Shown piece after piece: positions 1-64,000 of a DNA stretch of 64,000 nucleotides (positions within the stretch are counted from its first letter, which is position 1; every line of letters starts with the position of its first letter). The notes beneath the pieces are model-generated. The model was not told the origin of the DNA. It saw only the letters and a program-made list of their open reading frames with translations, and did not search any database. This DNA comes from Vibrio aerogenes (GTDB taxonomy: Bacteria > Pseudomonadota > Gammaproteobacteria > Enterobacterales > Vibrionaceae), in contig NZ_AP024861.1 in NCBI RefSeq assembly GCF_024346755.1, positions 3,658,001-3,722,000 of the forward strand, read 5' to 3'. The translations under genes and the position numbers were made by a program.

Positions 1-1419
1 GGGTTTCCGGAAATGATGGATGGCCGTGTGAAAACACTGCACCCGAAAGTTCATGGCGGAATTTTAGGCCGCAGGGAACAGGACGATGCGGTGATGGCTC
101 AACATGACATACAACCGATTGATATGGTTGTCGTCAACCTTTATCCGTTTGCTGCAACCGTTTCAAACCCGGACTGCACCTTAGAAGATGCGGTTGAAAA
201 CATTGATATTGGCGGGCCAACAATGGTCCGTTCTGCTGCGAAAAACCATAAAGATGTGACAATTGTGGTCAAAGCGAACGACTACGATCGCGTGATTGCT
301 GAAATGGATAGCAATCAGAACTCCCTGACATACAACACCCGTTTCGATCTGGCGATTGCAGCCTTCGAACATACCGCGGCTTACGACGGTATGATTGCCA
401 ACTATTTCGGCACGATGGTGCCATCTTACGGTGAAAACAAAGAAGGCGATGAAGCCTCTCAGTTCCCGCGTACATTCAACATGCAGTTCGGGAAAAAGCA
501 AGACATGCGTTATGGCGAAAACAGCCATCAATCTGCTGCATTTTATGTTGAAAGTAACCCGGAAGAAGCCTCCGTTTCCACCGCCCGCCAGATTCAGGGT
601 AAAGCGCTTTCTTACAACAACATCGCGGATACAGATGCAGCACTGGAGTGCGTGAAAGAATTTGATGAGCCAGCCTGTGTAATTGTCAAGCATGCGAATC
701 CATGTGGTGTTGCACTCGGCGGCGATATTCTGAGCGCTTATAACCGCGCTTATCAAACCGATCCGACATCAGCATTTGGGGGCATCATTGCCTTCAACCG
801 TGAACTTGATGCGGCCACAGCGAAAGCCATTGTTGATCGCCAGTTCGTTGAAGTGATTATCGCGCCTGAAATTACACCAGAAGCTGTTGAAGTGGTCTCA
901 GCCAAGAAAAATGTCCGTCTTCTGGAATGTGGCTACTGGAACAGCAAAACATCAGGTTACGATGTGAAACGCGTGAACGGCGGGTTACTGGTTCAGGAGC
1001 GCGATCAGGGCATGGTGGGTCTTGAAGATCTGAAAATCGTTTCAAAACGTCACCCATCAGCCGAAGAAATCAAAGACGCGCTGTTCTGCTGGAAAGTTGC
1101 GAAGTATGTAAAATCGAATGCGATTGTTTACGCCAAAGGCGATATGACGATTGGTGTGGGTGCCGGTCAGATGAGCCGCGTTTACTCAGCAAAAATTGCT
1201 GGTATTAAAGCCGCAGACGAAGGACTGAAGGTCGAAGGTTCTGTGATGGCGTCAGATGCATTCTTCCCGTTCCGTGACGGGATTGATGCAGCTGCCGAAG
1301 CAGGTATTACCTGTGTCATTCAGCCGGGGGGGTCAATGCGTGATGATGAAGTCATTGCAGCAGCTGATGAACATGGCATGTCGATGATCTTTACCGGTAT
1401 GCGTCACTTCAGACACTAA
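1..1419 (+). CDS. purH: PurH, bifunctional AICAR transformylase / IMP cyclohydrolase (5' truncated by window edge)
   Basis: This enzyme catalyses the last two steps of de novo purine synthesis, formylating AICAR and then closing the ring to IMP. The reading frame is open from base 1, and the visible 472 residues begin at a [24 protein letters not shown] stretch that lies near residue 59 in the Escherichia coli protein, so about 58 N-terminal residues are outside the window. The transformylase signature KHANPCG is near visible residue 229. The C-terminus, ending in MRHFRH, is intact. purD follows 72 bases downstream on the same strand, as in other gammaproteobacteria. The identification is secure; only the start is missing. 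Confidence 0.97.
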
Positions 1420-1441
1420 GCATTATTCTCTTCCAACTTTA

Positions 1442-1466
1442 TGGCTTACGCTTTTAGCGTAAGCCA
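1442..1466. repeat. Perfect inverted repeat in the purH-purD spacer
   Basis: TGGCTTACGCT and AGCGTAAGCCA form a perfect 11-bp stem around a TTT loop. No T-run follows, so it is not a standard intrinsic terminator. It may stabilise or set processing of the purHD mRNA ahead of the purD ribosome-binding site; that role is inference. Confidence 0.7.
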
Positions 1467-1491
1467 ATTGAATATTAAGGAATGTATTTTC

Positions 1492-2787
1492 ATGAATGTA
1501 CTGATTATCGGTTCTGGCGGACGCGAACACGCACTGGGATGGAAAGTCGCACAGAATGCTCAGGTTAATACGGTATTCGTTGCACCGGGCAATGCAGGTA
1601 CAGCTTCAGAGCCTAAACTGGAGAATGTCAACATTGACGTGGAAGACATTCAGTCACTGGTTGCATTTGCCAAAGAAAAATCGATCGAACTGACCATTGT
1701 CGGACCGGAAGCCCCCTTAGTGATTGGTGTAGTCGATGCTTTTCAGGAAGCCGGGCTGCCGATTTTTGGCCCGACAAAAGGCGCAGCGCAACTGGAAGGT
1801 TCAAAAGCCTTCACCAAAGATTTTCTGGCCCGCCATCATATTCCAACAGCAGCCTATGCGAACTTTACTGAAATTGAACCAGCGCTGAGCTATGTTCGCC
1901 AGCAAGGTGCGCCAATTGTCATCAAAGCAGATGGTCTGGCCGCTGGTAAAGGGGTCATCGTTGCAATGACACTCGAAGAAGCAGAAGCCGCGATCAAAGA
2001 TATGCTGGCCGGCAATGCATTTGGCGATGCAGGCAGCCGGGTTGTGATTGAAGAATTTCTGGAAGGTGAAGAAGCCAGTTTTATTGTCATGGTGGATGGG
2101 AAAAATATTCTGCCAATGGCAACCAGTCAGGACCATAAACGGGTTGGCGATAAAGATACCGGACCGAATACCGGCGGAATGGGTGCTTATTCACCCGCTC
2201 CGGTTGTCACTGCAGATATTCACCAACGTATTATGGAACAAGTGATTCAACCGACCGTTGAAGGTATGGCTCAGGAAGGTCACCCTTACACTGGCTTTCT
2301 TTATGCTGGGTTAATGATTGATGCAGAAGGAAATCCGAAAGTCATCGAATACAACTGCCGGTTCGGTGATCCGGAAACACAGCCGATTATGATGCGGATG
2401 CAGTCTGATTTGGTTGAGCTTTGCTTAGCTGCATTGGACAAGAAACTGGATCAAACAGAATCAAAATGGGACAGCAAAGCTGCTGTTGGTATTGTTCTGG
2501 CAGCAGGCGGCTACCCTGGCAGTTATACAAAAGGTGATGTGATCACCGGACTGCCTGAAAATGCTTCTGGTGAACAAAAAGTTTTCCATGCCGGTACAAC
2601 ACTAAAAGATGGCCAGATTGTCACTAATGGCGGCCGTGTGCTTTGCGCCACGGCTCTGGGTGATTCTGTATCAGAAGCTCAGAAACAAGCTTATACGCTG
2701 GCAAAACAAATTCGCTGGGATGGTGTTTTCTGTCGCAGCGATATCGGCTATCGTGCGATTGACCGTGAACAAAACATTCAGAAGTAA
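1492..2787 (+). CDS. purD: PurD, phosphoribosylamine-glycine ligase
   Basis: ATP-grasp enzyme that joins glycine to phosphoribosylamine, the second step of purine synthesis. The start is the ATG giving MNVLIIGSGGREHALGWK, preceded by AAGGA about ten bases upstream. A longer in-frame ATG at 1441 lies inside the intergenic hairpin and lacks family support. The 431 residues match the usual length (about 429 in E. coli). Visible motifs are the GSGGREHAL nucleotide-fold start, the GLAAGKGV ATP-grasp loop, and EYNCRFGDPETQ near the metal site. It forms a two-gene unit with purH and is followed by a strong terminator. Confidence 0.97.
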   Translation: MNVLIIGSGGREHALGWKVAQNAQVNTVFVAPGNAGTASEPKLENVNIDVEDIQSLVAFAKEKSIELTIVGPEAPLVIGVVDAFQEAGLPIFGPTKGAAQLEGSKAFTKDFLARHHIPTAAYANFTEIEPALSYVRQQGAPIVIKADGLAAGKGVIVAMTLEEAEAAIKDMLAGNAFGDAGSRVVIEEFLEGEEASFIVMVDGKNILPMATSQDHKRVGDKDTGPNTGGMGAYSPAPVVTADIHQRIMEQVIQPTVEGMAQEGHPYTGFLYAGLMIDAEGNPKVIEYNCRFGDPETQPIMMRMQSDLVELCLAALDKKLDQTESKWDSKAAVGIVLAAGGYPGSYTKGDVITGLPENASGEQKVFHAGTTLKDGQIVTNGGRVLCATALGDSVSEAQKQAYTLAKQIRWDGVFCRSDIGYRAIDREQNIQK

Positions 2788-2815
2788 GCGCCAGTCAATC
2801 AAAACAAGCAAATTC

Positions 2816-2846
2816 AAGCCGGGAAAGATGATTATCCCGGCTTTTT
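2816..2846 (+). terminator. Intrinsic terminator of purHD
   Basis: AAGCCGGGA and TCCCGGCTT form a 9-bp GC-rich stem with a 10-base loop, running directly into TTTTT. It lies 28 bases after the purD stop and separates purHD from the convergent lipoprotein gene. Confidence 0.9.
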
Positions 2847-2851
2847 CACAT

Positions 2852-3550
2852 TTATGATTCAGGGATTAAATTCGGGCGGGCGATACACTCATGCTCTTCA
2901 TCGGCCAACACAAGCAGCTCATCCACATAGACCCGTTTATTTTTTACTTTACCCAGAAAAGCCATATAATTGTCCAAATCGGATAAACGATTAATCACAA
3001 AACCCGGTAAAGTCTGATTAAATTCAACCCGTTCATATTCGTAGCCGGAACATGTTTCAAAATGATCGCCATGCCATACACCCTGAATCAGTTCTAATCC
3101 CTGCTTGTCTTGTTTTTTCACCGCAGCAACGATCGCATTCGCCTGATTTTTATATTGGTTCAGCGATTCAGCCGACAACGGCAAAACTTTGCCATTTAAC
3201 CGATACTGCTGGTAAACCGCATCACCATTTTTATCAAACCGGATATGTACTTTAAAAGGGACTAATACATTCTCTGAAGCAGTCTGTGTTCCTTCACGAA
3301 CTAATTCTTTTAATACAGAACCCTGCCAACGGTAGCTGGTTTGATATCCACCATCAAAATCAGACTGAATATAATCAGATGCCGAATAAGGAGAACCCGC
3401 ATGATCGCTGTACCAGAAGAGACTGACCGCATCGCCAACCCGTTCACCACCGGATAATTGTTCAAGCTTTTTTAAAGACGGAGAATGCTGGGAAGAAGAA
3501 CATCCAAAGAGAAGAATTGATAAACAAGTAAGAAAAGTAGATCGTTTCAT
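2852..3550 (-). CDS. YjaH-like DUF1481 lipoprotein
   Basis: Predicted lipoprotein of 232 residues, function unknown. The ATG at 3550 gives MKRSTFLTC followed by a hydrophobic stretch and the lipobox LLFGC, with Cys17 as the likely lipidated residue. A TTG seven codons upstream is also in frame but sits inside the hupA terminator stem. Position directly after hupA and overall size match yjaH (DUF1481) of E. coli; this family call rests on synteny and general resemblance. No catalytic motif is seen. Expression probably depends on read-through from hupA, because the terminator abuts the start codon. Confidence 0.75.
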   Translation of the reverse strand: MKRSTFLTCLSILLFGCSSSQHSPSLKKLEQLSGGERVGDAVSLFWYSDHAGSPYSASDYIQSDFDGGYQTSYRWQGSVLKELVREGTQTASENVLVPFKVHIRFDKNGDAVYQQYRLNGKVLPLSAESLNQYKNQANAIVAAVKKQDKQGLELIQGVWHGDHFETCSGYEYERVEFNQTLPGFVINRLSDLDNYMAFLGKVKNKRVYVDELLVLADEEHECIARPNLIPES

Positions 3551-3592
3551 AAAAATACGCCAAGAAATCAAAGGGTGATGCCTTGGCGTATT
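3551..3592 (-). terminator. hupA terminator / attenuator abutting the DUF1481 start codon
   Basis: On the minus strand AATACGCCAAG and CTTGGCGTATT make a perfect 11-bp stem with a 17-base loop, followed by a run of T that ends at the ATG of the lipoprotein gene. It begins 5 bases after the hupA stop. The stem also covers the region where a ribosome-binding site for the next gene should be. Confidence 0.8.
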
Positions 3593-3597
3593 ATAAA

Positions 3598-3870
3598 TTA
3601 ATTCACTGATTCTTTCAGTGCTTTCCCTGCAACAAATGCAGGAACATTTGCGGCAGCAATTTGGATCTCTTCTCCAGTTTTAGGATTACGACCAGTGCGC
3701 GCTGCACGATGATTAACTTTGAATGTACCAAAACCAATTAGCTGAACCTGGTCACCATCTTTCAGTGCTTCTTCAACTGCACCTAAAGTTGCTTCCAGAG
3801 CGGCTTTTGCCTGCACCTTAGATAGATCTGCTTTTTCTGCAATGAAGTCTATTAATTGGGTCTTGTTCAT
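3598..3870 (-). CDS. hupA: HU-alpha, histone-like DNA-bending protein
   Basis: Nucleoid-associated protein that binds and bends DNA without sequence specificity, acting as an HU-alpha/HU-beta dimer. The 90-residue product has the full family length, opening [18 protein letters not shown] and carrying the conserved core [18 protein letters not shown] and the beta-arm region [10 protein letters not shown]. The ATG at 3870 is preceded by GAAGGGAAACCTA. It is followed by the DUF1481 gene and preceded by about 230 bases of non-coding sequence that should hold its promoter; I could not pick a convincing -35/-10 pair. Very high confidence. Confidence 0.98.
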
Positions 3871-4101
3871 TAGGTTTCCCTTCTACATGTTATCGAACCA
3901 GAGCCACTCTAAAGCAAAAAGGCCCTGTCTGGCAAAGGTTTGTCGACGTTCTTTTGTTAATTTAAGGAAATTTTAACGATAAACTGAGTAACAACTCACA
4001 ATTTTTCTCACCGGTAATGCATAGCAGCTCATACTATCTTGAAGTATCATATCAGTTTTTACACATTTTTTACTTTCTGGTATCAGGGCGAGACTCAGCG
4101 T

Positions 4102-4695
4102 TCAAACAGAATCGTCAGACAGTATTTGATGGATTCGTAAACGGATTTCCGGAAGCACTTCAGATTCAAACCATGCATTTTTTCGCAGCCAAAGCGTATT
4201 GCGGGGAGACGGATGCGGTAAAGGTAAATAATCCGGAGACCATCGGTGCCATTCCCGCACCGTTTCAGTCAAAGTCTTTGGCTTATCTTTCAGATAATAT
4301 TCCTGTGCATACTGGCCGATGAGCAGGGTCAGCTGTATATTGTGTAACGCATTACGTACCCGGCCGTGCCATTGAGGCGCACATTCTTTTCTTGGCGGCA
4401 AATCCCCTGAATGTCCTTTTCCCGGATAACACAGCCCCATTGGCATAATTCCAATCCTTTCCGGTGTGTAAAATGTTTCCCGATCCAACTGCAGCCACTG
4501 CCTCAACCGTTCACCACTGGGATCATTCCACGGCACAGAAGTCTGGTGAACCCGTGTTCCGGGTGCCTGACCGACAATCAGTATCCGGGCATCCGGATGT
4601 GCCTGAATCACCGGGTTCGCACCCAATGGTAATTCCGGCTCACACAAACGGCACTGACGTATTTCTTTCAATAGCTTCACGAACATCTGTTCCAT
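4102..4695 (-). CDS. Uracil-DNA glycosylase superfamily protein with four cysteines (family 4-like)
   Basis: Probable DNA-repair glycosylase of 197 residues. Motif 1, GQAPGTR, and motif 2, HPSPRN, are those of the UDG superfamily. An N-terminal CRLC pair and a second pair C-X15-C (LCYPG to KECAP) match the 4Fe-4S cysteine pattern known for family 4 enzymes, so an iron-sulfur cluster is likely. The ATG at 4695 has a GGAG ten bases upstream; an upstream in-frame start would run into the divergent yjaG gene. Whether it removes uracil or another base cannot be told from the sequence. Confidence 0.85.
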   Translation of the reverse strand: MEQMFVKLLKEIRQCRLCEPELPLGANPVIQAHPDARILIVGQAPGTRVHQTSVPWNDPSGERLRQWLQLDRETFYTPERIGIMPMGLCYPGKGHSGDLPPRKECAPQWHGRVRNALHNIQLTLLIGQYAQEYYLKDKPKTLTETVREWHRWSPDYLPLPHPSPRNTLWLRKNAWFESEVLPEIRLRIHQILSDDSV

Positions 4696-4761
4696 TGGCT
4701 TTTTTCTCCGGACATAATCAAGTACACTGCACAGTGTTTTTGTCTCATGCGTGAAACCAAT

Positions 4762-5355
4762 ATGCTTAAGAACCCGCTTCAACTTCGTCTTGAAAAACTA
4801 GCCTCCTGGCAGCAAGTAACATTTATGGCTTGTCTTTGTGAGCGCATGTATCCCAATTATGCTATGTTTTGTGATCATACACAGTATGCTGAGCCAAACA
4901 TCTACCGACAGGTTCTCGATACTATCTGGGAATATCTGACCGTAAAAAACGCTAAAATCAATTTTGAGCGGCAGCTGGAAAAACTGGAAGAAATCATACC
5001 AGCGACCGAGGCATTCGATACTTATGCAGTATACCCTGCCATCGATGCCTGTGAAGCTTTATCATCAATACTGCACTGCCTGCTTGATAAAGAAATCATG
5101 CTTGATACGACATTGCAGATTAGTTCCATATCTGTCGGAACCGTCGCACAGCTGGAAGAAGTTCAAAGCGAACAGCAAATTACCAATGAGAACCAAAAAG
5201 AGAACCCGGCCATAAATGTGGAATGGGACGTTCAGTGGGCGATATTCCGTCCTCTGAAAGAAGCCAAAGAGCATGATGTAGCGCTTATCAGAGATCTGAG
5301 AGATGAGCTCAGAGAAGAGGGAATTTCAAATATTGGCGTACAGTTATCAAAGTGA
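4762..5355 (+). CDS. yjaG: YjaG family protein (DUF416)
   Basis: Conserved protein of unknown function, 197 residues, matching E. coli YjaG along its whole length. Diagnostic stretches are LASWQQVTFMACLCERMYP near the N-terminus, VYPAIDACEALSS in the middle and GISNIGVQ near the end. The second in-frame ATG (4762) gives the family's MLKNPLQLRLEKL start; an ATG five codons earlier (4747) is possible. No signal peptide or membrane segment is seen. It is divergent from the glycosylase gene, with about 66 bases between the two starts for both promoters, and its linkage to hupA is as in enterics. Confidence 0.92.
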   Translation: MLKNPLQLRLEKLASWQQVTFMACLCERMYPNYAMFCDHTQYAEPNIYRQVLDTIWEYLTVKNAKINFERQLEKLEEIIPATEAFDTYAVYPAIDACEALSSILHCLLDKEIMLDTTLQISSISVGTVAQLEEVQSEQQITNENQKENPAINVEWDVQWAIFRPLKEAKEHDVALIRDLRDELREEGISNIGVQLSK

Positions 5356-5442
5356 GCCCTTTACCCAGTCAGGATGTAAAGCATAAATGGTGTAACTTCA
5401 GTTAATTTATTTTTTGTAGCATGAGCGGGCACGGTTAAATTT

Positions 5443-6498
5443 GTGATTAACGGTATTGAACTTTTATCTCTTTTCTTTATTTCTGTCATCGTACTTTTTA
5501 TTTCAAGAAAAGTCGCGAAGGCTGTTAACCTTGTCGATCTACCGAATGCCCGAAAACAACATCAGGGGCCTGTTCCCATCGTCGGCGGTATCGCCATTAC
5601 TATTTGCTATCTTTTCTTTCTGTCTCGTCATACATCATTAATGCCGGCAACATCTGTCCATATATTGGGAGTGACAACGCTGGCAGTGATTGGTGCACTG
5701 GATGATAAAAAAGGACTTGGTATTAAACTGCGTCTGGCCGTGCAAACACTTATTGCATTACTGATGATCCTTGGTGCCAATATAAAACTTGAGTATTTTG
5801 GATTTCTGGTTGGGGATATATCGATAAACTTTCCTTCCTGGTCATATCCCGTGACCATTTTAGCAGTCATTACCGCTATTAATGCATTTAATATGATTGA
5901 CGGACTGGATGGTTTATTGGGTTCTCTGTCAATTATTATCTTTTCAAGCCTGGCTGTTCTTCTTCTTTATCACGGTCAGACAAATCTGGCTTATGTATGC
6001 CTTTCACTCATTACGATTATCAGTGCTTACCTGCTACTGAACATGGGATTATTGGGAAAAAGATTCCGGATTTTCATGGGAGATGCCGGAAGTATGGTGA
6101 TTGGCTGGACAGTTCTCTGGTTTCTACTACAATCAACTCAGCAACCATTGCAAGTCATTAAGCCCGTTACCGCGCTCTGGATTATTGCGCTACCGTTAAT
6201 GGATATGGTTGCAACCATAGTCAGACGAATCAGAAAAAAACAGTCACCTTTTCAGGCAGACAGAACACATATTCACCATATTTTGTTGAAACTGGGACTG
6301 TCAAAAACATCAACATTACTGGTACTGGCCGGAATATCTGCATTGTTTAGTAGTATTGGTATCATTTGCGATATCAAGAATATTCCGGATTCAACCATGT
6401 TTTATACTTTTTTAACACTTTTCGGACTTTACAATGTTAGCGTCAATACCTTAATCAGCCGTATTAACAAGAAAGCAGTATTGCTGTCAAATGTATAG
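5443..6498 (+). CDS. wecA: WecA-type undecaprenyl-phosphate GlcNAc-1-phosphate transferase
   Basis: Integral membrane enzyme that starts glycan chains by moving a sugar-1-phosphate (GlcNAc in WecA) from its UDP form to undecaprenyl phosphate. The 351 residues carry the polyprenyl-phosphate transferase motifs in order: PNARKQHQGPVPIVGG (34-49), LDD (86-88), NAFNMIDGLDGL (147-158), GDAGS (213-217) and HIHH (276-279). Multiple hydrophobic segments span the protein. The start is a GTG at 5443, and no in-frame ATG fits better. It is the probable initiating enzyme for the glycan exported by the Wzm/Wzt system in this window. Sugar specificity (GlcNAc or another N-acetyl sugar) is inferred. Confidence 0.9.
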   Translation: MINGIELLSLFFISVIVLFISRKVAKAVNLVDLPNARKQHQGPVPIVGGIAITICYLFFLSRHTSLMPATSVHILGVTTLAVIGALDDKKGLGIKLRLAVQTLIALLMILGANIKLEYFGFLVGDISINFPSWSYPVTILAVITAINAFNMIDGLDGLLGSLSIIIFSSLAVLLLYHGQTNLAYVCLSLITIISAYLLLNMGLLGKRFRIFMGDAGSMVIGWTVLWFLLQSTQQPLQVIKPVTALWIIALPLMDMVATIVRRIRKKQSPFQADRTHIHHILLKLGLSKTSTLLVLAGISALFSSIGIICDIKNIPDSTMFYTFLTLFGLYNVSVNTLISRINKKAVLLSNV

Positions 6499-6585
6499 AA
6501 GGTTGATAAAATCGCGCAGTCCAAGTAGAATCCCGCTTTGGGCGTAACAAAACAAATTATTTAGTCAAACAAATAGCTAAAAATC

Positions 6586-7461
6586 ATGCGAATCATTGTA
6601 TCCACAATTTCTCATCACCATACTGAAATGATCATTCATCTGGCATCGTTGAAAAAACTTGCCAAAGCGGATGATATTGTCGTTCTGTGCCGGGATAATG
6701 CCAAAAGCAGAGAATTGAGAGAATATTGTCTGGAAAATAACATTATTTATTTGGCCAATCATCAGCCTCAGGGATTTGCACGAAATAATAATTTAAATTT
6801 CCGGTATTATCTGCAGAATTTAGCACCACAAAAAGATGACTTTTTTCTGTTGCTCAATCCGGATATCGAAATTACGCCAAACACCATTCCGGAACTGAGA
6901 ATGTCCTTAATGACATCAGAGAAAGAACTCATTGTAGGCAATTTATTCTTAGAGCGTTCATGGATGGTTCCTGATGATAATATCCGCCTGTACCCGAGAT
7001 TCCGGCAGTTTGTCCGTACCTATTTATTTGGCGATCGTTCAACAATGATCGATCGGAGAAACCAGACTTTACCAAAGCCAGGAACTTATTGGGCCAGTGG
7101 CGCTTTTTTAGCACTTCGGGCTGGATTGTATCAAGATCTCGGTGGGCTTGATGAACGCTTCTATATGTACTGTGAAGATATTGATTTCAGTCGCCGTGCT
7201 TTGTCTATGGGACTTACCATAAAGTTAGCTGAAAATGTTAAAGCATTACACTGGCGCCAACGTGCCAGTAAAAAATTACTGAGTAAGTTCTTTTTCTGGC
7301 ATGTAATGAGCGTGATGAAATATTGCTGCCTGCCAAGAAAAGGCAAATGCACCGCAGCAAAATCTGCCTTATATGAAGTGCAGCCAACAACCCCAATTTC
7401 TGTCCCCTCTTATCCTGAAAGTGCAGTGTCCTCCGCGATGACACAAGACCAGCTCACTTAA
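6586..7461 (+). CDS. GT2 glycosyltransferase, WbbL-like (probable rhamnosyltransferase)
   Basis: Family 2 transferase of 291 residues. It shares the layout of E. coli WbbL: an N-terminal nucleotide-sugar fold, GFARNNNLN (63-71), LNPDIE (90-95), the acceptor-side WASGAFLALR and the YMYCEDIDFS box. WbbL adds rhamnose to Und-PP-GlcNAc, and a dTDP-rhamnose operon lies in this window, so addition of the first rhamnose after WecA is the natural proposal. The tail beyond residue 255 is poorly conserved. The ATG at 6586 has no strong Shine-Dalgarno sequence. It follows wecA by 87 bases on the same strand and is closed by a terminator. Confidence 0.82.
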   Translation: MRIIVSTISHHHTEMIIHLASLKKLAKADDIVVLCRDNAKSRELREYCLENNIIYLANHQPQGFARNNNLNFRYYLQNLAPQKDDFFLLLNPDIEITPNTIPELRMSLMTSEKELIVGNLFLERSWMVPDDNIRLYPRFRQFVRTYLFGDRSTMIDRRNQTLPKPGTYWASGAFLALRAGLYQDLGGLDERFYMYCEDIDFSRRALSMGLTIKLAENVKALHWRQRASKKLLSKFFFWHVMSVMKYCCLPRKGKCTAAKSALYEVQPTTPISVPSYPESAVSSAMTQDQLT

Positions 7462-7519
7462 AGGATTATCGGGTATGTCGTATATAATTCGCCCAAGTTA
7501 GAGAACGAACCGATGACAT

Positions 7520-7550
7520 AAAAAAGGAGACATAAAATGTCTCCTTTTTT
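7520..7550. terminator. Bidirectional intrinsic terminator
   Basis: AAAAAAGGAGACAT and ATGTCTCCTTTTTT form a perfect 14-bp stem with an AAA loop. A-run and T-run flank the GC core, so it can stop transcription from both the glycosyltransferase gene and the convergent lipoprotein gene. Confidence 0.93.
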
Positions 7551-7572
7551 GTTGTACTGATTTTATGACAAA

Positions 7573-9114
7573 CTATTTAGTTTCATGATACTGAAGCTGG
7601 AGATAATTGGTGCGCTTCAGGAAATTTTGATTGTCTTTTTGGTCACCTAACGGTGTGGCGACAGAAAGACTGTCCGTAAATTTATTGCCATTATCAAATG
7701 TGTTCTCAGCAACGGCAAAACTATCAAAAAACTGCCGGGTAAATATATCTTTCACTTCACTGCTTGATGTGCCCATCAGTAAAGAGACCTCACTGACAGA
7801 CAAACTGTTACTCCAGAGATTATCCAGATCAGAATCATCGAAGGAAAACATCGGTAACAGCGCCTGAGGTGAGCTATAAATCACCTGTTTGATTTCTAAA
7901 CCGGAGCCATTACTCACAGACACATAAGTTCTTTGTGCGGTCAGCGATGCACCTAAGTCGGAATAGGTTTGCAGACAAATCCCCACTTCAGAAGTTGAAC
8001 AACTCACCAGCTCACTGGTTGCCACAGCTGGCAGCGTTTTAGCGGATAATGCAGTTGATAAATCCAGTCCGTTAGCCGGAGAGGATATCGCTTGTGTCTC
8101 GTTGACCGTCCACTGGTTGTAGGTTCCCTCTGTGGAAACATAGTAATTTCCGCCACCAACAGCACTCGCATAACCGTATGTACCGGTTCCGGTCTGAGGA
8201 AGATACTGCCAGTGAAGTGCGCCGGTTCCACTCTTATATACATTTATTTCAGCTTTTGCTGATAAAGACAAATCTTGTGGTGCAATCCATGAGATATCAC
8301 CAATCATATCGTCACTATCGGCATTTTTCAGTTCAATCGCTGAATCTTCGCTGACCTGTCCCAATGTGATAAAACGATACCCTTTAATCTCTCCTGCAGA
8401 ATCATCAGACTCACGAACATGGCGTGTCGCAAGGAACGTTGAGCTTGGTGATTTCATATCAATGCTTTGGCCGGAGAATCCCTGATAAATGCCTTCTAAT
8501 GTGCTGAAACCAAAAATACCAAAACCATCACCATCCTGATCAATCGAGCCAGTACGCTCATAAACCGTTGACTCGGATGATCCGGTTACACAAGTCTGAG
8601 CGGTCACCTCAGAAAGTACCGTATTGATCGTCATGTTGGTTTGCAGAAATGATTTTTGCAAAGTCAGGGCATAGGTTGTCGTACTGCCGGGAAGTTTCCG
8701 GGTGACTGTGACATATCCATTTGTCGGCACATCGGAAGCAACCAGCGTCAACTCACCATCAGATGACCAGTTTGAAGAGCTTGCTGACGTATAGGTTTCT
8801 GTTACTTTCCCGGTACTGTCCTGAATAAACGCTGTCAGCAATGCTCCTGTGGATTTCTGTGCAACAACCACATTCACAGAATCAGGTTCATCAGAAGATG
8901 AATCGTCTGATGAGGAATCATCTGAAGTATCGTAGATTTCTTCACGACCATAAATTTCACAATTACTGTTCACTTCATCTTCATCAAGTACTCTGAGTGA
9001 AACAAACTGAAGATTATATTTACTGACAGGCGCAGAACCAGAACTTTCACTACCACAACCATTGAGCAAAATAAGTGGCGTCGTGGCCAGAAAAAGTGCC
9101 TTTAGATTATTCAT
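7573..9114 (-). CDS. Large Ser/Thr/Asp-rich lipoprotein of unknown function
   Basis: A 513-residue predicted lipoprotein that I do not recognise. The signal peptide MNNLKALFLATTPLILLNGC ends in a lipobox with Cys20 and is followed by GSESSG, which has no inner-membrane retention Asp at +2. An acidic serine repeat (DDSSSDDSSSDE) lies near residues 65-76. The rest is rich in Ser, Thr, Gly and Asp, typical of beta-rich surface proteins, with few basic residues. The start has a strong GAGGA eight bases upstream. It lies downstream of the S-layer/T2SS cluster on the same strand, but its promoter region is separate. A role at the cell surface, perhaps in S-layer attachment, is only a hypothesis. 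Confidence 0.8.
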   Translation of the reverse strand: MNNLKALFLATTPLILLNGCGSESSGSAPVSKYNLQFVSLRVLDEDEVNSNCEIYGREEIYDTSDDSSSDDSSSDEPDSVNVVVAQKSTGALLTAFIQDSTGKVTETYTSASSSNWSSDGELTLVASDVPTNGYVTVTRKLPGSTTTYALTLQKSFLQTNMTINTVLSEVTAQTCVTGSSESTVYERTGSIDQDGDGFGIFGFSTLEGIYQGFSGQSIDMKSPSSTFLATRHVRESDDSAGEIKGYRFITLGQVSEDSAIELKNADSDDMIGDISWIAPQDLSLSAKAEINVYKSGTGALHWQYLPQTGTGTYGYASAVGGGNYYVSTEGTYNQWTVNETQAISSPANGLDLSTALSAKTLPAVATSELVSCSTSEVGICLQTYSDLGASLTAQRTYVSVSNGSGLEIKQVIYSSPQALLPMFSFDDSDLDNLWSNSLSVSEVSLLMGTSSSEVKDIFTRQFFDSFAVAENTFDNGNKFTDSLSVATPLGDQKDNQNFLKRTNYLQLQYHETK

Positions 9115-9232
9115 AACATTCCTCGTTATATTCTGTAACCGAATGTTCAGTCAGCCTTTCAACATTGGTTATACAAGATGGGATCTAACTTACCGCATAT
9201 AGCATCGATGCAAGATTTCTAGCAAATAACGT

Positions 9233-9262
9233 GCCGTAGCAGGTAATACCTCCGCCGTAGCA
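9233..9262. repeat. Pair of 9-bp direct repeats, 21 bp apart
   Basis: GCCGTAGCA occurs at 9233-9241 and again at 9254-9262, so the copies repeat every two helical turns. They lie about 120 bases upstream of the lipoprotein start. The spacing fits a regulator binding side by side on one face of DNA; no regulator is known. Confidence 0.5.
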
Positions 9263-9287
9263 CTGATACAGTATTCCTTCCATTCAT

Positions 9288-9309
9288 CCGAGTCAATAAA
9301 TTGACCCGG
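9288..9309. repeat. Inverted repeat downstream of the fusion glycosyltransferase gene
   Basis: CCGAGTCAA and TTGACCCGG pair over nine positions (one G-T wobble in one orientation) around a 4-base loop. It lies 37 bases past the stop of the 1043-residue gene. No T-run follows on the minus strand, so it is at best a weak terminator or a 3' mRNA end. Confidence 0.5.
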
Positions 9310-9345
9310 ATTGCAAGAAATCAAAGATAAGGTGACAGTTTAGCA

Positions 9346-12300
9346 TTACACCCGGGGAACTTCGGCCAGAGAAAAGTCCTCTCTGGCCAGCGTTAAGTTC
9401 GGGTTATAGCAAGGATCCTGAAGCAACAGCGTTCCCCAGCGATTTTGCATATATTCCACTTCTTTTTGAAAACGGGCAATTTTCTCTGGTGTATCTTCGA
9501 AGCCACGGGTTTTTGACTCGTAGTGATATAATTCCGCATAAGGTGTCCAGACATTGAAATAACCCGCTTCCTGAACTCTCAGACAAAAATCAATATCATT
9601 AAATGCAACACTCAGATTTTCAGCATTGAGCCCGCCAAGTTCATCAAAGATTTCTTTCCGAATCACCAAACATGCCGCAGTCACCGCTGAAAAATTCTGT
9701 GGCACAATCGCCCGGCATGAATAGCCCGGCATACCCTTGGGCAAATGTTTATGGGCATGTCCTGCAACACCACCCACCAGAATCACACCGCCATGTTGCA
9801 AGGTATCATCCGGATACCACAATCTTGCGCCAACCGCCCCGTTTTCCGGTTGAATCGCATAACCAACCATTTCCGTCAACCAGTCAGGTGTAATCACTTC
9901 AATATCATTGTTTAAAAGCGTAATGATGTCACCACTGGCAGCTGCAGCCGCCTTATTATTCAGTGCAGAATAATTGAAAGGACTGTCATCACGAATCACG
10001 CTCACCCGTTCATCTTTTTCAGATAAATTTCGTAAATAATCGAGCGTATCTTTACAATCAGAACCATTATCGACAATGATAATCTCATAATTTGGATAGG
10101 TTGTTTTTTCCAGGACTGATTCAAGACAAACCGATAAAACATCCAACCCGTTTCGGGTCGGAATAATAATACTGACTTTTGGCGCATCAGCCGGAATCTG
10201 ATATTGCACCCGCGCGTAATGACGTTCAGGATGCCGGGAGACAACCGCAATTTTTTGCTGGCGCTGTAAATGCTCTTCTACCGCTTTTAGCCCGGCTTCT
10301 AACGCGTAAGGTTTTTCTTCTTCATCGACCGCAGTACTCCCTTCGATTGCCCGCCAGTGATATAAAATTCGCGGAATATGAGCAATCTGATGTTGACGAA
10401 TATTTTCAACAAACCGGAGCGTAAAGTCCCAATCCTGAGCCCCTTCAAAGCCCGTCCTGAACCCACCAATTTCTCTGGCCAGTTCGGTGCGGTAAACCCC
10501 CAGATGAGAAACATAGTTCTGGCTGAGTAACAACGCTGGATTCCAGCCCGATTTGAAGTTTGGATCATAGCGGGTCACACCATCGGCCGTAATTTTATCT
10601 TCATCGGAATAAATCATGGCCACATCTTTCTGTTCGAAAATCTTTTCAGAAACCCAAAATAACGCATCCGGTGCTAATTTGTCATCGTGATCCATCAGCG
10701 CAATAAACTCACCTTCAGCGATTTCCAGTGCGCTGTTAGTCGTTCTGGAAATATGACCATTATCTTCACGCTTTATCACTTGAATTCTGGCGTCTTTCTC
10801 AGCGTATTCGGATAAGACTTGCCACACTTTCGGATCGGTTGATGCGTCATCGGCAATACATAACTGCCAGTTCGGATAAATTTGAGCCCGAACAGACTCA
10901 ATCGCCTCTGTAAGATAAGCGACTGGCGGATTATAGACGGGCATTAATATAGAAATCAGTGGTAAGTTATTCAGGCTTTCAACCCGCTTTTTCATCTCTG
11001 ATCTTTGCAAATCAGAAACTGTGCCATAACGCTCCAGCCATTGACCATAATCAATCAATGCTTCTTGTTGTGCTTTATAACGTAACCCACTCAAACCTTG
11101 TTGCCGAAGTACACGAATCACTTTCTTTGTCAGGCTGACAATGCCACCGTGCTTTTGCACCAAGGCTGGTATGCCCGATGCCCTTTCCAGCAATACTTTC
11201 GCCTGACGAACAGGCTTGGTGATTCTCCATGAGGTCGAATGATAAACCGCATTTAAGGCATGACGGTGCTGTTCAATTTCATCATGCAGACGTAATCGCT
11301 CTTTCTGTGTTTCTTCAATATATTCAGCTTTCGCTGCTTTCTCATCATGAAGTGCCTTTTGATATTCAGCCAACTCTTGCAATGAATCACTTAAACGGCC
11401 ATGCGTGTCCCTTATCTCGGTACGTAACTTCTCGATTGAAATATTTAATTCCGCCTGACGATTCCGGGAATCGATCTGCAACTGTTCACATCTGAGCCCG
11501 GAGTGCTTTAGCTGATCTTTGATCTCAGTATTCAAAACACGAGATTCAAAAAGTGCCATCACTGTGTCACGAACCATCAACCAATGTTCTTTCTGCACTT
11601 CAAGGGAAGACTTTAAACTTTCCTGAAGTTCTGCACTGTATTCTGTTTCAAACCATTGCTCCAGTGAAAATGCCTCATGAGCTAATCGTTCCAGCAACAG
11701 GTGATATTCCGGCACCGGCTGAAATGCGTCAGAATCCCCCTGCAGATCTGTCGCAGACGTCATGCTATGGTTTAATGAACGATCAATAAATTGCTTACAA
11801 TAGTCATTTAACACTGTCTGGGACACATCGGAAATATCCAGAAATGACTTCAAATCATCCAGCACCAGAGAAGGAGACGTGATGAGTTGCTCGAATGTCA
11901 TCCAATGTATGGATTCTCCCTTTAAGCGAGGCAACTGAACCGCAGTATGCATTAACCACAGAAGATAAGAATGACGATGTGAAAAGCAATTTCGCTGATG
12001 TAACGAACGACTGATATCAAGAGGATTTCGGTGAATAAAAATATAGTCAGCGTGAATATTTCCTGTACGGAAAACTTCTTGCCAGAAAGATAGCAGAAAA
12101 GGCGTTCTCGGATCTTTAAATCCCCATAAAGGATACATCTGAACTCTTTGAGTCACCAAAGTCACAGCATCGTCAAGTAATGAAGCGATCATTGGATCAT
12201 TAAAGTTAATTTCAGGCTGTTGTGGTGTAAACCACATCAACCCCAAATGCCCGAGTAATTTTTCATTGATGGCAACAATATCCAGGTCTTCCCAGTGTCC

Positions 12301-12477
12301 TTTGGGATTGAACTCTCCTTCAGGCATCAGGTTTTCACTTAAAGAAACACCCAATACATTTAACGCTTTAGTCAGCGCACTGGTACCACTTCGGTGCATG
12401 CCCAGCACAACAACAACACGTCTGGATTTTTCTGAATCGCGGGTCGCAGACAAATTTTCATTCATAGGTGATTTCAT
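9346..12477 (-). CDS. Fusion protein: sulfotransferase - coiled coil - two GT2 glycosyltransferase domains
   Basis: A 1043-residue multidomain enzyme. Residues about 20-275 form a PAPS-dependent sulfotransferase-type P-loop domain (GMHRSGTSAL at 26-35, IHRNPLDISRSL near 148-159). Residues about 316-412 are a coiled coil. A YHSTSWRITKPVR linker (412-424) leads to a first GT2 domain (about 505-740; ISILMPVYN, DHDD at 596-599) and a second one (about 766-1020; SIIIPTRNG, LNNDIE at 855-860, a later NDIDF box). It should both extend and sulfate one glycan in the cytoplasm before export. The gene begins 7 bases after the stand-alone sulfotransferase gene ends, in the wzt operon. The start could also be the ATG four codons in. 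Acceptor and sugar are unknown. Confidence 0.88.
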   Translation of the reverse strand: MKSPMNENLSATRDSEKSRRVVVVLGMHRSGTSALTKALNVLGVSLSENLMPEGEFNPKGHWEDLDIVAINEKLLGHLGLMWFTPQQPEINFNDPMIASLLDDAVTLVTQRVQMYPLWGFKDPRTPFLLSFWQEVFRTGNIHADYIFIHRNPLDISRSLHQRNCFSHRHSYLLWLMHTAVQLPRLKGESIHWMTFEQLITSPSLVLDDLKSFLDISDVSQTVLNDYCKQFIDRSLNHSMTSATDLQGDSDAFQPVPEYHLLLERLAHEAFSLEQWFETEYSAELQESLKSSLEVQKEHWLMVRDTVMALFESRVLNTEIKDQLKHSGLRCEQLQIDSRNRQAELNISIEKLRTEIRDTHGRLSDSLQELAEYQKALHDEKAAKAEYIEETQKERLRLHDEIEQHRHALNAVYHSTSWRITKPVRQAKVLLERASGIPALVQKHGGIVSLTKKVIRVLRQQGLSGLRYKAQQEALIDYGQWLERYGTVSDLQRSEMKKRVESLNNLPLISILMPVYNPPVAYLTEAIESVRAQIYPNWQLCIADDASTDPKVWQVLSEYAEKDARIQVIKREDNGHISRTTNSALEIAEGEFIALMDHDDKLAPDALFWVSEKIFEQKDVAMIYSDEDKITADGVTRYDPNFKSGWNPALLLSQNYVSHLGVYRTELAREIGGFRTGFEGAQDWDFTLRFVENIRQHQIAHIPRILYHWRAIEGSTAVDEEEKPYALEAGLKAVEEHLQRQQKIAVVSRHPERHYARVQYQIPADAPKVSIIIPTRNGLDVLSVCLESVLEKTTYPNYEIIIVDNGSDCKDTLDYLRNLSEKDERVSVIRDDSPFNYSALNNKAAAAASGDIITLLNNDIEVITPDWLTEMVGYAIQPENGAVGARLWYPDDTLQHGGVILVGGVAGHAHKHLPKGMPGYSCRAIVPQNFSAVTAACLVIRKEIFDELGGLNAENLSVAFNDIDFCLRVQEAGYFNVWTPYAELYHYESKTRGFEDTPEKIARFQKEVEYMQNRWGTLLLQDPCYNPNLTLAREDFSLAEVPRV

Positions 12478-12484
12478 GGCTCAC

Positions 12485-13237
12485 TTATTTAATATCAGAT
12501 TGGCGAAACTGACGAACAAACTGTATTTCATCTTTTAATTTCCAGCGGGCATAAGCCCTTGCCAGACAATCCGTCAGATTCTTTTTCCGGTAACTCCCGG
12601 AAAATACAGCTTCAGGTTCGGTTTCATAATATGGAATGTTCAGGAATGCACAAATGCTGCGCATGGTATCATGATGGGAATAACGCAAGTCATCATTATG
12701 CAGAATCAGTACATTTTCTCTGGAAAATGCAGCGTATATCGCTTCAACTTGTTGCTGAAAACGGCCACGTTCCAGATAAGATGCCCAACGGGCAGGGGAA
12801 GTCCATTCCCTTCGGGAATCATATGCCATACTCAAACGGTCAGACTCTTTCAGAAAAGCCCGAAGCATAGGCAAAGATTCATCTCCTCGATTCGTTTCCA
12901 TCATATATTGAGAAACCGCTCTTTCTACCGGATCACGAACCATAAATATCACTTTGGTATCAGGGCTATAGTTAGCAATCAGGGTGAGTAATTCACTCCA
13001 GTAACCATAGATAGGTGTTGCATCACAAGCATAGGTTTCTGACCGTGAATCGGCGAAAAAATCCTGATAAGCAAGATCAAGTTGGCCAAAGTCAGTCGGT
13101 TCAATATCAGGATGATCAAAAATATGGGCTTCTTTGCGTTTTGGCAAATAAATATCAGGATGCTGTGCAAGGAAATGAGCCAAAGCACTTGTACCACACT
13201 TTTGCCCGCCCAGAATATATAAATTAGGACGTTTCAT
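12485..13237 (-). CDS. Stand-alone sulfotransferase
   Basis: Cytoplasmic enzyme of 250 residues predicted to transfer sulfate from PAPS to a carbohydrate. The 5'-phosphosulfate-binding loop is GGQKCGTSAL (9-18), and the 3'-phosphate-binding region is VRDPVERAVSQY (near 98-109), as in heparan/chondroitin-type and bacterial exopolysaccharide sulfotransferases. Its start overlaps the end of wzt by 14 bases, so the two are translationally linked, and the fusion transferase follows closely. The context points to sulfation of the glycan that Wzm/Wzt exports. The position sulfated cannot be read from the sequence. Confidence 0.88.
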   Translation of the reverse strand: MKRPNLYILGGQKCGTSALAHFLAQHPDIYLPKRKEAHIFDHPDIEPTDFGQLDLAYQDFFADSRSETYACDATPIYGYWSELLTLIANYSPDTKVIFMVRDPVERAVSQYMMETNRGDESLPMLRAFLKESDRLSMAYDSRREWTSPARWASYLERGRFQQQVEAIYAAFSRENVLILHNDDLRYSHHDTMRSICAFLNIPYYETEPEAVFSGSYRKKNLTDCLARAYARWKLKDEIQFVRQFRQSDIK

Positions 13238-14534
13238 GAATTATTTCACTGGAAATCGTTTGAATCATATCAACAGCACCGGTCATATGAGTGCTTTGTT
13301 CAACAACAGTAAACATGGCTGCATCAACACCACGATGAAGAAATTGTCTTTCTCCTTCAACTAAGGCTGAACAACCACAGTTCAGAAAATAGCTGCCGTT
13401 TGGAAGCTGACAGGTAAATTTAAACCGCATTTCAACTTCCTGCCCTGCTGCGACATAAGGGATACGTAACTGATGATCCCGAATCGATGTCCCACCTGCC
13501 AGTTCAAATCCTGAGACTGTTTTAATCATCATGCCGGCCCCCACTTCAAACGCTTCTCTGTGAAAAGAAATCCGGTATACATATTCATAAACATCACCAG
13601 CCGTCAGTAAATTGACCCGCTCCTGGCACAAATTCTCGATATGAGGATCGGATATTTCAGCCCCTTGATTTTGATACCAGACACTGGATGCTGGCTGTAA
13701 CGATGGGTCATATGTACCAGAGGGGAGTTGAGTTTCGTCTTCTTGCTTTGTTTTTGTTACTTCGCTTTTTGCCTGACCAGATTGAATCAAGCTTCGATAT
13801 TCATCACGTTCAGAGCCATGCAAATGCAGTAACTTATGGTATTGCTGCACCACATCTTTAGGCGTTCCTTCCATCAACAATTCACCATGATCAAGCAGGA
13901 TTGCCCGGTCACACAACTCGATTACCTGTCCCGCTGAATGAGAGACAAACAACAATGTTACGCCACGCGCCTGCAGCTGTTTCAGCTTCGCATGACATTT
14001 ACGCTGAAAAGCGTCATCTCCAACAGCCAGCGCTTCATCGACGATCAAAATGTCTGGATCAATATGCATCACCACTGAAAAGGCCAACCGCAACATCATC
14101 CCACTTGAATAAGACTTGACCGGCTGATCAATAAAATCACCAATATCAGCAAATGCCAGTATTGCATCAAACTGAGCTTCAACCTGCTGATGAGTCAGCC
14201 CCAACAACTGTGCATTAAAATAGACATTTTGCCTGCCGGTAAATTCAGGATTAAACCCCGACCCCAATTCCAGCAATGCGGCAATTCGCCCCTGAACCTG
14301 AACCTGTCCGGAATCGGGTGTCAATACACCGCTGATAATTTGCAGCAGTGTTGATTTACCACTGCCGTTGTGACCAACAATACCCAGTGTTTCACCAGGC
14401 CGAGCAGAAAAGTTGATGTTTTGTAATGCATGAAAACGCGGCCCGGATTTGTGTGGCCAAATAGCATCTCTTAATCGTTGCCAGGGAGATGCAGCTAAAG
14501 AAAAACTTTTATTGATTTGTTCAACAATAATCAC
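13224..14534 (-). CDS. wzt: Wzt, ABC-transporter ATPase with C-terminal glycan-binding domain
   Basis: ATPase subunit of an ABC exporter that flips finished, lipid-linked polysaccharide across the inner membrane. In 436 residues it shows Walker A GHNGSGKST (54-62), signature SYSSGMML (141-148), Walker B DILIVDEA (161-168) and the H-loop His199. The C-terminal part, about 290-430, is the beta-sandwich extension of Wzt proteins that reads the chain end. The start is GTG with no clear Shine-Dalgarno. Its permease partner Wzm is encoded 12.8 kb away at 27286-28071, beyond the whole T2SS operon, which is unusual because wzm and wzt are normally adjacent. Confidence 0.93.
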   Translation of the reverse strand: MIIVEQINKSFSLAASPWQRLRDAIWPHKSGPRFHALQNINFSARPGETLGIVGHNGSGKSTLLQIISGVLTPDSGQVQVQGRIAALLELGSGFNPEFTGRQNVYFNAQLLGLTHQQVEAQFDAILAFADIGDFIDQPVKSYSSGMMLRLAFSVVMHIDPDILIVDEALAVGDDAFQRKCHAKLKQLQARGVTLLFVSHSAGQVIELCDRAILLDHGELLMEGTPKDVVQQYHKLLHLHGSERDEYRSLIQSGQAKSEVTKTKQEDETQLPSGTYDPSLQPASSVWYQNQGAEISDPHIENLCQERVNLLTAGDVYEYVYRISFHREAFEVGAGMMIKTVSGFELAGGTSIRDHQLRIPYVAAGQEVEMRFKFTCQLPNGSYFLNCGCSALVEGERQFLHRGVDAAMFTVVEQSTHMTGAVDMIQTISSEIIHETS

Positions 14535-14643
14535 AATGATCAGAACATTACACAGAGATGAAAAGGAGAGATATTATGAGGAAAAAAAGAGAAAGATGCA
14601 AAACCGGACAGAAGAAAACCAGTTTTTTAACAGATAAATAAAA

Positions 14644-14667
14644 TAAAGGAGCCATATGGCTCCTTTA
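14644..14667 (-). terminator. Terminator of the S-layer-like gene
   Basis: TAAAGGAGCCATATGGCTCCTTTA is a perfect palindrome 33 bases past the stop; on the minus strand it is followed by TTTATTTTATTTA. It should uncouple the highly expressed gene from wzt, leaving wzt to use read-through or a promoter in 14535-14643. Confidence 0.8.
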
Positions 14668-14700
14668 ATATAGAAGAATTCAATCTTGTAATCAAATTGA

Positions 14701-16641
14701 TTATAGAGTGAAATCAACAACGTTTGTGTGAACGCCTTTAGTACCGTTTTGAATGTCGATACCACTGCTATCTTTCTTCTTAACAGCCACTTCACCTTGG
14801 TTTGTTTCAACTTCAAACACCATACGAGCCTGGCGAGAAGGAGTTACAGTGATACCCAATTGGTCAGCAATAGTTGCTGGGTTCAGAGTCACAGCACCTT
14901 TTGAAGGAAGCGTTACAGAAAGAACCTGACGGTCAGCCAGTACAGTGCTCTCTGCATTTTCACCTGCAGCGTGTGCATCGTATTCCCAAACTGTAACGTA
15001 AATTTTACCACCATCTTCAGGAAGAACACCAGAGATATCACGGATGTGAATTGTGTTCGCAGAAGTTGTACCAGTCAGGATAGTATCGAACTTCATACCA
15101 TCACGGGTAAAGATAAACAGATTATTGATTGTATCTGAGAAATCTTCAAATGTAGCTTGATCATCACCATCAATAGCTGCAGTTACACTGATTGATTGTG
15201 CTGGAATTGGTGTTTCATTATCAGCTTCAACATAAATCTTACCCAGATTAGTCCAAGCAGTATTCTGAGCTGTACTTAACGAACGAGCCGAAGCATCCAA
15301 AGTTTTTACACCTTCAAGAACATCGCTTGCCAGAGTTGTTGTAGCAGATGTTTTAGCTGCGTTTACAGTCCAGCCAGATTCTGTACCGTCTTTCAGGAGC
15401 AAGTCACCATCAGTATCAACACGGAATGGTGACAAGTCACCAGTCAGAGTCAGATTAACTTTGTTCAACTGAATGTTCTGGTTAGATGTTTTGTTAATCA
15501 GGTCTAAACCTGTTGCTTCAACATCTTCATCATCAGCAGCAGCGTCACTATCTATATCATAAGAGTTAAAGCCAGTAGAAACCAGCGCAGTTGCTTCACC
15601 AGAATCTGTCAGAGTCAAGTCAAACAATTCACCCAACTTGAACAATGCTGCAGTAGATTCAGGGTCAGCCGAGTAAGAAGCATTTTTCAATGCACCAATT
15701 TGTAGGAATACATTTCCAGAAGTAGCAGACAAATCAAAGATCTGGTTTGCTTCTGTAAGCTGGAAGTTTACAACAGTATTTGCACCAACTAAAGCTTCAA
15801 GCGCATCACCAACAGCAACTGTTGTACCAGCAACTGAAGTAGCACTTGCTTCAAGGTAAGCTTGCGTAGCCGCAGTGTTAGCACCTGTGCCTGTTACTTC
15901 TGTTGCAAGGTAGTCTGCACGAGCAGAATCAGAAGTCAATGCGTCATAACTAGCTTGATTGATGACTGTTGGAGCAGTACCAGAAGTACCGTTAATATCA
16001 TCTGGCAATGTAGCCCAAGTATCAGGGAAATCAAAACTTCTTGCTACCACAGTAACTTCAGTAATAGTCGCATTACCAGGAGAAGCAAGCTGAATCATTT
16101 CATTGGTTGAACCAGCAGTTTGCTTCAGAGCTAAACGCAAACGTGTACCATCTTCATCGATATCATGAACAATAGTTTCTGTATTTGTGTTTTCAGTGTA
16201 CTTGAAAATTTTAGTTAAATCAGTCTCACTTACAGCAGTTGTGCCAGTGGTAAGAATAACACCACCCAGAGCTGTGGTAGTTGCCAAATACAACTCAATC
16301 TCAACATTACCAGTAGTCAAGTTAGAGCTCAGGTTACCACTAGCATCAGTAGTCAGCCACTGGTTTACCTCTGCTTCATTAAACTTAGCACCACCAGTTA
16401 ATTGCAATGTGATGAAACCATTTTGTTTCAGGTCACCATCAACACCAAACTCAGCAGCCACTTCTTCTTCGGCAGTTGAGTAAGAAAGAACAGCATCTTT
16501 AGTTACAGTGGCCAGTGTAGTTGTTGTCATCTCGTTTGATGAACTGATAGGAAGACCGCCGTAATACAGATCGATGTCAGCAAATGCTGGTGCAGCTGTA
16601 ACAGTTGCCACTGCAGCGGCGATAAGAGTTTTCTTTAACAT
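14701..16641 (-). CDS. Secreted S-layer-like surface protein (possible Slr4-family member)
   Basis: A 646-residue exported protein. The ATG at 16641 has AAGGA ten bases upstream and gives the signal peptide MLKKTLIAAAVATVTAAPAFA, cleaved before DIDLYYGG. The mature protein has no cysteine, is acidic, and is rich in Thr, Ala, Asp, Gly and Asn, with repeated beta-type stretches: the profile of self-assembling S-layer proteins. No enzyme motif is seen. It follows the T2SS secretin gene, has a long leader and its own terminator, all fitting an abundant secreted product. The Slr4 S-layer family, described from Pseudoalteromonas tunicata with Vibrio homologues, is the closest known type I can suggest; this rests on composition and context, not a search. 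Confidence 0.68.
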   Translation of the reverse strand: MLKKTLIAAAVATVTAAPAFADIDLYYGGLPISSSNEMTTTTLATVTKDAVLSYSTAEEEVAAEFGVDGDLKQNGFITLQLTGGAKFNEAEVNQWLTTDASGNLSSNLTTGNVEIELYLATTTALGGVILTTGTTAVSETDLTKIFKYTENTNTETIVHDIDEDGTRLRLALKQTAGSTNEMIQLASPGNATITEVTVVARSFDFPDTWATLPDDINGTSGTAPTVINQASYDALTSDSARADYLATEVTGTGANTAATQAYLEASATSVAGTTVAVGDALEALVGANTVVNFQLTEANQIFDLSATSGNVFLQIGALKNASYSADPESTAALFKLGELFDLTLTDSGEATALVSTGFNSYDIDSDAAADDEDVEATGLDLINKTSNQNIQLNKVNLTLTGDLSPFRVDTDGDLLLKDGTESGWTVNAAKTSATTTLASDVLEGVKTLDASARSLSTAQNTAWTNLGKIYVEADNETPIPAQSISVTAAIDGDDQATFEDFSDTINNLFIFTRDGMKFDTILTGTTSANTIHIRDISGVLPEDGGKIYVTVWEYDAHAAGENAESTVLADRQVLSVTLPSKGAVTLNPATIADQLGITVTPSRQARMVFEVETNQGEVAVKKKDSSGIDIQNGTKGVHTNVVDFTL

Positions 16642-16682
16642 GTTATTTATATCCTTGTTTTGGATCCACATTGTTTTTTTAA

Positions 16683-16706
16683 CCAATATAAACATATCTA
16701 TATTGG
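16683..16706 (-). repeat. Leader hairpin upstream of the S-layer-like gene
   Basis: CCAATATA and TATATTGG form a perfect 8-bp stem with an 8-base loop in the predicted 5' untranslated region, about 42-65 bases before the start codon. Stable leader structures are common in very abundant mRNAs. Confidence 0.55.
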
Positions 16707-16837
16707 CTAATTTGATCAACTTCGGTGCACTATTCTTAGCACCATGCCAACTTTTTATCACTTCGGCCGCTAAACCAAAAAATAAAAAGAAAACCCAGGC
16801 ATTGATTAATGATCGCGCTCCGAAGTGCGCAAATGTT

Positions 16838-16866
16838 ATTTTCGAGACAAAATAAGCACTTGTCAA
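16838..16866 (-). promoter_or_regulatory. Candidate promoter of the S-layer-like gene
   Basis: On the minus strand a consensus -35 box TTGACA (16861-16866) is followed by a 17-base spacer and GAAAAT (16838-16843, four of six consensus bases). It would give a leader of about 190 bases. The -10 is imperfect. Confidence 0.42.
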
Positions 16867-17020
16867 TGGACAAATTCGACTAAATTATGAAAACAACACT
16901 TTAAAATAATGACATTGATCACACAAAATAATAGTTTCACGCAATTGGTTACTTGTTGGTCAATGCCTGTAATTAGACACATGATCTAACAGTCTAGTCT
17001 AAAAAAAATGCTTTGTCCGA

Positions 17021-19195
17021 CTATTTATTATCCAGCATATCAGATGATAATGTCCACCCGGTCATCTGACTGAAATCCTTGGTATATAATAAAGCTTCTT
17101 CCTGACTTTTAATCACATATGGCGTGATTAAAAGAAGTAACTCAGTTGAACTCTGCGCCTGACTCTTATATTTAAACAAATTTCCCAATAGGGGAATGTC
17201 ACCTAAAACAGGTACTTTTTGTTCTGTATCTTCATTACGTGTCTTAATTAATCCACCAATGTATACCGTTTCCCCGGTATCAGCCAGAAAGCTGGTTTGA
17301 AGAGAACGGGTGTTAATGGGTGGACTCCCGGAAGAAGATTCCCCCGCAGTGCTGACTTCCTGACTAATATCCAACTGTACTAATCCACTTTCATTAATCG
17401 ATGGAGTAATATCCAGCTGGACCCCCGTACTGACATAACTGTAAGTATTTGTAACTGTAGAGTCACTATCTGTCCCGGTAACAGAACCAGTAATCACCTG
17501 AATCTGCTGACCAATATTGATAGAAGCGGATTCTCCATCTAAAGCCAGTATTTTAGGGCTGGAAAGTACCTGAACTTTACCATTAGATAACAATGCATTA
17601 AATTTGGCTGTAAAGTCACCAAAAAGACCGGTAAGGCTCAGATAGCTGGAAGCATCACTTGGTGTCACGCTGGAACTACCAGTGACATCAGAGCTATTCC
17701 CGTTATCCGTCCAGTCAAGACCTAAGTTATACGCATCAGTTAAGCTAATTTCAGCAATCGTCGCTTTTAATAAGACTTGTCTCGGACGCTTATCGACATA
17801 AGATAATAGATCAACCAGCTGCTGATAATCTTGATAAGTACCCTGAAATATCAGTGCATTGCGATCATCATCGACAACTACTTTATAATCCTTGCTGACG
17901 ACACTCATTGTTTCAGTCGCAGCGCGTTGTCGCTGCTTCATTCCAGTATTTCCGGGTGTAATACCCTGAACAGAAGAAGTGATTGATCGTTGATTCTGTT
18001 GCTGGGAAGATGCCAGAATATTCTGGGAAACAACTTCCGGTGTTTTGGTACTGCTTTTCCCATCACCAAAAATAGTTTTCACAACCCCCCAACTATCTTT
18101 CGCTTTGGTATTTTTCATGTAGTAAACATAAACACCTTTATGCTCAGCTTCAGTTTTTGGCGGAATGTCCAAACGTTTGACCCAATTCTCGGCATAGTCC
18201 AGCCAATTCTTTGAGTTAGATGTCATAATAAGCTGCTCGGTATTCAGTACCTTAAGGATAACACCATTTGTGCCCCCACTGGTAGAAGCAGGAATAGATG
18301 CCGCAGCCAAAGCAACCTTTAATTGCGTTGCCAAATTAATCGCTGTTAAGAAACGTGGCGAAGCCAAGGACATATATTCAGATACACTATTTGGTACATC
18401 CAATTGAGCCAACAGCTCCCTTAACTTATCAATGTCATCCGGTGCAGCAACCACCATTAAAGAGTTCAGATGAGGTTGTATCAGTACAGAACCGCCTCGA
18501 CCTTCTCTGAATAACTTTGTGGCCAGTGTTGATGCCTGATTTACCCCTATATAATACACAGGAATAATTTCCGTCACTTTCCCATAACGAAGCAGAGGCT
18601 TCACAGATTCCTGCATCATCACCGGCGCAGCACTACTTGCTTTTGATGATGGAATAACCTTAATTAAATCGCCATCCTGGGCCAGAGCGACGCCATTGAC
18701 CTGAAGCGCTTCTTCCACCAGCCCTAACAGCCTTTTTGAAGTGACTGGTTCATTGACCCTCAATGTGATCTTGTTTTTTTTCTTTTCAAGATCAGAATCA
18801 ATCAGATAATTCAGCTTTAAAATATCGCCCAAAGCTAAATTAATAAAATGCTGTAGAGGTAAGCCATCTGCATTTAAACTGACCTGTTCCTCTGGCAGTT
18901 TTAATCCGGTAATCTGTTCCTGCTGTGTTCCAATCTGTAAGATGGGTGCTTTCTTTATTTCTCTAATCTTGAACTTTGCATAATCACCATTCTTAAGAGG
19001 CGCTTTATCTGATGTTGAGGGATCATCAACCTGAAGATCACCTGGTGTACTTTCACTGGATAACTTCACTGCTGTCGGAGTTACATTTTCAGGAAGCGGC
19101 TGAAAGTTAGCGCACCCAAACATAACACTTGCTCCGATGATAACTACGGCTGCACGTAAGCAGTGGTGCTGATGTTTCATAATAACTCTGCTCAT
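17021..19195 (-). CDS. gspD: GspD, T2SS outer-membrane secretin (lipoprotein type)
   Basis: Forms the gated outer-membrane channel of the T2SS. The 724-residue protein starts with a signal peptide ending in a lipobox, VMFGC (Cys28), so it is predicted to be lipidated and may reach the outer membrane without a separate pilotin. Periplasmic N-domains occupy roughly 100-460, with a Gln/Ser-rich insertion near 385-425. The secretin domain (about 470-700) has VQVLSSPKILALDGESASINIG-type and VPVLGDIPLLGNLFKY motifs. ATGA overlap with the preceding gspC-like gene supports the ATG at 19195; an ATG five codons later is possible. It is the last gene of the T2SS operon. Confidence 0.93.
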   Translation of the reverse strand: MSRVIMKHQHHCLRAAVVIIGASVMFGCANFQPLPENVTPTAVKLSSESTPGDLQVDDPSTSDKAPLKNGDYAKFKIREIKKAPILQIGTQQEQITGLKLPEEQVSLNADGLPLQHFINLALGDILKLNYLIDSDLEKKKNKITLRVNEPVTSKRLLGLVEEALQVNGVALAQDGDLIKVIPSSKASSAAPVMMQESVKPLLRYGKVTEIIPVYYIGVNQASTLATKLFREGRGGSVLIQPHLNSLMVVAAPDDIDKLRELLAQLDVPNSVSEYMSLASPRFLTAINLATQLKVALAAASIPASTSGGTNGVILKVLNTEQLIMTSNSKNWLDYAENWVKRLDIPPKTEAEHKGVYVYYMKNTKAKDSWGVVKTIFGDGKSSTKTPEVVSQNILASSQQQNQRSITSSVQGITPGNTGMKQRQRAATETMSVVSKDYKVVVDDDRNALIFQGTYQDYQQLVDLLSYVDKRPRQVLLKATIAEISLTDAYNLGLDWTDNGNSSDVTGSSSVTPSDASSYLSLTGLFGDFTAKFNALLSNGKVQVLSSPKILALDGESASINIGQQIQVITGSVTGTDSDSTVTNTYSYVSTGVQLDITPSINESGLVQLDISQEVSTAGESSSGSPPINTRSLQTSFLADTGETVYIGGLIKTRNEDTEQKVPVLGDIPLLGNLFKYKSQAQSSTELLLLITPYVIKSQEEALLYTKDFSQMTGWTLSSDMLDNK

Positions 19196-19692
19196 TTGTT
19201 TTTTGATTCCTGATTGTCTGATTTTGACTCAAAAGTGGGAAAAAGTTGCCAGAGACGAATATCTCCATCACGATTCTTTGTTGTCACCGTATTACCGGAG
19301 ATCTGAGTGACCATTCCCAGATTGGAAAGATTCTCACCAACCCCGATAATCATTTTTTTATCCTGACTGATAAACACTGCTTTCAGTTGCTTCCCTTCAC
19401 GAACAATACTTCCTAACTGATAATCATCTGCTGGTTCCGGCTTCTTCGCTTCCGTTCCGTTATTGCCAGATGAAACTGTCAAAGTCCGATCCAATGAAAA
19501 AATATTTCCCGAGGGAATCTGAACCACGGATTGATTATCAGAAATTTTTACAGGAGCGGGATGAATAACTTTATCACCACCATCGACATGCGACAGTGAC
19601 CAATAAGTAAATAGCAGATGTAACAACAACACACCGGCTAAGGCCGAAATTAGCTTTGGATGAGGAATAAAAAAGCTCTTACTCATAATCAT
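19192..19692 (-). CDS. GspC/XpsN-like inner-membrane T2SS protein
   Basis: Likely the link between inner-membrane platform and secretin. The 166 residues have one membrane segment (about 13-33) and a periplasmic HR-like region, including IVREGKQLKAVFISQDKKMIIGVGE-type spacing and a closing RLWQL, as in GspC. There is no PDZ or coiled-coil C-terminal domain, so it is shorter than canonical GspC. Its place between gspM and gspD is that of xpsN in Xanthomonas, which does the GspC job. Starts overlap by ATGA on both sides. The assignment is from position, topology and the HR-like pattern; sequence identity is weak. Confidence 0.7.
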   Translation of the reverse strand: MIMSKSFFIPHPKLISALAGVLLLHLLFTYWSLSHVDGGDKVIHPAPVKISDNQSVVQIPSGNIFSLDRTLTVSSGNNGTEAKKPEPADDYQLGSIVREGKQLKAVFISQDKKMIIGVGENLSNLGMVTQISGNTVTTKNRDGDIRLWQLFPTFESKSDNQESKNK

Positions 19693-20330
19693 TTACGTAT
19701 TTTCATATCTTTCATCGGGATCAGACGATAACTGTTCAGTGTCATTGACAACTCATAATCAGGCGTTGCTTCATTGTTTTTGCTTTTACGCCCCCGGTTT
19801 CGTTCCGTTGCTTTTTTTATCTGAACAGAGATCGGCACCATAATTGTTTTTGAATGGGACATATCGTAAAGCATGGCCAGTATGTCATCCGTTTTTCCCA
19901 GTAGGCGCCATCGTGATTCAACTTTTTCACCAAGGAACGGAACCACATCAGGCTCTCCAAACAGCCGGCCTTTCAGCCTTAAATCATGGGGCTTATAGAC
20001 ATCCTCGAACCGGGAAACCTGAACAGAAATAGCCCGGCTTTGTGTACGTTCCTGAATCAGCTCCGCTTTAGCAGCCGATACCTGCTGATTTAAAGTATTG
20101 GTTGCATCACGAATCTGTTTTCGGCTATTTTCAAGGACTTGTAAACGGGACAAGAGGACATGCTGTTGATCAATCTGGGAACGAATACCAGCTCTCCATT
20201 CATAATAAGGCCCGAAACCAATCCACCACAAAAAAATCAGCGCACAAACCAGACTCCCCCATTGAACCAGCGGACTGGAAAGCTCATCTTTCCATTGGCC
20301 TTCTCTCAGTGACTGAAGAAAATCATCCAT
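19689..20330 (-). CDS. gspM: GspM-like T2SS inner-membrane platform protein
   Basis: A 213-residue bitopic protein: short cytoplasmic N-terminus, one membrane segment (about 24-43, LVCALIFLWWIGFG), a coiled coil (about 50-95) and a ferredoxin-like periplasmic domain. This is the GspM/PilO layout. It follows gspL with a one-base TAATG overlap and overlaps the gspC-like gene by ATGA. GspM partners GspL in the assembly platform. Family sequence identity is typically low, so the call rests on topology and operon position. Confidence 0.78.
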   Translation of the reverse strand: MDDFLQSLREGQWKDELSSPLVQWGSLVCALIFLWWIGFGPYYEWRAGIRSQIDQQHVLLSRLQVLENSRKQIRDATNTLNQQVSAAKAELIQERTQSRAISVQVSRFEDVYKPHDLRLKGRLFGEPDVVPFLGEKVESRWRLLGKTDDILAMLYDMSHSKTIMVPISVQIKKATERNRGRKSKNNEATPDYELSMTLNSYRLIPMKDMKIRK

Positions 20331-21445
20331 TACTTCAACTCCTTGAGTTCAACTTCTGCTCTGAATTTTTGCCTGCCATCACCTGTTGGCACTACTTCAC
20401 CTAACAAGCGGGCTTGTTTAATAAATGTAATATTTGACAAGGATTCTAATACACCGGTTGAATTAAGCACAGTGCCTTCCAGTAACACTGTTTTCTGATC
20501 GTAGGTAAATTTAGTGATCATGACATCTTTGGCCAGCTTAGTTGTCAATTCTTCTAATAATTCAGCGATAAACCTCTGCTTGTTTTTTGCCCGCATCGTT
20601 TGCTCGACAAACCGCTTATTATCCTCATAGCGGGAACGCTGATTTTGTATGCTTAATGTTGACTGCTGCTGCTGCGAGACCAGCTGATTCAGCTGAGACT
20701 GTTCATAATTCAGTAAAGTCGCATCGGCTACTAGATACAAAGCAAAAAGGCACAATATCCATACCATCGTCCTCCAGTAAATCCAAGGATTATCAAACTC
20801 TAACTGCGAAGAGCATTTAGCCTTTGTCATCAACTTTGATTTGACCTGACGATGGAATGGTTTGACTTCATAACCATCTAAGAGCGACGTATGATCAGTA
20901 TTTGCGTATAAAACCAGTTTATTTTGCTCTTCATCCAACAGTTGTTTAATCACCCGGGCATGAATTGGAGAATTCATTGGATATAAGTGTTCAACAACCG
21001 AAGCTTTTTTCCAGGTAATGGCCCATGATTGTTCCATCGTTTCAGAGACCGGTTCTGAATAAAATAAAACGCCCTGAGGTGCTCTCGTTTTCCCCAGGTA
21101 AAACGCTAAAGCAGGTATTTTATGAGTCACTGGCAGTTCAAACTGAACAACATCATCATTCCAGACCCACGCAATAACCTGCCAGTTTTCATCAACCTTG
21201 TTGACCAGAAAAAAAGAACGGGGATTATTCCAGCTAATAAGCTGGGCAACTTCATTCTCAACACATTGTTCAAGATCCTTTTGCGGGATCAGCTCAACAT
21301 TGTAATAAAATATTTTGAACAAGCATTGGGACTGAGGAACCAGTCCGACGACTTTATCCCAGCGGGAAATTCTCCCTGTGGGTTTATCAGCCAGTACATG
21401 TCCCTGCGGCCATATACACCACTGCCGCTGGATTTTATCAATCAC
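20330..21445 (-). CDS. gspL: GspL-like T2SS protein linking ATPase to platform
   Basis: A 371-residue protein with a large cytoplasmic domain (1-220) of the actin-like GspL type, one membrane segment (about 222-243), a coiled coil (about 246-280) and a periplasmic domain that should pair with GspM. It recruits the GspE ATPase to the membrane. The start is a GTG with AGGTG five bases upstream. It is the first gene after the gspK gap of 33 bases, and the operon position is that of gspL. The call is from layout and context. Confidence 0.8.
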   Translation of the reverse strand: MIDKIQRQWCIWPQGHVLADKPTGRISRWDKVVGLVPQSQCLFKIFYYNVELIPQKDLEQCVENEVAQLISWNNPRSFFLVNKVDENWQVIAWVWNDDVVQFELPVTHKIPALAFYLGKTRAPQGVLFYSEPVSETMEQSWAITWKKASVVEHLYPMNSPIHARVIKQLLDEEQNKLVLYANTDHTSLLDGYEVKPFHRQVKSKLMTKAKCSSQLEFDNPWIYWRTMVWILCLFALYLVADATLLNYEQSQLNQLVSQQQQSTLSIQNQRSRYEDNKRFVEQTMRAKNKQRFIAELLEELTTKLAKDVMITKFTYDQKTVLLEGTVLNSTGVLESLSNITFIKQARLLGEVVPTGDGRQKFRAEVELKELK

Positions 21446-21478
21446 TATGACACCTGTTTTCCATGTTGATTGTGAAAG

Positions 21479-22456
21479 TTATTTCGGTTGTGAAAAATAC
21501 CTGAAATTGTCGGGAAAATACCATATTAACCTTGGTGTTGGAAGCATACGTGGTAACACCCGGTAAATTCCGCGGGCCTGTATCCCGTGGTATTGAAAGC
21601 GTATCGTGTAAAAACTACTGGGAACACTATCAGCTGCACCGGTTGAAATATTATTACTTGCCAGAAAACGGCGGATGCCAGCCCAGTTACCCCGTTGTTT
21701 CATTCTTCTCAAAACATCCAGATTATAAGGGGTTACATGAAATGCTCTCGACAAGATCGCATCCGGAACAGCCGCGAAGTTGATACCATCGGATTCCGCT
21801 CCCCTGACACTCAATAAATCCCGTAATCCAAATTTTGGCAACTCAGGTAAACTGCCTGCTTCGTTTTGAGGGTTCTCTTCAGCTTCAGCAAGATTGCGCC
21901 TGCCGTTATAGATCTGACTGGTAATTCCGGGAATCAACATCAGTTCATCCAAACTCCTGAAAGGCGAATTTCGGGGTAACACCTGATCATCATAAGAAGG
22001 TAACTGAGAACCATTTTCCGGGCGTCGCTGCCAATCAATTATCGCCTGTGTCACTCTTACCGCATCTGGCCCTGGTATATAACTGCGAACCAGTTCAGTT
22101 AAAATACTTTTATCAATAAAACTTAAACTGACCAGTCCGGCGTGATCCTGAAGGGACACCCAGACGCCATTGGATAATTTGGTATTACTGGAATCAGTGA
22201 GCAAAACAGTATCACCCAACTGATAGCCTCCGGGAAGCTGATCCCCCACCATCATGGCAAAAAGAACCCGCTGCTCAGCATTGTTAATGGCTAAACGGGC
22301 CTGCCACTGCTGATTCAGCCTGAATGCTTTATCGGATTGATCCTGGCCTTTTGATAACAAAGAGCTTGCCATCAGCGTCAACACAGCCAAAATAATGAGC
22401 GTTAAAGGCAGAACAATACCTGATTGCCTGTGCTTTCTGGATTTAATGGACAACAA
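21479..22456 (-). CDS. gspK: GspK, minor pseudopilin at the pseudopilus tip
   Basis: Minor pseudopilin of 325 residues, larger than the others, as usual for GspK. The prepilin segment is RQSG followed by IVLPLTLIILAVLTLMASSLL; lack of Glu5 is normal for GspK. The large insert domain contains SPFRSLDELMLIPGIT and PQAIIDWQ-like (VTQAIIDWQRRPENG) motifs of the family. Translation probably starts at a TTG that overlaps the end of gspJ by 14 bases. It should cap the pseudopilus in a complex with GspI and GspJ. Confidence 0.92.
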   Translation of the reverse strand: MLSIKSRKHRQSGIVLPLTLIILAVLTLMASSLLSKGQDQSDKAFRLNQQWQARLAINNAEQRVLFAMMVGDQLPGGYQLGDTVLLTDSSNTKLSNGVWVSLQDHAGLVSLSFIDKSILTELVRSYIPGPDAVRVTQAIIDWQRRPENGSQLPSYDDQVLPRNSPFRSLDELMLIPGITSQIYNGRRNLAEAEENPQNEAGSLPELPKFGLRDLLSVRGAESDGINFAAVPDAILSRAFHVTPYNLDVLRRMKQRGNWAGIRRFLASNNISTGAADSVPSSFYTIRFQYHGIQARGIYRVLPRMLPTPRLIWYFPDNFRYFSQPK

Positions 22457-23150
22457 CCTGAGATTCCTGAATTAAAGCCAAAGGTTTCACCGGTAGTTCA
22501 AAATACCAGTCATATTGTTGCTGATGCATTTTAAAACTCAGCGCGACATACTGTGGTAGTTCCTGCTCAAAATTCGCATCAAACTCACTGTCCCAGTATC
22601 CTTCCATGCGAGGTTTGAAGCGGTTATATTTGATTTCCAGTGGCGTCGCTTCCATCCGTGGCGCCAGAAAATATCGCCAGGATAAATGCTGAATATCGTG
22701 AAACAACACAAGGGATTTCCCGTCATCGGGATTCGCTTGTGGATCTAAATAAGGGTCACTATATGGCTTTTGTGTCAAGACCATCTCATACAGATCATCA
22801 TCTTGCTGACGAAGCTTCAACCTGACTGTTGCATAAGTGCCAGGGCCGGATATGATTGGCGCATCAGAAATGAAAGTCAAAGACTGCTCATTACCAAGGA
22901 AATAAGGTGCTTCAGCACCATATTCAATCCGGAATGTTGCGGTATTGGCTTGTGCAAACATCTGTCGTAACCAGTTCTGTCGTTTAATCAGATAATCAGC
23001 CTGATCCAGTTGTTTTGAACCTCTTTCCCACTGCATTTGCCCCTGATGCAAACCGGTCATCACGATCGATAATACAGCTGAAAATACAGCCAGAGAAACC
23101 AGCATTTCAACCAGCGTAAAACCTGACTGATTTTGTCGGCGACTACCCAC
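22443..23150 (-). CDS. gspJ: GspJ, minor pseudopilin
   Basis: Minor pseudopilin of 235 residues. The GTG at 23150 is chosen because AGGAGA lies six bases upstream; it overlaps the end of gspI by 8 bases. A longer frame reaching 23222 reads back through gspI and is not needed. The prepilin cleavage motif is NQSG|FTLVEMLVSLAVFSAV with Glu5 present. The remainder has GspJ-type spacing, with WERGS and QADYLIKRQNWLRQ after the helix. It is part of the tip complex with GspI and GspK. Confidence 0.9.
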   Translation of the reverse strand: MGSRRQNQSGFTLVEMLVSLAVFSAVLSIVMTGLHQGQMQWERGSKQLDQADYLIKRQNWLRQMFAQANTATFRIEYGAEAPYFLGNEQSLTFISDAPIISGPGTYATVRLKLRQQDDDLYEMVLTQKPYSDPYLDPQANPDDGKSLVLFHDIQHLSWRYFLAPRMEATPLEIKYNRFKPRMEGYWDSEFDANFEQELPQYVALSFKMHQQQYDWYFELPVKPLALIQESQVVVH

Positions 23151-23556
23151 GGATAGTCTCCTGAACACCCATTTTCTCAAATTCAAAGGAAAAATCTTTG
23201 CCACGCAGACGATACGACACACTAATCCGGTACATTTGCGCGTACTCTTCGATCAATTCGTTAGCCGTCTTCATTTGAAGCAAGGGACTGATTGGGCGGG
23301 CCTGCCATTTAAAATAAACATCTCCCAGATTCCCCTGACCGCCCTGCTTTATCGCCGGATTGATCTGACTTAATTTCACAAATAACGACTGTTCAGTCAT
23401 AATTTTCAATTGGCGCTGATTAATCTTTTCACCAACGACAGTGCTCTGCTGAAAACTTTGGAAAATCACAGTAAAACCTGCGGATAAAATCGCCAAAGCA
23501 ATCAATACTTCAATCAGCGTAAAACCTCTCTGCAATTCAAACTTAATAGCGGGCAA
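23143..23556 (-). CDS. gspI: GspI, minor pseudopilin (TTG start)
   Basis: Minor pseudopilin of about 137 residues with the cleavage motif LQRG|FTLIEVLIALAILSAG. No ATG lies near the motif in this frame. A TTG at 23556 has GGGAG eight bases upstream and gives an 11-residue leader; it overlaps the end of gspH by 14 bases. The open frame extends further upstream inside gspH, but that part is out of family. GspI nucleates the pseudopilus tip with J and K. Confidence 0.85.
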   Translation of the reverse strand: MPAIKFELQRGFTLIEVLIALAILSAGFTVIFQSFQQSTVVGEKINQRQLKIMTEQSLFVKLSQINPAIKQGGQGNLGDVYFKWQARPISPLLQMKTANELIEEYAQMYRISVSYRLRGKDFSFEFEKMGVQETIRG

Positions 23557-23959
23557 AGTTGACGCTCCCGTCAGGCATGGATAAGGTAACTTTCCACCTG
23601 ATTTTTTCAGGCAGGACAAGTAAATGAACCTCACCTTGTTGGGTAAAACCATCAGGCCGGATAACAAATTGATCATCCGGATGATTTGGCAGGATTTCCA
23701 GCTGACTTTTCTGTGCCAGAATTTGCCATTGCTCATTGTCACTGTCAAAAATAAAACTCTCACCGGCTTGATTATACTTATAGGCTTCACGGCGGACTTC
23801 AGACCAGAATGTCTCAAGTTTTTTCTTTTGTTTCAGCTGTGAATAGCTTCCCCATAACCTGGGAACAACCACAGTGCTCATCAGCGCAATCAAAGCAATC
23901 ACGATAATGAGCTCAATTAAAGTGAAGCCCGAATGATTTCTCAGCCGGTGATTCATCAT
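23543..23959 (-). CDS. gspH: GspH, minor pseudopilin
   Basis: Minor pseudopilin of 138 residues with a short leader MMNHRLRNHSG and then FTLIELIIVIALIALMSTVVVP, including Glu5. The globular part is of GspH size, and an LPEKIRWKVTL-like strand region is near the end. Start and gspG stop overlap as TAATG, indicating coupled translation. It probably links the GspG shaft to the I-J-K tip. Confidence 0.9.
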   Translation of the reverse strand: MMNHRLRNHSGFTLIELIIVIALIALMSTVVVPRLWGSYSQLKQKKKLETFWSEVRREAYKYNQAGESFIFDSDNEQWQILAQKSQLEILPNHPDDQFVIRPDGFTQQGEVHLLVLPEKIRWKVTLSMPDGSVNFARY

Positions 23960-24390
23960 TATTTCACACCAACATCCTGATCTTCGCCACTTCCGCCTTC
24001 TTTATCATCCCGGCCAAGAGAATACAAAGAAAACTCATAATCAGGGTTCAGTTTATAGTGGTAAGCGTTATTCCATGGATCCAGCGGAATGTCTTTTGCC
24101 AGGTATGGGCCATTCCACATCGATTGATTACCATCATCCGGCGCTTCCATCAGTGCTTTCAAGCCTTGTTCAGTCGATGGGTAATTGCCCATATCCAGAC
24201 GATAGGTTTTCAATGCTGATGTCAACAGCTCAATTTGCGCATTAGCAATTTTTGTTTTTGATGAACCCACCTGCTTAAACAGCTTCGGTCCAACCAACCC
24301 CGCAAGCAAAGAGATCAGTACAAGAACAACAAGCAGTTCGATTAAGGTAAAACCATTCTGTTTGGTTTGGGTTGTTGGTGCTGTTTTCAT
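23959..24390 (-). CDS. gspG: GspG, major pseudopilin
   Basis: Shaft subunit of the T2SS pseudopilus, 143 residues. The ATG at 24390 has GAGGA five bases upstream. The cleavage site is QNG|FTLIELLVVLVLISLLAGLVGPKLF with Glu5. The family hallmarks GNYPSTEQGLKALMEAP and DPWNNAYHYK are present, and the C-terminal SLGRDDKEGG...D region fits the calcium-binding site of GspG. It is the most clearly T2SS-specific (rather than type IV pilus) gene in the operon. Cleavage requires a prepilin peptidase, which is not encoded in this window. Confidence 0.96.
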   Translation of the reverse strand: MKTAPTTQTKQNGFTLIELLVVLVLISLLAGLVGPKLFKQVGSSKTKIANAQIELLTSALKTYRLDMGNYPSTEQGLKALMEAPDDGNQSMWNGPYLAKDIPLDPWNNAYHYKLNPDYEFSLYSLGRDDKEGGSGEDQDVGVK

Positions 24391-24406
24391 GACTATCCTC
24401 AAACAC

Positions 24407-25588
24407 TTAAAAATTAATATCGTTCACCGAGATGATACCGGAAATCAGGATAATCATGATACTGCCCACGATACCCCCCATCACCACAATCACCAACGGT
24501 TCTAAAATGGATAAAAAACGTTTCAAACCTTTGGATAAACGCCTTTCATATAAGTTATTGATTTCCCGGAAACAAGGAACCAAAGATGCGCCTGCTTCCC
24601 CGGTTTTAATCAACCGCCGGACCATCGCCGGGAATAAATCAAATTCTCCCAGAGAATCAGCCAGCCCTTTACCTTCCCGCACACCCGTCACAACATAGCC
24701 TAAACGCTTTCTCAGCGTTTCATCTGAGATACCGTTACGGGTAATTTCCACCGATTCGACCAGTTCAACACCAGACTCAAGCAGACGTTGCATGCTGCCG
24801 GAAAACTGGACAATATTCCAGGCATCCACCAGTTCTCTGAACATCGGAATCGCAGACAGCCCCTGAATCAGTGACTGAAGCAAAGAACCATAACGAAATC
24901 CGTAATACAGGCCGCCGGCCAACGCCACCAGCCCCGCAGAAATAATCGTGATATTGTCATTTAAAAACCGGGAAACAGACAACAACTTGCCCAGCATACC
25001 CGCATCTTTGGCATCCTGTACCATGGTTTCAAAATTAGGAATCACATACATAAACATGAAGAACAGAACCACAACACACACAATTAAAAGAAATGCCGGG
25101 TAAGTCAGTGCTGACTTCACTTCTGTGATTAATTGTTCTTCACGCTCAATCCGTTCAGAAATGTTAAATAATGCTTCTCCCAGTTTACCGCTGGCTTCAC
25201 CCAGTTTGAGCATTGATGCAGCATAAAAAGGGAAAACTTCAGGCTGCGCAGCAATCGCATCGGACAAGCTGGACCCACTCTCAACATCATAGTGCAAACG
25301 CTTCAGGGCAACTTTTAAGACATCATCTTCCGTATTTTCATACAAAGAAGCCATGCACAAATCGAGCGCCATGCCACTTTCCCGCAGTGTGGCCAGTTCC
25401 CGCAGTGTGGTAATCAATGCTTCCCGGCTGACCTTCTTATTACTTTTCGCCTTATACGGCGAGAGCATCACCACCTGTCGCTGCTGATCAGCCAACATGC
25501 GGCGGGCTTGCTGCTCGCTGTCAGCACTGATCCAGCCATCGGTTAGTGAGCCGTCTTTACGCCTTGCAACAAATTTAAATTGCTTCAT
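24407..25588 (-). CDS. gspF: GspF, polytopic inner-membrane platform protein
   Basis: Core inner-membrane protein of the T2SS, 393 residues, the usual length. Two GspF domains each precede or include membrane helices: the first around 60-180 (LRELATLRESGMALD, FYAASMLKLGEASGKL) and the second around 265-385 (FSGSMQRLLESGVELVESV, RRLIKTGEAGASLV). It couples ATP hydrolysis by GspE to pseudopilus growth. The start lies two bases after the gspE stop. Confidence 0.95.
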   Translation of the reverse strand: MKQFKFVARRKDGSLTDGWISADSEQQARRMLADQQRQVVMLSPYKAKSNKKVSREALITTLRELATLRESGMALDLCMASLYENTEDDVLKVALKRLHYDVESGSSLSDAIAAQPEVFPFYAASMLKLGEASGKLGEALFNISERIEREEQLITEVKSALTYPAFLLIVCVVVLFFMFMYVIPNFETMVQDAKDAGMLGKLLSVSRFLNDNITIISAGLVALAGGLYYGFRYGSLLQSLIQGLSAIPMFRELVDAWNIVQFSGSMQRLLESGVELVESVEITRNGISDETLRKRLGYVVTGVREGKGLADSLGEFDLFPAMVRRLIKTGEAGASLVPCFREINNLYERRLSKGLKRFLSILEPLVIVVMGGIVGSIMIILISGIISVNDINF

Positions 25589-25590
25589 GA

Positions 25591-27255
25591 CTAGCCTACC
25601 ACTCTCAGCACTTCATCCAGTGTGGTTTCACCCAGAGCGGCTCTTAATAAAGCATCTTGCTTCAACGTCCGCATTTTCTGCTTTTCGACGACCTGATGCA
25701 GATCTTCCATCTCCAGTTCAGCCGTTTCTTCAGCCGACCAGCCTAGCAGCTCAAAAATCGCCAGACGACCATGATAGCCGGTGTCATTGCAATGTTCGCA
25801 ACCATGCGCCTGATACCAGACAGGTGCAGAAGGCAGCAGTTCACCCCATTTCTGATCCACTTCGGCAAACCCAAGTTGCTGCGCTTTCACCTCACCACTC
25901 ATATCTGGTGTCCGGCAATGCGGGCAGAGCCGTCTGACCAGACGCTGTGCCATAATACCGACCACCGTTGATTTAATCAGGTAGTCAGGAATACCAATAT
26001 CTTTCAGACGAATAAAGCTGCTTGGTGCATCATTGGTATGTAAGGTGGACAAAACAAAGTGACCGGTCAGTGAAGACTGAATCGCAATTTGCGCGGTTTC
26101 TTTATCCCGCATCTCACCAATCAGCATAATATCCGGGTCCTGACGCAGCGCAGAACGGAGAACACTGGCGAAAGTCAGCCCGATTTCACTGTTGACCTGA
26201 ATCTGAGTCAGACCTTTCATCTGATACTCAACCGGATCTTCAACGGTGATGATTTTCGTTTGCTCGTCATTTAATTGTCCAAGCAAAGTATACAGAGACG
26301 TTGTTTTACCACTCCCCGTGGGGCCTGTGATCAAAAAGATGCCTGTTTTCTTCAGTAGAATATCCTGAATAATTGCTTTTTGATCGGGCAGCATATCCAG
26401 TTCTTTCGCCTGCTGGGAGGTATGATGCTGTTCATTGGCGAGCAGACGCAATACGGCGTTTTCACCATAAACAGTAGGTGTGGTCGCCACCCGTATATCC
26501 ACCTGCAACCCGGATAACCGGACCCGAATCCGGCCATCTTGTGGTAAACGTTTCTCTGAAATATCCAGCCCGGCCATGAGCTTGATTCTTGACAGAATCG
26601 CGGCATGCTGTGCGATTCCCGGCTGATCGACCGTCCGAAGGACACCATCAACCCGATAGCGAACCAGAAACTGCTGTTTATTCACCTCAAAGTGAATATC
26701 CGAAGCATTCTCTTTAATTGCGCGCTGAATACACTCGTTCACAAACTTCACTACAGGTGCAGAACTACTTTCCTGGCTGTTCAGCGTCGAGCTCTGAGAT
26801 TGTTGCTCGTCAACATTACTCAGTAATTGACGAAGTTCATAATTCGAGCAAAGCACCGGGACCGTCTTCAGATGGTGTTCCCGCAGGATGGTTTCAAAAA
26901 TAAAATCATCCCAGATATCAGCCTGAGCAACGAATACTTCCTGTTGGTTATTTTGATACAGTGGATAAGCTTGTTGCCGCTGCCACCACTCAGAAGGAAA
27001 TAGCTTGAGTGCCAGCTCATTAGAGGGTAAGTCCCCATCACAATGTTCTTCAATCACATCGGACAATAATGGTAAATCCAGCTGTTCACTCAAAGCCATT
27101 AAGACATCTTGTTCTGAACATAAACCATTCGAAATGCACAATTCACCGAATCTGGCCCGCTCACCAATACTGGCATTTTCCTGCAACTGTAGTATTTGCT
27201 CGATATCTTCATCGGTGATCAGAAGTTTTTGTTTAAGAAGCTCACCTAATCGCAT
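25591..27255 (-). CDS. gspE: GspE, T2SS assembly ATPase
   Basis: Cytoplasmic hexameric ATPase that powers pseudopilus assembly. The 554 residues have an N-terminal GspE/PilB domain (about 1-150), Walker A GPTGSGKTT (311-319), an Asp box, Walker B DPDIMLIGEMRD, a His box LSTLHTNDA, and the zinc-binding pairs CPHC and CEHC typical of GspE/PilB. It is the first gene of an E-F-G-H-I-J-K-L-M-C-D operon, the order known from Xanthomonas xps and unlike the C-to-N order of the common Vibrio eps operon. It lies 30 bases after wzm, so it is probably transcribed from the rml-wzm promoter as well. Confidence 0.95.
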   Translation of the reverse strand: MRLGELLKQKLLITDEDIEQILQLQENASIGERARFGELCISNGLCSEQDVLMALSEQLDLPLLSDVIEEHCDGDLPSNELALKLFPSEWWQRQQAYPLYQNNQQEVFVAQADIWDDFIFETILREHHLKTVPVLCSNYELRQLLSNVDEQQSQSSTLNSQESSSAPVVKFVNECIQRAIKENASDIHFEVNKQQFLVRYRVDGVLRTVDQPGIAQHAAILSRIKLMAGLDISEKRLPQDGRIRVRLSGLQVDIRVATTPTVYGENAVLRLLANEQHHTSQQAKELDMLPDQKAIIQDILLKKTGIFLITGPTGSGKTTSLYTLLGQLNDEQTKIITVEDPVEYQMKGLTQIQVNSEIGLTFASVLRSALRQDPDIMLIGEMRDKETAQIAIQSSLTGHFVLSTLHTNDAPSSFIRLKDIGIPDYLIKSTVVGIMAQRLVRRLCPHCRTPDMSGEVKAQQLGFAEVDQKWGELLPSAPVWYQAHGCEHCNDTGYHGRLAIFELLGWSAEETAELEMEDLHQVVEKQKMRTLKQDALLRAALGETTLDEVLRVVG

Positions 27256-27285
27256 ATAACCCCGCCAGCTGTTTCGCTCAGCTTA

Positions 27286-28071
27286 CTATAAGACATCTGC
27301 AAAGCCAGGTCTTAGCCGACAAAACAATTTGTAACTAAAAATGCATCCCAGAACACTTGCCAGTAATAACCAAAGCATGTGTTTAAAATCAGGCGCATAG
27401 CCATACAAAATATCCCGAACCGAATCTGCTACCGGGCTGATTGGGTTCAGATAAATAATTTTCACCAACATATCTGGTGCAGAATGAACCGAGAAGAATA
27501 CTGTACTGGTAAATAATAATACAGTAATTAATACCGGCATCATCTGAGAAATATCACGGAGAAAGACTCCCAAAGCGGCAACCAGATAAGCAATGGCAGT
27601 CAAAGTCACGACATAAATCGCAATAATAAATGGCAGATAAATCAGGCCCTGAAATTGATGGATATACCCCTGAACCAGCCCATAAACAAAGGCCATTGCC
27701 AGTCCCAGCAAATAGTTGACACCAGAACTGGCGATCGTGACTAATGGTAACATTTTAACCGGAAAACGAACCTTTTTGATCAGATTGGTATTATTACGAA
27801 TCACATTGCTCGATGAAGTCAGCACCTCGGCCATGTAGCCATGTGTCAAAATACCAATAAATAACATTAAACCATAATCGGCCTGAGCCTGATCAGCCAT
27901 ATGCCATTTCGCTTTAAATACAGCCAGAAATACCGTTGCGTAAATGGCCAGCATCAATAAAGGTGTGACCAGATTCCACAGGAAACCCAGCAAAGTACCC
28001 TGATACTTTGCCTGAATCTCTCTGCGAACCATCGACTTAAATAAAGAAACATACTGAGCGGAGATCAACAT
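27286..28071 (-). CDS. wzm: Wzm, ABC-transporter permease for polysaccharide export
   Basis: Membrane subunit of the ABC-2 polysaccharide exporter family, 261 residues, about six membrane helices. Diagnostic parts are the N-terminal amphipathic region SLFKSMVRREIQAKYQGTLLG, FLRDISQMMPV and the family's C-terminal RPGFADVL. The ATG at 28071 has AGGA six bases upstream; a GTG eight codons earlier is less likely. It forms the inner-membrane channel with the Wzt ATPase encoded at 13224-14534. It sits between rmlC and gspE in one transcriptional direction. Confidence 0.93.
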   Translation of the reverse strand: MLISAQYVSLFKSMVRREIQAKYQGTLLGFLWNLVTPLLMLAIYATVFLAVFKAKWHMADQAQADYGLMLFIGILTHGYMAEVLTSSSNVIRNNTNLIKKVRFPVKMLPLVTIASSGVNYLLGLAMAFVYGLVQGYIHQFQGLIYLPFIIAIYVVTLTAIAYLVAALGVFLRDISQMMPVLITVLLFTSTVFFSVHSAPDMLVKIIYLNPISPVADSVRDILYGYAPDFKHMLWLLLASVLGCIFSYKLFCRLRPGFADVL

Positions 28072-28123
28072 ATCTATTCCTGCATCCTGCCACACAGAAC
28101 GTATGACAGATGCCTAAATGAAA

Positions 28124-28657
28124 TTAAATCGACGAAAAGGAGCAACCTTGCTTATCTTTTTCAGAGAGTTGTGCATCGCCCTGAATTTGCCAGTCAATCT
28201 TTAAGTCCGGATCATTCCACAAAATACAGCGCTCAGATTCCGGGTGGTAATAATCCGTGGTTTTATACAAAAACTCGGCGGCATCAGACAGAACACTAAA
28301 CCCATGCGCAAGGCCCGCCGGAATCCACAGCTGCCGTTTATTTTCAGCACTCAGGTTAACGGTGACAACTTTACCAAACGTTGGGGAATCCTTTCTGATA
28401 TCAACCGCCACATCGACGACTTCTCCGGACACACAACGAACTAATTTACCCTGTGCATGTTCAGCCTGATAATGAAGTCCTCTGACGACATTCTTAACAG
28501 AGCGGGAATGATTATCCTGAACAAATTCAACTTGCTGACCGACAGCCTGCTCGAATTTCTGATGATTGAAGCTCTCAAAGAAAAACCCCCGGTCATCTCC
28601 GAATACGCGGGGTTCGATGATAAATACACCTTCAATTTCAGTTGGGATTGCTTTCAT
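28124..28657 (-). CDS. rmlC: RmlC, dTDP-4-dehydrorhamnose 3,5-epimerase
   Basis: Third enzyme of dTDP-L-rhamnose synthesis, a cupin-fold epimerase. The 177 residues begin MKAIPTEIEGVFIIEPRVFGD and contain FFFESFN, the NVVRGLHYQ box with the catalytic His, and WIPAGLAHGFSVLS. The ATG at 28657 follows the rmlA stop by one base and has GAGAG nine bases upstream. Full length. Confidence 0.96.
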   Translation of the reverse strand: MKAIPTEIEGVFIIEPRVFGDDRGFFFESFNHQKFEQAVGQQVEFVQDNHSRSVKNVVRGLHYQAEHAQGKLVRCVSGEVVDVAVDIRKDSPTFGKVVTVNLSAENKRQLWIPAGLAHGFSVLSDAAEFLYKTTDYYHPESERCILWNDPDLKIDWQIQGDAQLSEKDKQGCSFSSI

Positions 28658-28658
28658 T

Positions 28659-29537
28659 TTAATCATCTCTCTCAACAAGTTTCAGTAAATACTGACCATA
28701 CGCATTTTTTGCCAGTGCCTGGGCACATTCAAGAACTTTCTCTTTATTAATAAAGCCTTTTCTGTAGGCAATTTCTTCAGGGCAGGCGACTTTCAGTCCC
28801 TGACGCTGTTCAATCGTCTGAATGAAATTACTTGCACCAATTAAGCTTTCATGGGTTCCGGTATCAAACCACGCAAAACCTCTGCCCATTTTGGCGACAG
28901 ACAACGTATTTTGTTCAAGATAAATCCGGTTCAGGTCCGTAATCTCATACTCACCTCTTGCGGAAGGCTTTAAGCTCTTGGCTATTTCCACAGCCTGAGC
29001 ATCGTAGAAATATAATCCGGTAACCGCAAAATTACTCTTTGGCTGTGCTGGCTTTTCTTCCAGTGAAATGGCCTGATCAGCCGAATCAAATTCCACCACA
29101 CCATAGCGTTCCGGATCGGTCACATGATACGCAAATACAGTTGCACCGTTTTCCTGAGCAGCAGCAGTTTCAAGCTGCTTCTGCAAATCATGCCCATAGA
29201 AGATGTTATCACCAAGAATCAGTGCACTCGGCGCCCCATTCAAAAATTCTTCCGCAATCATGAACGCCTGGGCTAAGCCTTCAGGTTTCTCCTGAACCGC
29301 ATATTGCAGTGAGATTCCCCACTGGCTGCCATCACCCAAGAGCTGCTCAAAGCGCGGCGTATCCTGAGGGGTACTGATAATTAATATTTCACGGATATCG
29401 GCCAACATTAATGTTGTCAGCGGATAATAAATCATTGGCTTGTCGTAGATCGGCAGTAGCTGTTTACTGACTGCCATTGTTACAGGATAGAGCCGGGTCC
29501 CTGAACCACCAGCTAAAATAATCCCCTTTCTGTTCAT
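28659..29537 (-). CDS. rmlA: RmlA, glucose-1-phosphate thymidylyltransferase
   Basis: First enzyme of dTDP-L-rhamnose synthesis, making dTDP-glucose. It has 292 residues and the nucleotidyltransferase motifs [14 protein letters not shown] (5-18), KPMIYYPL and LGDNIFYG, plus EKP and the [15 protein letters not shown] stretch typical of RmlA. ATG overlaps the rmlD stop as ATGA. Full length. Confidence 0.97.
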
Positions 29538-30466
29538 GATGTTGATCCTAATGTTTCTGCAAGCATCCGACTCACACCTAACTGCCAGTCAGGTAAGGTC
29601 AGATGAAATGTTTTTTCGAAATGACTGGTATTCAGCCGGGAGTTTCCGGGACGAGGGGCAGGCACAGGAAACTCTGAGGTTGCAACAGGCGTTACATCCT
29701 TCACCGCCAGTTCAATACCGGATGCACGGGCGACGTCAAATACATATTTTGCATAGTCAAACCAGGTCGTTTCACCCTTAGCGACTAAATGATAGAGCCC
29801 GTAACAATCCGGGTTGTCAGAACCGTGTTGGCTGTCAGAACCATATTTGTTGTAAAAACAGTGCCGGACAGCCAGCGCTGTACAGTCTGCCAACAATTCT
29901 GCACTGGTCGGCGCACCATGTTGATCAGCAACAATCGATAGTGTTTCTCTTTCTTTTGCTAATTTCAGCATGGTTCCGGCAAAATTTTTGCCTCTGGAAG
30001 CAAACACCCAACTTGTTCTGAAAATCAGATGTTTCGGACAATACTGCCGGATGAGTTCCTCACCCTGTAGCTTCGTCTGCCCATAGACATTAAGAGGTGC
30101 GACGGCATCCGTTTCCTGCCATGGCGTTTGCCCTGAACCATCAAATACATAATCGGTAGAATAGTGGACAAGTAAAGCACTCACTTCATGGGCAGCTTTT
30201 GCAATCACACCAACCGTATCCGCATTCACTGTCATTGCGGTTTGTTGATCAGTTTCTGCCTGATCGACTGCAGTATAAGCAGCTGCATTGACAATCACGT
30301 CCGGCTTCAGGTCCAGAATCGTTTGATGAATCCCTTCCGGGTTGAGAAAGTCACCACAGTAATTCTGACTGTCAGAATCCAGCGCAATCACCTCGCCAAA
30401 ATAACTCAGGGCACGTTGAAGTTCCCAACCCACCTGACCATTTTTTCCGAATAGCAGAACTCTCAT
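29534..30466 (-). CDS. rmlD: RmlD, dTDP-4-dehydrorhamnose reductase
   Basis: Last enzyme of dTDP-L-rhamnose synthesis, an NAD(P)H-dependent extended SDR. Of 310 residues, [11 protein letters not shown] is the nucleotide-binding start, YSTDYVFDG and YGQTKLQGE supply the Ser/Thr and Tyr-X3-Lys active site. It starts immediately after the rmlB stop (TAG then ATG) and overlaps rmlA by four bases, so the operon order is B-D-A-C. Confidence 0.96.
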
Positions 30467-31549
30467 CTACTCATCTCCGTATTGCTGGTGAATCCAGTCC
30501 TGATAGTCACCACTTTGAATATGCTCAACCCAGTCCATATTGTCCAGATACCATTGAACAGTTTTCATGATACCTGATTCAAAAGACTCGACCGGTTTCC
30601 AGCCCAGCTCTCTGGCAATTTTACCCGAATCGATCGCATAGCGGCGGTCATGTCCAGGCCGATCATCAACGAAGCGTATTTGTTCACGATAAGCTGTATC
30701 CTTTGGCACCAACTGGTCCAGAATGTCACAAATGGTATGCACAACTTCAATATTCTGCTTCTCATTATGACCACCGATGTTATACGTCTCATCCACTTCC
30801 CCCTGAGTCGCAACCAGCACTAACGCTCTGGCATGGTCTTCAACATAAAGCCAGTCGCGTATTTGATCACCGCTGCCATAAACAGGCAAAGGCTTACCGG
30901 CAAGCGCATTCAGAATCACCAGCGGAATCAGTTTTTCAGGGAAATGATAAGGCCCATAATTATTGGAACAATTGGTCACAATCGTTGGCAAACCATAAGT
31001 CCGGTGCCATGCTCTGACCAGATGATCACTGGATGCTTTTGACGCAGAGTAAGGACTACTTGGTTTATAAGCGGTTGTTTCTTCAAAAAGTGGTAAAGAC
31101 GCACCGGGCTCCACATCACCAGGATGAGGTAAGTCACCATAAACTTCATCAGTTGAAATATGATGAAAGCGAAAAGCAGCCTGCGCTTCAGAAGAAAGAG
31201 TCGACCAGTAACCCCGGACGGCTTCCAATAACGTGTAAGTACCGACGATATTGGTCTGAATAAATGCTGCCGGCCCGTCGATCGAGCGATCCACATGGCT
31301 TTCAGCCGCCAGATGCATCACGATTTGAGGTTGAAAGGCTTCCAACGTCTGCTTCATGGAAGCCGCATCACAAATATCGGCCTTCACAAAACGATATCGT
31401 TCTGAATCCTGAATTTCTTTTAAAGACTCCAGATTACCGGCATAAGTCAGTTTATCCAGATTTAACACGTCATGATCTGTATCTTTAATCAGATGCCGAA
31501 TAACTGCAGAACCAATGAAGCCTGCACCACCAGTGACTAAAATTCGCAC
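30467..31549 (-). CDS. rmlB: RmlB, dTDP-glucose 4,6-dehydratase
   Basis: Second enzyme of dTDP-L-rhamnose synthesis. The 360 residues show [11 protein letters not shown] at the start, STDEVYGDL, and [10 protein letters not shown] with the Tyr-X3-Lys pair. The start is GTG with AGGTG just upstream. It heads the long minus-strand unit that runs through rmlDAC, wzm and the T2SS genes; the 114-base gap upstream should carry the promoter, but I see no clear boxes and no ops/JUMPStart element there. Confidence 0.97.
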
Positions 31550-31663
31550 AATACACCTTTCATTTTTTCAGACTAAACACGCCCGCCATTACAGGACTGG
31601 CCTTTAAGGCCGTACATCTTAACGATTTATCCACGCAAAAGAAAGCGGTGTTCAAAACGACAT

Positions 31664-32632
31664 TTATCCTGACTTGTTGATCTTTAAATCGGACAAATGT
31701 TCATAAACAGCACAATAAATAAGCGCCAGATTCCTGACCATTCCCTGCAAATAGATGCCTGAACAGAAACACCTGAAAACTCCGCTTAGTCCTTTTTTCT
31801 CCCGGAGGTGACTTACGACCTTCAAATCAGCCTGAAATTCAGAATTTAAGTAGTCCCGATATGTTTTCAGAAATGACTCTGCCTGCGTTGCGGCTAAATT
31901 TCTGAATTGAAGAAAACGCTGAATACCCTGTCCGGAGAACAACGCCCTGATATAGATGGCCAGCGTTCTTTTCTGCGCACCCAATACATTATTGTCATGC
32001 TGCCTGTAAAACAGAGCCGGTCTCGGATCAAAGTGTATGTGTCCCTGTGTTCTGGCAATCAGCGCCATCCACCAATCATGCATCGCAATGCCTTCGGGAA
32101 CACCCTGAATGAAGAGACGTTCCAGCAAGCTTTTGTTGACAGCCATCGAGCAACCAACAACAAAATTCTGCAGAAAGAGCGTTTTCCTCTGCATTGAGTC
32201 CAAGGCATCCAATCCCTGATATTGCATAAATGAATCGTGCAGTTTCTGCATATGGCAATCGACCACGCATAAATCAGAATGGTACAACTGAGGAACAGAG
32301 GTGTCTGCCTGCCGGAAGTAGGCTACTGCCCGCTCAATTTTCTCTTCCATCCAGATATCATCCTGATCACTAAACAGATAAATATCCGCGTCAACCTCTT
32401 GTGCAGCCAGCAAAAAAGAATGAATACAACCGACATTATCACCGTAGCTCACTTTCACTCTGGAATCTTTTTCTGCGTAGTCGCTCAGAATATTCCGGGT
32501 CTGATCCTTTGAGCCATCATCACGAATAAAAAGCTGAAAGTTCTGATACGACTGGTTGAGAATCGAGTCTATCTGTTCACATAAATAAGTTTCACCATTA
32601 TATGCCGACATAATTACGGCTACGTTGATCAT
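31664..32632 (-). CDS. GT2 glycosyltransferase, probable rhamnosyltransferase type
   Basis: Family 2 transferase of 322 residues with VAVIMSAYNGETYL at the start, IRDDGSKDQT, and the DQDDIWM box that is typical of rhamnan/O-antigen rhamnosyltransferases. A further hallmark is the FVVGCSMAVNKSL stretch followed by MHDWWMA. Clustering with rmlBDAC supports dTDP-rhamnose as donor, but linkage is unknown. It lies upstream of rmlB in the same direction and is divergent from hldD, with 226 bases between the starts. Confidence 0.85.
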   Translation of the reverse strand: MINVAVIMSAYNGETYLCEQIDSILNQSYQNFQLFIRDDGSKDQTRNILSDYAEKDSRVKVSYGDNVGCIHSFLLAAQEVDADIYLFSDQDDIWMEEKIERAVAYFRQADTSVPQLYHSDLCVVDCHMQKLHDSFMQYQGLDALDSMQRKTLFLQNFVVGCSMAVNKSLLERLFIQGVPEGIAMHDWWMALIARTQGHIHFDPRPALFYRQHDNNVLGAQKRTLAIYIRALFSGQGIQRFLQFRNLAATQAESFLKTYRDYLNSEFQADLKVVSHLREKKGLSGVFRCFCSGIYLQGMVRNLALIYCAVYEHLSDLKINKSG

Positions 32633-32794
32633 CTGTTTATTCCTCTGGATTCACAAGTACAGATAGTACAGCGGGGTTCAATTTATAGAAATCCTGAACT
32701 GATCTCAATGCAGACAAGTCATAACCTGAACGATATTCAGATCAACCCTTCACAGGAGGTGAAAAACTGTCCGCCCGGATTCGGACATCAGCAA

Positions 32795-32822
32795 TTACAA
32801 GCAGATACAGATTCGTTATACT
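32795..32822 (+). promoter_or_regulatory. Candidate hldD promoter
   Basis: TATACT (32817-32822) matches five of six -10 bases; a weak -35, TTACAA, lies 16 bases upstream. The start codon is 37 bases downstream. A small hairpin, TGTCCG/CGGACA, sits just upstream at 32768-32787. Confidence 0.4.
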
Positions 32823-32858
32823 AGATGGCAATACATACATTCAATGAAGGATAAAAAC

Positions 32859-33800
32859 ATGATCATTGTAACTGGTGGTGCGGGCATGATCGGCAGTAAT
32901 ATTGTCAAAGCCCTGAATCGTCGTGGCATTGACGATATATTGGTGGTCGATCACCTGAAAGATGGAAAGAAATTTAAGAATCTGGTGGATTTAAATATTG
33001 CCGATTACATGGATCGTGATGACTTCTTAACGCAAATTATGGCCGGGGACGACTTCGGACCTATTGAAGCAGTATTTCATGAAGGAGCGTGCTCTGCGAC
33101 CACTGAGTGGGATGGAAAGTATATGATGCTCAACAATTATGAGTACTCAAAAGAACTCCTCCACTACTGTCTGGACCGGGAAATTCCATTTCTCTATGCC
33201 TCTTCCGCGGCAACCTATGGTGAGACAAAAACGTTTGTCGAATCTCCGGAACATGAAGGTGCGCTGAATGTTTACGGCTATTCTAAACAGCTTTTCGACA
33301 ACTATGTTCGCCGCTTGTGGCAGGATGCTGAAACACACGGTGAGAAACTCTCACAAATCACCGGATTCAGATACTTTAATGTGTACGGTCCAAGAGAAAA
33401 CCATAAGGGCTCTATGGCTTCAGTTGCCTTCCATCTGAACAACCAGATGAATGCCGGTGACAACCCTAAATTATTTGAAGGCAGCGAGCATTTCATTCGT
33501 GACTTCATTTATGTAGGTGATGTCTGTGAAGTCAACCTGTGGTTCCTCGAACATGGTATTTCAGGCATTTTCAATTGTGGTACCGGTCGTGCAGAATCAT
33601 TTGAAGAAGTGGCGAAAGCAGTGATTCAATATCATGGAAGAGGTCAGATTGAGACCATTCCATTCCCGGAGCATCTCAAAGGTGCCTATCAGGAGTTCAC
33701 TCAGGCAGACTTAACCAAGCTGCGTCAGGCGGGATGTAATATTCAGTTCAAAACCGTCGCTGAAGGCGTCGCAGAATATTTACAAATCATTAATCAGTAA
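32859..33800 (+). CDS. hldD: HldD, ADP-glyceromanno-heptose 6-epimerase
   Basis: Final step in ADP-L-glycero-D-manno-heptose synthesis for the LPS inner core. The 313 residues begin [20 protein letters not shown] and contain the family's [22 protein letters not shown] and YGYSKQLFD (Tyr-X3-Lys) motifs. The ATG at 32859 has AAGGA eight bases upstream; a nearby upstream ATG at 32844 overlaps that ribosome-binding site. This gene marks the boundary of the O-antigen block (left) and core block (right), as gmhD does in V. cholerae by recollection. Confidence 0.96.
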
Positions 33801-33828
33801 TTCATATTCGGCTCATAACCTGAATCTC

Positions 33829-33858
33829 ATGCTATCCGCCTTATCGTGCGGATAGCAT
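33829..33858. repeat. Strong hairpin in the hldD-ugd spacer
   Basis: ATGCTATCCGC and GCGGATAGCAT form a perfect 11-bp stem with an 8-base loop, 30 bases before the ugd start. There is no T-run. It may act as a processing or stability element. Confidence 0.65.
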
Positions 33859-33887
33859 TGCCTGACAATCAGCAAAGAGATGATGTT

Positions 33888-35054
33888 ATGAAAATAGCCA
33901 TTGCCGGAACCGGCTATGTCGGTTTATCGAATGCCATATTACTGGCGCAAAATCATCAGGTGATCGCTTTAGATATTGTTGAAACCAAAGTTTCTTTAAT
34001 CAACAGCAAGCAGTCACCCGTTGCTGATGAAGATATAGCCACTTACCTGCAAACCCGGAAACTTGATCTCAAAGCTACGCTCGACCCTGCAGAAGCTTAT
34101 GATAATGCAGATTTTATCATCGTGGCGACACCCACAGATTACGATCCTGAAACCAACTACTTCAACACTTCATCTGTCGAATCTGTGATTCAGGATATTA
34201 TCAGATATAATCCACGGGCAACCATTATCATCAAATCTACGGTTCCGGTTGGATTTACTCAGAGAATCAAACAACATACGGGCCACTCTCATCTGATTTT
34301 TTCTCCTGAATTTCTGCGCGAAGGCAAAGCCCTTCATGATAACTTGTACCCATCCAGAATTATCGTCGGTGAAGACAGTGACAAAGCCAGAGAATTTGCC
34401 AGATTAATGTCCGAAGGTGCTATCAAAACTGATATTCCGGTCCAATTCACCCACGCAACAGAAGCAGAGGCTATCAAACTGTTTTCGAATACATTTTTAG
34501 CCATGCGCATCGCTTATTTTAATGAATTAGACAGTTATGCAGAAACGCATCATCTCGATACCCGGCAAATCATTGATGGTGTGTGCTCAGATCCCCGGAT
34601 CGGCCACCACTACAATAATCCTTCCTTTGGCTACGGTGGGTACTGTTTGCCTAAAGATACCAGGCAATTGCTGGCAAACTATCAAAGCGTACCGAACAAT
34701 CTGATTAAGGCAATTGTGGAAGCGAACCAGACCCGGAAAAACTTTATTACGGAAAGCATTATGCAGCGAGACCCGCAAGTGGTGGGCATCTATCGCCTTA
34801 TCATGAAATCGGGGTCAGATAACTTCAGAGAATCTTCGGTCCAGGGCATTATGAGACGTCTGCATGAAAAAGGCGTTAAAGTCATCATTTATGAACCATT
34901 ATTGTCAGATGAAAGGTTTAATCACTCAACGGTATTAACCGATCTGGAAGTATTCAAAGCTTTATCCGATATCATCATATCCAACCGGATGTCAGCAGAT
35001 TTAGAAGATGTCGCAGAAAAAATATATACCCGGGATATATTTGGCTCTGACTGA
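33888..35054 (+). CDS. ugd: Ugd, UDP-glucose 6-dehydrogenase
   Basis: Oxidises UDP-glucose to UDP-glucuronate for surface polysaccharide or LPS core. The ATG at 33888 gives [16 protein letters not shown] and a 388-residue protein, the E. coli length. Motifs are the GTGYVGL dinucleotide fold, [18 protein letters not shown], and the catalytic cysteine segment [12 protein letters not shown] longer in-frame ATG at 33846 lies in the intergenic hairpin and is rejected. It is co-directional with hldD and the following GT9 gene. Confidence 0.96.
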
Positions 35055-35125
35055 AACCGGTCAATTTTACTTCCGGGGAACACTTCTGGCATAATCCTGT
35101 TTTTCTGCACTTGCATACAGATGAT

Positions 35126-36175
35126 ATGGCATTATTTCAATCTTCCCCTCGTTCTATCTGCATTTTACGCCTTTCGGCTATTGGTGATGTGTGTAATGCC
35201 GTCGCAGCAGTTCAGGCGATTCAACGTTACTGGCCTGAAACCCGCATTACCTGGATCACAGGGAAGCTGGAGGCTCAACTCATTAGCGATCTTCCCGGAA
35301 TTGAGGTGATTATCTTTGACAAAAAACAGGGCTGGCACGCATACAAACAGGTATGGCAACAGTTAAAAGAACATCGCTTCGATGCCCTGCTCCATATGCA
35401 GTATGCCATCCGGGCAAGTATACTCACACTGGGGATTAAAGCCCGATATAAGCTGGGCTTTGATGCAACCCGCAGTCAGGATTTCCAAACACTGTTTACT
35501 AACGTCAAAGTACCATCACCGGCTCAGCCTCACGTATTGGATGGGTTTCTCGCTTTCGCTCAACATCTGGGTGTCAAAGATATCTCACCGACTTGGAATA
35601 TCAGCTATTCAGCGGAAGATAAACAGTGGGCAGAGAAGCATCTGGATTTACATCACAAGAACCTGGTCATTGTTGCCGGTGCGAGCAAGAAGTATAAAAA
35701 CTGGATACCAGAAGGCTATGCCCGGGTATTGGAACATGCCACTCAATCGGGCTGGAATATCATTTTAGCGGGTTCTCCTTCTGCAACAGAAACTCAGTTA
35801 GCGGACGATATTCTCAGAGAAACGACGGCATCTGTGACAAATCTGGTTGGAGAGAGTTCGATCAAGCAAATGCTGGCATTGATTGATCTGGCTGATCTGT
35901 TAATTGCACCGGATACAGGGCCAACACATATGGCCAATGCAATGAAGACACCGGTCATCGGCCTTTATGCACATCATAACCCAGCCAGAACCGGCCCCTA
36001 TCATTATCGTGACTCTGTTATTTCAGTCTATGAAGAAGCTTTAAAAGCCGAGCAAAAAAAAGAAATATCTCAATTAAGCTGGCGCACAAGAGTCAAAGAT
36101 GAACAGGCGATGAAACGCATTAAAGCGGATGATGTGATTATAATGTTCGAACGTATATCTCAGCAGTTATCCTGA
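35126..36175 (+). CDS. GT9 heptosyltransferase-family protein
   Basis: Family 9 transferase of 349 residues, the group that adds heptose to the LPS inner core. It has the ICILRLSAIGDVCNAV opening shared with heptosyltransferase I, the HMQYAIRASIL region and the donor-binding APDTGPTHMANAMKTPVIGLYAHHNPARTG-like block. This resembles WaaC-type enzymes most, but V. cholerae core loci carry several GT9 genes, so the symbol is left open. The ATG at 35126 is preferred over TTG 35111. A terminator overlaps the stop. Confidence 0.85.
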   Translation: MALFQSSPRSICILRLSAIGDVCNAVAAVQAIQRYWPETRITWITGKLEAQLISDLPGIEVIIFDKKQGWHAYKQVWQQLKEHRFDALLHMQYAIRASILTLGIKARYKLGFDATRSQDFQTLFTNVKVPSPAQPHVLDGFLAFAQHLGVKDISPTWNISYSAEDKQWAEKHLDLHHKNLVIVAGASKKYKNWIPEGYARVLEHATQSGWNIILAGSPSATETQLADDILRETTASVTNLVGESSIKQMLALIDLADLLIAPDTGPTHMANAMKTPVIGLYAHHNPARTGPYHYRDSVISVYEEALKAEQKKEISQLSWRTRVKDEQAMKRIKADDVIIMFERISQQLS

Positions 36176-36212
36176 GGCCACAGAATCTCAGACAGTGCGC
36201 TGTGGCCTTTAT
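36175..36212 (+). terminator. Terminator after the hldD-ugd-GT9 unit
   Basis: AGGCCACAG and CTGTGGCCT pair over 9 bp with a 16-base loop, followed by TTATT. It starts at the stop codon of the GT9 gene and faces a convergent gene. Confidence 0.75.
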
Positions 36213-36231
36213 TGTTCACAGAAAATGAAGT

Positions 36232-37020
36232 TTATTTTTTTAACAATTCACCCGGCTTTTTATGATTCCATTTTCCTTTTGGCTTATCCATATACTGAAA
36301 ATACTCATTGGTAAAGGTGCCCTGGATACAAACATGATCCCGCGATTTATACAAAACCTCTTGATCTTTCAGTACTTCATTGACAACTAAAGGGCCGGTC
36401 ACAGCAAAGGCGCTTTGATTTTCCATTGAATCAAAGTGATTTATATTATCCACCACTTTTTCAATAATAGATTTATAAACCGGATTATCCGGAGCAGTTG
36501 CGAGGAAAAAGTTCGTAAATTCAGTATTGTTCTTATATTTAATAAATAATGAGTCATTGCTTCCCTGAAGCGTTTTGTTTAGTGGCCAAACTAAAGTTGC
36601 GTCGATATCCATGTAGATACCACCATGAAGATAGAGCGTCGTTACGCGCCATAAATCAGCTTGTGCTGCCCCATCATTCAGTTTCATGTAAGCTTGAAAC
36701 ACTTCAGGAGCTGCATTGTCACGCATGAACGCTTCACGCTCTTCAGTACTGACATAGCGGTAATCATAATCAAGAGACATGAGCCGGTTAAACAGATAAT
36801 TAATATAAACCGGTAAAGTGCAACGATTTGAGTAGTTTGTTTGCCAGATCAATTTTGTAATTTGTTGTTCTTTGTTCTTTTTGATCTTTGCTTTTGAATA
36901 CTCAGGAATAGTGAAACGAGCCTTCGGAAAAACAAAGTGAAAGAAATAAGACAACAATTTAATCAAATTACCAACCAGACGAATCCCACGGTTTAATACT
37001 ATTTTAAAAAAGTCACTCAT
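36232..37020 (-). CDS. GT32-type glycosyltransferase (DXD sugar-binding family)
   Basis: A 262-residue transferase whose central block, AQADLWRVTTLYLHGGIYMDIDATL (in part), is the DXD sugar-binding region of family 32 (OCH1-like) enzymes, with the Asp-Ile-Asp metal site. An ITKLIWQTN strand precedes it. The N-terminal 35 residues are hydrophobic and may peripherally anchor it to the membrane. The start overlaps the stop of the ligase gene as ATGA. Donor and acceptor are unknown; an outer-core role is inferred from the neighbours. Confidence 0.8.
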   Translation of the reverse strand: MSDFFKIVLNRGIRLVGNLIKLLSYFFHFVFPKARFTIPEYSKAKIKKNKEQQITKLIWQTNYSNRCTLPVYINYLFNRLMSLDYDYRYVSTEEREAFMRDNAAPEVFQAYMKLNDGAAQADLWRVTTLYLHGGIYMDIDATLVWPLNKTLQGSNDSLFIKYKNNTEFTNFFLATAPDNPVYKSIIEKVVDNINHFDSMENQSAFAVTGPLVVNEVLKDQEVLYKSRDHVCIQGTFTNEYFQYMDKPKGKWNHKKPGELLKK

Positions 37021-38294
37021 AAATCACCCTTCACTATATCTCCGTCTTTTTCATTGACCGATTCCGTATTTTTCTGCTCAGTACCTGTATTATTTCTCAT
37101 GGAAAATAAAAGACACCAGAGTGTAAACATAATGATAGTATCAAAACTAAATTCATTACCATACAGCATGCCAATTGACATATAGCCAACTAATAAAACG
37201 AGTGCCGATTGAGAAAAAATATGACCTTGTACAGCTGATTGATAAGTTTTAAAAAATAAAAACAACATCATCGAATAAAACATAACAAAATATAGCATGC
37301 CTTGTTTACTCAATGTATTCAGCAAAGCATTATGCTGGTCTCTGACCGAAAACTGTCTGTTCGTTATCTCCATCAGGTGTTCATATTTCCCTTCTTGAGT
37401 CAGGTAATGAACAAACTCCTGATTGAAACCTTTCTCTCCCATGCCAAAAAGAATTGACTTTGGATGATTAACCAGCTGATGATAAATAAAGATGCTACCT
37501 TCTTTATACATGTGCAATCGCCCAATATTAGAATAGTTGGACTCAGTATTAAAAATTGACTCAACCCGATGATCAATAGCCTTAAAAACAGGATTTGGTA
37601 CGAAATATATCAAACCAGAGCAGATAACAGCAAACAAAATAAAGTGTTTGATTTTGTCTCTTTTCAATAGAAAAAAATAGGCAACCACTGCAATAGTTAC
37701 AGCAAAGTAAACAACCCGGCCACCACTAAATATCACGGAGGGTATACATACCAGTATTAATGCCAATGCGAGTAGTTTCAGCTTATTATCTTTATGAAAT
37801 AAAACGGGTATCGCGATACATAAACTAAAAGTCAGTATTTCACGCCACCTGAGAATATCCCAAAAACTGTCAACAAGCGCTTCACTCATTGTAAAATGAG
37901 AATGAATGAAAAGATAATAACAATAAAAATTTGCTATAACTAAACCAACAATAAAGCCAGAAAAAAGTATTTTTTGATTCAGTTTATTTTTCAGATAAAA
38001 AAGCAACACCGGAATTAAAAAAAGGAAAATAGCCTTTTTTGTATAAAATCCTATATCTGAGTAAACACTCAAGTTAATGAGTTTAGACAGAAAACCAACA
38101 ACAAAGGTAGCGAATGAGATCAGTGCTATTTTCTTTAACATCTCATCCTGCATAAAGTTTTTAGGCTTGATAAAAATAAATGTAATAAATAGTAATACAG
38201 GGAATAAGTACATACCGCCTTTGAAAACACACAAAGACACGCCAAACAATCCCAATATTATCTGGTTTAATCGATCAATTCTTGTTATAGACAT
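37017..38294 (-). CDS. waaL: WaaL-like O-antigen ligase
   Basis: Polytopic inner-membrane protein of 425 residues with about eleven hydrophobic segments and a large periplasmic loop (about 230-320) of the Wzy_C family. The loop contains VRDQHNALLNTL, with the His-Asn pair seen in ligases. It would transfer the undecaprenyl-linked O chain to the lipid A core. The ATG at 38294 has GGAAAAGTG directly upstream. Base composition is AT-rich relative to neighbours, as often for ligases. Polymerase and ligase are hard to separate by sequence; the core-locus setting and the ABC export system favour ligase. Confidence 0.8.
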   Translation of the reverse strand: MSITRIDRLNQIILGLFGVSLCVFKGGMYLFPVLLFITFIFIKPKNFMQDEMLKKIALISFATFVVGFLSKLINLSVYSDIGFYTKKAIFLFLIPVLLFYLKNKLNQKILFSGFIVGLVIANFYCYYLFIHSHFTMSEALVDSFWDILRWREILTFSLCIAIPVLFHKDNKLKLLALALILVCIPSVIFSGGRVVYFAVTIAVVAYFFLLKRDKIKHFILFAVICSGLIYFVPNPVFKAIDHRVESIFNTESNYSNIGRLHMYKEGSIFIYHQLVNHPKSILFGMGEKGFNQEFVHYLTQEGKYEHLMEITNRQFSVRDQHNALLNTLSKQGMLYFVMFYSMMLFLFFKTYQSAVQGHIFSQSALVLLVGYMSIGMLYGNEFSFDTIIMFTLWCLLFSMRNNTGTEQKNTESVNEKDGDIVKGDL

Positions 38295-38315
38295 CACTTT
38301 TCCATAGCTGCTTAA

Positions 38316-39368
38316 CTATAAGGTCTCATTACCTGAAGTTGATATATTCAGCGTCTCATAAGCCTGAATGACTTGCTGTACACTTAATTGATTCAAACAG
38401 TTCAAGTGCTCCAATGGGCATTCTCTTTTAAAACAGGGCCGACACGAAATATCCGTATGAACAACACAGCACCGATCAGTCAAGGGTGGCGTATAGCGGG
38501 TCGATGTAGAACCATAAATCGCAACAATCCGGACCCCAACCGCAGCCGATATATGCATCAGCCCAGAATCATTACAGAAAACAGTATGGCACATAGCAAG
38601 TAAATCAACCACTTCGGACAACGATGTCTGTCCGGCAAGATCAAAGCAATGCTTTCTGGCTTCTTCAGGTAAAGACCGGTAAATAGCCTGAGAGACATTT
38701 TGATCTTTCGCCGATCCAAAAATACAAACCTGATGTCCCTGCTCAATCAGATACAATGCAAGTTCAGCATAATACTTTTCAGGCCAGCGCTTAGCGGGGC
38801 CAAACTCAGCACCCGGGCACATACCGACCACCTGACCATGTTTTGACAAGCCTAAGCGGGAGCAGACTTCAGCCTGCTGCTCTGAGTCCACAACCAACTT
38901 CGGTTTTGGGCAACTTGCCAGTGCGACTTCTTCCAGCATTGTTTCTTTACTGCTGGCTAACGCAACATATCGCTCAACCATATACTGAAACACCTGCTTA
39001 CGGGGTCTGAGGTCATTCAGTAATCCATAACGGGATTCACCTTTCCACCCCGTCCTGTGTTTAATCCCGGCAAAAAGCGGAATCAAAGCTGATTTCGCTG
39101 AATTCGGTAAAACAAAAGCATGAGTAAAGTTTTCCTGAATGAGTTGGCGACCTATTTTCCAGCGCCCCTTTAGATCAAACTTCCCATGTCCAATCGGCAT
39201 CTCAAGAATCTGATCAACCTCAGGCATTCGTTGTAAAACCGGGTTACACCACTTGGGGGCTAATACAGCAATTGTTGATTCAGGATGACGCTTTTTCAGT
39301 TCAATATACAAACTTTGCGACATCACCATATCACCAATCCATGAAGGACCTATGACAAGAATTTTCAT
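38316..39368 (-). CDS. waaF: WaaF, ADP-heptose:LPS heptosyltransferase II
   Basis: Adds the second inner-core heptose. The 350 residues match E. coli WaaF closely from the first residues: MKILVIGPSWIGDMVMSQSL, LPNSAKSALIPLFAGI, HRTGWKGESRYGLLND, PGAEFGPAKRWP and the donor block CNDSGLMHISAA. The C-terminus has the CRPCFKRECPL cysteine stretch of the family. It precedes waaL by 21 bases in the same direction. Confidence 0.96.
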   Translation of the reverse strand: MKILVIGPSWIGDMVMSQSLYIELKKRHPESTIAVLAPKWCNPVLQRMPEVDQILEMPIGHGKFDLKGRWKIGRQLIQENFTHAFVLPNSAKSALIPLFAGIKHRTGWKGESRYGLLNDLRPRKQVFQYMVERYVALASSKETMLEEVALASCPKPKLVVDSEQQAEVCSRLGLSKHGQVVGMCPGAEFGPAKRWPEKYYAELALYLIEQGHQVCIFGSAKDQNVSQAIYRSLPEEARKHCFDLAGQTSLSEVVDLLAMCHTVFCNDSGLMHISAAVGVRIVAIYGSTSTRYTPPLTDRCCVVHTDISCRPCFKRECPLEHLNCLNQLSVQQVIQAYETLNISTSGNETL

Positions 39369-39458
39369 ATACTTTTATTCAGACAATACGCACATTGATT
39401 GCAGATAGTACCATTCGTATGACGCTTGAAAACCATGTTTTAAAATAAATTGTTACAA

Positions 39459-40610
39459 TCATTCAAGTCCGGCAGCCAAAACCACACTGCGACTGACCAA
39501 ATCAGAATAAAAGTCTATCAACCCCTGAATATGTTTTTCCATTGAGAATTCGTGCACAGCTCTTCGCCGGGCATGACCGGCCAAACAATCAGCTAAGTTC
39601 TTCTCCGTCATTAAAGTCATCACTTGATTGGCAATATCTTGCTCATCCCTGGGATTACATAGTAAAGCAGTCTCTGCGAAAATTTCCGGGAAAGCACCTG
39701 TATTAGCACCGACGATAGGCTTTTGGGCGGCCATTGCTTCAATCGCAGTTAAGCCAAAAGCTTCATTGGCATAAGGTAAACAAACAACGTCAATCACAGA
39801 TAAGGCCTGTTGAACATCAGACATGAATCCGGTGAAGATAACCTTATCTTCTAAACGCAGTTCCGTAATAACTTGTTTCAGGCGCTGAAGATAACGCTGA
39901 TCACATCCCTCATAGGCATGAACTCCCCCCACAATCACTAACAAGGTCCGGGGATACTGTTGTTCGATCAAGCGAAAAGCCCGGACCAGCTCGATATGCC
40001 CTTTTCCCTCACAAATCCGGCCAACTGTACCAAGAATCGTGAGAGAATCAGGAATCCCCATATCCCGTTTAATTTCAGCGATGTTTTCTTGCATACCAGA
40101 TAACACATCCGGAATATCAGTTCCCAGCCAAAGCCTGGACACCTTTTCTTCAGGTACAGGTAATGCGTGGATGTTTCGCCGGTACGTTGAATCACTCACG
40201 GACAGGACTAAATCGACCCCACGATAAACCCAGCGATGATACACATCTTTTTTCTCTCGCCGGCTTCCCATGTGTTCGGTAAAAACAACCCGTACAGGGC
40301 AAAATAAACGAATCAGCCGCCCGAACACCAAATCACCGGATTTATGACAGTGAATTACGGTTATTTTACGGGCTTTAATCCAACGGACTAAACTGAAAAA
40401 ATCCCGGGAGAGCAAAGTACTTTTACTCTTGGCTGAAAAAACCGGGATTCCGGACTGCTTCATCTTATGATGAACTTGTGTCTTTTGCAGACAAAGCCCG
40501 AAAATCTGATAACCAGCCTGAGACAACCTGCTTCCAACCCGGATAGGGTACATTTCCAGTCCCCCCCATCCTTCTGAAAGGCAAATATGTAAAATAACAG
40601 GCGTGGCCAT
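39459..40610 (-). CDS. GT4 glycosyltransferase
   Basis: Retaining family 4 enzyme of 383 residues, GT-B fold. N-terminal ICLSEGWGGLEMYPIRVG is the acceptor-domain glycine loop; the C-terminal half has GTVGRICEGKG, VFTGFMSD and the EAFGLTAIE (E-X7-E) donor motif, followed by QKPIVGANTGAFPE. It heads the waaF-waaL-GT32 minus-strand unit and is divergent from waaA, with 236 bases between the starts. The sugar is unknown. Confidence 0.88.
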   Translation of the reverse strand: MATPVILHICLSEGWGGLEMYPIRVGSRLSQAGYQIFGLCLQKTQVHHKMKQSGIPVFSAKSKSTLLSRDFFSLVRWIKARKITVIHCHKSGDLVFGRLIRLFCPVRVVFTEHMGSRREKKDVYHRWVYRGVDLVLSVSDSTYRRNIHALPVPEEKVSRLWLGTDIPDVLSGMQENIAEIKRDMGIPDSLTILGTVGRICEGKGHIELVRAFRLIEQQYPRTLLVIVGGVHAYEGCDQRYLQRLKQVITELRLEDKVIFTGFMSDVQQALSVIDVVCLPYANEAFGLTAIEAMAAQKPIVGANTGAFPEIFAETALLCNPRDEQDIANQVMTLMTEKNLADCLAGHARRRAVHEFSMEKHIQGLIDFYSDLVSRSVVLAAGLE

Positions 40611-40846
40611 AAAAACTCCGATTCATGTGATATGCTGCACAAAGTGTACTATGAAAACAATCCGGGTATCAAAACCGAAAAGATCAGTGAAGGGTGCTCC
40701 CCTCTGTACTAAAATATCTGATTGAGTAATAATAAGTTTTACTAATAAGACAGATGTTAAGAATGTTTAAAAGATATACAACAATGAGAAAAAAACAATC
40801 AACACGCCATTCACTGAATATTCAACTCTCTGATTAAGGCCCGATC

Positions 40847-42112
40847 ATGTTTGTCCGCATCGTTTATACATTCGTTCTCTTTCTCCTGTCCCCTTATTTG
40901 CTTTACCGCCTGTACAGAAAAAAAACAAATCACCCCAAATTTGGCAGTCGCTGGAAAGAACATTTTGGCTTGACTCCTCCCCTGAAAACAAAAGTATCGC
41001 CATTATGGATTCATGCCGTATCCGTCGGTGAAAGTATCCTTGCGGTATCGTTAGTCAAAAAAATTAAGCAAGAGTTCCCCGAACTCCCCATTGTTATCAC
41101 AACGACAACCAGCACCGGCGCTGCAGAAATTGCCAAATTAGGTGACCTCGCTGAACACCGCTATATGCCAATTGACTTTGGATTTGCTGTCAGAGGTTTT
41201 TTAGCTTCTGTTCACCCTAAAGAAATGATGATCATCGAAACAGAATTATGGCCAAATACAATTCACTATGTCAGCCAGGCTGGCATTCCAATTACAATCG
41301 TAAATGCAAGGTTATCAGAGAAATCATATAAGAATTATCAAAAGATATATCCAATATTTTGTCAGATGATTCCGGCTTTAACCCGTATACTCTGCCAAAC
41401 GGCAGCTGACAGAAAACACTTTCTTAAGTTAGGTATTAAGCCAGAAAAAACAGAGATAACTGGCTCTGTGAAATTCGATCTGACAATTCCGGACACCACA
41501 GTTTCAGCAGGTAAAAAGTTAAGAGAGAGATTAGGTGAGAGTCGCCCTGTCTGGATTGCAGCCAGTACCCATCAGGGAGAAGAAGAGCAAATTTTACAGG
41601 CCCACCAGCTTTTGCTCGAGAAAAAACCAGATAGCCTTCTTATCTTAGTCCCCCGCCACCCGGAACGTTTTAATCTTGTATATGAATTATGCAAATCCCG
41701 GAAATTAAAAACGATTCGAAGAACATCTCAAGATAATGTGACAGCCGAACATCAAGTATACTTAGGCGATACAATGGGAGAAATGCTGCTTCTGCTTGGG
41801 GCAACAGATATCTGCTTCATGGGGGGAAGCCTGATAGGTGATAAAGTGGGTGGACATAACATATTAGAGCCGGCAGCCCTGGGAGTTCCAACATTGACAG
41901 GTCCCAGTTTTTTTAATTTCAAAGAGATCATGGATCAATTTATTAAGAATGAGGCCATCATCATCTGCTCCGAACCGCAAGATATAGCTAAACAAATAAT
42001 CATGCTATTCGATAACCATCTGCTATATAAAGCACACTCTGAATCAGCACTCCATATACTACAAAAAAACCAGGGTGCACTTAAAAAGACAATTCAATGG
42101 ATAACAGGTTAA
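40847..42112 (+). CDS. waaA: WaaA, Kdo transferase
   Basis: Membrane-associated enzyme that attaches Kdo to lipid A precursor. The 421 residues begin with a membrane anchor (MFVRIVYTFVLFLLSPYLLYR), then WIHAVSVGE with the catalytic Glu, TTTTSTG, PIDFGFAVRGFL, ETELWPN, and the donor site GGSLIGDKVGGHNILEPA. The start has AAGG seven bases upstream. A Kdo kinase gene (kdkA) is encoded 12 kb away; in Haemophilus and Vibrio that pairing goes with a monofunctional WaaA and a single phosphorylated Kdo. Confidence 0.95.
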   Translation: MFVRIVYTFVLFLLSPYLLYRLYRKKTNHPKFGSRWKEHFGLTPPLKTKVSPLWIHAVSVGESILAVSLVKKIKQEFPELPIVITTTTSTGAAEIAKLGDLAEHRYMPIDFGFAVRGFLASVHPKEMMIIETELWPNTIHYVSQAGIPITIVNARLSEKSYKNYQKIYPIFCQMIPALTRILCQTAADRKHFLKLGIKPEKTEITGSVKFDLTIPDTTVSAGKKLRERLGESRPVWIAASTHQGEEEQILQAHQLLLEKKPDSLLILVPRHPERFNLVYELCKSRKLKTIRRTSQDNVTAEHQVYLGDTMGEMLLLLGATDICFMGGSLIGDKVGGHNILEPAALGVPTLTGPSFFNFKEIMDQFIKNEAIIICSEPQDIAKQIIMLFDNHLLYKAHSESALHILQKNQGALKKTIQWITG

Positions 42113-42120
42113 ATTATTCT

Positions 42121-43128
42121 ATGAACATATTTCTCGTCACATCTCCTTTTCAATACATATGTGCAAATGAGGCACGGGAAGCTTATCGTACAAAAAATAA
42201 TTTACTGATTTTGTTTGAGCAAAACAATTTAATTGGTCAAAAGCAAATGTCATCCCTGCTGAATGAACAGGATTGGGATCGGGTGCTGCGTTATCCCAGA
42301 AATAAAAGAACTACAATTACTCCGAGAGTCATTCGTGACATAAAAAAATATAGCAAGGGAAACCTTAACAATCTTTTTTACAGTGAGTATTGCTCATGGC
42401 GCTCAAAGCTGATCATTCGTAATCTTGCGTTTAAGAAACATATTTTTTTCGATGATGGCACAATGACATTTTTTGATTACTATGATCATATCGAGCCTAA
42501 AAGTGTTTTCTATCGTCCCAGATGGATTCAGGATTTTATTCTAAAATTCAGTGGTATTAAACCGATTGGAAAGTTAGGTTTTTTTGAGAATACTGAAATA
42601 TTCTCTATTTTTCATTTTCCTGATTGTGTAGTGTCTTATAAAGAAAATACCCTCACTTTATTAAAAGAAAGAATCAATTCAAGAAGGCACCAAATGGTGC
42701 CTCACAATATATTCATTGGTCAGGGAAGTATTGATGAAAAAGGTCGGATATCGATCGATGAGTATCTGGAAAGCATCAAATCCGCACTCAGTCATTCTGA
42801 ACAATCATTGATTTATATTCCTCACCGAACAGAGGCAGAACATGTCTCAAAAGAGATAAAAAAGCTGGAAGGTATTATTTACCATCAGCCCCAATTTCCA
42901 ATCGAAATCGAGCTCATTGAGCATGGTTTTATACCTAATGAAATCATCGGGCTATCGTCAACAGCTCTCTACACCTTATCCAAAATATATCCTGACGCAA
43001 AAATCCGGCTCATTGAACACAAATATATGACTTCTTCAAGAGATAACCGGATACAAAGTTATCTGCTTGACTACTTTCATAATCGGTCGCTACCTGAGCT
43101 CAGGAAAAGCCAAATCGTACGCTCATAA
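42121..43128 (+). CDS. Putative GT52/polysialyltransferase-like transferase
   Basis: A 335-residue protein with a GT-B-like layout that I assign only tentatively. It opens MNIFLVTSPFQYICANEA, resembling the start of bacterial sialyl- and polysialyltransferases. Further along come FFDDGTMTFF, FIGQGSIDEKGRI, YIPHRTEAEH and IIGLSSTALYTL, the last resembling the nucleotide-binding Ser-Ser-Thr region of these families. It starts 8 bases after waaA, and a legionaminic acid operon lies just beyond, so addition of a CMP-activated nonulosonate to the core is an attractive role. The gene is AT-rich. Another GT-B activity is possible. Confidence 0.55.
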   Translation: MNIFLVTSPFQYICANEAREAYRTKNNLLILFEQNNLIGQKQMSSLLNEQDWDRVLRYPRNKRTTITPRVIRDIKKYSKGNLNNLFYSEYCSWRSKLIIRNLAFKKHIFFDDGTMTFFDYYDHIEPKSVFYRPRWIQDFILKFSGIKPIGKLGFFENTEIFSIFHFPDCVVSYKENTLTLLKERINSRRHQMVPHNIFIGQGSIDEKGRISIDEYLESIKSALSHSEQSLIYIPHRTEAEHVSKEIKKLEGIIYHQPQFPIEIELIEHGFIPNEIIGLSSTALYTLSKIYPDAKIRLIEHKYMTSSRDNRIQSYLLDYFHNRSLPELRKSQIVRS

Positions 43129-43202
43129 GTCAATATTTTAACCTGACTGTTGATTTTATAATTACCTGTAAAATTGTGTAAAATATCTTAAGAACAGTCT
43201 CA

Positions 43203-44402
43203 CTATTGATTTTTTGAGCATACTTTCTCAAATAGATCCTCCCATTGTGAGCAGACTGCATCTACACTATATTTTTCCATCCCTTTGCGTCCATTTTCTC
43301 CAAGTTTTTTACGAAGTTCAGTATCAGACATCAATTTGCTCATACACAAAGAAAACTGTTTTGCATCATTTTCACAAACTAACCCAGCATTCTCCGACTG
43401 AATCAGATAATTCACAGCCGAAGTACTTTTTATTCCAACACAGGGGAGCCCAACAGACATCGCTTCAGTCAATACTAATCCCCATCCTTCTTCATGTACT
43501 GATGGAAATGCAAATAAATCAGCATCACATAACTCTTTTTCTACTTCAGAAGTTGGGCCATTCAAACTTACCCTATGATCCATATGATTGGAGCTAATAA
43601 TGGAATGCAATCTATCAATATAATCTTTATGACCACCACCAAATAAAACAACATCCCAATCAGGAAATTGATCTTTAATTAAAGCAAATGACTCTAATAA
43701 CATATGCTGTTGTTTTTTCTTATCTAAACGGGAATGCATAATAATTTTTTTTCGGGGATAAGAGCTTTTCTGGGTACTATCTGCAAATTGATTTGGTGAA
43801 TTCACAATATTAGCAATACAAACCACTTCTTTATTAATAAGTTTCTGTAATCTATCCGAAAAATCTGGTGTCAATGCCTGAACGGCATGACAATTTTGAA
43901 TATTTTTGATATCCGATTTTGTTAAGTTGCTGAAATATACATCGACATCACTATGAGTCATATGGATTACAGGAACGTCTTTTTTCAACCATTTTTTCCC
44001 TGCAAAAAAAGAATTAACATCCTGGGCACCATAAGCCAAAATCACATCAGGATCATATTGGTTAATAAACTGAACTACCGGCTTAGCCAACATTTTTGCT
44101 TTTTCCTGATGCAAAGGATCAGGAAAATAAGCACTGTACTTTGTTTTTCTCAGTGGACGGGTAATTTCCCGCCATACTTTCTTAAGCTGATGAAAAGGTC
44201 CACACGTGGGACTGGATAAATTAACAACCCGGGCATTTCCTTCCGCTTTAAAAAATAACTCTCCAGGACCTGTATCATTGTAAATAGAGGTAATGTCATG
44301 CCCTCGTTTAGCAAGCTGGTTCCCCAATTCGATCATTACTTTTTGAGTTCCGCCAGCAAATCCATGCGCATAAGCATGTACCATAACCTGTAAAATTTTC
44401 AT
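43203..44402 (-). CDS. GT4 glycosyltransferase
   Basis: Family 4 transferase of 399 residues. The ATG at 44402 gives MKILQVMVHAYAHGFAGGTQK, with the glycine loop of the acceptor domain. The donor half has IIMHSRLDKKKQQ, VVLFGGGHKD, SLNGPTSEV and EEGWGLVLTEA (E-X7-E). It is the last gene of the legionaminic operon direction, 16 bases after ptmA, and converges on the sialyltransferase-like gene. Its AT-rich composition differs from the leg genes, so it may have a separate history. The sugar is unknown. Confidence 0.87.
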   Translation of the reverse strand: MKILQVMVHAYAHGFAGGTQKVMIELGNQLAKRGHDITSIYNDTGPGELFFKAEGNARVVNLSSPTCGPFHQLKKVWREITRPLRKTKYSAYFPDPLHQEKAKMLAKPVVQFINQYDPDVILAYGAQDVNSFFAGKKWLKKDVPVIHMTHSDVDVYFSNLTKSDIKNIQNCHAVQALTPDFSDRLQKLINKEVVCIANIVNSPNQFADSTQKSSYPRKKIIMHSRLDKKKQQHMLLESFALIKDQFPDWDVVLFGGGHKDYIDRLHSIISSNHMDHRVSLNGPTSEVEKELCDADLFAFPSVHEEGWGLVLTEAMSVGLPCVGIKSTSAVNYLIQSENAGLVCENDAKQFSLCMSKLMSDTELRKKLGENGRKGMEKYSVDAVCSQWEDLFEKVCSKNQ

Positions 44403-44418
44403 TATCGTTTGCACTCCA

Positions 44419-45189
44419 TTACAAACTAAACCCATCGTCAACAATAATATTTTGCCCGGTCACATACCTTGACTGTTCAGACAGTAAAAACAGGATAGCC
44501 CCTTCTATTTCCTTCACATCAAGCATACCTGCACCATGTGTATTCGACTTATAAGCTTCGAGGAAAGGCTCAGGCTGATGGTCAAAAATACCACCAGGGC
44601 TCACACAGTTAATTCTGAACCGGCTGTCATTCACATAAGCAACAGCGTATTTATTTAAATGCAAAATAGCCGACTTGATCGCCGCATACTCAACCGGCAT
44701 CGTCATGGGCGTGTTGTCATACACATCAAATTTTGGTGCAACGACGCCATAGATCGATGCAATATTAACCAGTGAAAACGGTTGTTGGTGACGTTTAAAA
44801 AATGCCGCGCACTGCTGGGTAAATAAAAAAGAACTGCCCAGGTGTAACGTCAGGTTCTCATTAAAACTGTCCTGTGTTACATCAAAGAAATGAGCACCAT
44901 AGGTTTTATTTCTGGGATAACTGGCGTTAACCGCACCATCGATGTGATCCAAACTTTCAAAAAATGATTTCACATCCGTTTCGTTGGTGACATCTAATGC
45001 CGCTGTGACTAACTGTTCAGCGTCAGTCTCTACGCCGACACTGACCAGCCGGTTTGTCATTGCGGTCACATCGATATCGGCAGCAATCACTTTGGCGCCC
45101 TGCGCTATCATGGCTGAGACTAAAGATGTCCCCAGTAAACCACCGGCACCCACCACCAGAATTGTTTTATTTTTCAGTTGATTTTCCAT
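44419..45189 (-). CDS. ptmA: PtmA-like short-chain dehydrogenase of the legionaminic acid cluster
   Basis: SDR enzyme of 256 residues: VVGAGGLLGTSL nucleotide loop, NASYPRN region, Ser in NIASIYG, YAAIKSA (Tyr-X3-Lys), and a closing VTGQNIIVDDGFSL. The gene set around it (ptmB, ptmF, ptmE, legI, legG) is the one seen in Campylobacter jejuni, where PtmA belongs to the branch supplying the GDP-sugar precursor of legionaminic acid. The exact reaction is not certain from sequence. ATG follows the ptmB stop directly. Confidence 0.78.
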   Translation of the reverse strand: MENQLKNKTILVVGAGGLLGTSLVSAMIAQGAKVIAADIDVTAMTNRLVSVGVETDAEQLVTAALDVTNETDVKSFFESLDHIDGAVNASYPRNKTYGAHFFDVTQDSFNENLTLHLGSSFLFTQQCAAFFKRHQQPFSLVNIASIYGVVAPKFDVYDNTPMTMPVEYAAIKSAILHLNKYAVAYVNDSRFRINCVSPGGIFDHQPEPFLEAYKSNTHGAGMLDVKEIEGAILFLLSEQSRYVTGQNIIVDDGFSL

Positions 45190-45879
45190 TTATTTTTCAC
45201 TCTGTAATATGGCTTCAGCCAGGTGGAAATCGTAAATATCATCGATATCTACCGCCCGTGATTTTGGCACTTCAATACTGGCTACTTTCCCGGAAAATAA
45301 CCCATAGTGATTCATCACAAACGCCGGCGTTGTAACATAAACAACCGTTGTGATATCAAAGACCTCCGGAACATCCTGTCTTCGGCAAACCTCATTGTCA
45401 GGCTGAATGACCAGCTCCATCAAATCAGATTCATTTGCTTTCACCATATTAAAATAAGGGCTCCGGCTGGATGGCGTGACTGAAATACAAATGTCCGCAT
45501 CCTGAGACTGAAGTTTTTCGATCGCATGTTCAACATCATCGACACTACGCAGCGGGCTGGTTGCCGGAAGGCTGACAAACCCATCAAACTCACCGTAGTG
45601 CTGTGAAGCCCATTCAACCGCATGTCGCCATGATAACCACTCCGGACTCTGATCTGTGGCCAGTTCAACAGGGCGATCAATCACAATAGCACCCGCATTT
45701 TTTGCAACCGCTGCTATCTCTTTGTCATCCGTAGAAACAAAAACCCGTGCTACCGAAGGTGCAGCCTGAGCCGTATCAATGGAATACTCAAGCAGAGGTT
45801 TACCCGCTAATGGCTTAATATTTTTACCCGGCAGACCTTTAGAGCCCCCTCTGGCAAAAATGAAAGCAAAATACTTCAT
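45190..45879 (-). CDS. legF: CMP-legionaminic acid synthetase (PtmB/LegF, NeuA family)
   Basis: Activates the nonulosonic acid with CTP. The 229 residues start FAFIFARGGSKGLPGKNIKPLAGKPLL (in part), the mononucleotide-binding P-loop of acylneuraminate cytidylyltransferases; VFVSTDDKEIA, SLPATSPLRSVDDV and RAVDIDDIYDFHLAE are further family motifs. The start has GGAGATGAT just upstream. In this gene set the substrate is most likely legionaminic acid, as for PtmB of Campylobacter. Confidence 0.9.
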   Translation of the reverse strand: MKYFAFIFARGGSKGLPGKNIKPLAGKPLLEYSIDTAQAAPSVARVFVSTDDKEIAAVAKNAGAIVIDRPVELATDQSPEWLSWRHAVEWASQHYGEFDGFVSLPATSPLRSVDDVEHAIEKLQSQDADICISVTPSSRSPYFNMVKANESDLMELVIQPDNEVCRRQDVPEVFDITTVVYVTTPAFVMNHYGLFSGKVASIEVPKSRAVDIDDIYDFHLAEAILQSEK

Positions 45880-45929
45880 ATCATCTCCGTGACAGCCGCT
45901 CTTCTTAAATACTACTCATAACTTAAATA

Positions 45930-46907
45930 TCAATCTGCGACTTGCTTAATTTGTTCAATCAACCTGACTGTTTTCACTGCGTCTTCAACACTGGCCAGGT
46001 TTTCCGGTTCAGTTTGCGGGTCTGTGATCTGCTGAATAAATGCTTTCAGCATATTCAGATACATCAGATTTTTATCCCATTCAGGCTCACTGTAGATTAT
46101 CTCACACCCGCCATCTGCTGAACTCAGCGTCACTTCATTGCGAATCAAATCCCAGTCCAAAGCCCCCTGACTGCCTGTTATCCTGCACTTTCGCCGCGCT
46201 TTTCTCTGCAAAAAATCCAAATGAATATTGACTACAGCCTGATGTTGCGTCATTGAAATAATATCGGCAGAGTCTTCAACACTCAGACTTAATTCGTCAG
46301 AAGAGCGTAATATTGCATGCCGGACATCAAGCGCTCCAAGCAGCCACTGGCAATAATCCAGCTCATGGCTCAACTCCAGTAAAGCACCGCCGCCTAAATG
46401 CGCATTTGCAGAAACACTCTCCCGAAAGTCTTTTGCCGGACGCCAGTCAGGTAAGTACTGGCCGGTTTCAATAAATACGTTATACAAATGACCGATAGTC
46501 CCGGATCGCAATAGTTCTCTGATCCGTCGAGAAGAAGGCAGATAACGTAAACAGTAACCCACGCCAGCCGGGGTCTGATATTGATTCACCGCATCGGCAA
46601 TGGCCTGCGCATCTTCCGAGCTTGCGGCAATCGGTTTTTCAATCAACACCGGAATACCGGCCTTGATGAAAGGAATAGCGTGGCGGGCATGAAAAGGGGC
46701 CGGAGAGGCAACAATAACCAGCTGCACGCCGGCATCAATCAGCATTTGAACGTCAGAAACTACCTGATCACAGTTTTCAACAGACTCATCAGGAATGCGT
46801 CCGCTGGCAGACATCGCATACAGCGTTGAATCAGGATATAAGCACTTCAGATTACGACGATGCCGGATAGCAATATTGCCCAGCCCAATAACCGCGACAC
46901 GTTCCAT
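45930..46907 (-). CDS. ptmF: Gfo/Idh/MocA oxidoreductase (PtmF-like)
   Basis: NAD(P)-dependent sugar oxidoreductase family member, 325 residues. VAVIGLGNIAIRHRRNL is the Rossmann start, VASPAPFHARHAIPFIKAGIPVLIEKPIA (in part) holds the EKP motif, and GGGALLELSHELDYC is the catalytic His region. In C. jejuni a gene of this family (ptmF) sits in the legionaminic cluster and feeds GDP-GlcN(Ac) formation; the reaction here is inferred from that. It starts 3 bases after ptmE ends. Confidence 0.8.
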   Translation of the reverse strand: MERVAVIGLGNIAIRHRRNLKCLYPDSTLYAMSASGRIPDESVENCDQVVSDVQMLIDAGVQLVIVASPAPFHARHAIPFIKAGIPVLIEKPIAASSEDAQAIADAVNQYQTPAGVGYCLRYLPSSRRIRELLRSGTIGHLYNVFIETGQYLPDWRPAKDFRESVSANAHLGGGALLELSHELDYCQWLLGALDVRHAILRSSDELSLSVEDSADIISMTQHQAVVNIHLDFLQRKARRKCRITGSQGALDWDLIRNEVTLSSADGGCEIIYSEPEWDKNLMYLNMLKAFIQQITDPQTEPENLASVEDAVKTVRLIEQIKQVAD

Positions 46908-46910
46908 AAA

Positions 46911-47972
46911 TCAATTCAACCCCAATGTATAAATATCCATTTGTGCCCGGTTAAAATCATCCATACGGCCTATATCAAGCCAGTATTCATGAACAGGAAA
47001 CATCAATACACTGTCATTTTTTTGCATATGCTGTTCAAGAAGTGTTGGCATGTCTATCCGGAAATTCTCCGGAACTGACTGGAAGATTTTTGGGGACACG
47101 ACATAAATACCAGCATTCACGAAAAACCGCTGAACCGGTTTCTCAATCATACTGGTAATTTTATGGCCTTCGCCATTAATCACACCATAAGGGATCTGAT
47201 AATCATATTCCCGGACACAAATCGTTGCATCAGCCTGATTGTCGGTATGAAACTCCAGCAATCGCTGAAAATCGACTTTCGTCAGCACATCGCCATTAAT
47301 CATAATCAGCGGTAAATCATTGGGTAAGTCATTGGGCAATAATCCAAGTGCACCTCCGGTACCCAAAGGCGATTCTTCATGCACATAAGTAATGTTAACA
47401 CCCAGTGAAGAACCATCCCCAAAGTGATTCCGGATTTGCTCAGGCATATAGTGGGTGGAAATATAGAAATTGCTAAAACCTGCTTTCATAAAACTTCTGA
47501 TCAGGATTTCCAGAATAGGCTTATCACCCACTTTCAGCATCGGTTTGGGGCAGTTATCCGTTAAAGGTCGTAAACGCGTGCCAAACCCACCCGCCATAAT
47601 GAAAACCGGATTCTGGTACTCAGGCTGGTTTAATGCACTATGTAAGGTTTCCAGTCCCACAATCATCCCGGTATCATCCAGCAAGGGGACAGAGAGAATT
47701 CCCTTCTGCTCCATTAACGCCACCAGCGCTTTACGGGACGTATCTTTGCGGGCAGTCACAGGAGAAGTATTCATGACACCAGAGACGACATCATCCAAAG
47801 AAAGATCACTTAATAAACCCCGGCGTATATCACCGTCGGTCACCACACCAATCAAATGCTGTTCCTGATCGACAACTAAGACAACACGTAAAGCTTCTCT
47901 GTTTATTATCTCCAATGCATCCCGGATTGTATTATCGGGTTTAATCAGTACATTGTTCCAACAATAGCTCAT
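46911..47972 (-). CDS. ptmE: PtmE-like nucleotidyltransferase with N-terminal CBS domains
   Basis: A 353-residue sugar-1-phosphate nucleotidyltransferase. Residues 1-115 are a pair of CBS domains (IGVVTDGDIRRGLL, KGILSVPLLDDTG). The catalytic domain starts VFIMAGGFGTRLRPLTDNCPKPML and has ESPLGTGGALGLL, MINGDVLT and EKP motifs. A tandem PNDLPNDLP lies in the middle. In Campylobacter, PtmE makes GDP-glucosamine for legionaminic acid, so a GDP-linked route is probable here. The ATG at 47972 has GGGATGCC upstream; longer in-frame sequence reads back into the acetyltransferase gene. Confidence 0.87.
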   Translation of the reverse strand: MSYCWNNVLIKPDNTIRDALEIINREALRVVLVVDQEQHLIGVVTDGDIRRGLLSDLSLDDVVSGVMNTSPVTARKDTSRKALVALMEQKGILSVPLLDDTGMIVGLETLHSALNQPEYQNPVFIMAGGFGTRLRPLTDNCPKPMLKVGDKPILEILIRSFMKAGFSNFYISTHYMPEQIRNHFGDGSSLGVNITYVHEESPLGTGGALGLLPNDLPNDLPLIMINGDVLTKVDFQRLLEFHTDNQADATICVREYDYQIPYGVINGEGHKITSMIEKPVQRFFVNAGIYVVSPKIFQSVPENFRIDMPTLLEQHMQKNDSVLMFPVHEYWLDIGRMDDFNRAQMDIYTLGLN

Positions 47973-47982
47973 GGCATCCCTT

Positions 47983-48639
47983 TTACTGTATATGTTTGAT
48001 GATACTTCGGGCCGGGTAGACAATCTCTTCTTCTGATAATGACTCAGTCAATATCGCACCCGCACCAACCACTGCTTTTTGCTTCAGATGAAGGTTTTGA
48101 ATGACCCGCGCACCCGCACCAACGAAAACGTCATCCTCTGTTTCTACCTGACCACAAATGACGGCACCTGGCGCGATATGATTGTAATCACCAATGCTGC
48201 AATCATGCTCAACAATAGCCCCCGTATTAATGACTGTATGTTGCCCGATGACAGCCCCGGCCTGAATGATGGCTCCGGGAAATACCTGCGCCCCTTCTGA
48301 GACTGAAGCATAAGGTGAAACGACCGCTTCGCTGGCAATCACAGTCTCAAAACGGTACCCCAAAGATAAATAATATTGATTCAGTCGTTTCTTTAAATCT
48401 GAGCCGGGCAACACGCCGATCCCATTGACCAAAAGCACCTGTTCTGGCTGAAACTGAAGAATATCATCGTCTTGCTGAGCATGTTGAATTCCATCAAAAA
48501 CTGACCGCTCAATCACTTCATCCGGAGAAATAACAGCTAAAATTTGTCGTTTCTGCCGCAGTAAGATATCCGCTAAAACCGAAGCATGACCGCCGCCGCC
48601 AATCAGAACTAATGGTAATTCATCTCTATGATTCAACAA
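47983..48639 (-). CDS. legH: Left-handed beta-helix sugar N-acetyltransferase (LegH-like)
   Basis: Acetyltransferase of the PglD/NeuD type, 218 residues. An N-terminal Rossmann-like part (LVLIGGGGHASVLADIL) is followed by hexapeptide repeats from about residue 105 (VVSPYASVSEGAQVFPGAII in part, NTGAIVEHDCSIGDYNHIAPGA in part), with the catalytic His in EHDCSIGDYNHI. In legionaminic synthesis it would acetylate the C4 amine made by LegC. No ATG is available; the TTG at 48639 (or 48636) lies 4-7 bases after GGGAGAG and overlaps legI by 14 bases. Confidence 0.85.
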   Translation of the reverse strand: MLNHRDELPLVLIGGGGHASVLADILLRQKRQILAVISPDEVIERSVFDGIQHAQQDDDILQFQPEQVLLVNGIGVLPGSDLKKRLNQYYLSLGYRFETVIASEAVVSPYASVSEGAQVFPGAIIQAGAVIGQHTVINTGAIVEHDCSIGDYNHIAPGAVICGQVETEDDVFVGAGARVIQNLHLKQKAVVGAGAILTESLSEEEIVYPARSIIKHIQ

Positions 48640-49702
48640 TCAGCTCTCCCGGTAAATAATCCTGACCGGCAGCTGAACCCAGCAGCTCCCAGTACCGATA
48701 GGGGGAAATCCCCGTACCCGGCCTTTTTATCACCAGGTTTGACTCATCAAAAATTTCCCCGGCTTTGATCGTCCGGGAAGCGACTAAACTTTTGCGGGCG
48801 ACCGGTTTGTTATTGACCTCAGAAATCGTCGGAGCTTTCACAGAGCGCCCTAAAGCCACTTCGACCTGCCGGATAGAGGAAACCATTTCCGCAAGTTCTC
48901 CAGGTTCAAGTGAAGCCTTATGATCCGGGCCTTCCATCATTTTATCTAAGGTAAAATGCTTCTCTATCACAACAGCGCCGCGGGCAACGGCAGCGACAGG
49001 GATCGCAATACCCTGACTGTGATCTGAATAACCTGCGGGTAATTCAAATGCCTGAGCAAGCGTATCCATTGCCTTCAGATTAATCTCTTCCATTGGCGCG
49101 GGATATTCCGTCGTACAGTGCAAAATAGTCACTTTGTCTTTTAATGCTGCTTGTCCGGTTTCAGACGCATAAGCCTGCTGAAACGCTTCCTGAGAAGGTT
49201 CATCCTGATCAGTACAGGTATAACCAAACGCAATCACACCCAATGCCATCTCAATTTCTGCTAGTGTGGCCATACCGGTTGAAATAATTAAGTCACATCC
49301 CGTCCGGGCATGTTGTAAAACCAGCGGTGCATTGGTCAATTCTCCGGATGGCAGTTTCAAACGCTTCAGCCCCAGCTCATTGACCAGAAAGTCCAGACTT
49401 TCTGAATCAAAGGCAGTTGAAAGAAATTCAATCCCCAACTCATCACAGTATTGGACCAGTTTAAAATGAGTTTTATAAGACAACTCTAAACGGCTCAGCA
49501 TCGCCAGCTGAGACTCCTGCTTTTGGGTGTTTTCGATCTGGTAATCCGCCTGACGTGCCTGCTCCGTGACCAGATTTTTCGCCTTAAATGTCTGAAATTT
49601 AACAATATCAGCACCGGCATCACTGGCGGCTTTGACTAACTCAAACGCCAGCGCTTCCTGGCCATTATGATTTACCCCAGCTTCTGCAATAATCAGCGTC
49701 AT
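48626..49702 (-). CDS. legI: Legionaminic acid synthase (LegI, NeuB family)
   Basis: Condenses a 6-carbon amino sugar with phosphoenolpyruvate to form the 9-carbon acid. The ATG at 49702 starts MTLIIAEAGVNHNGQEALA, the canonical NeuB opening, giving 358 residues. Other motifs are IVKFQTFKAKNLVT, KLPSGELTN, GYSDHSQGI, EKHFTLDK and GPDHKASLEP, and a C-terminal antifreeze-like (SAF) domain from about 295. Sequence extending upstream of this ATG belongs to legG. Specificity for legionaminic rather than neuraminic acid is from gene context. Confidence 0.93.
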   Translation of the reverse strand: MTLIIAEAGVNHNGQEALAFELVKAASDAGADIVKFQTFKAKNLVTEQARQADYQIENTQKQESQLAMLSRLELSYKTHFKLVQYCDELGIEFLSTAFDSESLDFLVNELGLKRLKLPSGELTNAPLVLQHARTGCDLIISTGMATLAEIEMALGVIAFGYTCTDQDEPSQEAFQQAYASETGQAALKDKVTILHCTTEYPAPMEEINLKAMDTLAQAFELPAGYSDHSQGIAIPVAAVARGAVVIEKHFTLDKMMEGPDHKASLEPGELAEMVSSIRQVEVALGRSVKAPTISEVNNKPVARKSLVASRTIKAGEIFDESNLVIKRPGTGISPYRYWELLGSAAGQDYLPGELIVES

Positions 49703-49709
49703 GATAATC

Positions 49710-50888
49710 TCACTTCCCGGTTTCAAAGGACACATCAAAGAAAGTTTTACATTTCTCAAATGATATGGACTTAATCATTTCAATCACTTGGGCGCTAGTA
49801 TTCCCTTTCCCATAAGGATTTTCAATCTCAGCTGAAGATTCTTTGTAAGCATGAGTAATCGCTGTTTGAATCGCACGATGAATGGATACTTCATCCGCAG
49901 CGGTATGAATCACACTGTCTGCCGCTAAGCGTCCTTTCTGACGAACACCAATATCAACCGTGGGCACCCCAAATGACGGCACTTCAATAATGCCACTGGA
50001 GGAATTACCAATGACTGCACTGGCATATTTGACAGCACTCAGATACCGCATTTGACCCAGAGAGGGAATCGCTAACACCCGTTCAGGCTGCCGCGCAGCA
50101 TACTGTTCAAGCAAAGGAATAATACGACGTCCGCCATCGTCAGCATTCGGATACGTCAGAATAATCTGGTGTTCCGGATATTGGTCCAGCGCTTTGAGCA
50201 ACGCTTCAAAACTTGCTTCAGGTGCTTCCTCACCCAAAGTCACGGGATGATATGTCACGATAAAATATGGCTTTTCCAACGAAAAATTTAAATTTTCCGC
50301 CAGCTCATTCTTCGTCATCAGGGTTGCACGTTTTAAATGATCCAAACCAATGGCACCAACATTACGCACACGTTCAGGTGACTCTCCCAGCTGAATCACC
50401 CGTTGCCGGTACTCTTCGGTCGAAGTCGCATGCAAATAGCTGAATTTTGTAATCGCATGGCGAATGGCATCATCATAAGCGCCTTCAGTAATTTCTCCGC
50501 CATGAAGGTGCAGAATCGGGATCCGCATAATCGCTGCTGTCTGCGCAGCAGCCAGTGCTTCAAAACGGTCTCCCAATATCACCAGCAAATCCGGTTGAAG
50601 CCGGTTTAATGCATCAGCGAACCCTAATACGCCGAGCCCCATACTTTTCGCAACACCAACCGCTGTATCAGAAGAAAGTAAGATTTCAATTTTTTCATCA
50701 ATATGAAATCCATCTTTCTCAATTTGCTGGTAAGTTTCACCAAATTCCGGAGACAGATGCATCCCGGAGACCAGAAGTTGCAACACTAAATCCGGATCAG
50801 CCTCAATATCTTTGAGTAGCCAGTAAAGTAAACCGTACTCGGCTCGCGTGCCGGTAAACACTGCAACTTTCTTTTTTTCTGCTGTCAC
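49710..50888 (-). CDS. legG: UDP-sugar 2-epimerase, hydrolysing (LegG, NeuC family)
   Basis: Hydrolysing 2-epimerase of 392 residues that frees the mannose-configured sugar for LegI. Motifs: FTGTRAEYGLLY near the start, ILGDRFEALAAA, LHLHGGEITEGAYDDAIRHAITK (in part), NVGAIGLD, YHPVTLGEE and GNSSSGIIEVPSF. The start is GTG with AGAGGA seven bases upstream. LegG and LegI genes are 7 bases apart. Family members differ in using UDP-linked substrates; the deacetylated/diacetylated sugar is presumed here. Confidence 0.92.
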   Translation of the reverse strand: MTAEKKKVAVFTGTRAEYGLLYWLLKDIEADPDLVLQLLVSGMHLSPEFGETYQQIEKDGFHIDEKIEILLSSDTAVGVAKSMGLGVLGFADALNRLQPDLLVILGDRFEALAAAQTAAIMRIPILHLHGGEITEGAYDDAIRHAITKFSYLHATSTEEYRQRVIQLGESPERVRNVGAIGLDHLKRATLMTKNELAENLNFSLEKPYFIVTYHPVTLGEEAPEASFEALLKALDQYPEHQIILTYPNADDGGRRIIPLLEQYAARQPERVLAIPSLGQMRYLSAVKYASAVIGNSSSGIIEVPSFGVPTVDIGVRQKGRLAADSVIHTAADEVSIHRAIQTAITHAYKESSAEIENPYGKGNTSAQVIEMIKSISFEKCKTFFDVSFETGK

Positions 50889-50924
50889 AAGACAGTCCTC
50901 TTCCTGTTTGTTCTGTTTTCCGGT

Positions 50925-52079
50925 TTAAACACGAAAAATGTCAGCGGGCGAACTGGGTAAATTAATTAAATGCGCCTCAATAAACTCAGAATAAGCCAAC
51001 GATCCCCGAAGAGCTTGTTCAAACATCGGCAAACGGTGCATCAGTTGCCAGATCGGGCGAGTCATTACCCCGGCATCGTTGGTTTCTTTGAGCATCGTAT
51101 CCCGCGCAGATTTATCAGGACAAATCACTGCATTCAGCCAATAGTTCGATTGTGCGTATTCGGGTTCAGCCACAAAAGCATAATCAGAACCAGCGAAGAA
51201 ATCCTGATACAAACCAGCCAAATAACGCTTTTGCTGTAAATAAGTCTCAATCACTTCCATTTGCGCACAACCCAGTGCCGCATTCAGGTTAGGCATCCGG
51301 TAGTTAAAGCCCGGCTCATCATGGTAAAACTCATAAGGGTGTGGTTTTTTGGCTGTCGTTGTGACATGTTTTACATGTTGACCTGACGCCTGAGTTTTAC
51401 ACAGTACCATGCCACCACCACCGGTGGTAATAATCTTGTTCCCGTTAAAACTCAATGCGCTGAAATCACCGATAGTTCCCGTATGTTGCCCCTTATAAAA
51501 GGATCCCAGACTTTCTGCAGCATCCTCGACAAGCACCAACTTCCACCGCAGACAAACAGCCATCAGCTCATCTAATTCTGCCGGATGACCAAAAGTATGC
51601 ATGGGCACAACCGCTTTGATTTTCTGACCGGTCTGCCGATGAACACAACCGAAGTCATTCAGTTCAGCATATTCAGTCAAATAAGCATCAACGGCTTTCG
51701 GACATAAACTCAGGCTCACCGGAGACACATCAACAAAAACCGGATCAGCCCCCATGTGATAAAGCGCGTTACAGGTTGCAACAAAAGTTAAAGCCTGGGT
51801 GATCACCAGATCTCCGCGCTCAACACCTGCCATATATAAAGCTGTATGTAACGCCGCCGTGCCGTTCACCGTTGCAACCGCACGCGGACTCCCGGTAAAA
51901 GCTTCGATTTGACGCTCAAAGTCGTCAACAAATTTTCCGACACTGGAAACAAAAGTGCTCTCAATCGTCTCCGTCACATATTTCTTTTCGTTACCATCGA
52001 ACGTCGGCGCATGTAACGGAATGAATTCGCTGGACTGGTAAGTATCACGAATAAACTCAACAAGAGAAAAAGGTTTCAT
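50925..52079 (-). CDS. legC: PLP-dependent aminotransferase (LegC)
   Basis: DegT/DnrJ/EryC1 family sugar aminotransferase, 384 residues, that would install the C4 amine. The lysine that binds PLP is in SFNGNKIITTGGGG (near residue 213); other motifs are STFVSSVGKFVDDFE, VEDAAESLGS and FNYRMPNLNAALGCAQ. The ATG at 52079 has AGGGTG seven bases upstream. It follows legB by 14 bases. Family 4-aminotransferases are hard to type, but position next to legB in this operon argues for LegC. Confidence 0.9.
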   Translation of the reverse strand: MKPFSLVEFIRDTYQSSEFIPLHAPTFDGNEKKYVTETIESTFVSSVGKFVDDFERQIEAFTGSPRAVATVNGTAALHTALYMAGVERGDLVITQALTFVATCNALYHMGADPVFVDVSPVSLSLCPKAVDAYLTEYAELNDFGCVHRQTGQKIKAVVPMHTFGHPAELDELMAVCLRWKLVLVEDAAESLGSFYKGQHTGTIGDFSALSFNGNKIITTGGGGMVLCKTQASGQHVKHVTTTAKKPHPYEFYHDEPGFNYRMPNLNAALGCAQMEVIETYLQQKRYLAGLYQDFFAGSDYAFVAEPEYAQSNYWLNAVICPDKSARDTMLKETNDAGVMTRPIWQLMHRLPMFEQALRGSLAYSEFIEAHLINLPSSPADIFRV

Positions 52080-52093
52080 GAAAAACACCCTGA

Positions 52094-53281
52094 TTACATT
52101 TTACTATCTAAATATTTGCCCGTTTCCTGATGCCCGAAGTCAGGAATCATTCTGAAGAATAAAGCAACAATTTGTTCTTTCGACCATAGCCCTGACTGCT
52201 TCATCTCCGTAATTTCCTGTTCAAATAAACTCAGCAGCGCCTGATCGTATACTGGTTCATTCTGAATGACCCCAAGATTGTCAAAACGAGACATATCAAG
52301 GGTTTCTTTCTCGGTAAAAAACTCTTCAAAATCCTTTTCTCCCGTCGTATCACTTGAAGTGAACAAACACGGCCACTGATTCTCAGGCAGTGTCGTGACC
52401 GACTGACGGGCTTCCTCTTCACTTTGGCACAAGTATGGCGTGTATCCCCGCTGTTTCAGATACTTCACTGCGATATCGGCAAAACTGATTAGATGAAGTG
52501 ATTCACTGAGCTTAGGGAAGAAAATATCGCGGTTTTCACCAAAGATACATGACATTAAACACAATTCACCAGATTCCTGAGGGGTCACGAAATACCGTCG
52601 AATATCATTCGGTGCGACGATCGGCTGATGCTTTTGAATTCGCTGATTAAACCCATGGAGCAGAGAACCATCCGAGAAAGCAACATTGGCAAAACGTGCA
52701 GTTGAGATCTGAATGTCTTTACTGCGACGCATCAAAAACATTTCCATAATCCGCTTGGACGCCCCCATCATATTGACCGGATTCGCGGCTTTATCTGTCG
52801 ACACGCAGAAGTATTTTTTTACCCCGGCATCAATTGACTGGCGGATTGTTTTATCGGTATTGAATATATTGACATCAATCATCCGCATTAACGTAAACGG
52901 ATCTTTCTCACTACGGACATGCTTTAGTGCAGACAGATTCAACACATAGTCATACTGGCCATCAGATTTGATGAAAGCATCATACTCAAGTGAACCAATA
53001 TCCAAGGCGAATGTTTGAAAATCCCCATCAATGTAGCCAAAGGAACTGCGGATATCCCGCACCAGCTCCACCATATTATTTTCGCTGATGTCCACGACAT
53101 GAAGCTTTTGCGGCTTGCGTTTAAAAATCTCTTTAGTGACCGCCTGGCCAATGGACCCGGCACCGCCAAGTACCAGAAAGCGGGATTGGGAGACTATGTC
53201 TGAAAGCTCAGCTTCATGACTATGGATGTCCTGAGTGAAGAGTGCATCGGTTCGGCCGATGAGAGGGAGAATAGGATTCAT
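52094..53281 (-). CDS. legB: Nucleotide-sugar 4,6-dehydratase (LegB, SDR family)
   Basis: First committed enzyme of the pathway, forming the 4-keto-6-deoxy sugar from UDP- or GDP-GlcNAc. The 395 residues show FLVLGGAGSIGQAVTKEIF, a FlaA1/CapD-type nucleotide fold, SALKHVRSEKDPF and STDKAANPVNMMGASKRIME. The usual active-site Tyr is a Met, as in WbpM-type dehydratases, so this is not a defect. A C-terminal extension of about 110 residues after the SDR core is unusual to PseB but fits LegB-like proteins. First gene of the nine-gene operon; ATG at 53281 without a clear Shine-Dalgarno. Confidence 0.87.
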   Translation of the reverse strand: MNPILPLIGRTDALFTQDIHSHEAELSDIVSQSRFLVLGGAGSIGQAVTKEIFKRKPQKLHVVDISENNMVELVRDIRSSFGYIDGDFQTFALDIGSLEYDAFIKSDGQYDYVLNLSALKHVRSEKDPFTLMRMIDVNIFNTDKTIRQSIDAGVKKYFCVSTDKAANPVNMMGASKRIMEMFLMRRSKDIQISTARFANVAFSDGSLLHGFNQRIQKHQPIVAPNDIRRYFVTPQESGELCLMSCIFGENRDIFFPKLSESLHLISFADIAVKYLKQRGYTPYLCQSEEEARQSVTTLPENQWPCLFTSSDTTGEKDFEEFFTEKETLDMSRFDNLGVIQNEPVYDQALLSLFEQEITEMKQSGLWSKEQIVALFFRMIPDFGHQETGKYLDSKM

Positions 53282-53311
53282 AACAAACAATGAGTTGTGA
53301 CTGATAAAAAG

Positions 53312-53339
53312 ATATTAAACCAAGTACCCACCATATCAA
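53312..53339 (-). promoter_or_regulatory. Candidate promoter of the legionaminic acid operon
   Basis: On the minus strand TTGATA (53334-53339), a 16-base spacer and TAATAT (53312-53317) lie about 31 bases before the legB start. Both boxes are near consensus. Confidence 0.42.
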
Positions 53340-53455
53340 AGTCATCCATAGTAAATATTAATGTCTAAAGTAATAACGCACGAGATAAACAACCATATAC
53401 ATAAGAAATTAAATGTATATAATGAATTTAATTTTATACTTTGACGCAAATACTC

Positions 53456-54226
53456 ATGAATATTAACCCTCTGAAAATATTAAAACACCGAAAACAAGAA
53501 AAACGTCGTCAAGAGAGACAGTCAGAGCAACAACGGGTGATGAAGGATGTTTTTCATGACAATTTCACCGTGTTGAACGGCCCTTTTCAAGGGATGAAAT
53601 ACATCCCGGATTCATACGGTAGCGCTTTACTGCCAAAGCTGATTGGATCGTATGAAGAACCGATTCAAGCATGGATTGATACATTAATTGACCAGAAGAA
53701 GTACCAGCTGATTTTAGATATTGGGTGTGCTGAAGGTTACTACGCATGCGGATTTGCTTATTCGTTACCCGATGTTGAAATCCGGGCATATGATGTCAGC
53801 CCAACGGCCCATACTATGGTGAAACAACTGGCAGAAATGAACCAGCTCAAAAATATCAGTATTCACGGTCTTTGTTCTCACGAAGAACTCAACCGGTACA
53901 CAAACCAACAAACTTTAGTTTTCTGTGATATTGAAGGAGCAGAAAATGAATTACTGATGCCGGAACAAGTTCCAAATTTAAAGTATGCCGATTTAATTAT
54001 TGAGTCCCATGACTGCATCATACCTGGTATAACCGAGAAATTGATTTCCCGCTTCAAACCTACACATCATATCAAGCTCGTCATAGATTATCCAAACAGG
54101 GTCAATGAATACAAAATCCCGGTAACACCAACAGCAGAAGAATTAAAATTTATTTTTGATGAACGTCGCGCGAAATACATGAGATTCTTATATCTTCAGT
54201 CTAAGGACTTTCAAACCTGTTCATAA
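53456..54226 (+). CDS. SAM-dependent methyltransferase-like protein
   Basis: Predicted Rossmann-fold methyltransferase of 256 residues; target unknown. SAM-binding motif I is LILDIGCAEGYYACG (about residues 86-100), followed by VEIRAYDVSP as motif II and VFCDIEGAENELL, which resembles the FkbM-type acidic post-motif. A basic, Gln/Arg-rich N-terminal stretch precedes the fold. The ATG at 53456 is preferred over a TTG five codons upstream. It is divergent from legB and converges on kdkA with a 16-base overlap. It may modify a core or nonulosonate sugar. Confidence 0.75.
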   Translation: MNINPLKILKHRKQEKRRQERQSEQQRVMKDVFHDNFTVLNGPFQGMKYIPDSYGSALLPKLIGSYEEPIQAWIDTLIDQKKYQLILDIGCAEGYYACGFAYSLPDVEIRAYDVSPTAHTMVKQLAEMNQLKNISIHGLCSHEELNRYTNQQTLVFCDIEGAENELLMPEQVPNLKYADLIIESHDCIIPGITEKLISRFKPTHHIKLVIDYPNRVNEYKIPVTPTAEELKFIFDERRAKYMRFLYLQSKDFQTCS

Positions 54227-54918
54227 CCAGATGATAACAGACCAAAACTATAGCTTTGCCAGTGTATATTGCACTTGGCAAGCTCCTTCTCAAACGATCG
54301 CTTCAGCCGGGAAAGGTTCTCTTGCTGCCAACCTTTTCCTGTATCCACAAAACACTTATCAAAATCGATAATCCAGACACGCTTCTGCCCATCAATCAGG
54401 ATATTATGAATATTCAAATCGGTATGATTCACCCCGGCAGCATGCATTTTCGCAATCTCCCGGCCAATCTTCTGGTACAGTTCACTTTCTAATGGCCGCT
54501 GCTTTAAAATCGCCACTAAATCCTGCGCATTTTCAACCCGTTCACTGAGTAAATCGGCCTGATAACAAACTCTTTTTTTTGTCACACGGGCAGCGATCGG
54601 ACGAGGCACATTGACACCTGCATCCTTCAAGTGATGCAGCAGATGAAACTCTGCAACACTGCGGCTTTTTTCCCAGCCCGAGAACCAATAGTGATCTTTC
54701 ACCAGCTTTCCAAATAACCCGCCGCGGCGGTAATGACGCAACGCAGCCTGAATATTATCTAACTGAATGAACCAGGTCGTTCCCCGACCCTGCGCACTAC
54801 CAATCACTTGCTGCTGTGCCTGCCAGTATTCCGGAACAAAGACATCTGCACAAGCATTTGCCAACAGTTCACTGTCATAGATGATCAATTCATGTTGTGA
54901 CTGAAGTTTTTTTATCAA
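54211..54918 (-). CDS. kdkA: KdkA, Kdo kinase
   Basis: Phosphorylates the single Kdo of the LPS inner core, as in Haemophilus influenzae. The protein (235 residues from the chosen start) has the family block ALRHYRRGGLFGKLVKDHYWF (in part) and FSGWEKSRSVAEFHLL, and the kinase-like catalytic HTDLNIHNILID followed by VWIIDFDKCF. No ATG exists upstream of the conserved region; a TTG at 54918, 8 bases after the dgkA stop, gives a near-standard length. Confirms that this is a Vibrio/Haemophilus-type core. Confidence 0.9.
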   Translation of the reverse strand: MIKKLQSQHELIIYDSELLANACADVFVPEYWQAQQQVIGSAQGRGTTWFIQLDNIQAALRHYRRGGLFGKLVKDHYWFSGWEKSRSVAEFHLLHHLKDAGVNVPRPIAARVTKKRVCYQADLLSERVENAQDLVAILKQRPLESELYQKIGREIAKMHAAGVNHTDLNIHNILIDGQKRVWIIDFDKCFVDTGKGWQQENLSRLKRSFEKELAKCNIHWQSYSFGLLSSGYEQV

Positions 54919-54925
54919 GATACAA

Positions 54926-55312
54926 TTACCAATAGTGATGAATGAGAATATACAGCCAGGTAAAACCGGCAAAGCTTAATGCAACAAACACGGCGGCAGA
55001 GCCAATATCCTTCGCCCTGCCACTCAATTCATGACGTTCAGGTCCAACGCGATCAACAACAGCTTCAATCGCTGAGTTTAGCAACTCAACAATAATCACC
55101 AGTACCACAGTTCCCAGCATTGCAATCCGTTCAAGCATGGCCAGATCAAGCCAAAAAACCAACACCATGGCAATCATAAGCAATATACATTCCTGACGGA
55201 TGGCTGCTTCATATTTAAAAGCTGCCCGCAATCCCTGAATTGAATAAACTGTCGCTTTAATCACACGCTTTACCCCGGTAGATCCGGGCTTCCCCTGGCG
55301 AGATTCGGTCAT
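54926..55312 (-). CDS. dgkA: DgkA, diacylglycerol kinase
   Basis: Small inner-membrane kinase that recycles diacylglycerol into phosphatidic acid. The 128 residues contain three membrane segments and the family signature ELLNSAIEAVVDRVG preceded by VVLVIIV. KYEAAIRQE supplies the N-terminal conserved Glu. The start is ATG at 55312. It is co-directional with kdkA and 8 bases apart from it. The N-terminal 20 residues are basic and longer than in E. coli. Confidence 0.95.
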   Translation of the reverse strand: MTESRQGKPGSTGVKRVIKATVYSIQGLRAAFKYEAAIRQECILLMIAMVLVFWLDLAMLERIAMLGTVVLVIIVELLNSAIEAVVDRVGPERHELSGRAKDIGSAAVFVALSFAGFTWLYILIHHYW

Positions 55313-55355
55313 GATATTTTACTTTCCGTAAATAAGATGAAAGACACTGGTTACT

Positions 55356-55404
55356 CTATACCCAGCCAGAACGATACAGTTTGATTCTGGCTGAATGGGT
55401 ATAG
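55356..55404. repeat. Long imperfect inverted repeat with CTATACCCA arms
   Basis: CTATACCCA-GCCAGAA on the left pairs with TTCTGGC-TGAA-TGGGTATAG on the right (16 bp with a 4-base bulge, 13-base loop). A third TATACCCA lies at 55480-55487. A similar pair of arms occurs at 57382-57433, on the other side of the waaE-GT9 gene pair. Confidence 0.6.
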
Positions 55405-55519
55405 TTATTTTACATTTATACCGACTATCTGCATAATTTAGCCTTATTTTTTTGAGTTTATCTATAGTTAACTCATGAATATACCCAAGTGACCTCAAAC
55501 CTATCAGAGAAAACCGAGT

Positions 55520-56305
55520 ATGACAGAGCATAAACCAAGTCTGGCAGTCGCATTAATTGTAAAAAATGAAGCTAAAAACCTTGATGCCTGTTTAAAGACG
55601 GTTGAAGGTTGGGTCGATGAAATTGTCATTCTGGATTCAGGAAGCTCTGATAACACTGAAGAAATTGCCCGCCGCTATACAAACAAGTTTTATGTGAATA
55701 AAAACTGGCCAGGGTTCGGCCCACAAAGACAACTGGCTCAAAGTTATGTGGAATCAGACTTTATCCTGTGGCTTGATGCCGATGAACGGGTCACACCGGC
55801 GTTAAAACAAAGCATTGAGCAGGCTGTTTGTCAGAATAAACCAGATATAGCCTACAGTATTTGCCGGCTCAGCTGGGTTTTCGGCCGCTATATTCGTCAC
55901 TGTGGCTGGTATCCGGATCGGGTGATTCGTTTATATCCAACTCAGCTTACCCAATATAATGATGCGCTGGTTCATGAAAAAGTTGAAATCACTCCGGGCG
56001 TTCAGGTCGAACCACTACAAGGTGATGCCATTCACTACACCTATAACGACCTGAACCATTATCTGGTGAAGTCTGCAGGATATGCACAGGCCTGGGCTGA
56101 GCAGCGTGAGCAGCGCGGAAAGAAAAGCAGCCTGTCGCAGGGACTCCTCCACGCCTTCAGCTGCTTCACAAAAATGTATATTTTTAAAGCCGGGTTCTTA
56201 GATGGTAAACAGGGTTTCTTGCTGTCAGCATTATCGGCACACTCAACCTTTGTCAAATATGCCGACTTATGGATCAGGACAAGTACGACGCAATCCAGGG
56301 ATTAA
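55520..56305 (+). CDS. waaE: WaaE/KdtX-type LPS core glycosyltransferase (GT2)
   Basis: Family 2 transferase of 261 residues, typically the beta-1,4-glucosyltransferase that decorates heptose I. Motifs: [70 protein letters not shown] and VHEKVE. Linkage of this gene to coaD is common in gammaproteobacteria. It overlaps the convergent GT9 gene by 32 bases. Donor sugar is assumed to be UDP-glucose. Confidence 0.9.
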
Positions 56306-57308
56306 GCGTTTCCAGGACCTCATCCGGGTCAATCCGGCTCATATCTTCCTGCTGAGACTTCTCATCAGCCGGTGGCGGGGCAAACGCAATATGCCGCCCG
56401 TCGCTGTTCAGAGGACGCCAGCGAAGCGGTGTTGCGGAACGTTTCGCAGGAAAGAACCCCACGGTCGGTACATCAAGAGCAGCGGCAATATGCAGCGGAC
56501 CGGTTGATCCCGCCATAAACACATCAGCACATGCAATAGAACGGGAAAAATCCACTAAACCATCATTTTTGTCGTATACAAATGCATTGACACCCGATTC
56601 AGCTAATAACGATTTCAATTCTCGGGCTTTTTCTTCTTCACCGGGTCCAGCCGTTAAAACCACTTCCTTATCCGTCGTCATACCACGAATAATATGCGCA
56701 TACTGCTGTAACGATAAATTATTGGCTGAGCCACCGCTTCCGGCATGAACAAACAACCAGCGCTTCGTCAGGCTCAAACCGGACTCACCCGCAAACTGGA
56801 TCCGTTGCTTCGCCACATCGACCGGATTAAATCTCAGATACGGTGTGGTTGGCTCAACCACAGCCGCGCCGATATCGGCTAAAAATGCCCGGATCAAATC
56901 AAGGTTGTACTCATATTCAGGCTTCAGGGAAAGAGAACGTTTCTGCTTTATCCGGTGATTATAAAAAACCTGAGCAACTTTAGTGGCTGGCGCTAACCGG
57001 TAGGGAATACCCGCTTTCCAGACCAGCAATGCATTATATGTGGTTGAAAACAGATTAACCGATGCATCGAACTGATGCTGTTTGATTTGAGAGATGAGCG
57101 CTTGCTTTTCACGTTTATCAGCACGTTTTCCCGGATCAATCAGTACATGATCAATCCACGGGCACAGATGTGCTAAAGCAGCCGTATATTCAGGAACAAG
57201 AGCGGATATATGACAGTCTGGCAAAGAAGACTTCAACATAGCAAAAGCAGGCCATGCCAGCATAAAGTCACCAATTTTGTCATTACGAATGACAAGTATC
57301 TTTTTCAT
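56274..57308 (-). CDS. GT9 heptosyltransferase-family protein
   Basis: Family 9 transferase of 344 residues: [19 protein letters not shown] at the start, [13 protein letters not shown] in the donor domain and [20 protein letters not shown]. The opening resembles heptosyltransferase III (WaaQ/RfaQ-type) more than WaaC or WaaF. It converges on waaE with overlapping 3' ends. A possible role is a third heptose on the core. No good Shine-Dalgarno could be confirmed. Confidence 0.85.
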
Positions 57309-57381
57309 AAAGTAATCTTCGGAGTTTTGACAGCGGCTTTATCATACCGGCTTCAACCCGCAGTTGTGAATCTTTTTGAAA

Positions 57382-57433
57382 TATACCCATCCTGCTTATC
57401 TGGTAAGGAGCATTACACCCATATATGGGTATA
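57382..57433. repeat. Second TATACCCA/TGGGTATA inverted repeat
   Basis: TATACCCA (57382-57389) and TGGGTATA (57426-57433) are inverted and 36 bases apart; the right arm lies in the palindrome ACCCATATATGGGT (57417-57430). The same 8-mer forms the inverted repeat at 55356-55404. It lies between the GT9 start and coaD. Confidence 0.5.
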
Positions 57434-57444
57434 GATAATTATAA

Positions 57445-57990
<546 letters not shown>

Positions 57991-58010
57991 AGGCCATTCA
58001 TCAGAACGGC

Positions 58011-58820
58011 TCAGGACTGACATACAGAGCAAAAGAAGGTATTCCGCTGACCAATCTTTTGCTCCTGTATCAGCCCCCCGCAGACCGGGCACGGTTCACC
58101 TGCTTTTCCGTACACCTGTAATTCCTGAGCAAAATACCCCGGCTTTCCGTCCGCTTGTGAAAAATCCTTCAATGTCGTTCCACCCTGCTGTATAGAACGG
58201 GTCAGTACCCGCTTGATGGCCTCAACCAACTTGTCCCACTCTTCCTGCGTCAGGGTTGAAGATGGCCGGGAGGGTATAATCCCCGCCATAAACAAAGATT
58301 CACTGGCATAGATGTTTCCGACACCAACCACAATCTTATTATCCATGATGAACTGTTTGACTGCGACACGCTTGCCCACCGCTTTTCCAGCGATATATCC
58401 GGGCGAGAAATCTTCTTCAAGTGGTTCAGGGCCAAGATGCTGTAAGACGGAATGAACCTGTCCGGTTTCACACCATAGCCAGGCTCCAAACCGACGGGGA
58501 TCGTTATAGCGCAACACTTTGCCATTGCATAAAAAAAGATCCACATGATCATGTTTTTCAGGAGGAGATGCTTGTTCGAGTATCCTCAGCGAGCCGGACA
58601 TACCAAGATGAATCAGAACAACGCCGCAATCCGTTTCCAGCAATAAATACTTGGCACGACGACTAATTTTCCGGATCACCTGACCTTCAATCTTTTTCAG
58701 TTCAAACGGGATATCCCAGCGTAACTTCGGTGTTCTCACCGCGATTGATTTTACTTTTTCACCGACAAGATGAGGGCTGATTCCCATCCTGCTGACTTCA
58801 ACTTCCGGTAACTCTGGCAT
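58011..58820 (-). CDS. mutM: MutM/Fpg, formamidopyrimidine-DNA glycosylase
   Basis: Base-excision repair enzyme removing 8-oxoguanine, with AP-lyase activity. The 269 residues start MPELPEVEV, so Pro2 (catalytic nucleophile) and Glu3 are present; Lys57 lies in [10 protein letters not shown]. The zinc finger CPVCGG...FFCSVCQ is at the C-terminus, as is [19 protein letters not shown]. Full length. A small membrane-anchored protein gene precedes it in the same direction. Confidence 0.97.
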
Positions 58821-58825
58821 TTGAT

Positions 58826-59317
58826 TTACTTCTCTGTGTTTTTTTCCTCATACTGAGGGAATAAATAATCAGACGCAACACTGACGGCAATCCACTGATC
58901 CTGCCAGTTTTTCAGTAACCAGAATTTTGGCAAACGATAAAAAGTCACCCGTTGCGGTTCTTCCTGCTCTTCATACCAGATTTCAACTGTCTCAGGCTTT
59001 TGCAGGCTCGATGCTAATGATTGATAAGTTTTGCTGTCAACAGCTGTTCCTGCCAGCTTCTGCCAGCGTTGAATCAACTCTGTCGGAGATACAGGGAAGG
59101 AAACATTTGAAACCCAGTGACTATTTTCACGGCTCAGAGACCAGTTTTCGGTGTTCACTGTGGTCACTGTATATCCGGGATGAAAAAGAACCGGATATCC
59201 TTCATTTTCAGGAGGAATCAGATAAGACTTGATTGCTGTGGGCAGGTTCAGGATGACAATAAATCCAATCACTAAGAGAATCAGAATATTATTCCAGCGA
59301 CGTCCTCTGTATTTCAT
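58826..59317 (-). CDS. Small membrane-anchored protein of unknown function
   Basis: A 163-residue protein with a short basic N-terminus (MKYRGRR), one hydrophobic segment (about residues 10-28) and a soluble part predicted to face the periplasm. I do not recognise a family. The second of two adjacent ATGs (59317) has GGGGGAT five bases upstream and is preferred to 59320. It lies 5 bases before mutM and may be co-transcribed with it. The charged tail has several Glu residues (EEKNTEK). Confidence 0.75.
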
Positions 59318-59427
59318 CATATCCCCCTGAGATCAAAACAGACTATTGCACATGGTTTTCTATATTCAGACCAGAGAAGAAGTGAGTTGAGCGTCTGAAT
59401 ATCAGTTGATACTAAATCTAACCCAAT

Positions 59428-59456
59428 AAAAAACCCAGCATAAAGCCGGGTTTTTT
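59428..59456. terminator. Terminator of rpmB-rpmG
   Basis: AAAAAACCC-A-GC and GC-C-GGGTTTTTT form an 11-bp stem with one mismatch and a 5-base loop, flanked by A- and T-runs in both orientations. It lies 27 bases past the rpmG stop on the minus strand. Confidence 0.9.
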
Positions 59457-59483
59457 ACTTCTGTCACAAAGAATAAAAATTAA

Positions 59484-59651
59484 TTACTTAATTTTAGCTT
59501 CTTTGTAGATAACGTGCTGGCGAACAACTGGATCATATTTTTTGATCTCAAATTTACCAGGCATGTTACGCTTGTTTTTATCTGTAGTGTAAAAATGACC
59601 AGTACCTGCAGAAGATACCAGACGAATTTTTTCACGAATGCCTTTAGCCAT
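59484..59651 (-). CDS. rpmG: Ribosomal protein L33
   Basis: Large-subunit protein, 55 residues, read as [20 protein letters not shown] and onward to [10 protein letters not shown]. The sequence matches gammaproteobacterial L33 over its full length. No cysteine zinc-binding pairs are present, so it is the zinc-free (C-minus) type. It follows rpmB by 13 bases and shares its promoter. Confidence 0.97.
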
Positions 59652-59664
59652 TGTCTAATTCCTC

Positions 59665-59901
59665 TTAAACGCTTTCGCCACGTGCACGGATATCAGAAAG
59701 AACGGCATCAATACCTTTCTTATCGATAATACGCATACCCTTAGGAGTCAGGCGTAATTTAACAAAACGTTTTTCGCTCTCTACCCAGAAACGATGAGTT
59801 TGTAGGTTCGGCAGAAAACGGCGCTTAGTAGCATTTCGTGCGTGTGAACGGTTGTTACCCGTTACAGGACGCTTACCAGTTACTTGGCATACTCGGGACA
59901 T
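59665..59901 (-). CDS. rpmB: Ribosomal protein L28
   Basis: Large-subunit protein of 78 residues, the family length. The ATG at 59901 ([21 protein letters not shown] in part) has GGAGAAG nine bases upstream; a longer frame to 59916 is rejected. The block [20 protein letters not shown] (in part) is typical. A single Cys near the N-terminus is present. First gene of the rpmB-rpmG operon. Confidence 0.97.
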
Positions 59902-60030
59902 GAATGTCTTCTCCAAATCGTTTCAGCTCGATGTCAACCTTGCTGGCCGAACCTCTCTTCTTCAATGAAAATGAGACTTGAGGTTTAAAACCGCTATGGA
60001 AAATCCATACAAGGCTATCAAAGGTCGCGC

Positions 60031-60059
60031 ATTATACTAACTTGACGAGCATTGCTCAA
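60031..60059 (-). promoter_or_regulatory. Promoter of rpmB-rpmG
   Basis: On the minus strand TTGAGC (60054-60059), a 17-base spacer and a perfect TATAAT (60031-60036) are followed by a GC-rich discriminator GCGCGACC. That discriminator is typical of growth-rate and stringent control of ribosomal promoters. The leader would be about 120 bases. Confidence 0.85.
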
Positions 60060-60178
60060 GACCCGAACAGATCCTTTTTACAGATCTTCTGATCTTTTTT
60101 AATCGCCGAGCTGATAAGGTTGAATAATTTAGTGGCGGAATGATAGCAGAAATTACTCATCTCACAACAAAAAACTCA

Positions 60179-60853
60179 TCATATCCAACCACGCTCCGCA
60201 AAAGAAACGACTTCTCCGTCTCCGACAACAAAATGATCCAGTACCCGAATGTCTACCAGATTCAACGCATCGATAATTCGTCGCGTAATATGGCGGTCGG
60301 ATTGACTGGGCTCCGCAACACCTGAAGGATGGTTGTGGGCCAGAATCAGCGCAGCCGCATTATGTTGCAAAGCCCGGCTTACAATCTCCCGTGGATAAAC
60401 ACTGGCCGTATTAATGGTTCCTTCAAATAACAGCGCTTCATTAATCACCCGGTGCTGATTATCCAGAAACAGCACATAAAACCCTTCCCGGCTTCTGTCT
60501 CTGAGTAAACCAGACAAATACAATTTCGTCATTTGCGGGCTTGTCAGTGCATCTCCACGTTGTAATGTTTCAGATAAGTAACGCTGCATCATTTCCAGAA
60601 CTGCCTGCAGCTGAATATATTTCACTTCACCCAGGCCTTTACGGCGACAAAATTCATTCTTTGTCGCTGACAACAACGCCCTGAGTGAACCGAAATCAGA
60701 CAGCAATGCATCCGACAGCGTCAACACATCAGTATCGCGGGTTCCTGTGCGAAGAAAAATAGCCAGTAATTCAGCATCGGTTAATGCCTGAGGGCCTCGG
60801 GTCAGTAATTTTTCCCGCGGCTTTGATTCATTGGGTAGATATTTGAAACTCAC
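60179..60853 (-). CDS. radC: RadC-family JAB/MPN-domain protein
   Basis: A 224-residue member of the RadC family, long annotated as a DNA repair protein; its true biochemical role remains unclear. The N-terminal helix-hairpin-helix region includes [26 protein letters not shown] (in part), and the C-terminal JAMM metal motif is [15 protein letters not shown]. It lies upstream of rpmB in the same direction, as in E. coli and V. cholerae. Confidence 0.95.
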
Positions 60854-60990
60854 GAATGGCTCCTTACCGGCCTTCCAGCACTCTGGTAGCCGCTAAAATA
60901 AGCCATAAAAACCGAAAGATGGCCCGGAATGCAATCCTGCTCAGAGCCATCTTCAGTACACTTCAGCCTCTGATGTAACAACGATGTTGG

Positions 60991-62670
60991 TTAAGTTCTG
61001 AAATGTCCGACCAGGTCCCCCATTTTCTGGCCCGACAAATTCAGGCGGGAACTAATCGACTTTGAATGTTCCAGGTTATCACTCAGTTCATTGACGATTT
61101 GCTGAATCGTCACCAGATTCCGGTTGATATCTTCTGCTACGGCGCTTTGTTGCTCTGCTGCAGATGCAGTCTGAATCCCCATATCGTGAATCGTGCCAAT
61201 CGCTTCCGTAATCCCGCTCAGACTTTGCTGAATCTGGGCAGAATCAGCCTCAGTTTTTTCGCCCTGCTCCCGGCTGACAGCCATGCTGTCAACAGCACGG
61301 TTGACCCCCTGATGCAGCGAATTCAGCATATCGCCAATTTCCTGCGTGCTCTGCTGAGTCCGGCTGGCCAGCAGGCGGACTTCATCAGCCACAACAGCAA
61401 AACCGCGTCCCTGTTCGCCTGCCCGCGCCGCTTCGATTGCTGCGTTCAATGCCAAAAGATTGGTCTGCTCTGCAATTTCACCAATCACGTCCAAAACCTT
61501 GGTAATTTGTCCGGTCTGGTTACTCAAATCAAGAATTGCGTCTGACGTATCATTCACTTCTTTCACCAAAATGCCAATCCCTTCAATCGCCTGGTTCACT
61601 TCCGTCTGTGCATCAGCAATTTGCGTATTGGCAGATTCAATGGCATGCGCAGTGGAATTGGTATTATTGGCGACCTCACGGGCCGTTGCACTCATCTCTG
61701 TTACCGCAGTCACCACTTTCTCAGTTTCCCGGCAATGACTATGCATCTGATGATTCGAACGGGATGTCTGCTGATCCAAGTCATAAGAAGCGGTTTCAAT
61801 TTCTTTTTCAGCTTCCCTGATATCGTTGATCAAAGGATGAAGCTTATCCATGAACTGGTTAAAAGCCAGAGCCAGCTGACCGACTTCATCCCTGCTCTCA
61901 ACTTTCAGTCTCGCCGTTAAATCTCCGCCACCAGCTGCGACATCCTGTAAAGAAAGAACCGCATGCTGTAACGGCCGGACACCCTTGGAAACAAGAATAC
62001 TGACGATGATGATCGTCAGTACCAACCCAAGTAATGATAGCCCCATCACCGACCAGGTCTGATCATAAATATGTCGTTCCCGTTCGGCTTTATGCTTTGC
62101 GAGCTGGGAATCGATATCATCAATATAAATTCCGGTTCCCAGCACCCAGTCCCATTTGGATAAATATTCGGCGTAACCCAGTTTGGGAGCCTGAGCATTA
62201 ATCGAAGGCTTATGCCATGAAAAATGCAGGAACCCATCTCCGGATTTGGACGATTTAATCAGTCCGGCAATCACCGGTACACCATTTTTATCTTTCAGGT
62301 TATAAAGATTCTTTCCTTCCAGGGATGGTTTTATTGCATGAAGTGTATTGATTCCCTGAGAATCATAACCGAAAAAATACCCGTCTTTATCAAACCGCAT
62401 CGCTTTCAGAATCTGCTTTGCGCGTGCTTTATTTTCTCCGTGCTGATCGCTTTCATAAAGCGACTTAATCGCTGTTACCCCCATCATGACATGAGACTTT
62501 AATTCACTTTTACGAATTTCAACTAACTCTTTCCTGTATTGCTTAAGCTCCTGATCCAGTGTCTGCATTCCATTCCAGTAATAAAGAAGTGTAATCAGCG
62601 CAGTAATAACCACTAACGGTATCACCGTCAGCAATAAGAGTTTGGTCCGGCATCGGAGAGAACTAAACAT
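60991..62670 (-). CDS. Methyl-accepting chemotaxis protein with Cache sensor
   Basis: Chemoreceptor of 559 residues. An N-terminal membrane helix (about 10-30) and a second (about 207-228) bracket a periplasmic single-Cache-like (sCache_2) sensor with [16 protein letters not shown] and [18 protein letters not shown] domain follows (about 230-282), then the signalling domain with the conserved hairpin tip [27 protein letters not shown] (in part). Ligand unknown. The start has AAGGATACCT upstream. It sits between radC and coaBC; V. cholerae appears to have a chemoreceptor at the same place. Confidence 0.94.
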
Positions 62671-62807
62671 AGGTATCCTTCTTTATTTTCATTATTTTAT
62701 TAGACTCTATGTTGCATAAAATGTAATAAATATCTGTGAATGAAATGGAAGTTTACAGACGGGCAATTGAGTAAAAACTCTATCCGGCTCTGTTATTTGA
62801 CACAGCT

Positions 62808-62836
62808 CTGACATCTACAGGGAGTTGTGCTAGCAT
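62808..62836 (+). promoter_or_regulatory. Candidate coaBC promoter
   Basis: CTGACA (62808-62813; five of six -35 bases), a 17-base spacer and TAGCAT (62831-62836; four of six) lie 30 bases before the coaBC start. Confidence 0.55.
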
Positions 62837-62865
62837 AACGTGCAGATTTTTTTGAGGTATTTAAC

Positions 62866-64000
62866 ATGCAAACATTGTCAGGAAAAAATATCCTGCTTGG
62901 TATGAGCGGCGGCATTGCAGCCTACAAATGTGCTGAATTAACCCGCCGTCTGATCGAACACGGCGCTCAGGTCAGAGTTGTCATGACAGAAGCTGCTCAG
63001 GAATTTATCACACCTTTGACAATGCAGGCTGTTTCCGGAAAACCCGTCGCAACCAGCTTATTCGATCCTGCTGCAGAAGCATCTATGGGGCACATCGAAC
63101 TGGCTAAATGGGCTGATCTGGTTTTGCTGGCACCAGCGACTGCGGATTTAATCGCCCGGGTCACGGCTGGTATGGGAAATGACCTGCTGAGCACTCTGGT
63201 CCTTGCCACTGATTCACCCGTTGCACTGGCACCGGCAATGAATCAGCAAATGTATAAAAATGTTGCGACTCAGGAAAATCTGGCGGTTCTGGAAACCCGC
63301 GGTTATACCATTTGGGGGCCGGCTGCCGGAGAACAGGCCTGTGGCGATACAGGACCGGGAAGAATGCTGGAACCCATGGAACTTGTGGCTAAATGCGGGG
63401 ATTTTTTCAGCCATGGAAAACTGACCGGAAAACGTGTTCTGATCACTGCCGGACCAACCCGTGAAGCCATAGACCCGGTCAGATATTTAACGAATCACAG
63501 TTCCGGTAAAATGGGATTTGCACTGGCAGCCGCTGCGGCCCACTCGGGTGCAGACGTCACCTTAGTTGCCGGACCAGTCAACCAGACAACACCGTCAGGT
63601 GTCACCCGAATCAATGTCGATAGTGCCGAACAGATGTATCAGGCCGTCATTAATTCAGCCTCATCGCACGATATTTTTATTGGTTGTGCCGCCGTTGCTG
63701 ATTATCGCCCGGAACATGTTGCCGCACAAAAAATAAAGAAAACGACTGAAAATGACGCCCTTACCATCAGAATGGTGAAAAATCCGGATATTATCGCGTC
63801 GGTTGCATCACTGAGTGAAAACAGGCCATTCACGGTTGGGTTTGCCGCAGAAACTCAGGATGTTGCTACCTATGCCCGCAATAAACTGGCTGACAAAAAT
63901 CTGGATATGATTTGTGCGAATGATGTCTCTCTCAGCAATCAGGGATTTAACAGCGATCAAAACGCATTACATGTTTTCTGGCCTTCTGGCGAGAAACTGC
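62866..64000 (+). CDS. coaBC: CoaBC, phosphopantothenoylcysteine synthetase/decarboxylase (3' truncated)
   Basis: Bifunctional enzyme of coenzyme A synthesis. The frame begins at ATG 62866 with GAGG eight bases upstream ([21 protein letters not shown] in part) and stays open to the last base. The N-terminal CoaC half shows [13 protein letters not shown] with the catalytic His and [31 protein letters not shown] (in part) marks the CoaB half, and [16 protein letters not shown] is near the edge. About 25-30 residues of the E. coli-length protein should lie beyond the window. Confidence 0.97.

Follow-up and report, generated by a model that had tools for sequence, protein, structure and literature searches.

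We analysed a window of 64,000 nucleotides of the Vibrio aerogenes genome, in which positions 9346-31549 carry a block of minus-strand genes comprising rmlBDAC, wzm, an 11-gene type II secretion system (T2SS), vapA, wzt, a small sulfotransferase gene and a sulfotransferase/glycosyltransferase fusion. As judged from sequence, the block contains an S-layer locus of the VapA type (A-layer) that separates wzm from wzt in an operon for a rhamnose-containing, ABC-exported O-antigen. The genes named in the initial annotation of the region were confirmed as open frames at the assigned positions on the minus strand, with families identified by Pfam/NCBIfam matches. The features were as follows.

30467..31549, minus strand: rmlB, dTDP-glucose 4,6-dehydratase, dTDP-rhamnose supply (open frame; solved dTDP-glucose 4,6-dehydratase 1g1a, 1.4e-190)
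29534..30466, minus strand: rmlD (PF04321, 4.8e-103)
28659..29537, minus strand: rmlA (PF00483, 2.3e-77)
28124..28678, minus strand: rmlC (PF00908, 2.6e-76)
27286..28095, minus strand: wzm, membrane component of the ABC exporter for O-antigen (PF01061, ABC2_membrane, 5e-24)
25591..27255, minus strand: spsE, T2SS ATPase (PF00437, 1.5e-128; clade with 10 other vapA-locus SpsE, 100/100)
24407..25588, minus strand: spsF (PF00482, 6.2e-50)
23959..24402, minus strand: spsG, major pseudopilin (PF08334, 1.7e-34)
23543..23959, minus strand: spsH (N_methyl signature and position)
23143..23556, minus strand: spsI, start uncertain (N_methyl signature and position)
22443..23222, minus strand: spsJ, start uncertain, probably shorter (N_methyl signature; weak GspJ matches)
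21479..22456, minus strand: spsK (T2SSK_1st, 0.00029, and NF037980, 7e-8, both below cut-off)
20330..21445, minus strand: spsL (weak GspL_C match, 0.0019, below cut-off)
19689..20330, minus strand: spsM (NF040576, XpsM, 2.1e-9, below cut-off)
19192..19692, minus strand: small inner-membrane gene, GspC-like, 166 aa (position; 'Orf2' in Aeromonas hydrophila AH-1)
17021..19195, minus strand: spsD, secretin (PF00263, 1.7e-48; TIGR02517, 353.5 bits, cut-off 351.35)
14701..16641, minus strand: vapA, S-layer protein, 646 aa (NF050048, 1.3e-250)
14644..14667, minus strand: terminator-like hairpin with a 10-pair stem, directly 3' of vapA (hairpin scan)
13224..14534, minus strand: wzt, ATPase with C-terminal carbohydrate-binding domain (PF00005; PF14524, Wzt_C, 3.2e-24)
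12485..13237, minus strand: stand-alone sulfotransferase, 250 aa (PF13469, 1.1e-14; PDB 3rnl, 3.6e-25; heparan sulfate 3-O-sulfotransferases)
9346..12477, minus strand: 1043-aa fusion, predicted polymerase and chain terminator with molecular ruler (Pfam, 30-sequence alignment, AlphaFold2 model)

Both Wzm and a Wzt with a C-terminal carbohydrate-binding domain were present, as in the ABC-transporter O-antigen pathway. The proposed O-antigen cluster position was supported by nearby genes at 35111-42112, which encode an O-antigen ligase, a Kdo transferase and two members of the heptosyltransferase family. The T2SS genes run E-F-G-H-I-J-K-L-M-C-D, giving the annotated eleven when the GspC-like gene is counted by position; its product had no family match in Pfam/NCBIfam profile searches. 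GspD, GspE, GspF, GspG, minor pseudopilins and inner-membrane platform genes were all represented, with K, L and M below profile cut-offs, and SpsD displayed a lipoprotein-type N-terminus (..VMFGC) in a lipobox scan. No prepilin peptidase was found inside the block; four Peptidase_A24 genes lie elsewhere in the genome, one of them, at C1:709701 and encoding 294 aa, in the vicinity of a PilB-like ATPase. The genome also carries a separate canonical GspD/GspE locus at approximately C1:206600-211600.

The product of 14701-16641, initially described as an S-layer-like, secreted acidic protein, belongs to the VapA family, matching the NCBIfam equivalog NF050048 at 832.8 bits (cut-off 200), with a mature pI of 4.06 and no cysteine. 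A homologue search recovered 58 proteins including its own entry, with relatives named VapA-family S-layer protein, and a variable stretch at approximately 173-295 had a mean identity of 20%. The block is on one strand throughout, as first noted, but vapA is set apart by 379 bp upstream, 166 bp downstream and the hairpin, and therefore probably forms its own unit within it. Terminator-like sites in the scanned region numbered 23 against 16.9 expected, the post-vapA hairpin having the longest stem.

Recurrence of the arrangement in 10 other genomes places it beyond chance. With SpsL as tracer for the Sps-type T2SS, the expected co-occurrence with VapA was borne out: of the 329 family genomes, 5 carried VapA and these were also the ones with SpsL, and strong matches to the two likewise coincided in 6 of the 394 order genomes; weak matches added one genome for VapA and three for SpsL (SpsL total 9/394). 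In all 11 loci read, wzt came next after vapA and the small sulfotransferase gene next after wzt; wzm lay upstream of spsE in 10. The spsE-spsD genes preceded vapA in the same orientation in 8/11, with a contig end intervening in two and the T2SS half inverted in one (G364). In vapA-free loci, wzm directly preceded wzt (7/7 read).

Phylogenies were in keeping with this conservation. SpsE sequences from vapA loci, A. salmonicida included, formed one clade (100/100), and the main groups were common to the vapA, stand-alone sulfotransferase, spsE and wzt trees. The vapA-linked Wzts likewise formed a single clade (100/100; 88/96 for the carbohydrate-binding domain alone; 100/99 after the addition of eight rows), which holds together with vapA across at least three families, but the vapA-linked Wzms were not one clade in the Wzm tree. 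Gene content, family membership, conserved order and joint inheritance of the S-layer protein, T2SS, Wzt and a sulfotransferase are thereby demonstrated at the level of sequence comparison.

The genes adjoining wzt differed between Wzt lineages. Within the clade holding all vapA-linked Wzts, a sulfotransferase-motif protein was encoded no more than two genes after wzt in 18/20 rows, whereas outside it a methyltransferase lay near wzt in 14 of the 16 readable rows and a sulfotransferase in none (0/16); these rows are not independent trials, because the methyl/sulfate neighbour switch is a single split on the Wzt tree. In one genome (G042), which carries two copies of wzt, the sulfotransferase-motif gene adjoins neither. 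This second sulfotransferase type adjoining wzt in one Wzt clade, as opposed to a methyltransferase outside it, is new here. The stand-alone sulfotransferase, in contrast, followed wzt in 11/11 vapA loci and 0/18 unlinked rows, and is vapA-locus specific in this sample.

The 1043-aa fusion comprises an N-terminal sulfotransferase domain (approximately residues 20-277), a predicted 134-residue helix (279-412) and two GT2 domains. The N-terminal domain of the window's own protein scored 22.0 bits, below the Pfam cut-off of 27, but 24 of 30 homologues matched Sulfotransfer_3 at E <= 0.01 (best 8.1e-12). Nineteen proteins were selected by the motif GxxRSGTS, which is invariant among them by construction; 16/19 of their N-terminal domains matched Sulfotransfer_3 at E <= 0.01, and their profile retrieved 19 PDB sequences at that threshold, all named sulfotransferases except one polyketide synthase. 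In the 30 homologues chosen without the motif, G26, R29, G31, T32, S33, K121, R124, R150 and S158 were invariant. Whole-protein scans gave no sulfotransferase match in the Enterovibrio copy or the cut-off G265 copy, and structure-search lists for the 1043-aa protein were filled by GT2 matches. On these sequence and profile matches the modifying domain is a putative sulfotransferase. The layout of a coiled-coil chain terminator, with modifying domain, long helix and glycosyltransferase (GT) modules in one protein, is present, with low confidence in the helix: its pLDDT was only about 50-66 in the AlphaFold2 model, made for the window's protein alone, and a crude heptad test was passed by just 6/19 motif-picked proteins. 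Linkage to the Wzt clade and the predicted helix between sulfotransferase and GT2 suggest that the protein may terminate O-antigen chains, with sulfate as a chain cap rather than on every repeat.

From these data we infer the export route, anchoring and both sulfation steps in this organism. We consider the overall reading very probable, in which a dedicated Sps T2SS exports VapA and O-antigen anchors the lattice; in our interpretation the N-terminal sulfotransferase would cap chains and the stand-alone enzyme would serve the layer. VapA would reach the periplasm via its signal peptide and leave through the Sps T2SS, whose lipoprotein-like secretin could get to the outer membrane unaided, and would form a tetragonal lattice tethered to O-antigen, as shown in Aeromonas. 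The GT2 domains would polymerise the O-antigen, and the N-terminal sulfotransferase, held 134 helical residues away, would cap the chain with sulfate once it is long enough to reach. Recognition of this cap by the C-terminal Wzt domain would then begin export via Wzm/Wzt; in published work Wzt reads a cap (PMC9445017), and the terminators described for this pathway are carried by a coiled-coil ruler at its distal end (PMC11231755). The stand-alone sulfotransferase, here found only with vapA, would add another sulfate serving the S-layer, possibly an anchoring site. The fuller proposition, that sulfation is a so far undescribed form of chain termination for ABC-exported O-antigens whose cap is read by this Wzt clade, that the second sulfotransferase makes the anchoring site and that S-layer, T2SS, Wzt and sulfotransferase are inherited as a unit, is advanced tentatively, at slightly under even chances.

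The initial annotation spoke of a sulfated glycan, and two sulfotransferase genes directly after wzt, together with sulfated polysaccharides known from marine bacteria such as Cobetia marina (PMC11766843), would accord with decoration of the repeat units, the polyanionic chains binding the layer protein, perhaps via calcium. We regard this as unlikely, and the wording was not supported: A. salmonicida has both sulfotransferase genes, yet no sulfate residue is reported in its O-antigen structure by its authors, and A. hydrophila AH-1 has no separate sulfotransferase gene in its published table. VapA is itself strongly acidic, and modifying domain, long helix and GT modules make up a described terminator architecture (PMC11231755). 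The A. salmonicida and AH-1 facts are better accounted for by one sulfate capping each chain than by a sulfated glycan. One sulfate per chain in A. salmonicida could have escaped detection.

Less likely still is that S-layer genes have simply landed at a hot spot of surface-gene exchange with no special functional tie to the glycan. Merino et al. term the Aeromonas S-layer block an insertion (PMC4483657), and in all six Slr4-type S-layer loci a T2SS lies next to the layer gene (6/6) while none has rml, wzm or wzt within the 20-30 kb examined (0/6), so the tie between S-layer and ABC O-antigen is not general. However, wzt, carbohydrate-binding domain included, travels with vapA, the small sulfotransferase gene is confined to vapA loci in this sample, and the Aeromonas layer is described as tethered by LPS (PMC4483657). 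The separate GspD/GspE locus would allow VapA to exit through an ordinary T2SS, leaving the second system to other exoproteins, but this is very improbable given that strong SpsL and VapA matches fall in exactly the same genomes, that vapA is the sole obvious substrate gene beside the Sps T2SS and that the adjoining T2SS is reported to be essential for the A. salmonicida layer (Noonan and Trust 1995, cited in PMC10765051). Orthology to the Aeromonas A-layer locus supports the original proposal that the dedicated Sps T2SS exports VapA and that Wzm/Wzt exports the anchoring glycan. The locus extends the Aeromonas-type S-layer system to marine Vibrio and relatives, and its stand-alone sulfotransferase is a concrete candidate for VapA recognition on the LPS anchor. 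A sulfate cap, if true, could explain why sulfate has gone unseen in A. salmonicida.

The block arrangement is known from Aeromonas and is not new. The wbsalmo/A-layer locus of A. salmonicida A450, as described in PMC4483657, has the same order of rmlBDAC, wzm, T2SS from spsE, vapA, wzt, small sulfotransferase-domain gene and large GT protein, and the present locus therefore belongs to an already known kind. Two A. salmonicida contigs carry a like layout, interrupted by a contig end after spsD and before vapA. The large GT protein is called WbbB-like in PMC4483657, and its copy on one of our A. salmonicida contigs (L008) starts with GMHRSGTS, as does the window's; VapA is about 500 aa in A. 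salmonicida versus 646 aa here. According to the same source, vapA deletion removes the layer and keeps the O-antigen, whilst rmlB or wzt deletion abolishes the O-antigen. Among the sources cited, a tetragonal, LPS-tethered VapA lattice lost on vapA or T2SS deletion is reported in Aeromonas only. The O11/S-layer locus of A. hydrophila AH-1 (PMC4413209) has rmlBDAC, SpsE-F-G-H-I-J-K-L-M-Orf2-D and VapA in nearly the window's order, but differs in that its upstream wzm is truncated and a complete wzm-wzt pair lies downstream, and in combining an S-layer with a published gene table that lists no separate sulfotransferase gene.

S-layer proteins of V. aerogenes and V. quintilis have been modelled with SymProFold, and a predicted p4 lattice of 12.7 nm has been published (PMC11410804); the V. 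aerogenes entry has the same 646-aa length as the window's VapA, to which V. quintilis P0002 is 72% identical, and that study treats the protein lattice. Slr4 of Pseudoalteromonas (PMC7821379) and NpdA of Paracidovorax (PMC10765051) are likewise encoded beside their own T2SS clusters, but belong to families other than VapA. For the 1043-aa fusion, the closest parallels are Klebsiella pneumoniae O12 WbbB and O7 ORF6, which are likewise single proteins with a terminating domain, a coiled-coil ruler and GT modules at the C-terminus (PMC11231755). The terminating chemistry described there is that of a Kdo transferase or methyltransferase-kinase, in contrast to the putative sulfotransferase domain here, and a sulfate cap, if true, would be a new cap chemistry for the O-antigen export pathway.

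The block at 9346-31549 on the minus strand was checked gene by gene, and the gene content and order given in the initial annotation proved accurate. In the direction of transcription it comprises rmlB, rmlD, rmlA and rmlC (dTDP-rhamnose supply), wzm (one half of the O-antigen ABC exporter), the type II secretion system (T2SS) genes spsE-F-G-H-I-J-K-L-M, a GspC-like gene and spsD, the S-layer protein gene vapA, wzt (the other exporter half), a gene for a small (250-aa) sulfotransferase and a gene for a 1043-aa protein.

Features of the window referred to in the text
7573-9114: 513-aa lipoprotein-like gene at the end of the block
9346-12477, minus strand: 1043-aa protein, predicted N-terminal sulfotransferase domain followed by a predicted helix and two GT2 domains
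12485-13237, minus strand: small sulfotransferase
14701-16641, minus strand: vapA
25591-27255, minus strand: spsE
44419-53290 and 42097-43128: NeuB-family, aminotransferase, nucleotidyltransferase and related genes

Adjacent block genes overlap or are separated by at most 33 bp, with the sole exception of vapA, which has 379 bp before it and 166 bp after it, including a 10-pair terminator-like hairpin right behind the gene. The RfaH/ops element GGCGGTAGNNT had no exact match in the window, and promoter-like sites in the scanned region (33 observed against 36.6 expected) support no claim. LPS core genes lie near the block, namely heptosyltransferase-family genes, an O-antigen ligase and a Kdo transferase; a polysialyltransferase-like gene adjoins the latter, and the NeuB-family gene set is a predicted nonulosonate cluster adjoining the core genes. 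The 513-aa lipoprotein-like protein had no Pfam match but homologues in V. quintilis (90% identity) and in V. rotiferianus and Salinivibrio (about 30%), where the gene precedes rmlB.

The large secreted protein was assigned by NCBIfam to the VapA family of S-layer proteins (832.8 bits; cut-off 200). A homologue search listed 58 proteins, the window's own included, from V. quintilis (72%), V. vulnificus, V. cholerae, Salinivibrio, Aeromonas, Motilimonas and others. An alignment of 18 proteins shows good conservation at residues 23-100 and 296-646 and variability at residues 173-295 (20% mean identity). The predicted structure had a mean pLDDT of 72.9; a PDB fold search with this model gave TM-scores of at most 0.27 among the matches listed, which we took as uninformative, and a VapA profile search of the PDB gave no significant match (best E 0.099). 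The accessible text of a lattice prediction includes a V. aerogenes S-layer protein of 646 aa (p4, 12.7 nm) and a V. quintilis protein of 642 aa (PMC11410804). Because the window's VapA is also 646 aa long, it is probably the V. aerogenes entry.

VapA was found in five of 329 genomes in the family sample, and the T2SS protein SpsL was found in the same five. Among 394 genomes in the order sample, VapA matched in seven (six strongly, E <= 4e-96) and SpsL in nine (six strongly, E <= 1e-27), and the strong matches fell in the same six genomes; the weak matches to VapA (G457, 1.1e-5) and SpsL (G387, G398 and G484) were not counted as members. Independent occurrence of layer protein and T2SS in most relatives, which would have spoken against the initial model, was not seen in these samples. 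The window's genome is present in both samples, and with A. salmonicida added there were 11 distinct vapA loci from at least three families. All 11 carried vapA, wzt and the small sulfotransferase gene in that order on one strand, and in eight the T2SS lay upstream of vapA on the same strand. A contig end separated T2SS and vapA in two loci (A. salmonicida and G352); in G352, spsD lies 2.7 kb from the end of its contig and vapA 0.7 kb from the end of another, and their adjacency is thus unseen. In the last locus (Motilimonas, G364) the rml-wzm-T2SS half is inverted. The wzm gene preceded spsE in 10 of 11 loci, the exception (G042) having a second wzt upstream.

Phylogenies indicated that this association extends to ancestry. 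The 11 vapA-linked Wzts formed one clade against 18 rows from loci without vapA (support 100/100 for the whole protein, 89/98 for the ATPase part and 88/96 for the carbohydrate-binding part). Eight loci (L084-L091) had been left out of this first tree, and adding them gave the same outcome (100/99 against 26 unlinked rows). In a Wzt search of the family, covering the 30 matches with a locus given plus the second wzt of G042, the five vapA-positive genomes ranked on top (62-100% identity), followed by the G042 second copy (55%) and vapA-free genomes (up to 54% over most of the length, with values up to 58% limited to the ATPase half). SpsE from vapA loci also formed one clade (100/100), and the trees of vapA, the small sulfotransferase, spsE and wzt agreed in their main groups. 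We conclude that sps and vapA are inherited together with wzt and the gene for the small sulfotransferase. The trees did not place Wzm in the unit, vapA-linked Wzm forming one clade in 6% of bootstrap trees. Seven vapA-free loci contained rml genes, wzm and wzt, with wzm directly before wzt, and look like the pre-insertion site. In G042 two wzt genes (C12:38127-39395 and 20637-21923) flank the sps-vapA block, and only one of them falls in the vapA-linked clade; the pair may be a relic of the block's insertion.

The secretin SpsD carried a lipoprotein-type N-terminus by a strict pattern in nine of 11 vapA loci and by eye in the remaining two (LMYGC, LLWGC); the one canonical GspD checked, from the window's genome, had none. 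Other lipoprotein secretins self-pilot, and by analogy this suggests that SpsD may do likewise. SpsD is presumably similar to HxcQ/XpsD, and the gene order of the sps system presumably resembles that of Xanthomonas Xps. SpsE contains an MshEN domain and matched an MshE-related cyclic di-GMP motif below cut-off (34.8 bits; cut-off 38), and from these domains S-layer export might be responsive to cyclic di-GMP. The window's genome has six secretin genes, three of them near extra Peptidase_A24 genes, a proximity that suggests several Tad-type systems.

The glycan exported by Wzm/Wzt had been proposed to be sulfated, and this part of the model required revision. Two predicted sulfotransferases are indeed encoded at the locus. 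A. salmonicida also has both genes, yet in the accessible text its authors reported an O-antigen free of sulfate residues and gave the sulfotransferase gene no role (PMC4483657). A single sulfate at the end of each chain might go unnoticed when composition and linkages are analysed. We therefore consider that the proposal is better read as a predicted sulfate cap together with a predicted vapA-specific sulfotransferase.

The candidate for the cap is the 1043-aa protein. Of 623 homologues found, 120 were listed; the window's protein was aligned with 29 of them, and PF13469 matched the N-terminal domain at E <= 0.01 in 24 of these 30 (best 8.1e-12), with the window's copy below cut-off. In the structural model, residues 279-412 form a single predicted helix (134 residues; pLDDT about 50-66) that leads into two GT2 domains of high confidence, and the matches listed in PDB fold searches were all GT2-type enzymes. 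A Wzt clade of 20 rows containing all vapA-linked rows (100/100 in the first tree, 100/99 in the enlarged tree) was accompanied in 18 rows by a GxxRSGTS-motif protein at most two genes after wzt (17 from the downstream-gene list and G402 by direct search of its stretch). In vapA loci this is the second gene after wzt, and in G186 it lies 616 bases after wzt; G042 has a copy elsewhere in the locus and no such gene after its second wzt. Outside the clade, the next gene was readable in 16 of 17 rows (G314 having no downstream gene in its stretch) and encoded a methyltransferase in 14 (G166 below Pfam cut-offs), a GT4 enzyme in one and a coil without clear family in one, with no sulfotransferase family match in the 16.

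The 19 N-terminal domains (the 18 plus that of G042) matched only sulfotransferase families, with Sulfotransfer_3 at E <= 0.01 in 16 (best 1.6e-8). Their profile matched 19 PDB sequences at E <= 0.01, all named sulfotransferases bar one named polyketide synthase. Sixteen residues are invariant; G26 and R29-S33 are so by selection, the proteins having been picked by motif, whereas K121, P123, R124, R150 and S158 were not selected for, and all of these are also held in the 30 homologues picked without the motif (S30 nearly). We take the GxxRSGTS and R/S motifs to have a role in PAPS binding. Known terminators are reported in two forms, and both occur among the motif proteins: some stop behind a repeat-rich, charged stretch (Enterovibrio, 388 aa; Motilimonas, 429 aa) and others have GT domains. 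A heptad script passed six of 19 and gave no discrimination. For K. pneumoniae O-antigens, the accessible text describes complexes with the terminating enzyme at the far end of a coiled-coil ruler protein and export limited to terminated chains (PMC11231755), and Aquifex Wzt is described as binding a methylated cap (PMC9445017, in part). Because known terminators sit on a ruler protein and Wzt binds the cap, the sulfotransferase of the 1043-aa protein may by the same logic be a chain terminator. In the open-access literature we found no paper that links a sulfotransferase to the termination of ABC-exported O-antigen chains, though the idea may have been raised elsewhere.

The small sulfotransferase has relatives in the bacterial enzyme 3rnl and the heparan sulfate 3-O-sulfotransferases, and is only distantly similar to the other kind (hhalign E 2.3e-5, probability 76). 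Its alignment comprised eight of the 11 sequences. Since its gene follows wzt in 11/11 vapA loci but in 0/18 unlinked rows, it appears to belong to the S-layer unit.

A parallel arrangement was observed in a vapA-free genome, probably Enterovibrio calviensis (G018; L112:8433-18414, L100:1076-9138; C2:196432-215137). Its T2SS genes run from E to D as they do in the window, several of them being assigned by position, and are followed by the gene for a 510-aa secreted Slr4-family protein (37.7 bits; cut-off 25), the rml genes, wzm, wzt and a gene with the sulfotransferase motif. Of 153 genomes searched in the order, six gave an Slr4 match; the T2SS lay beside slr4 in all six loci (L121-L132), and the stretch of 20-30 kb read for each contained no rml, wzm or wzt. 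The combination of an S-layer, a T2SS and an ABC O-antigen thus seems to have arisen on at least two occasions, each time with a different layer protein. In an ATPase tree, the S-layer T2SSs (VapA, Slr4 and G018) formed one lineage (94/93) apart from canonical GspE and what we take to be PilB and MshE-like proteins; long branches meet in this tree and Xps, Hxc and NpdA systems fall outside the sample, so that a single lineage of all S-layer T2SSs is only a lead.

The initial annotation had envisaged a dedicated machine in which the T2SS exports the layer protein and Wzm/Wzt the glycan that may anchor it, and this model is well supported by orthology. The gene order in the window is that of A. 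salmonicida A450, described in the accessible text as having T2SS genes and vapA between O-antigen wzm and wzt, with genes for a sulfotransferase-domain protein and a large glycosyltransferase coming next (PMC4483657). The locus of A. hydrophila AH-1 is similar but, as far as its publication is accessible, lacks the small sulfotransferase (PMC4413209). The S-layer genes for Slr4 and NpdA are likewise each described as adjoining a T2SS cluster (PMC7821379, PMC10765051, both in part). The arrangement itself is thus already known from Aeromonas, and the predicted sulfate cap and vapA-specific sulfotransferase are the part of the locus worth testing.
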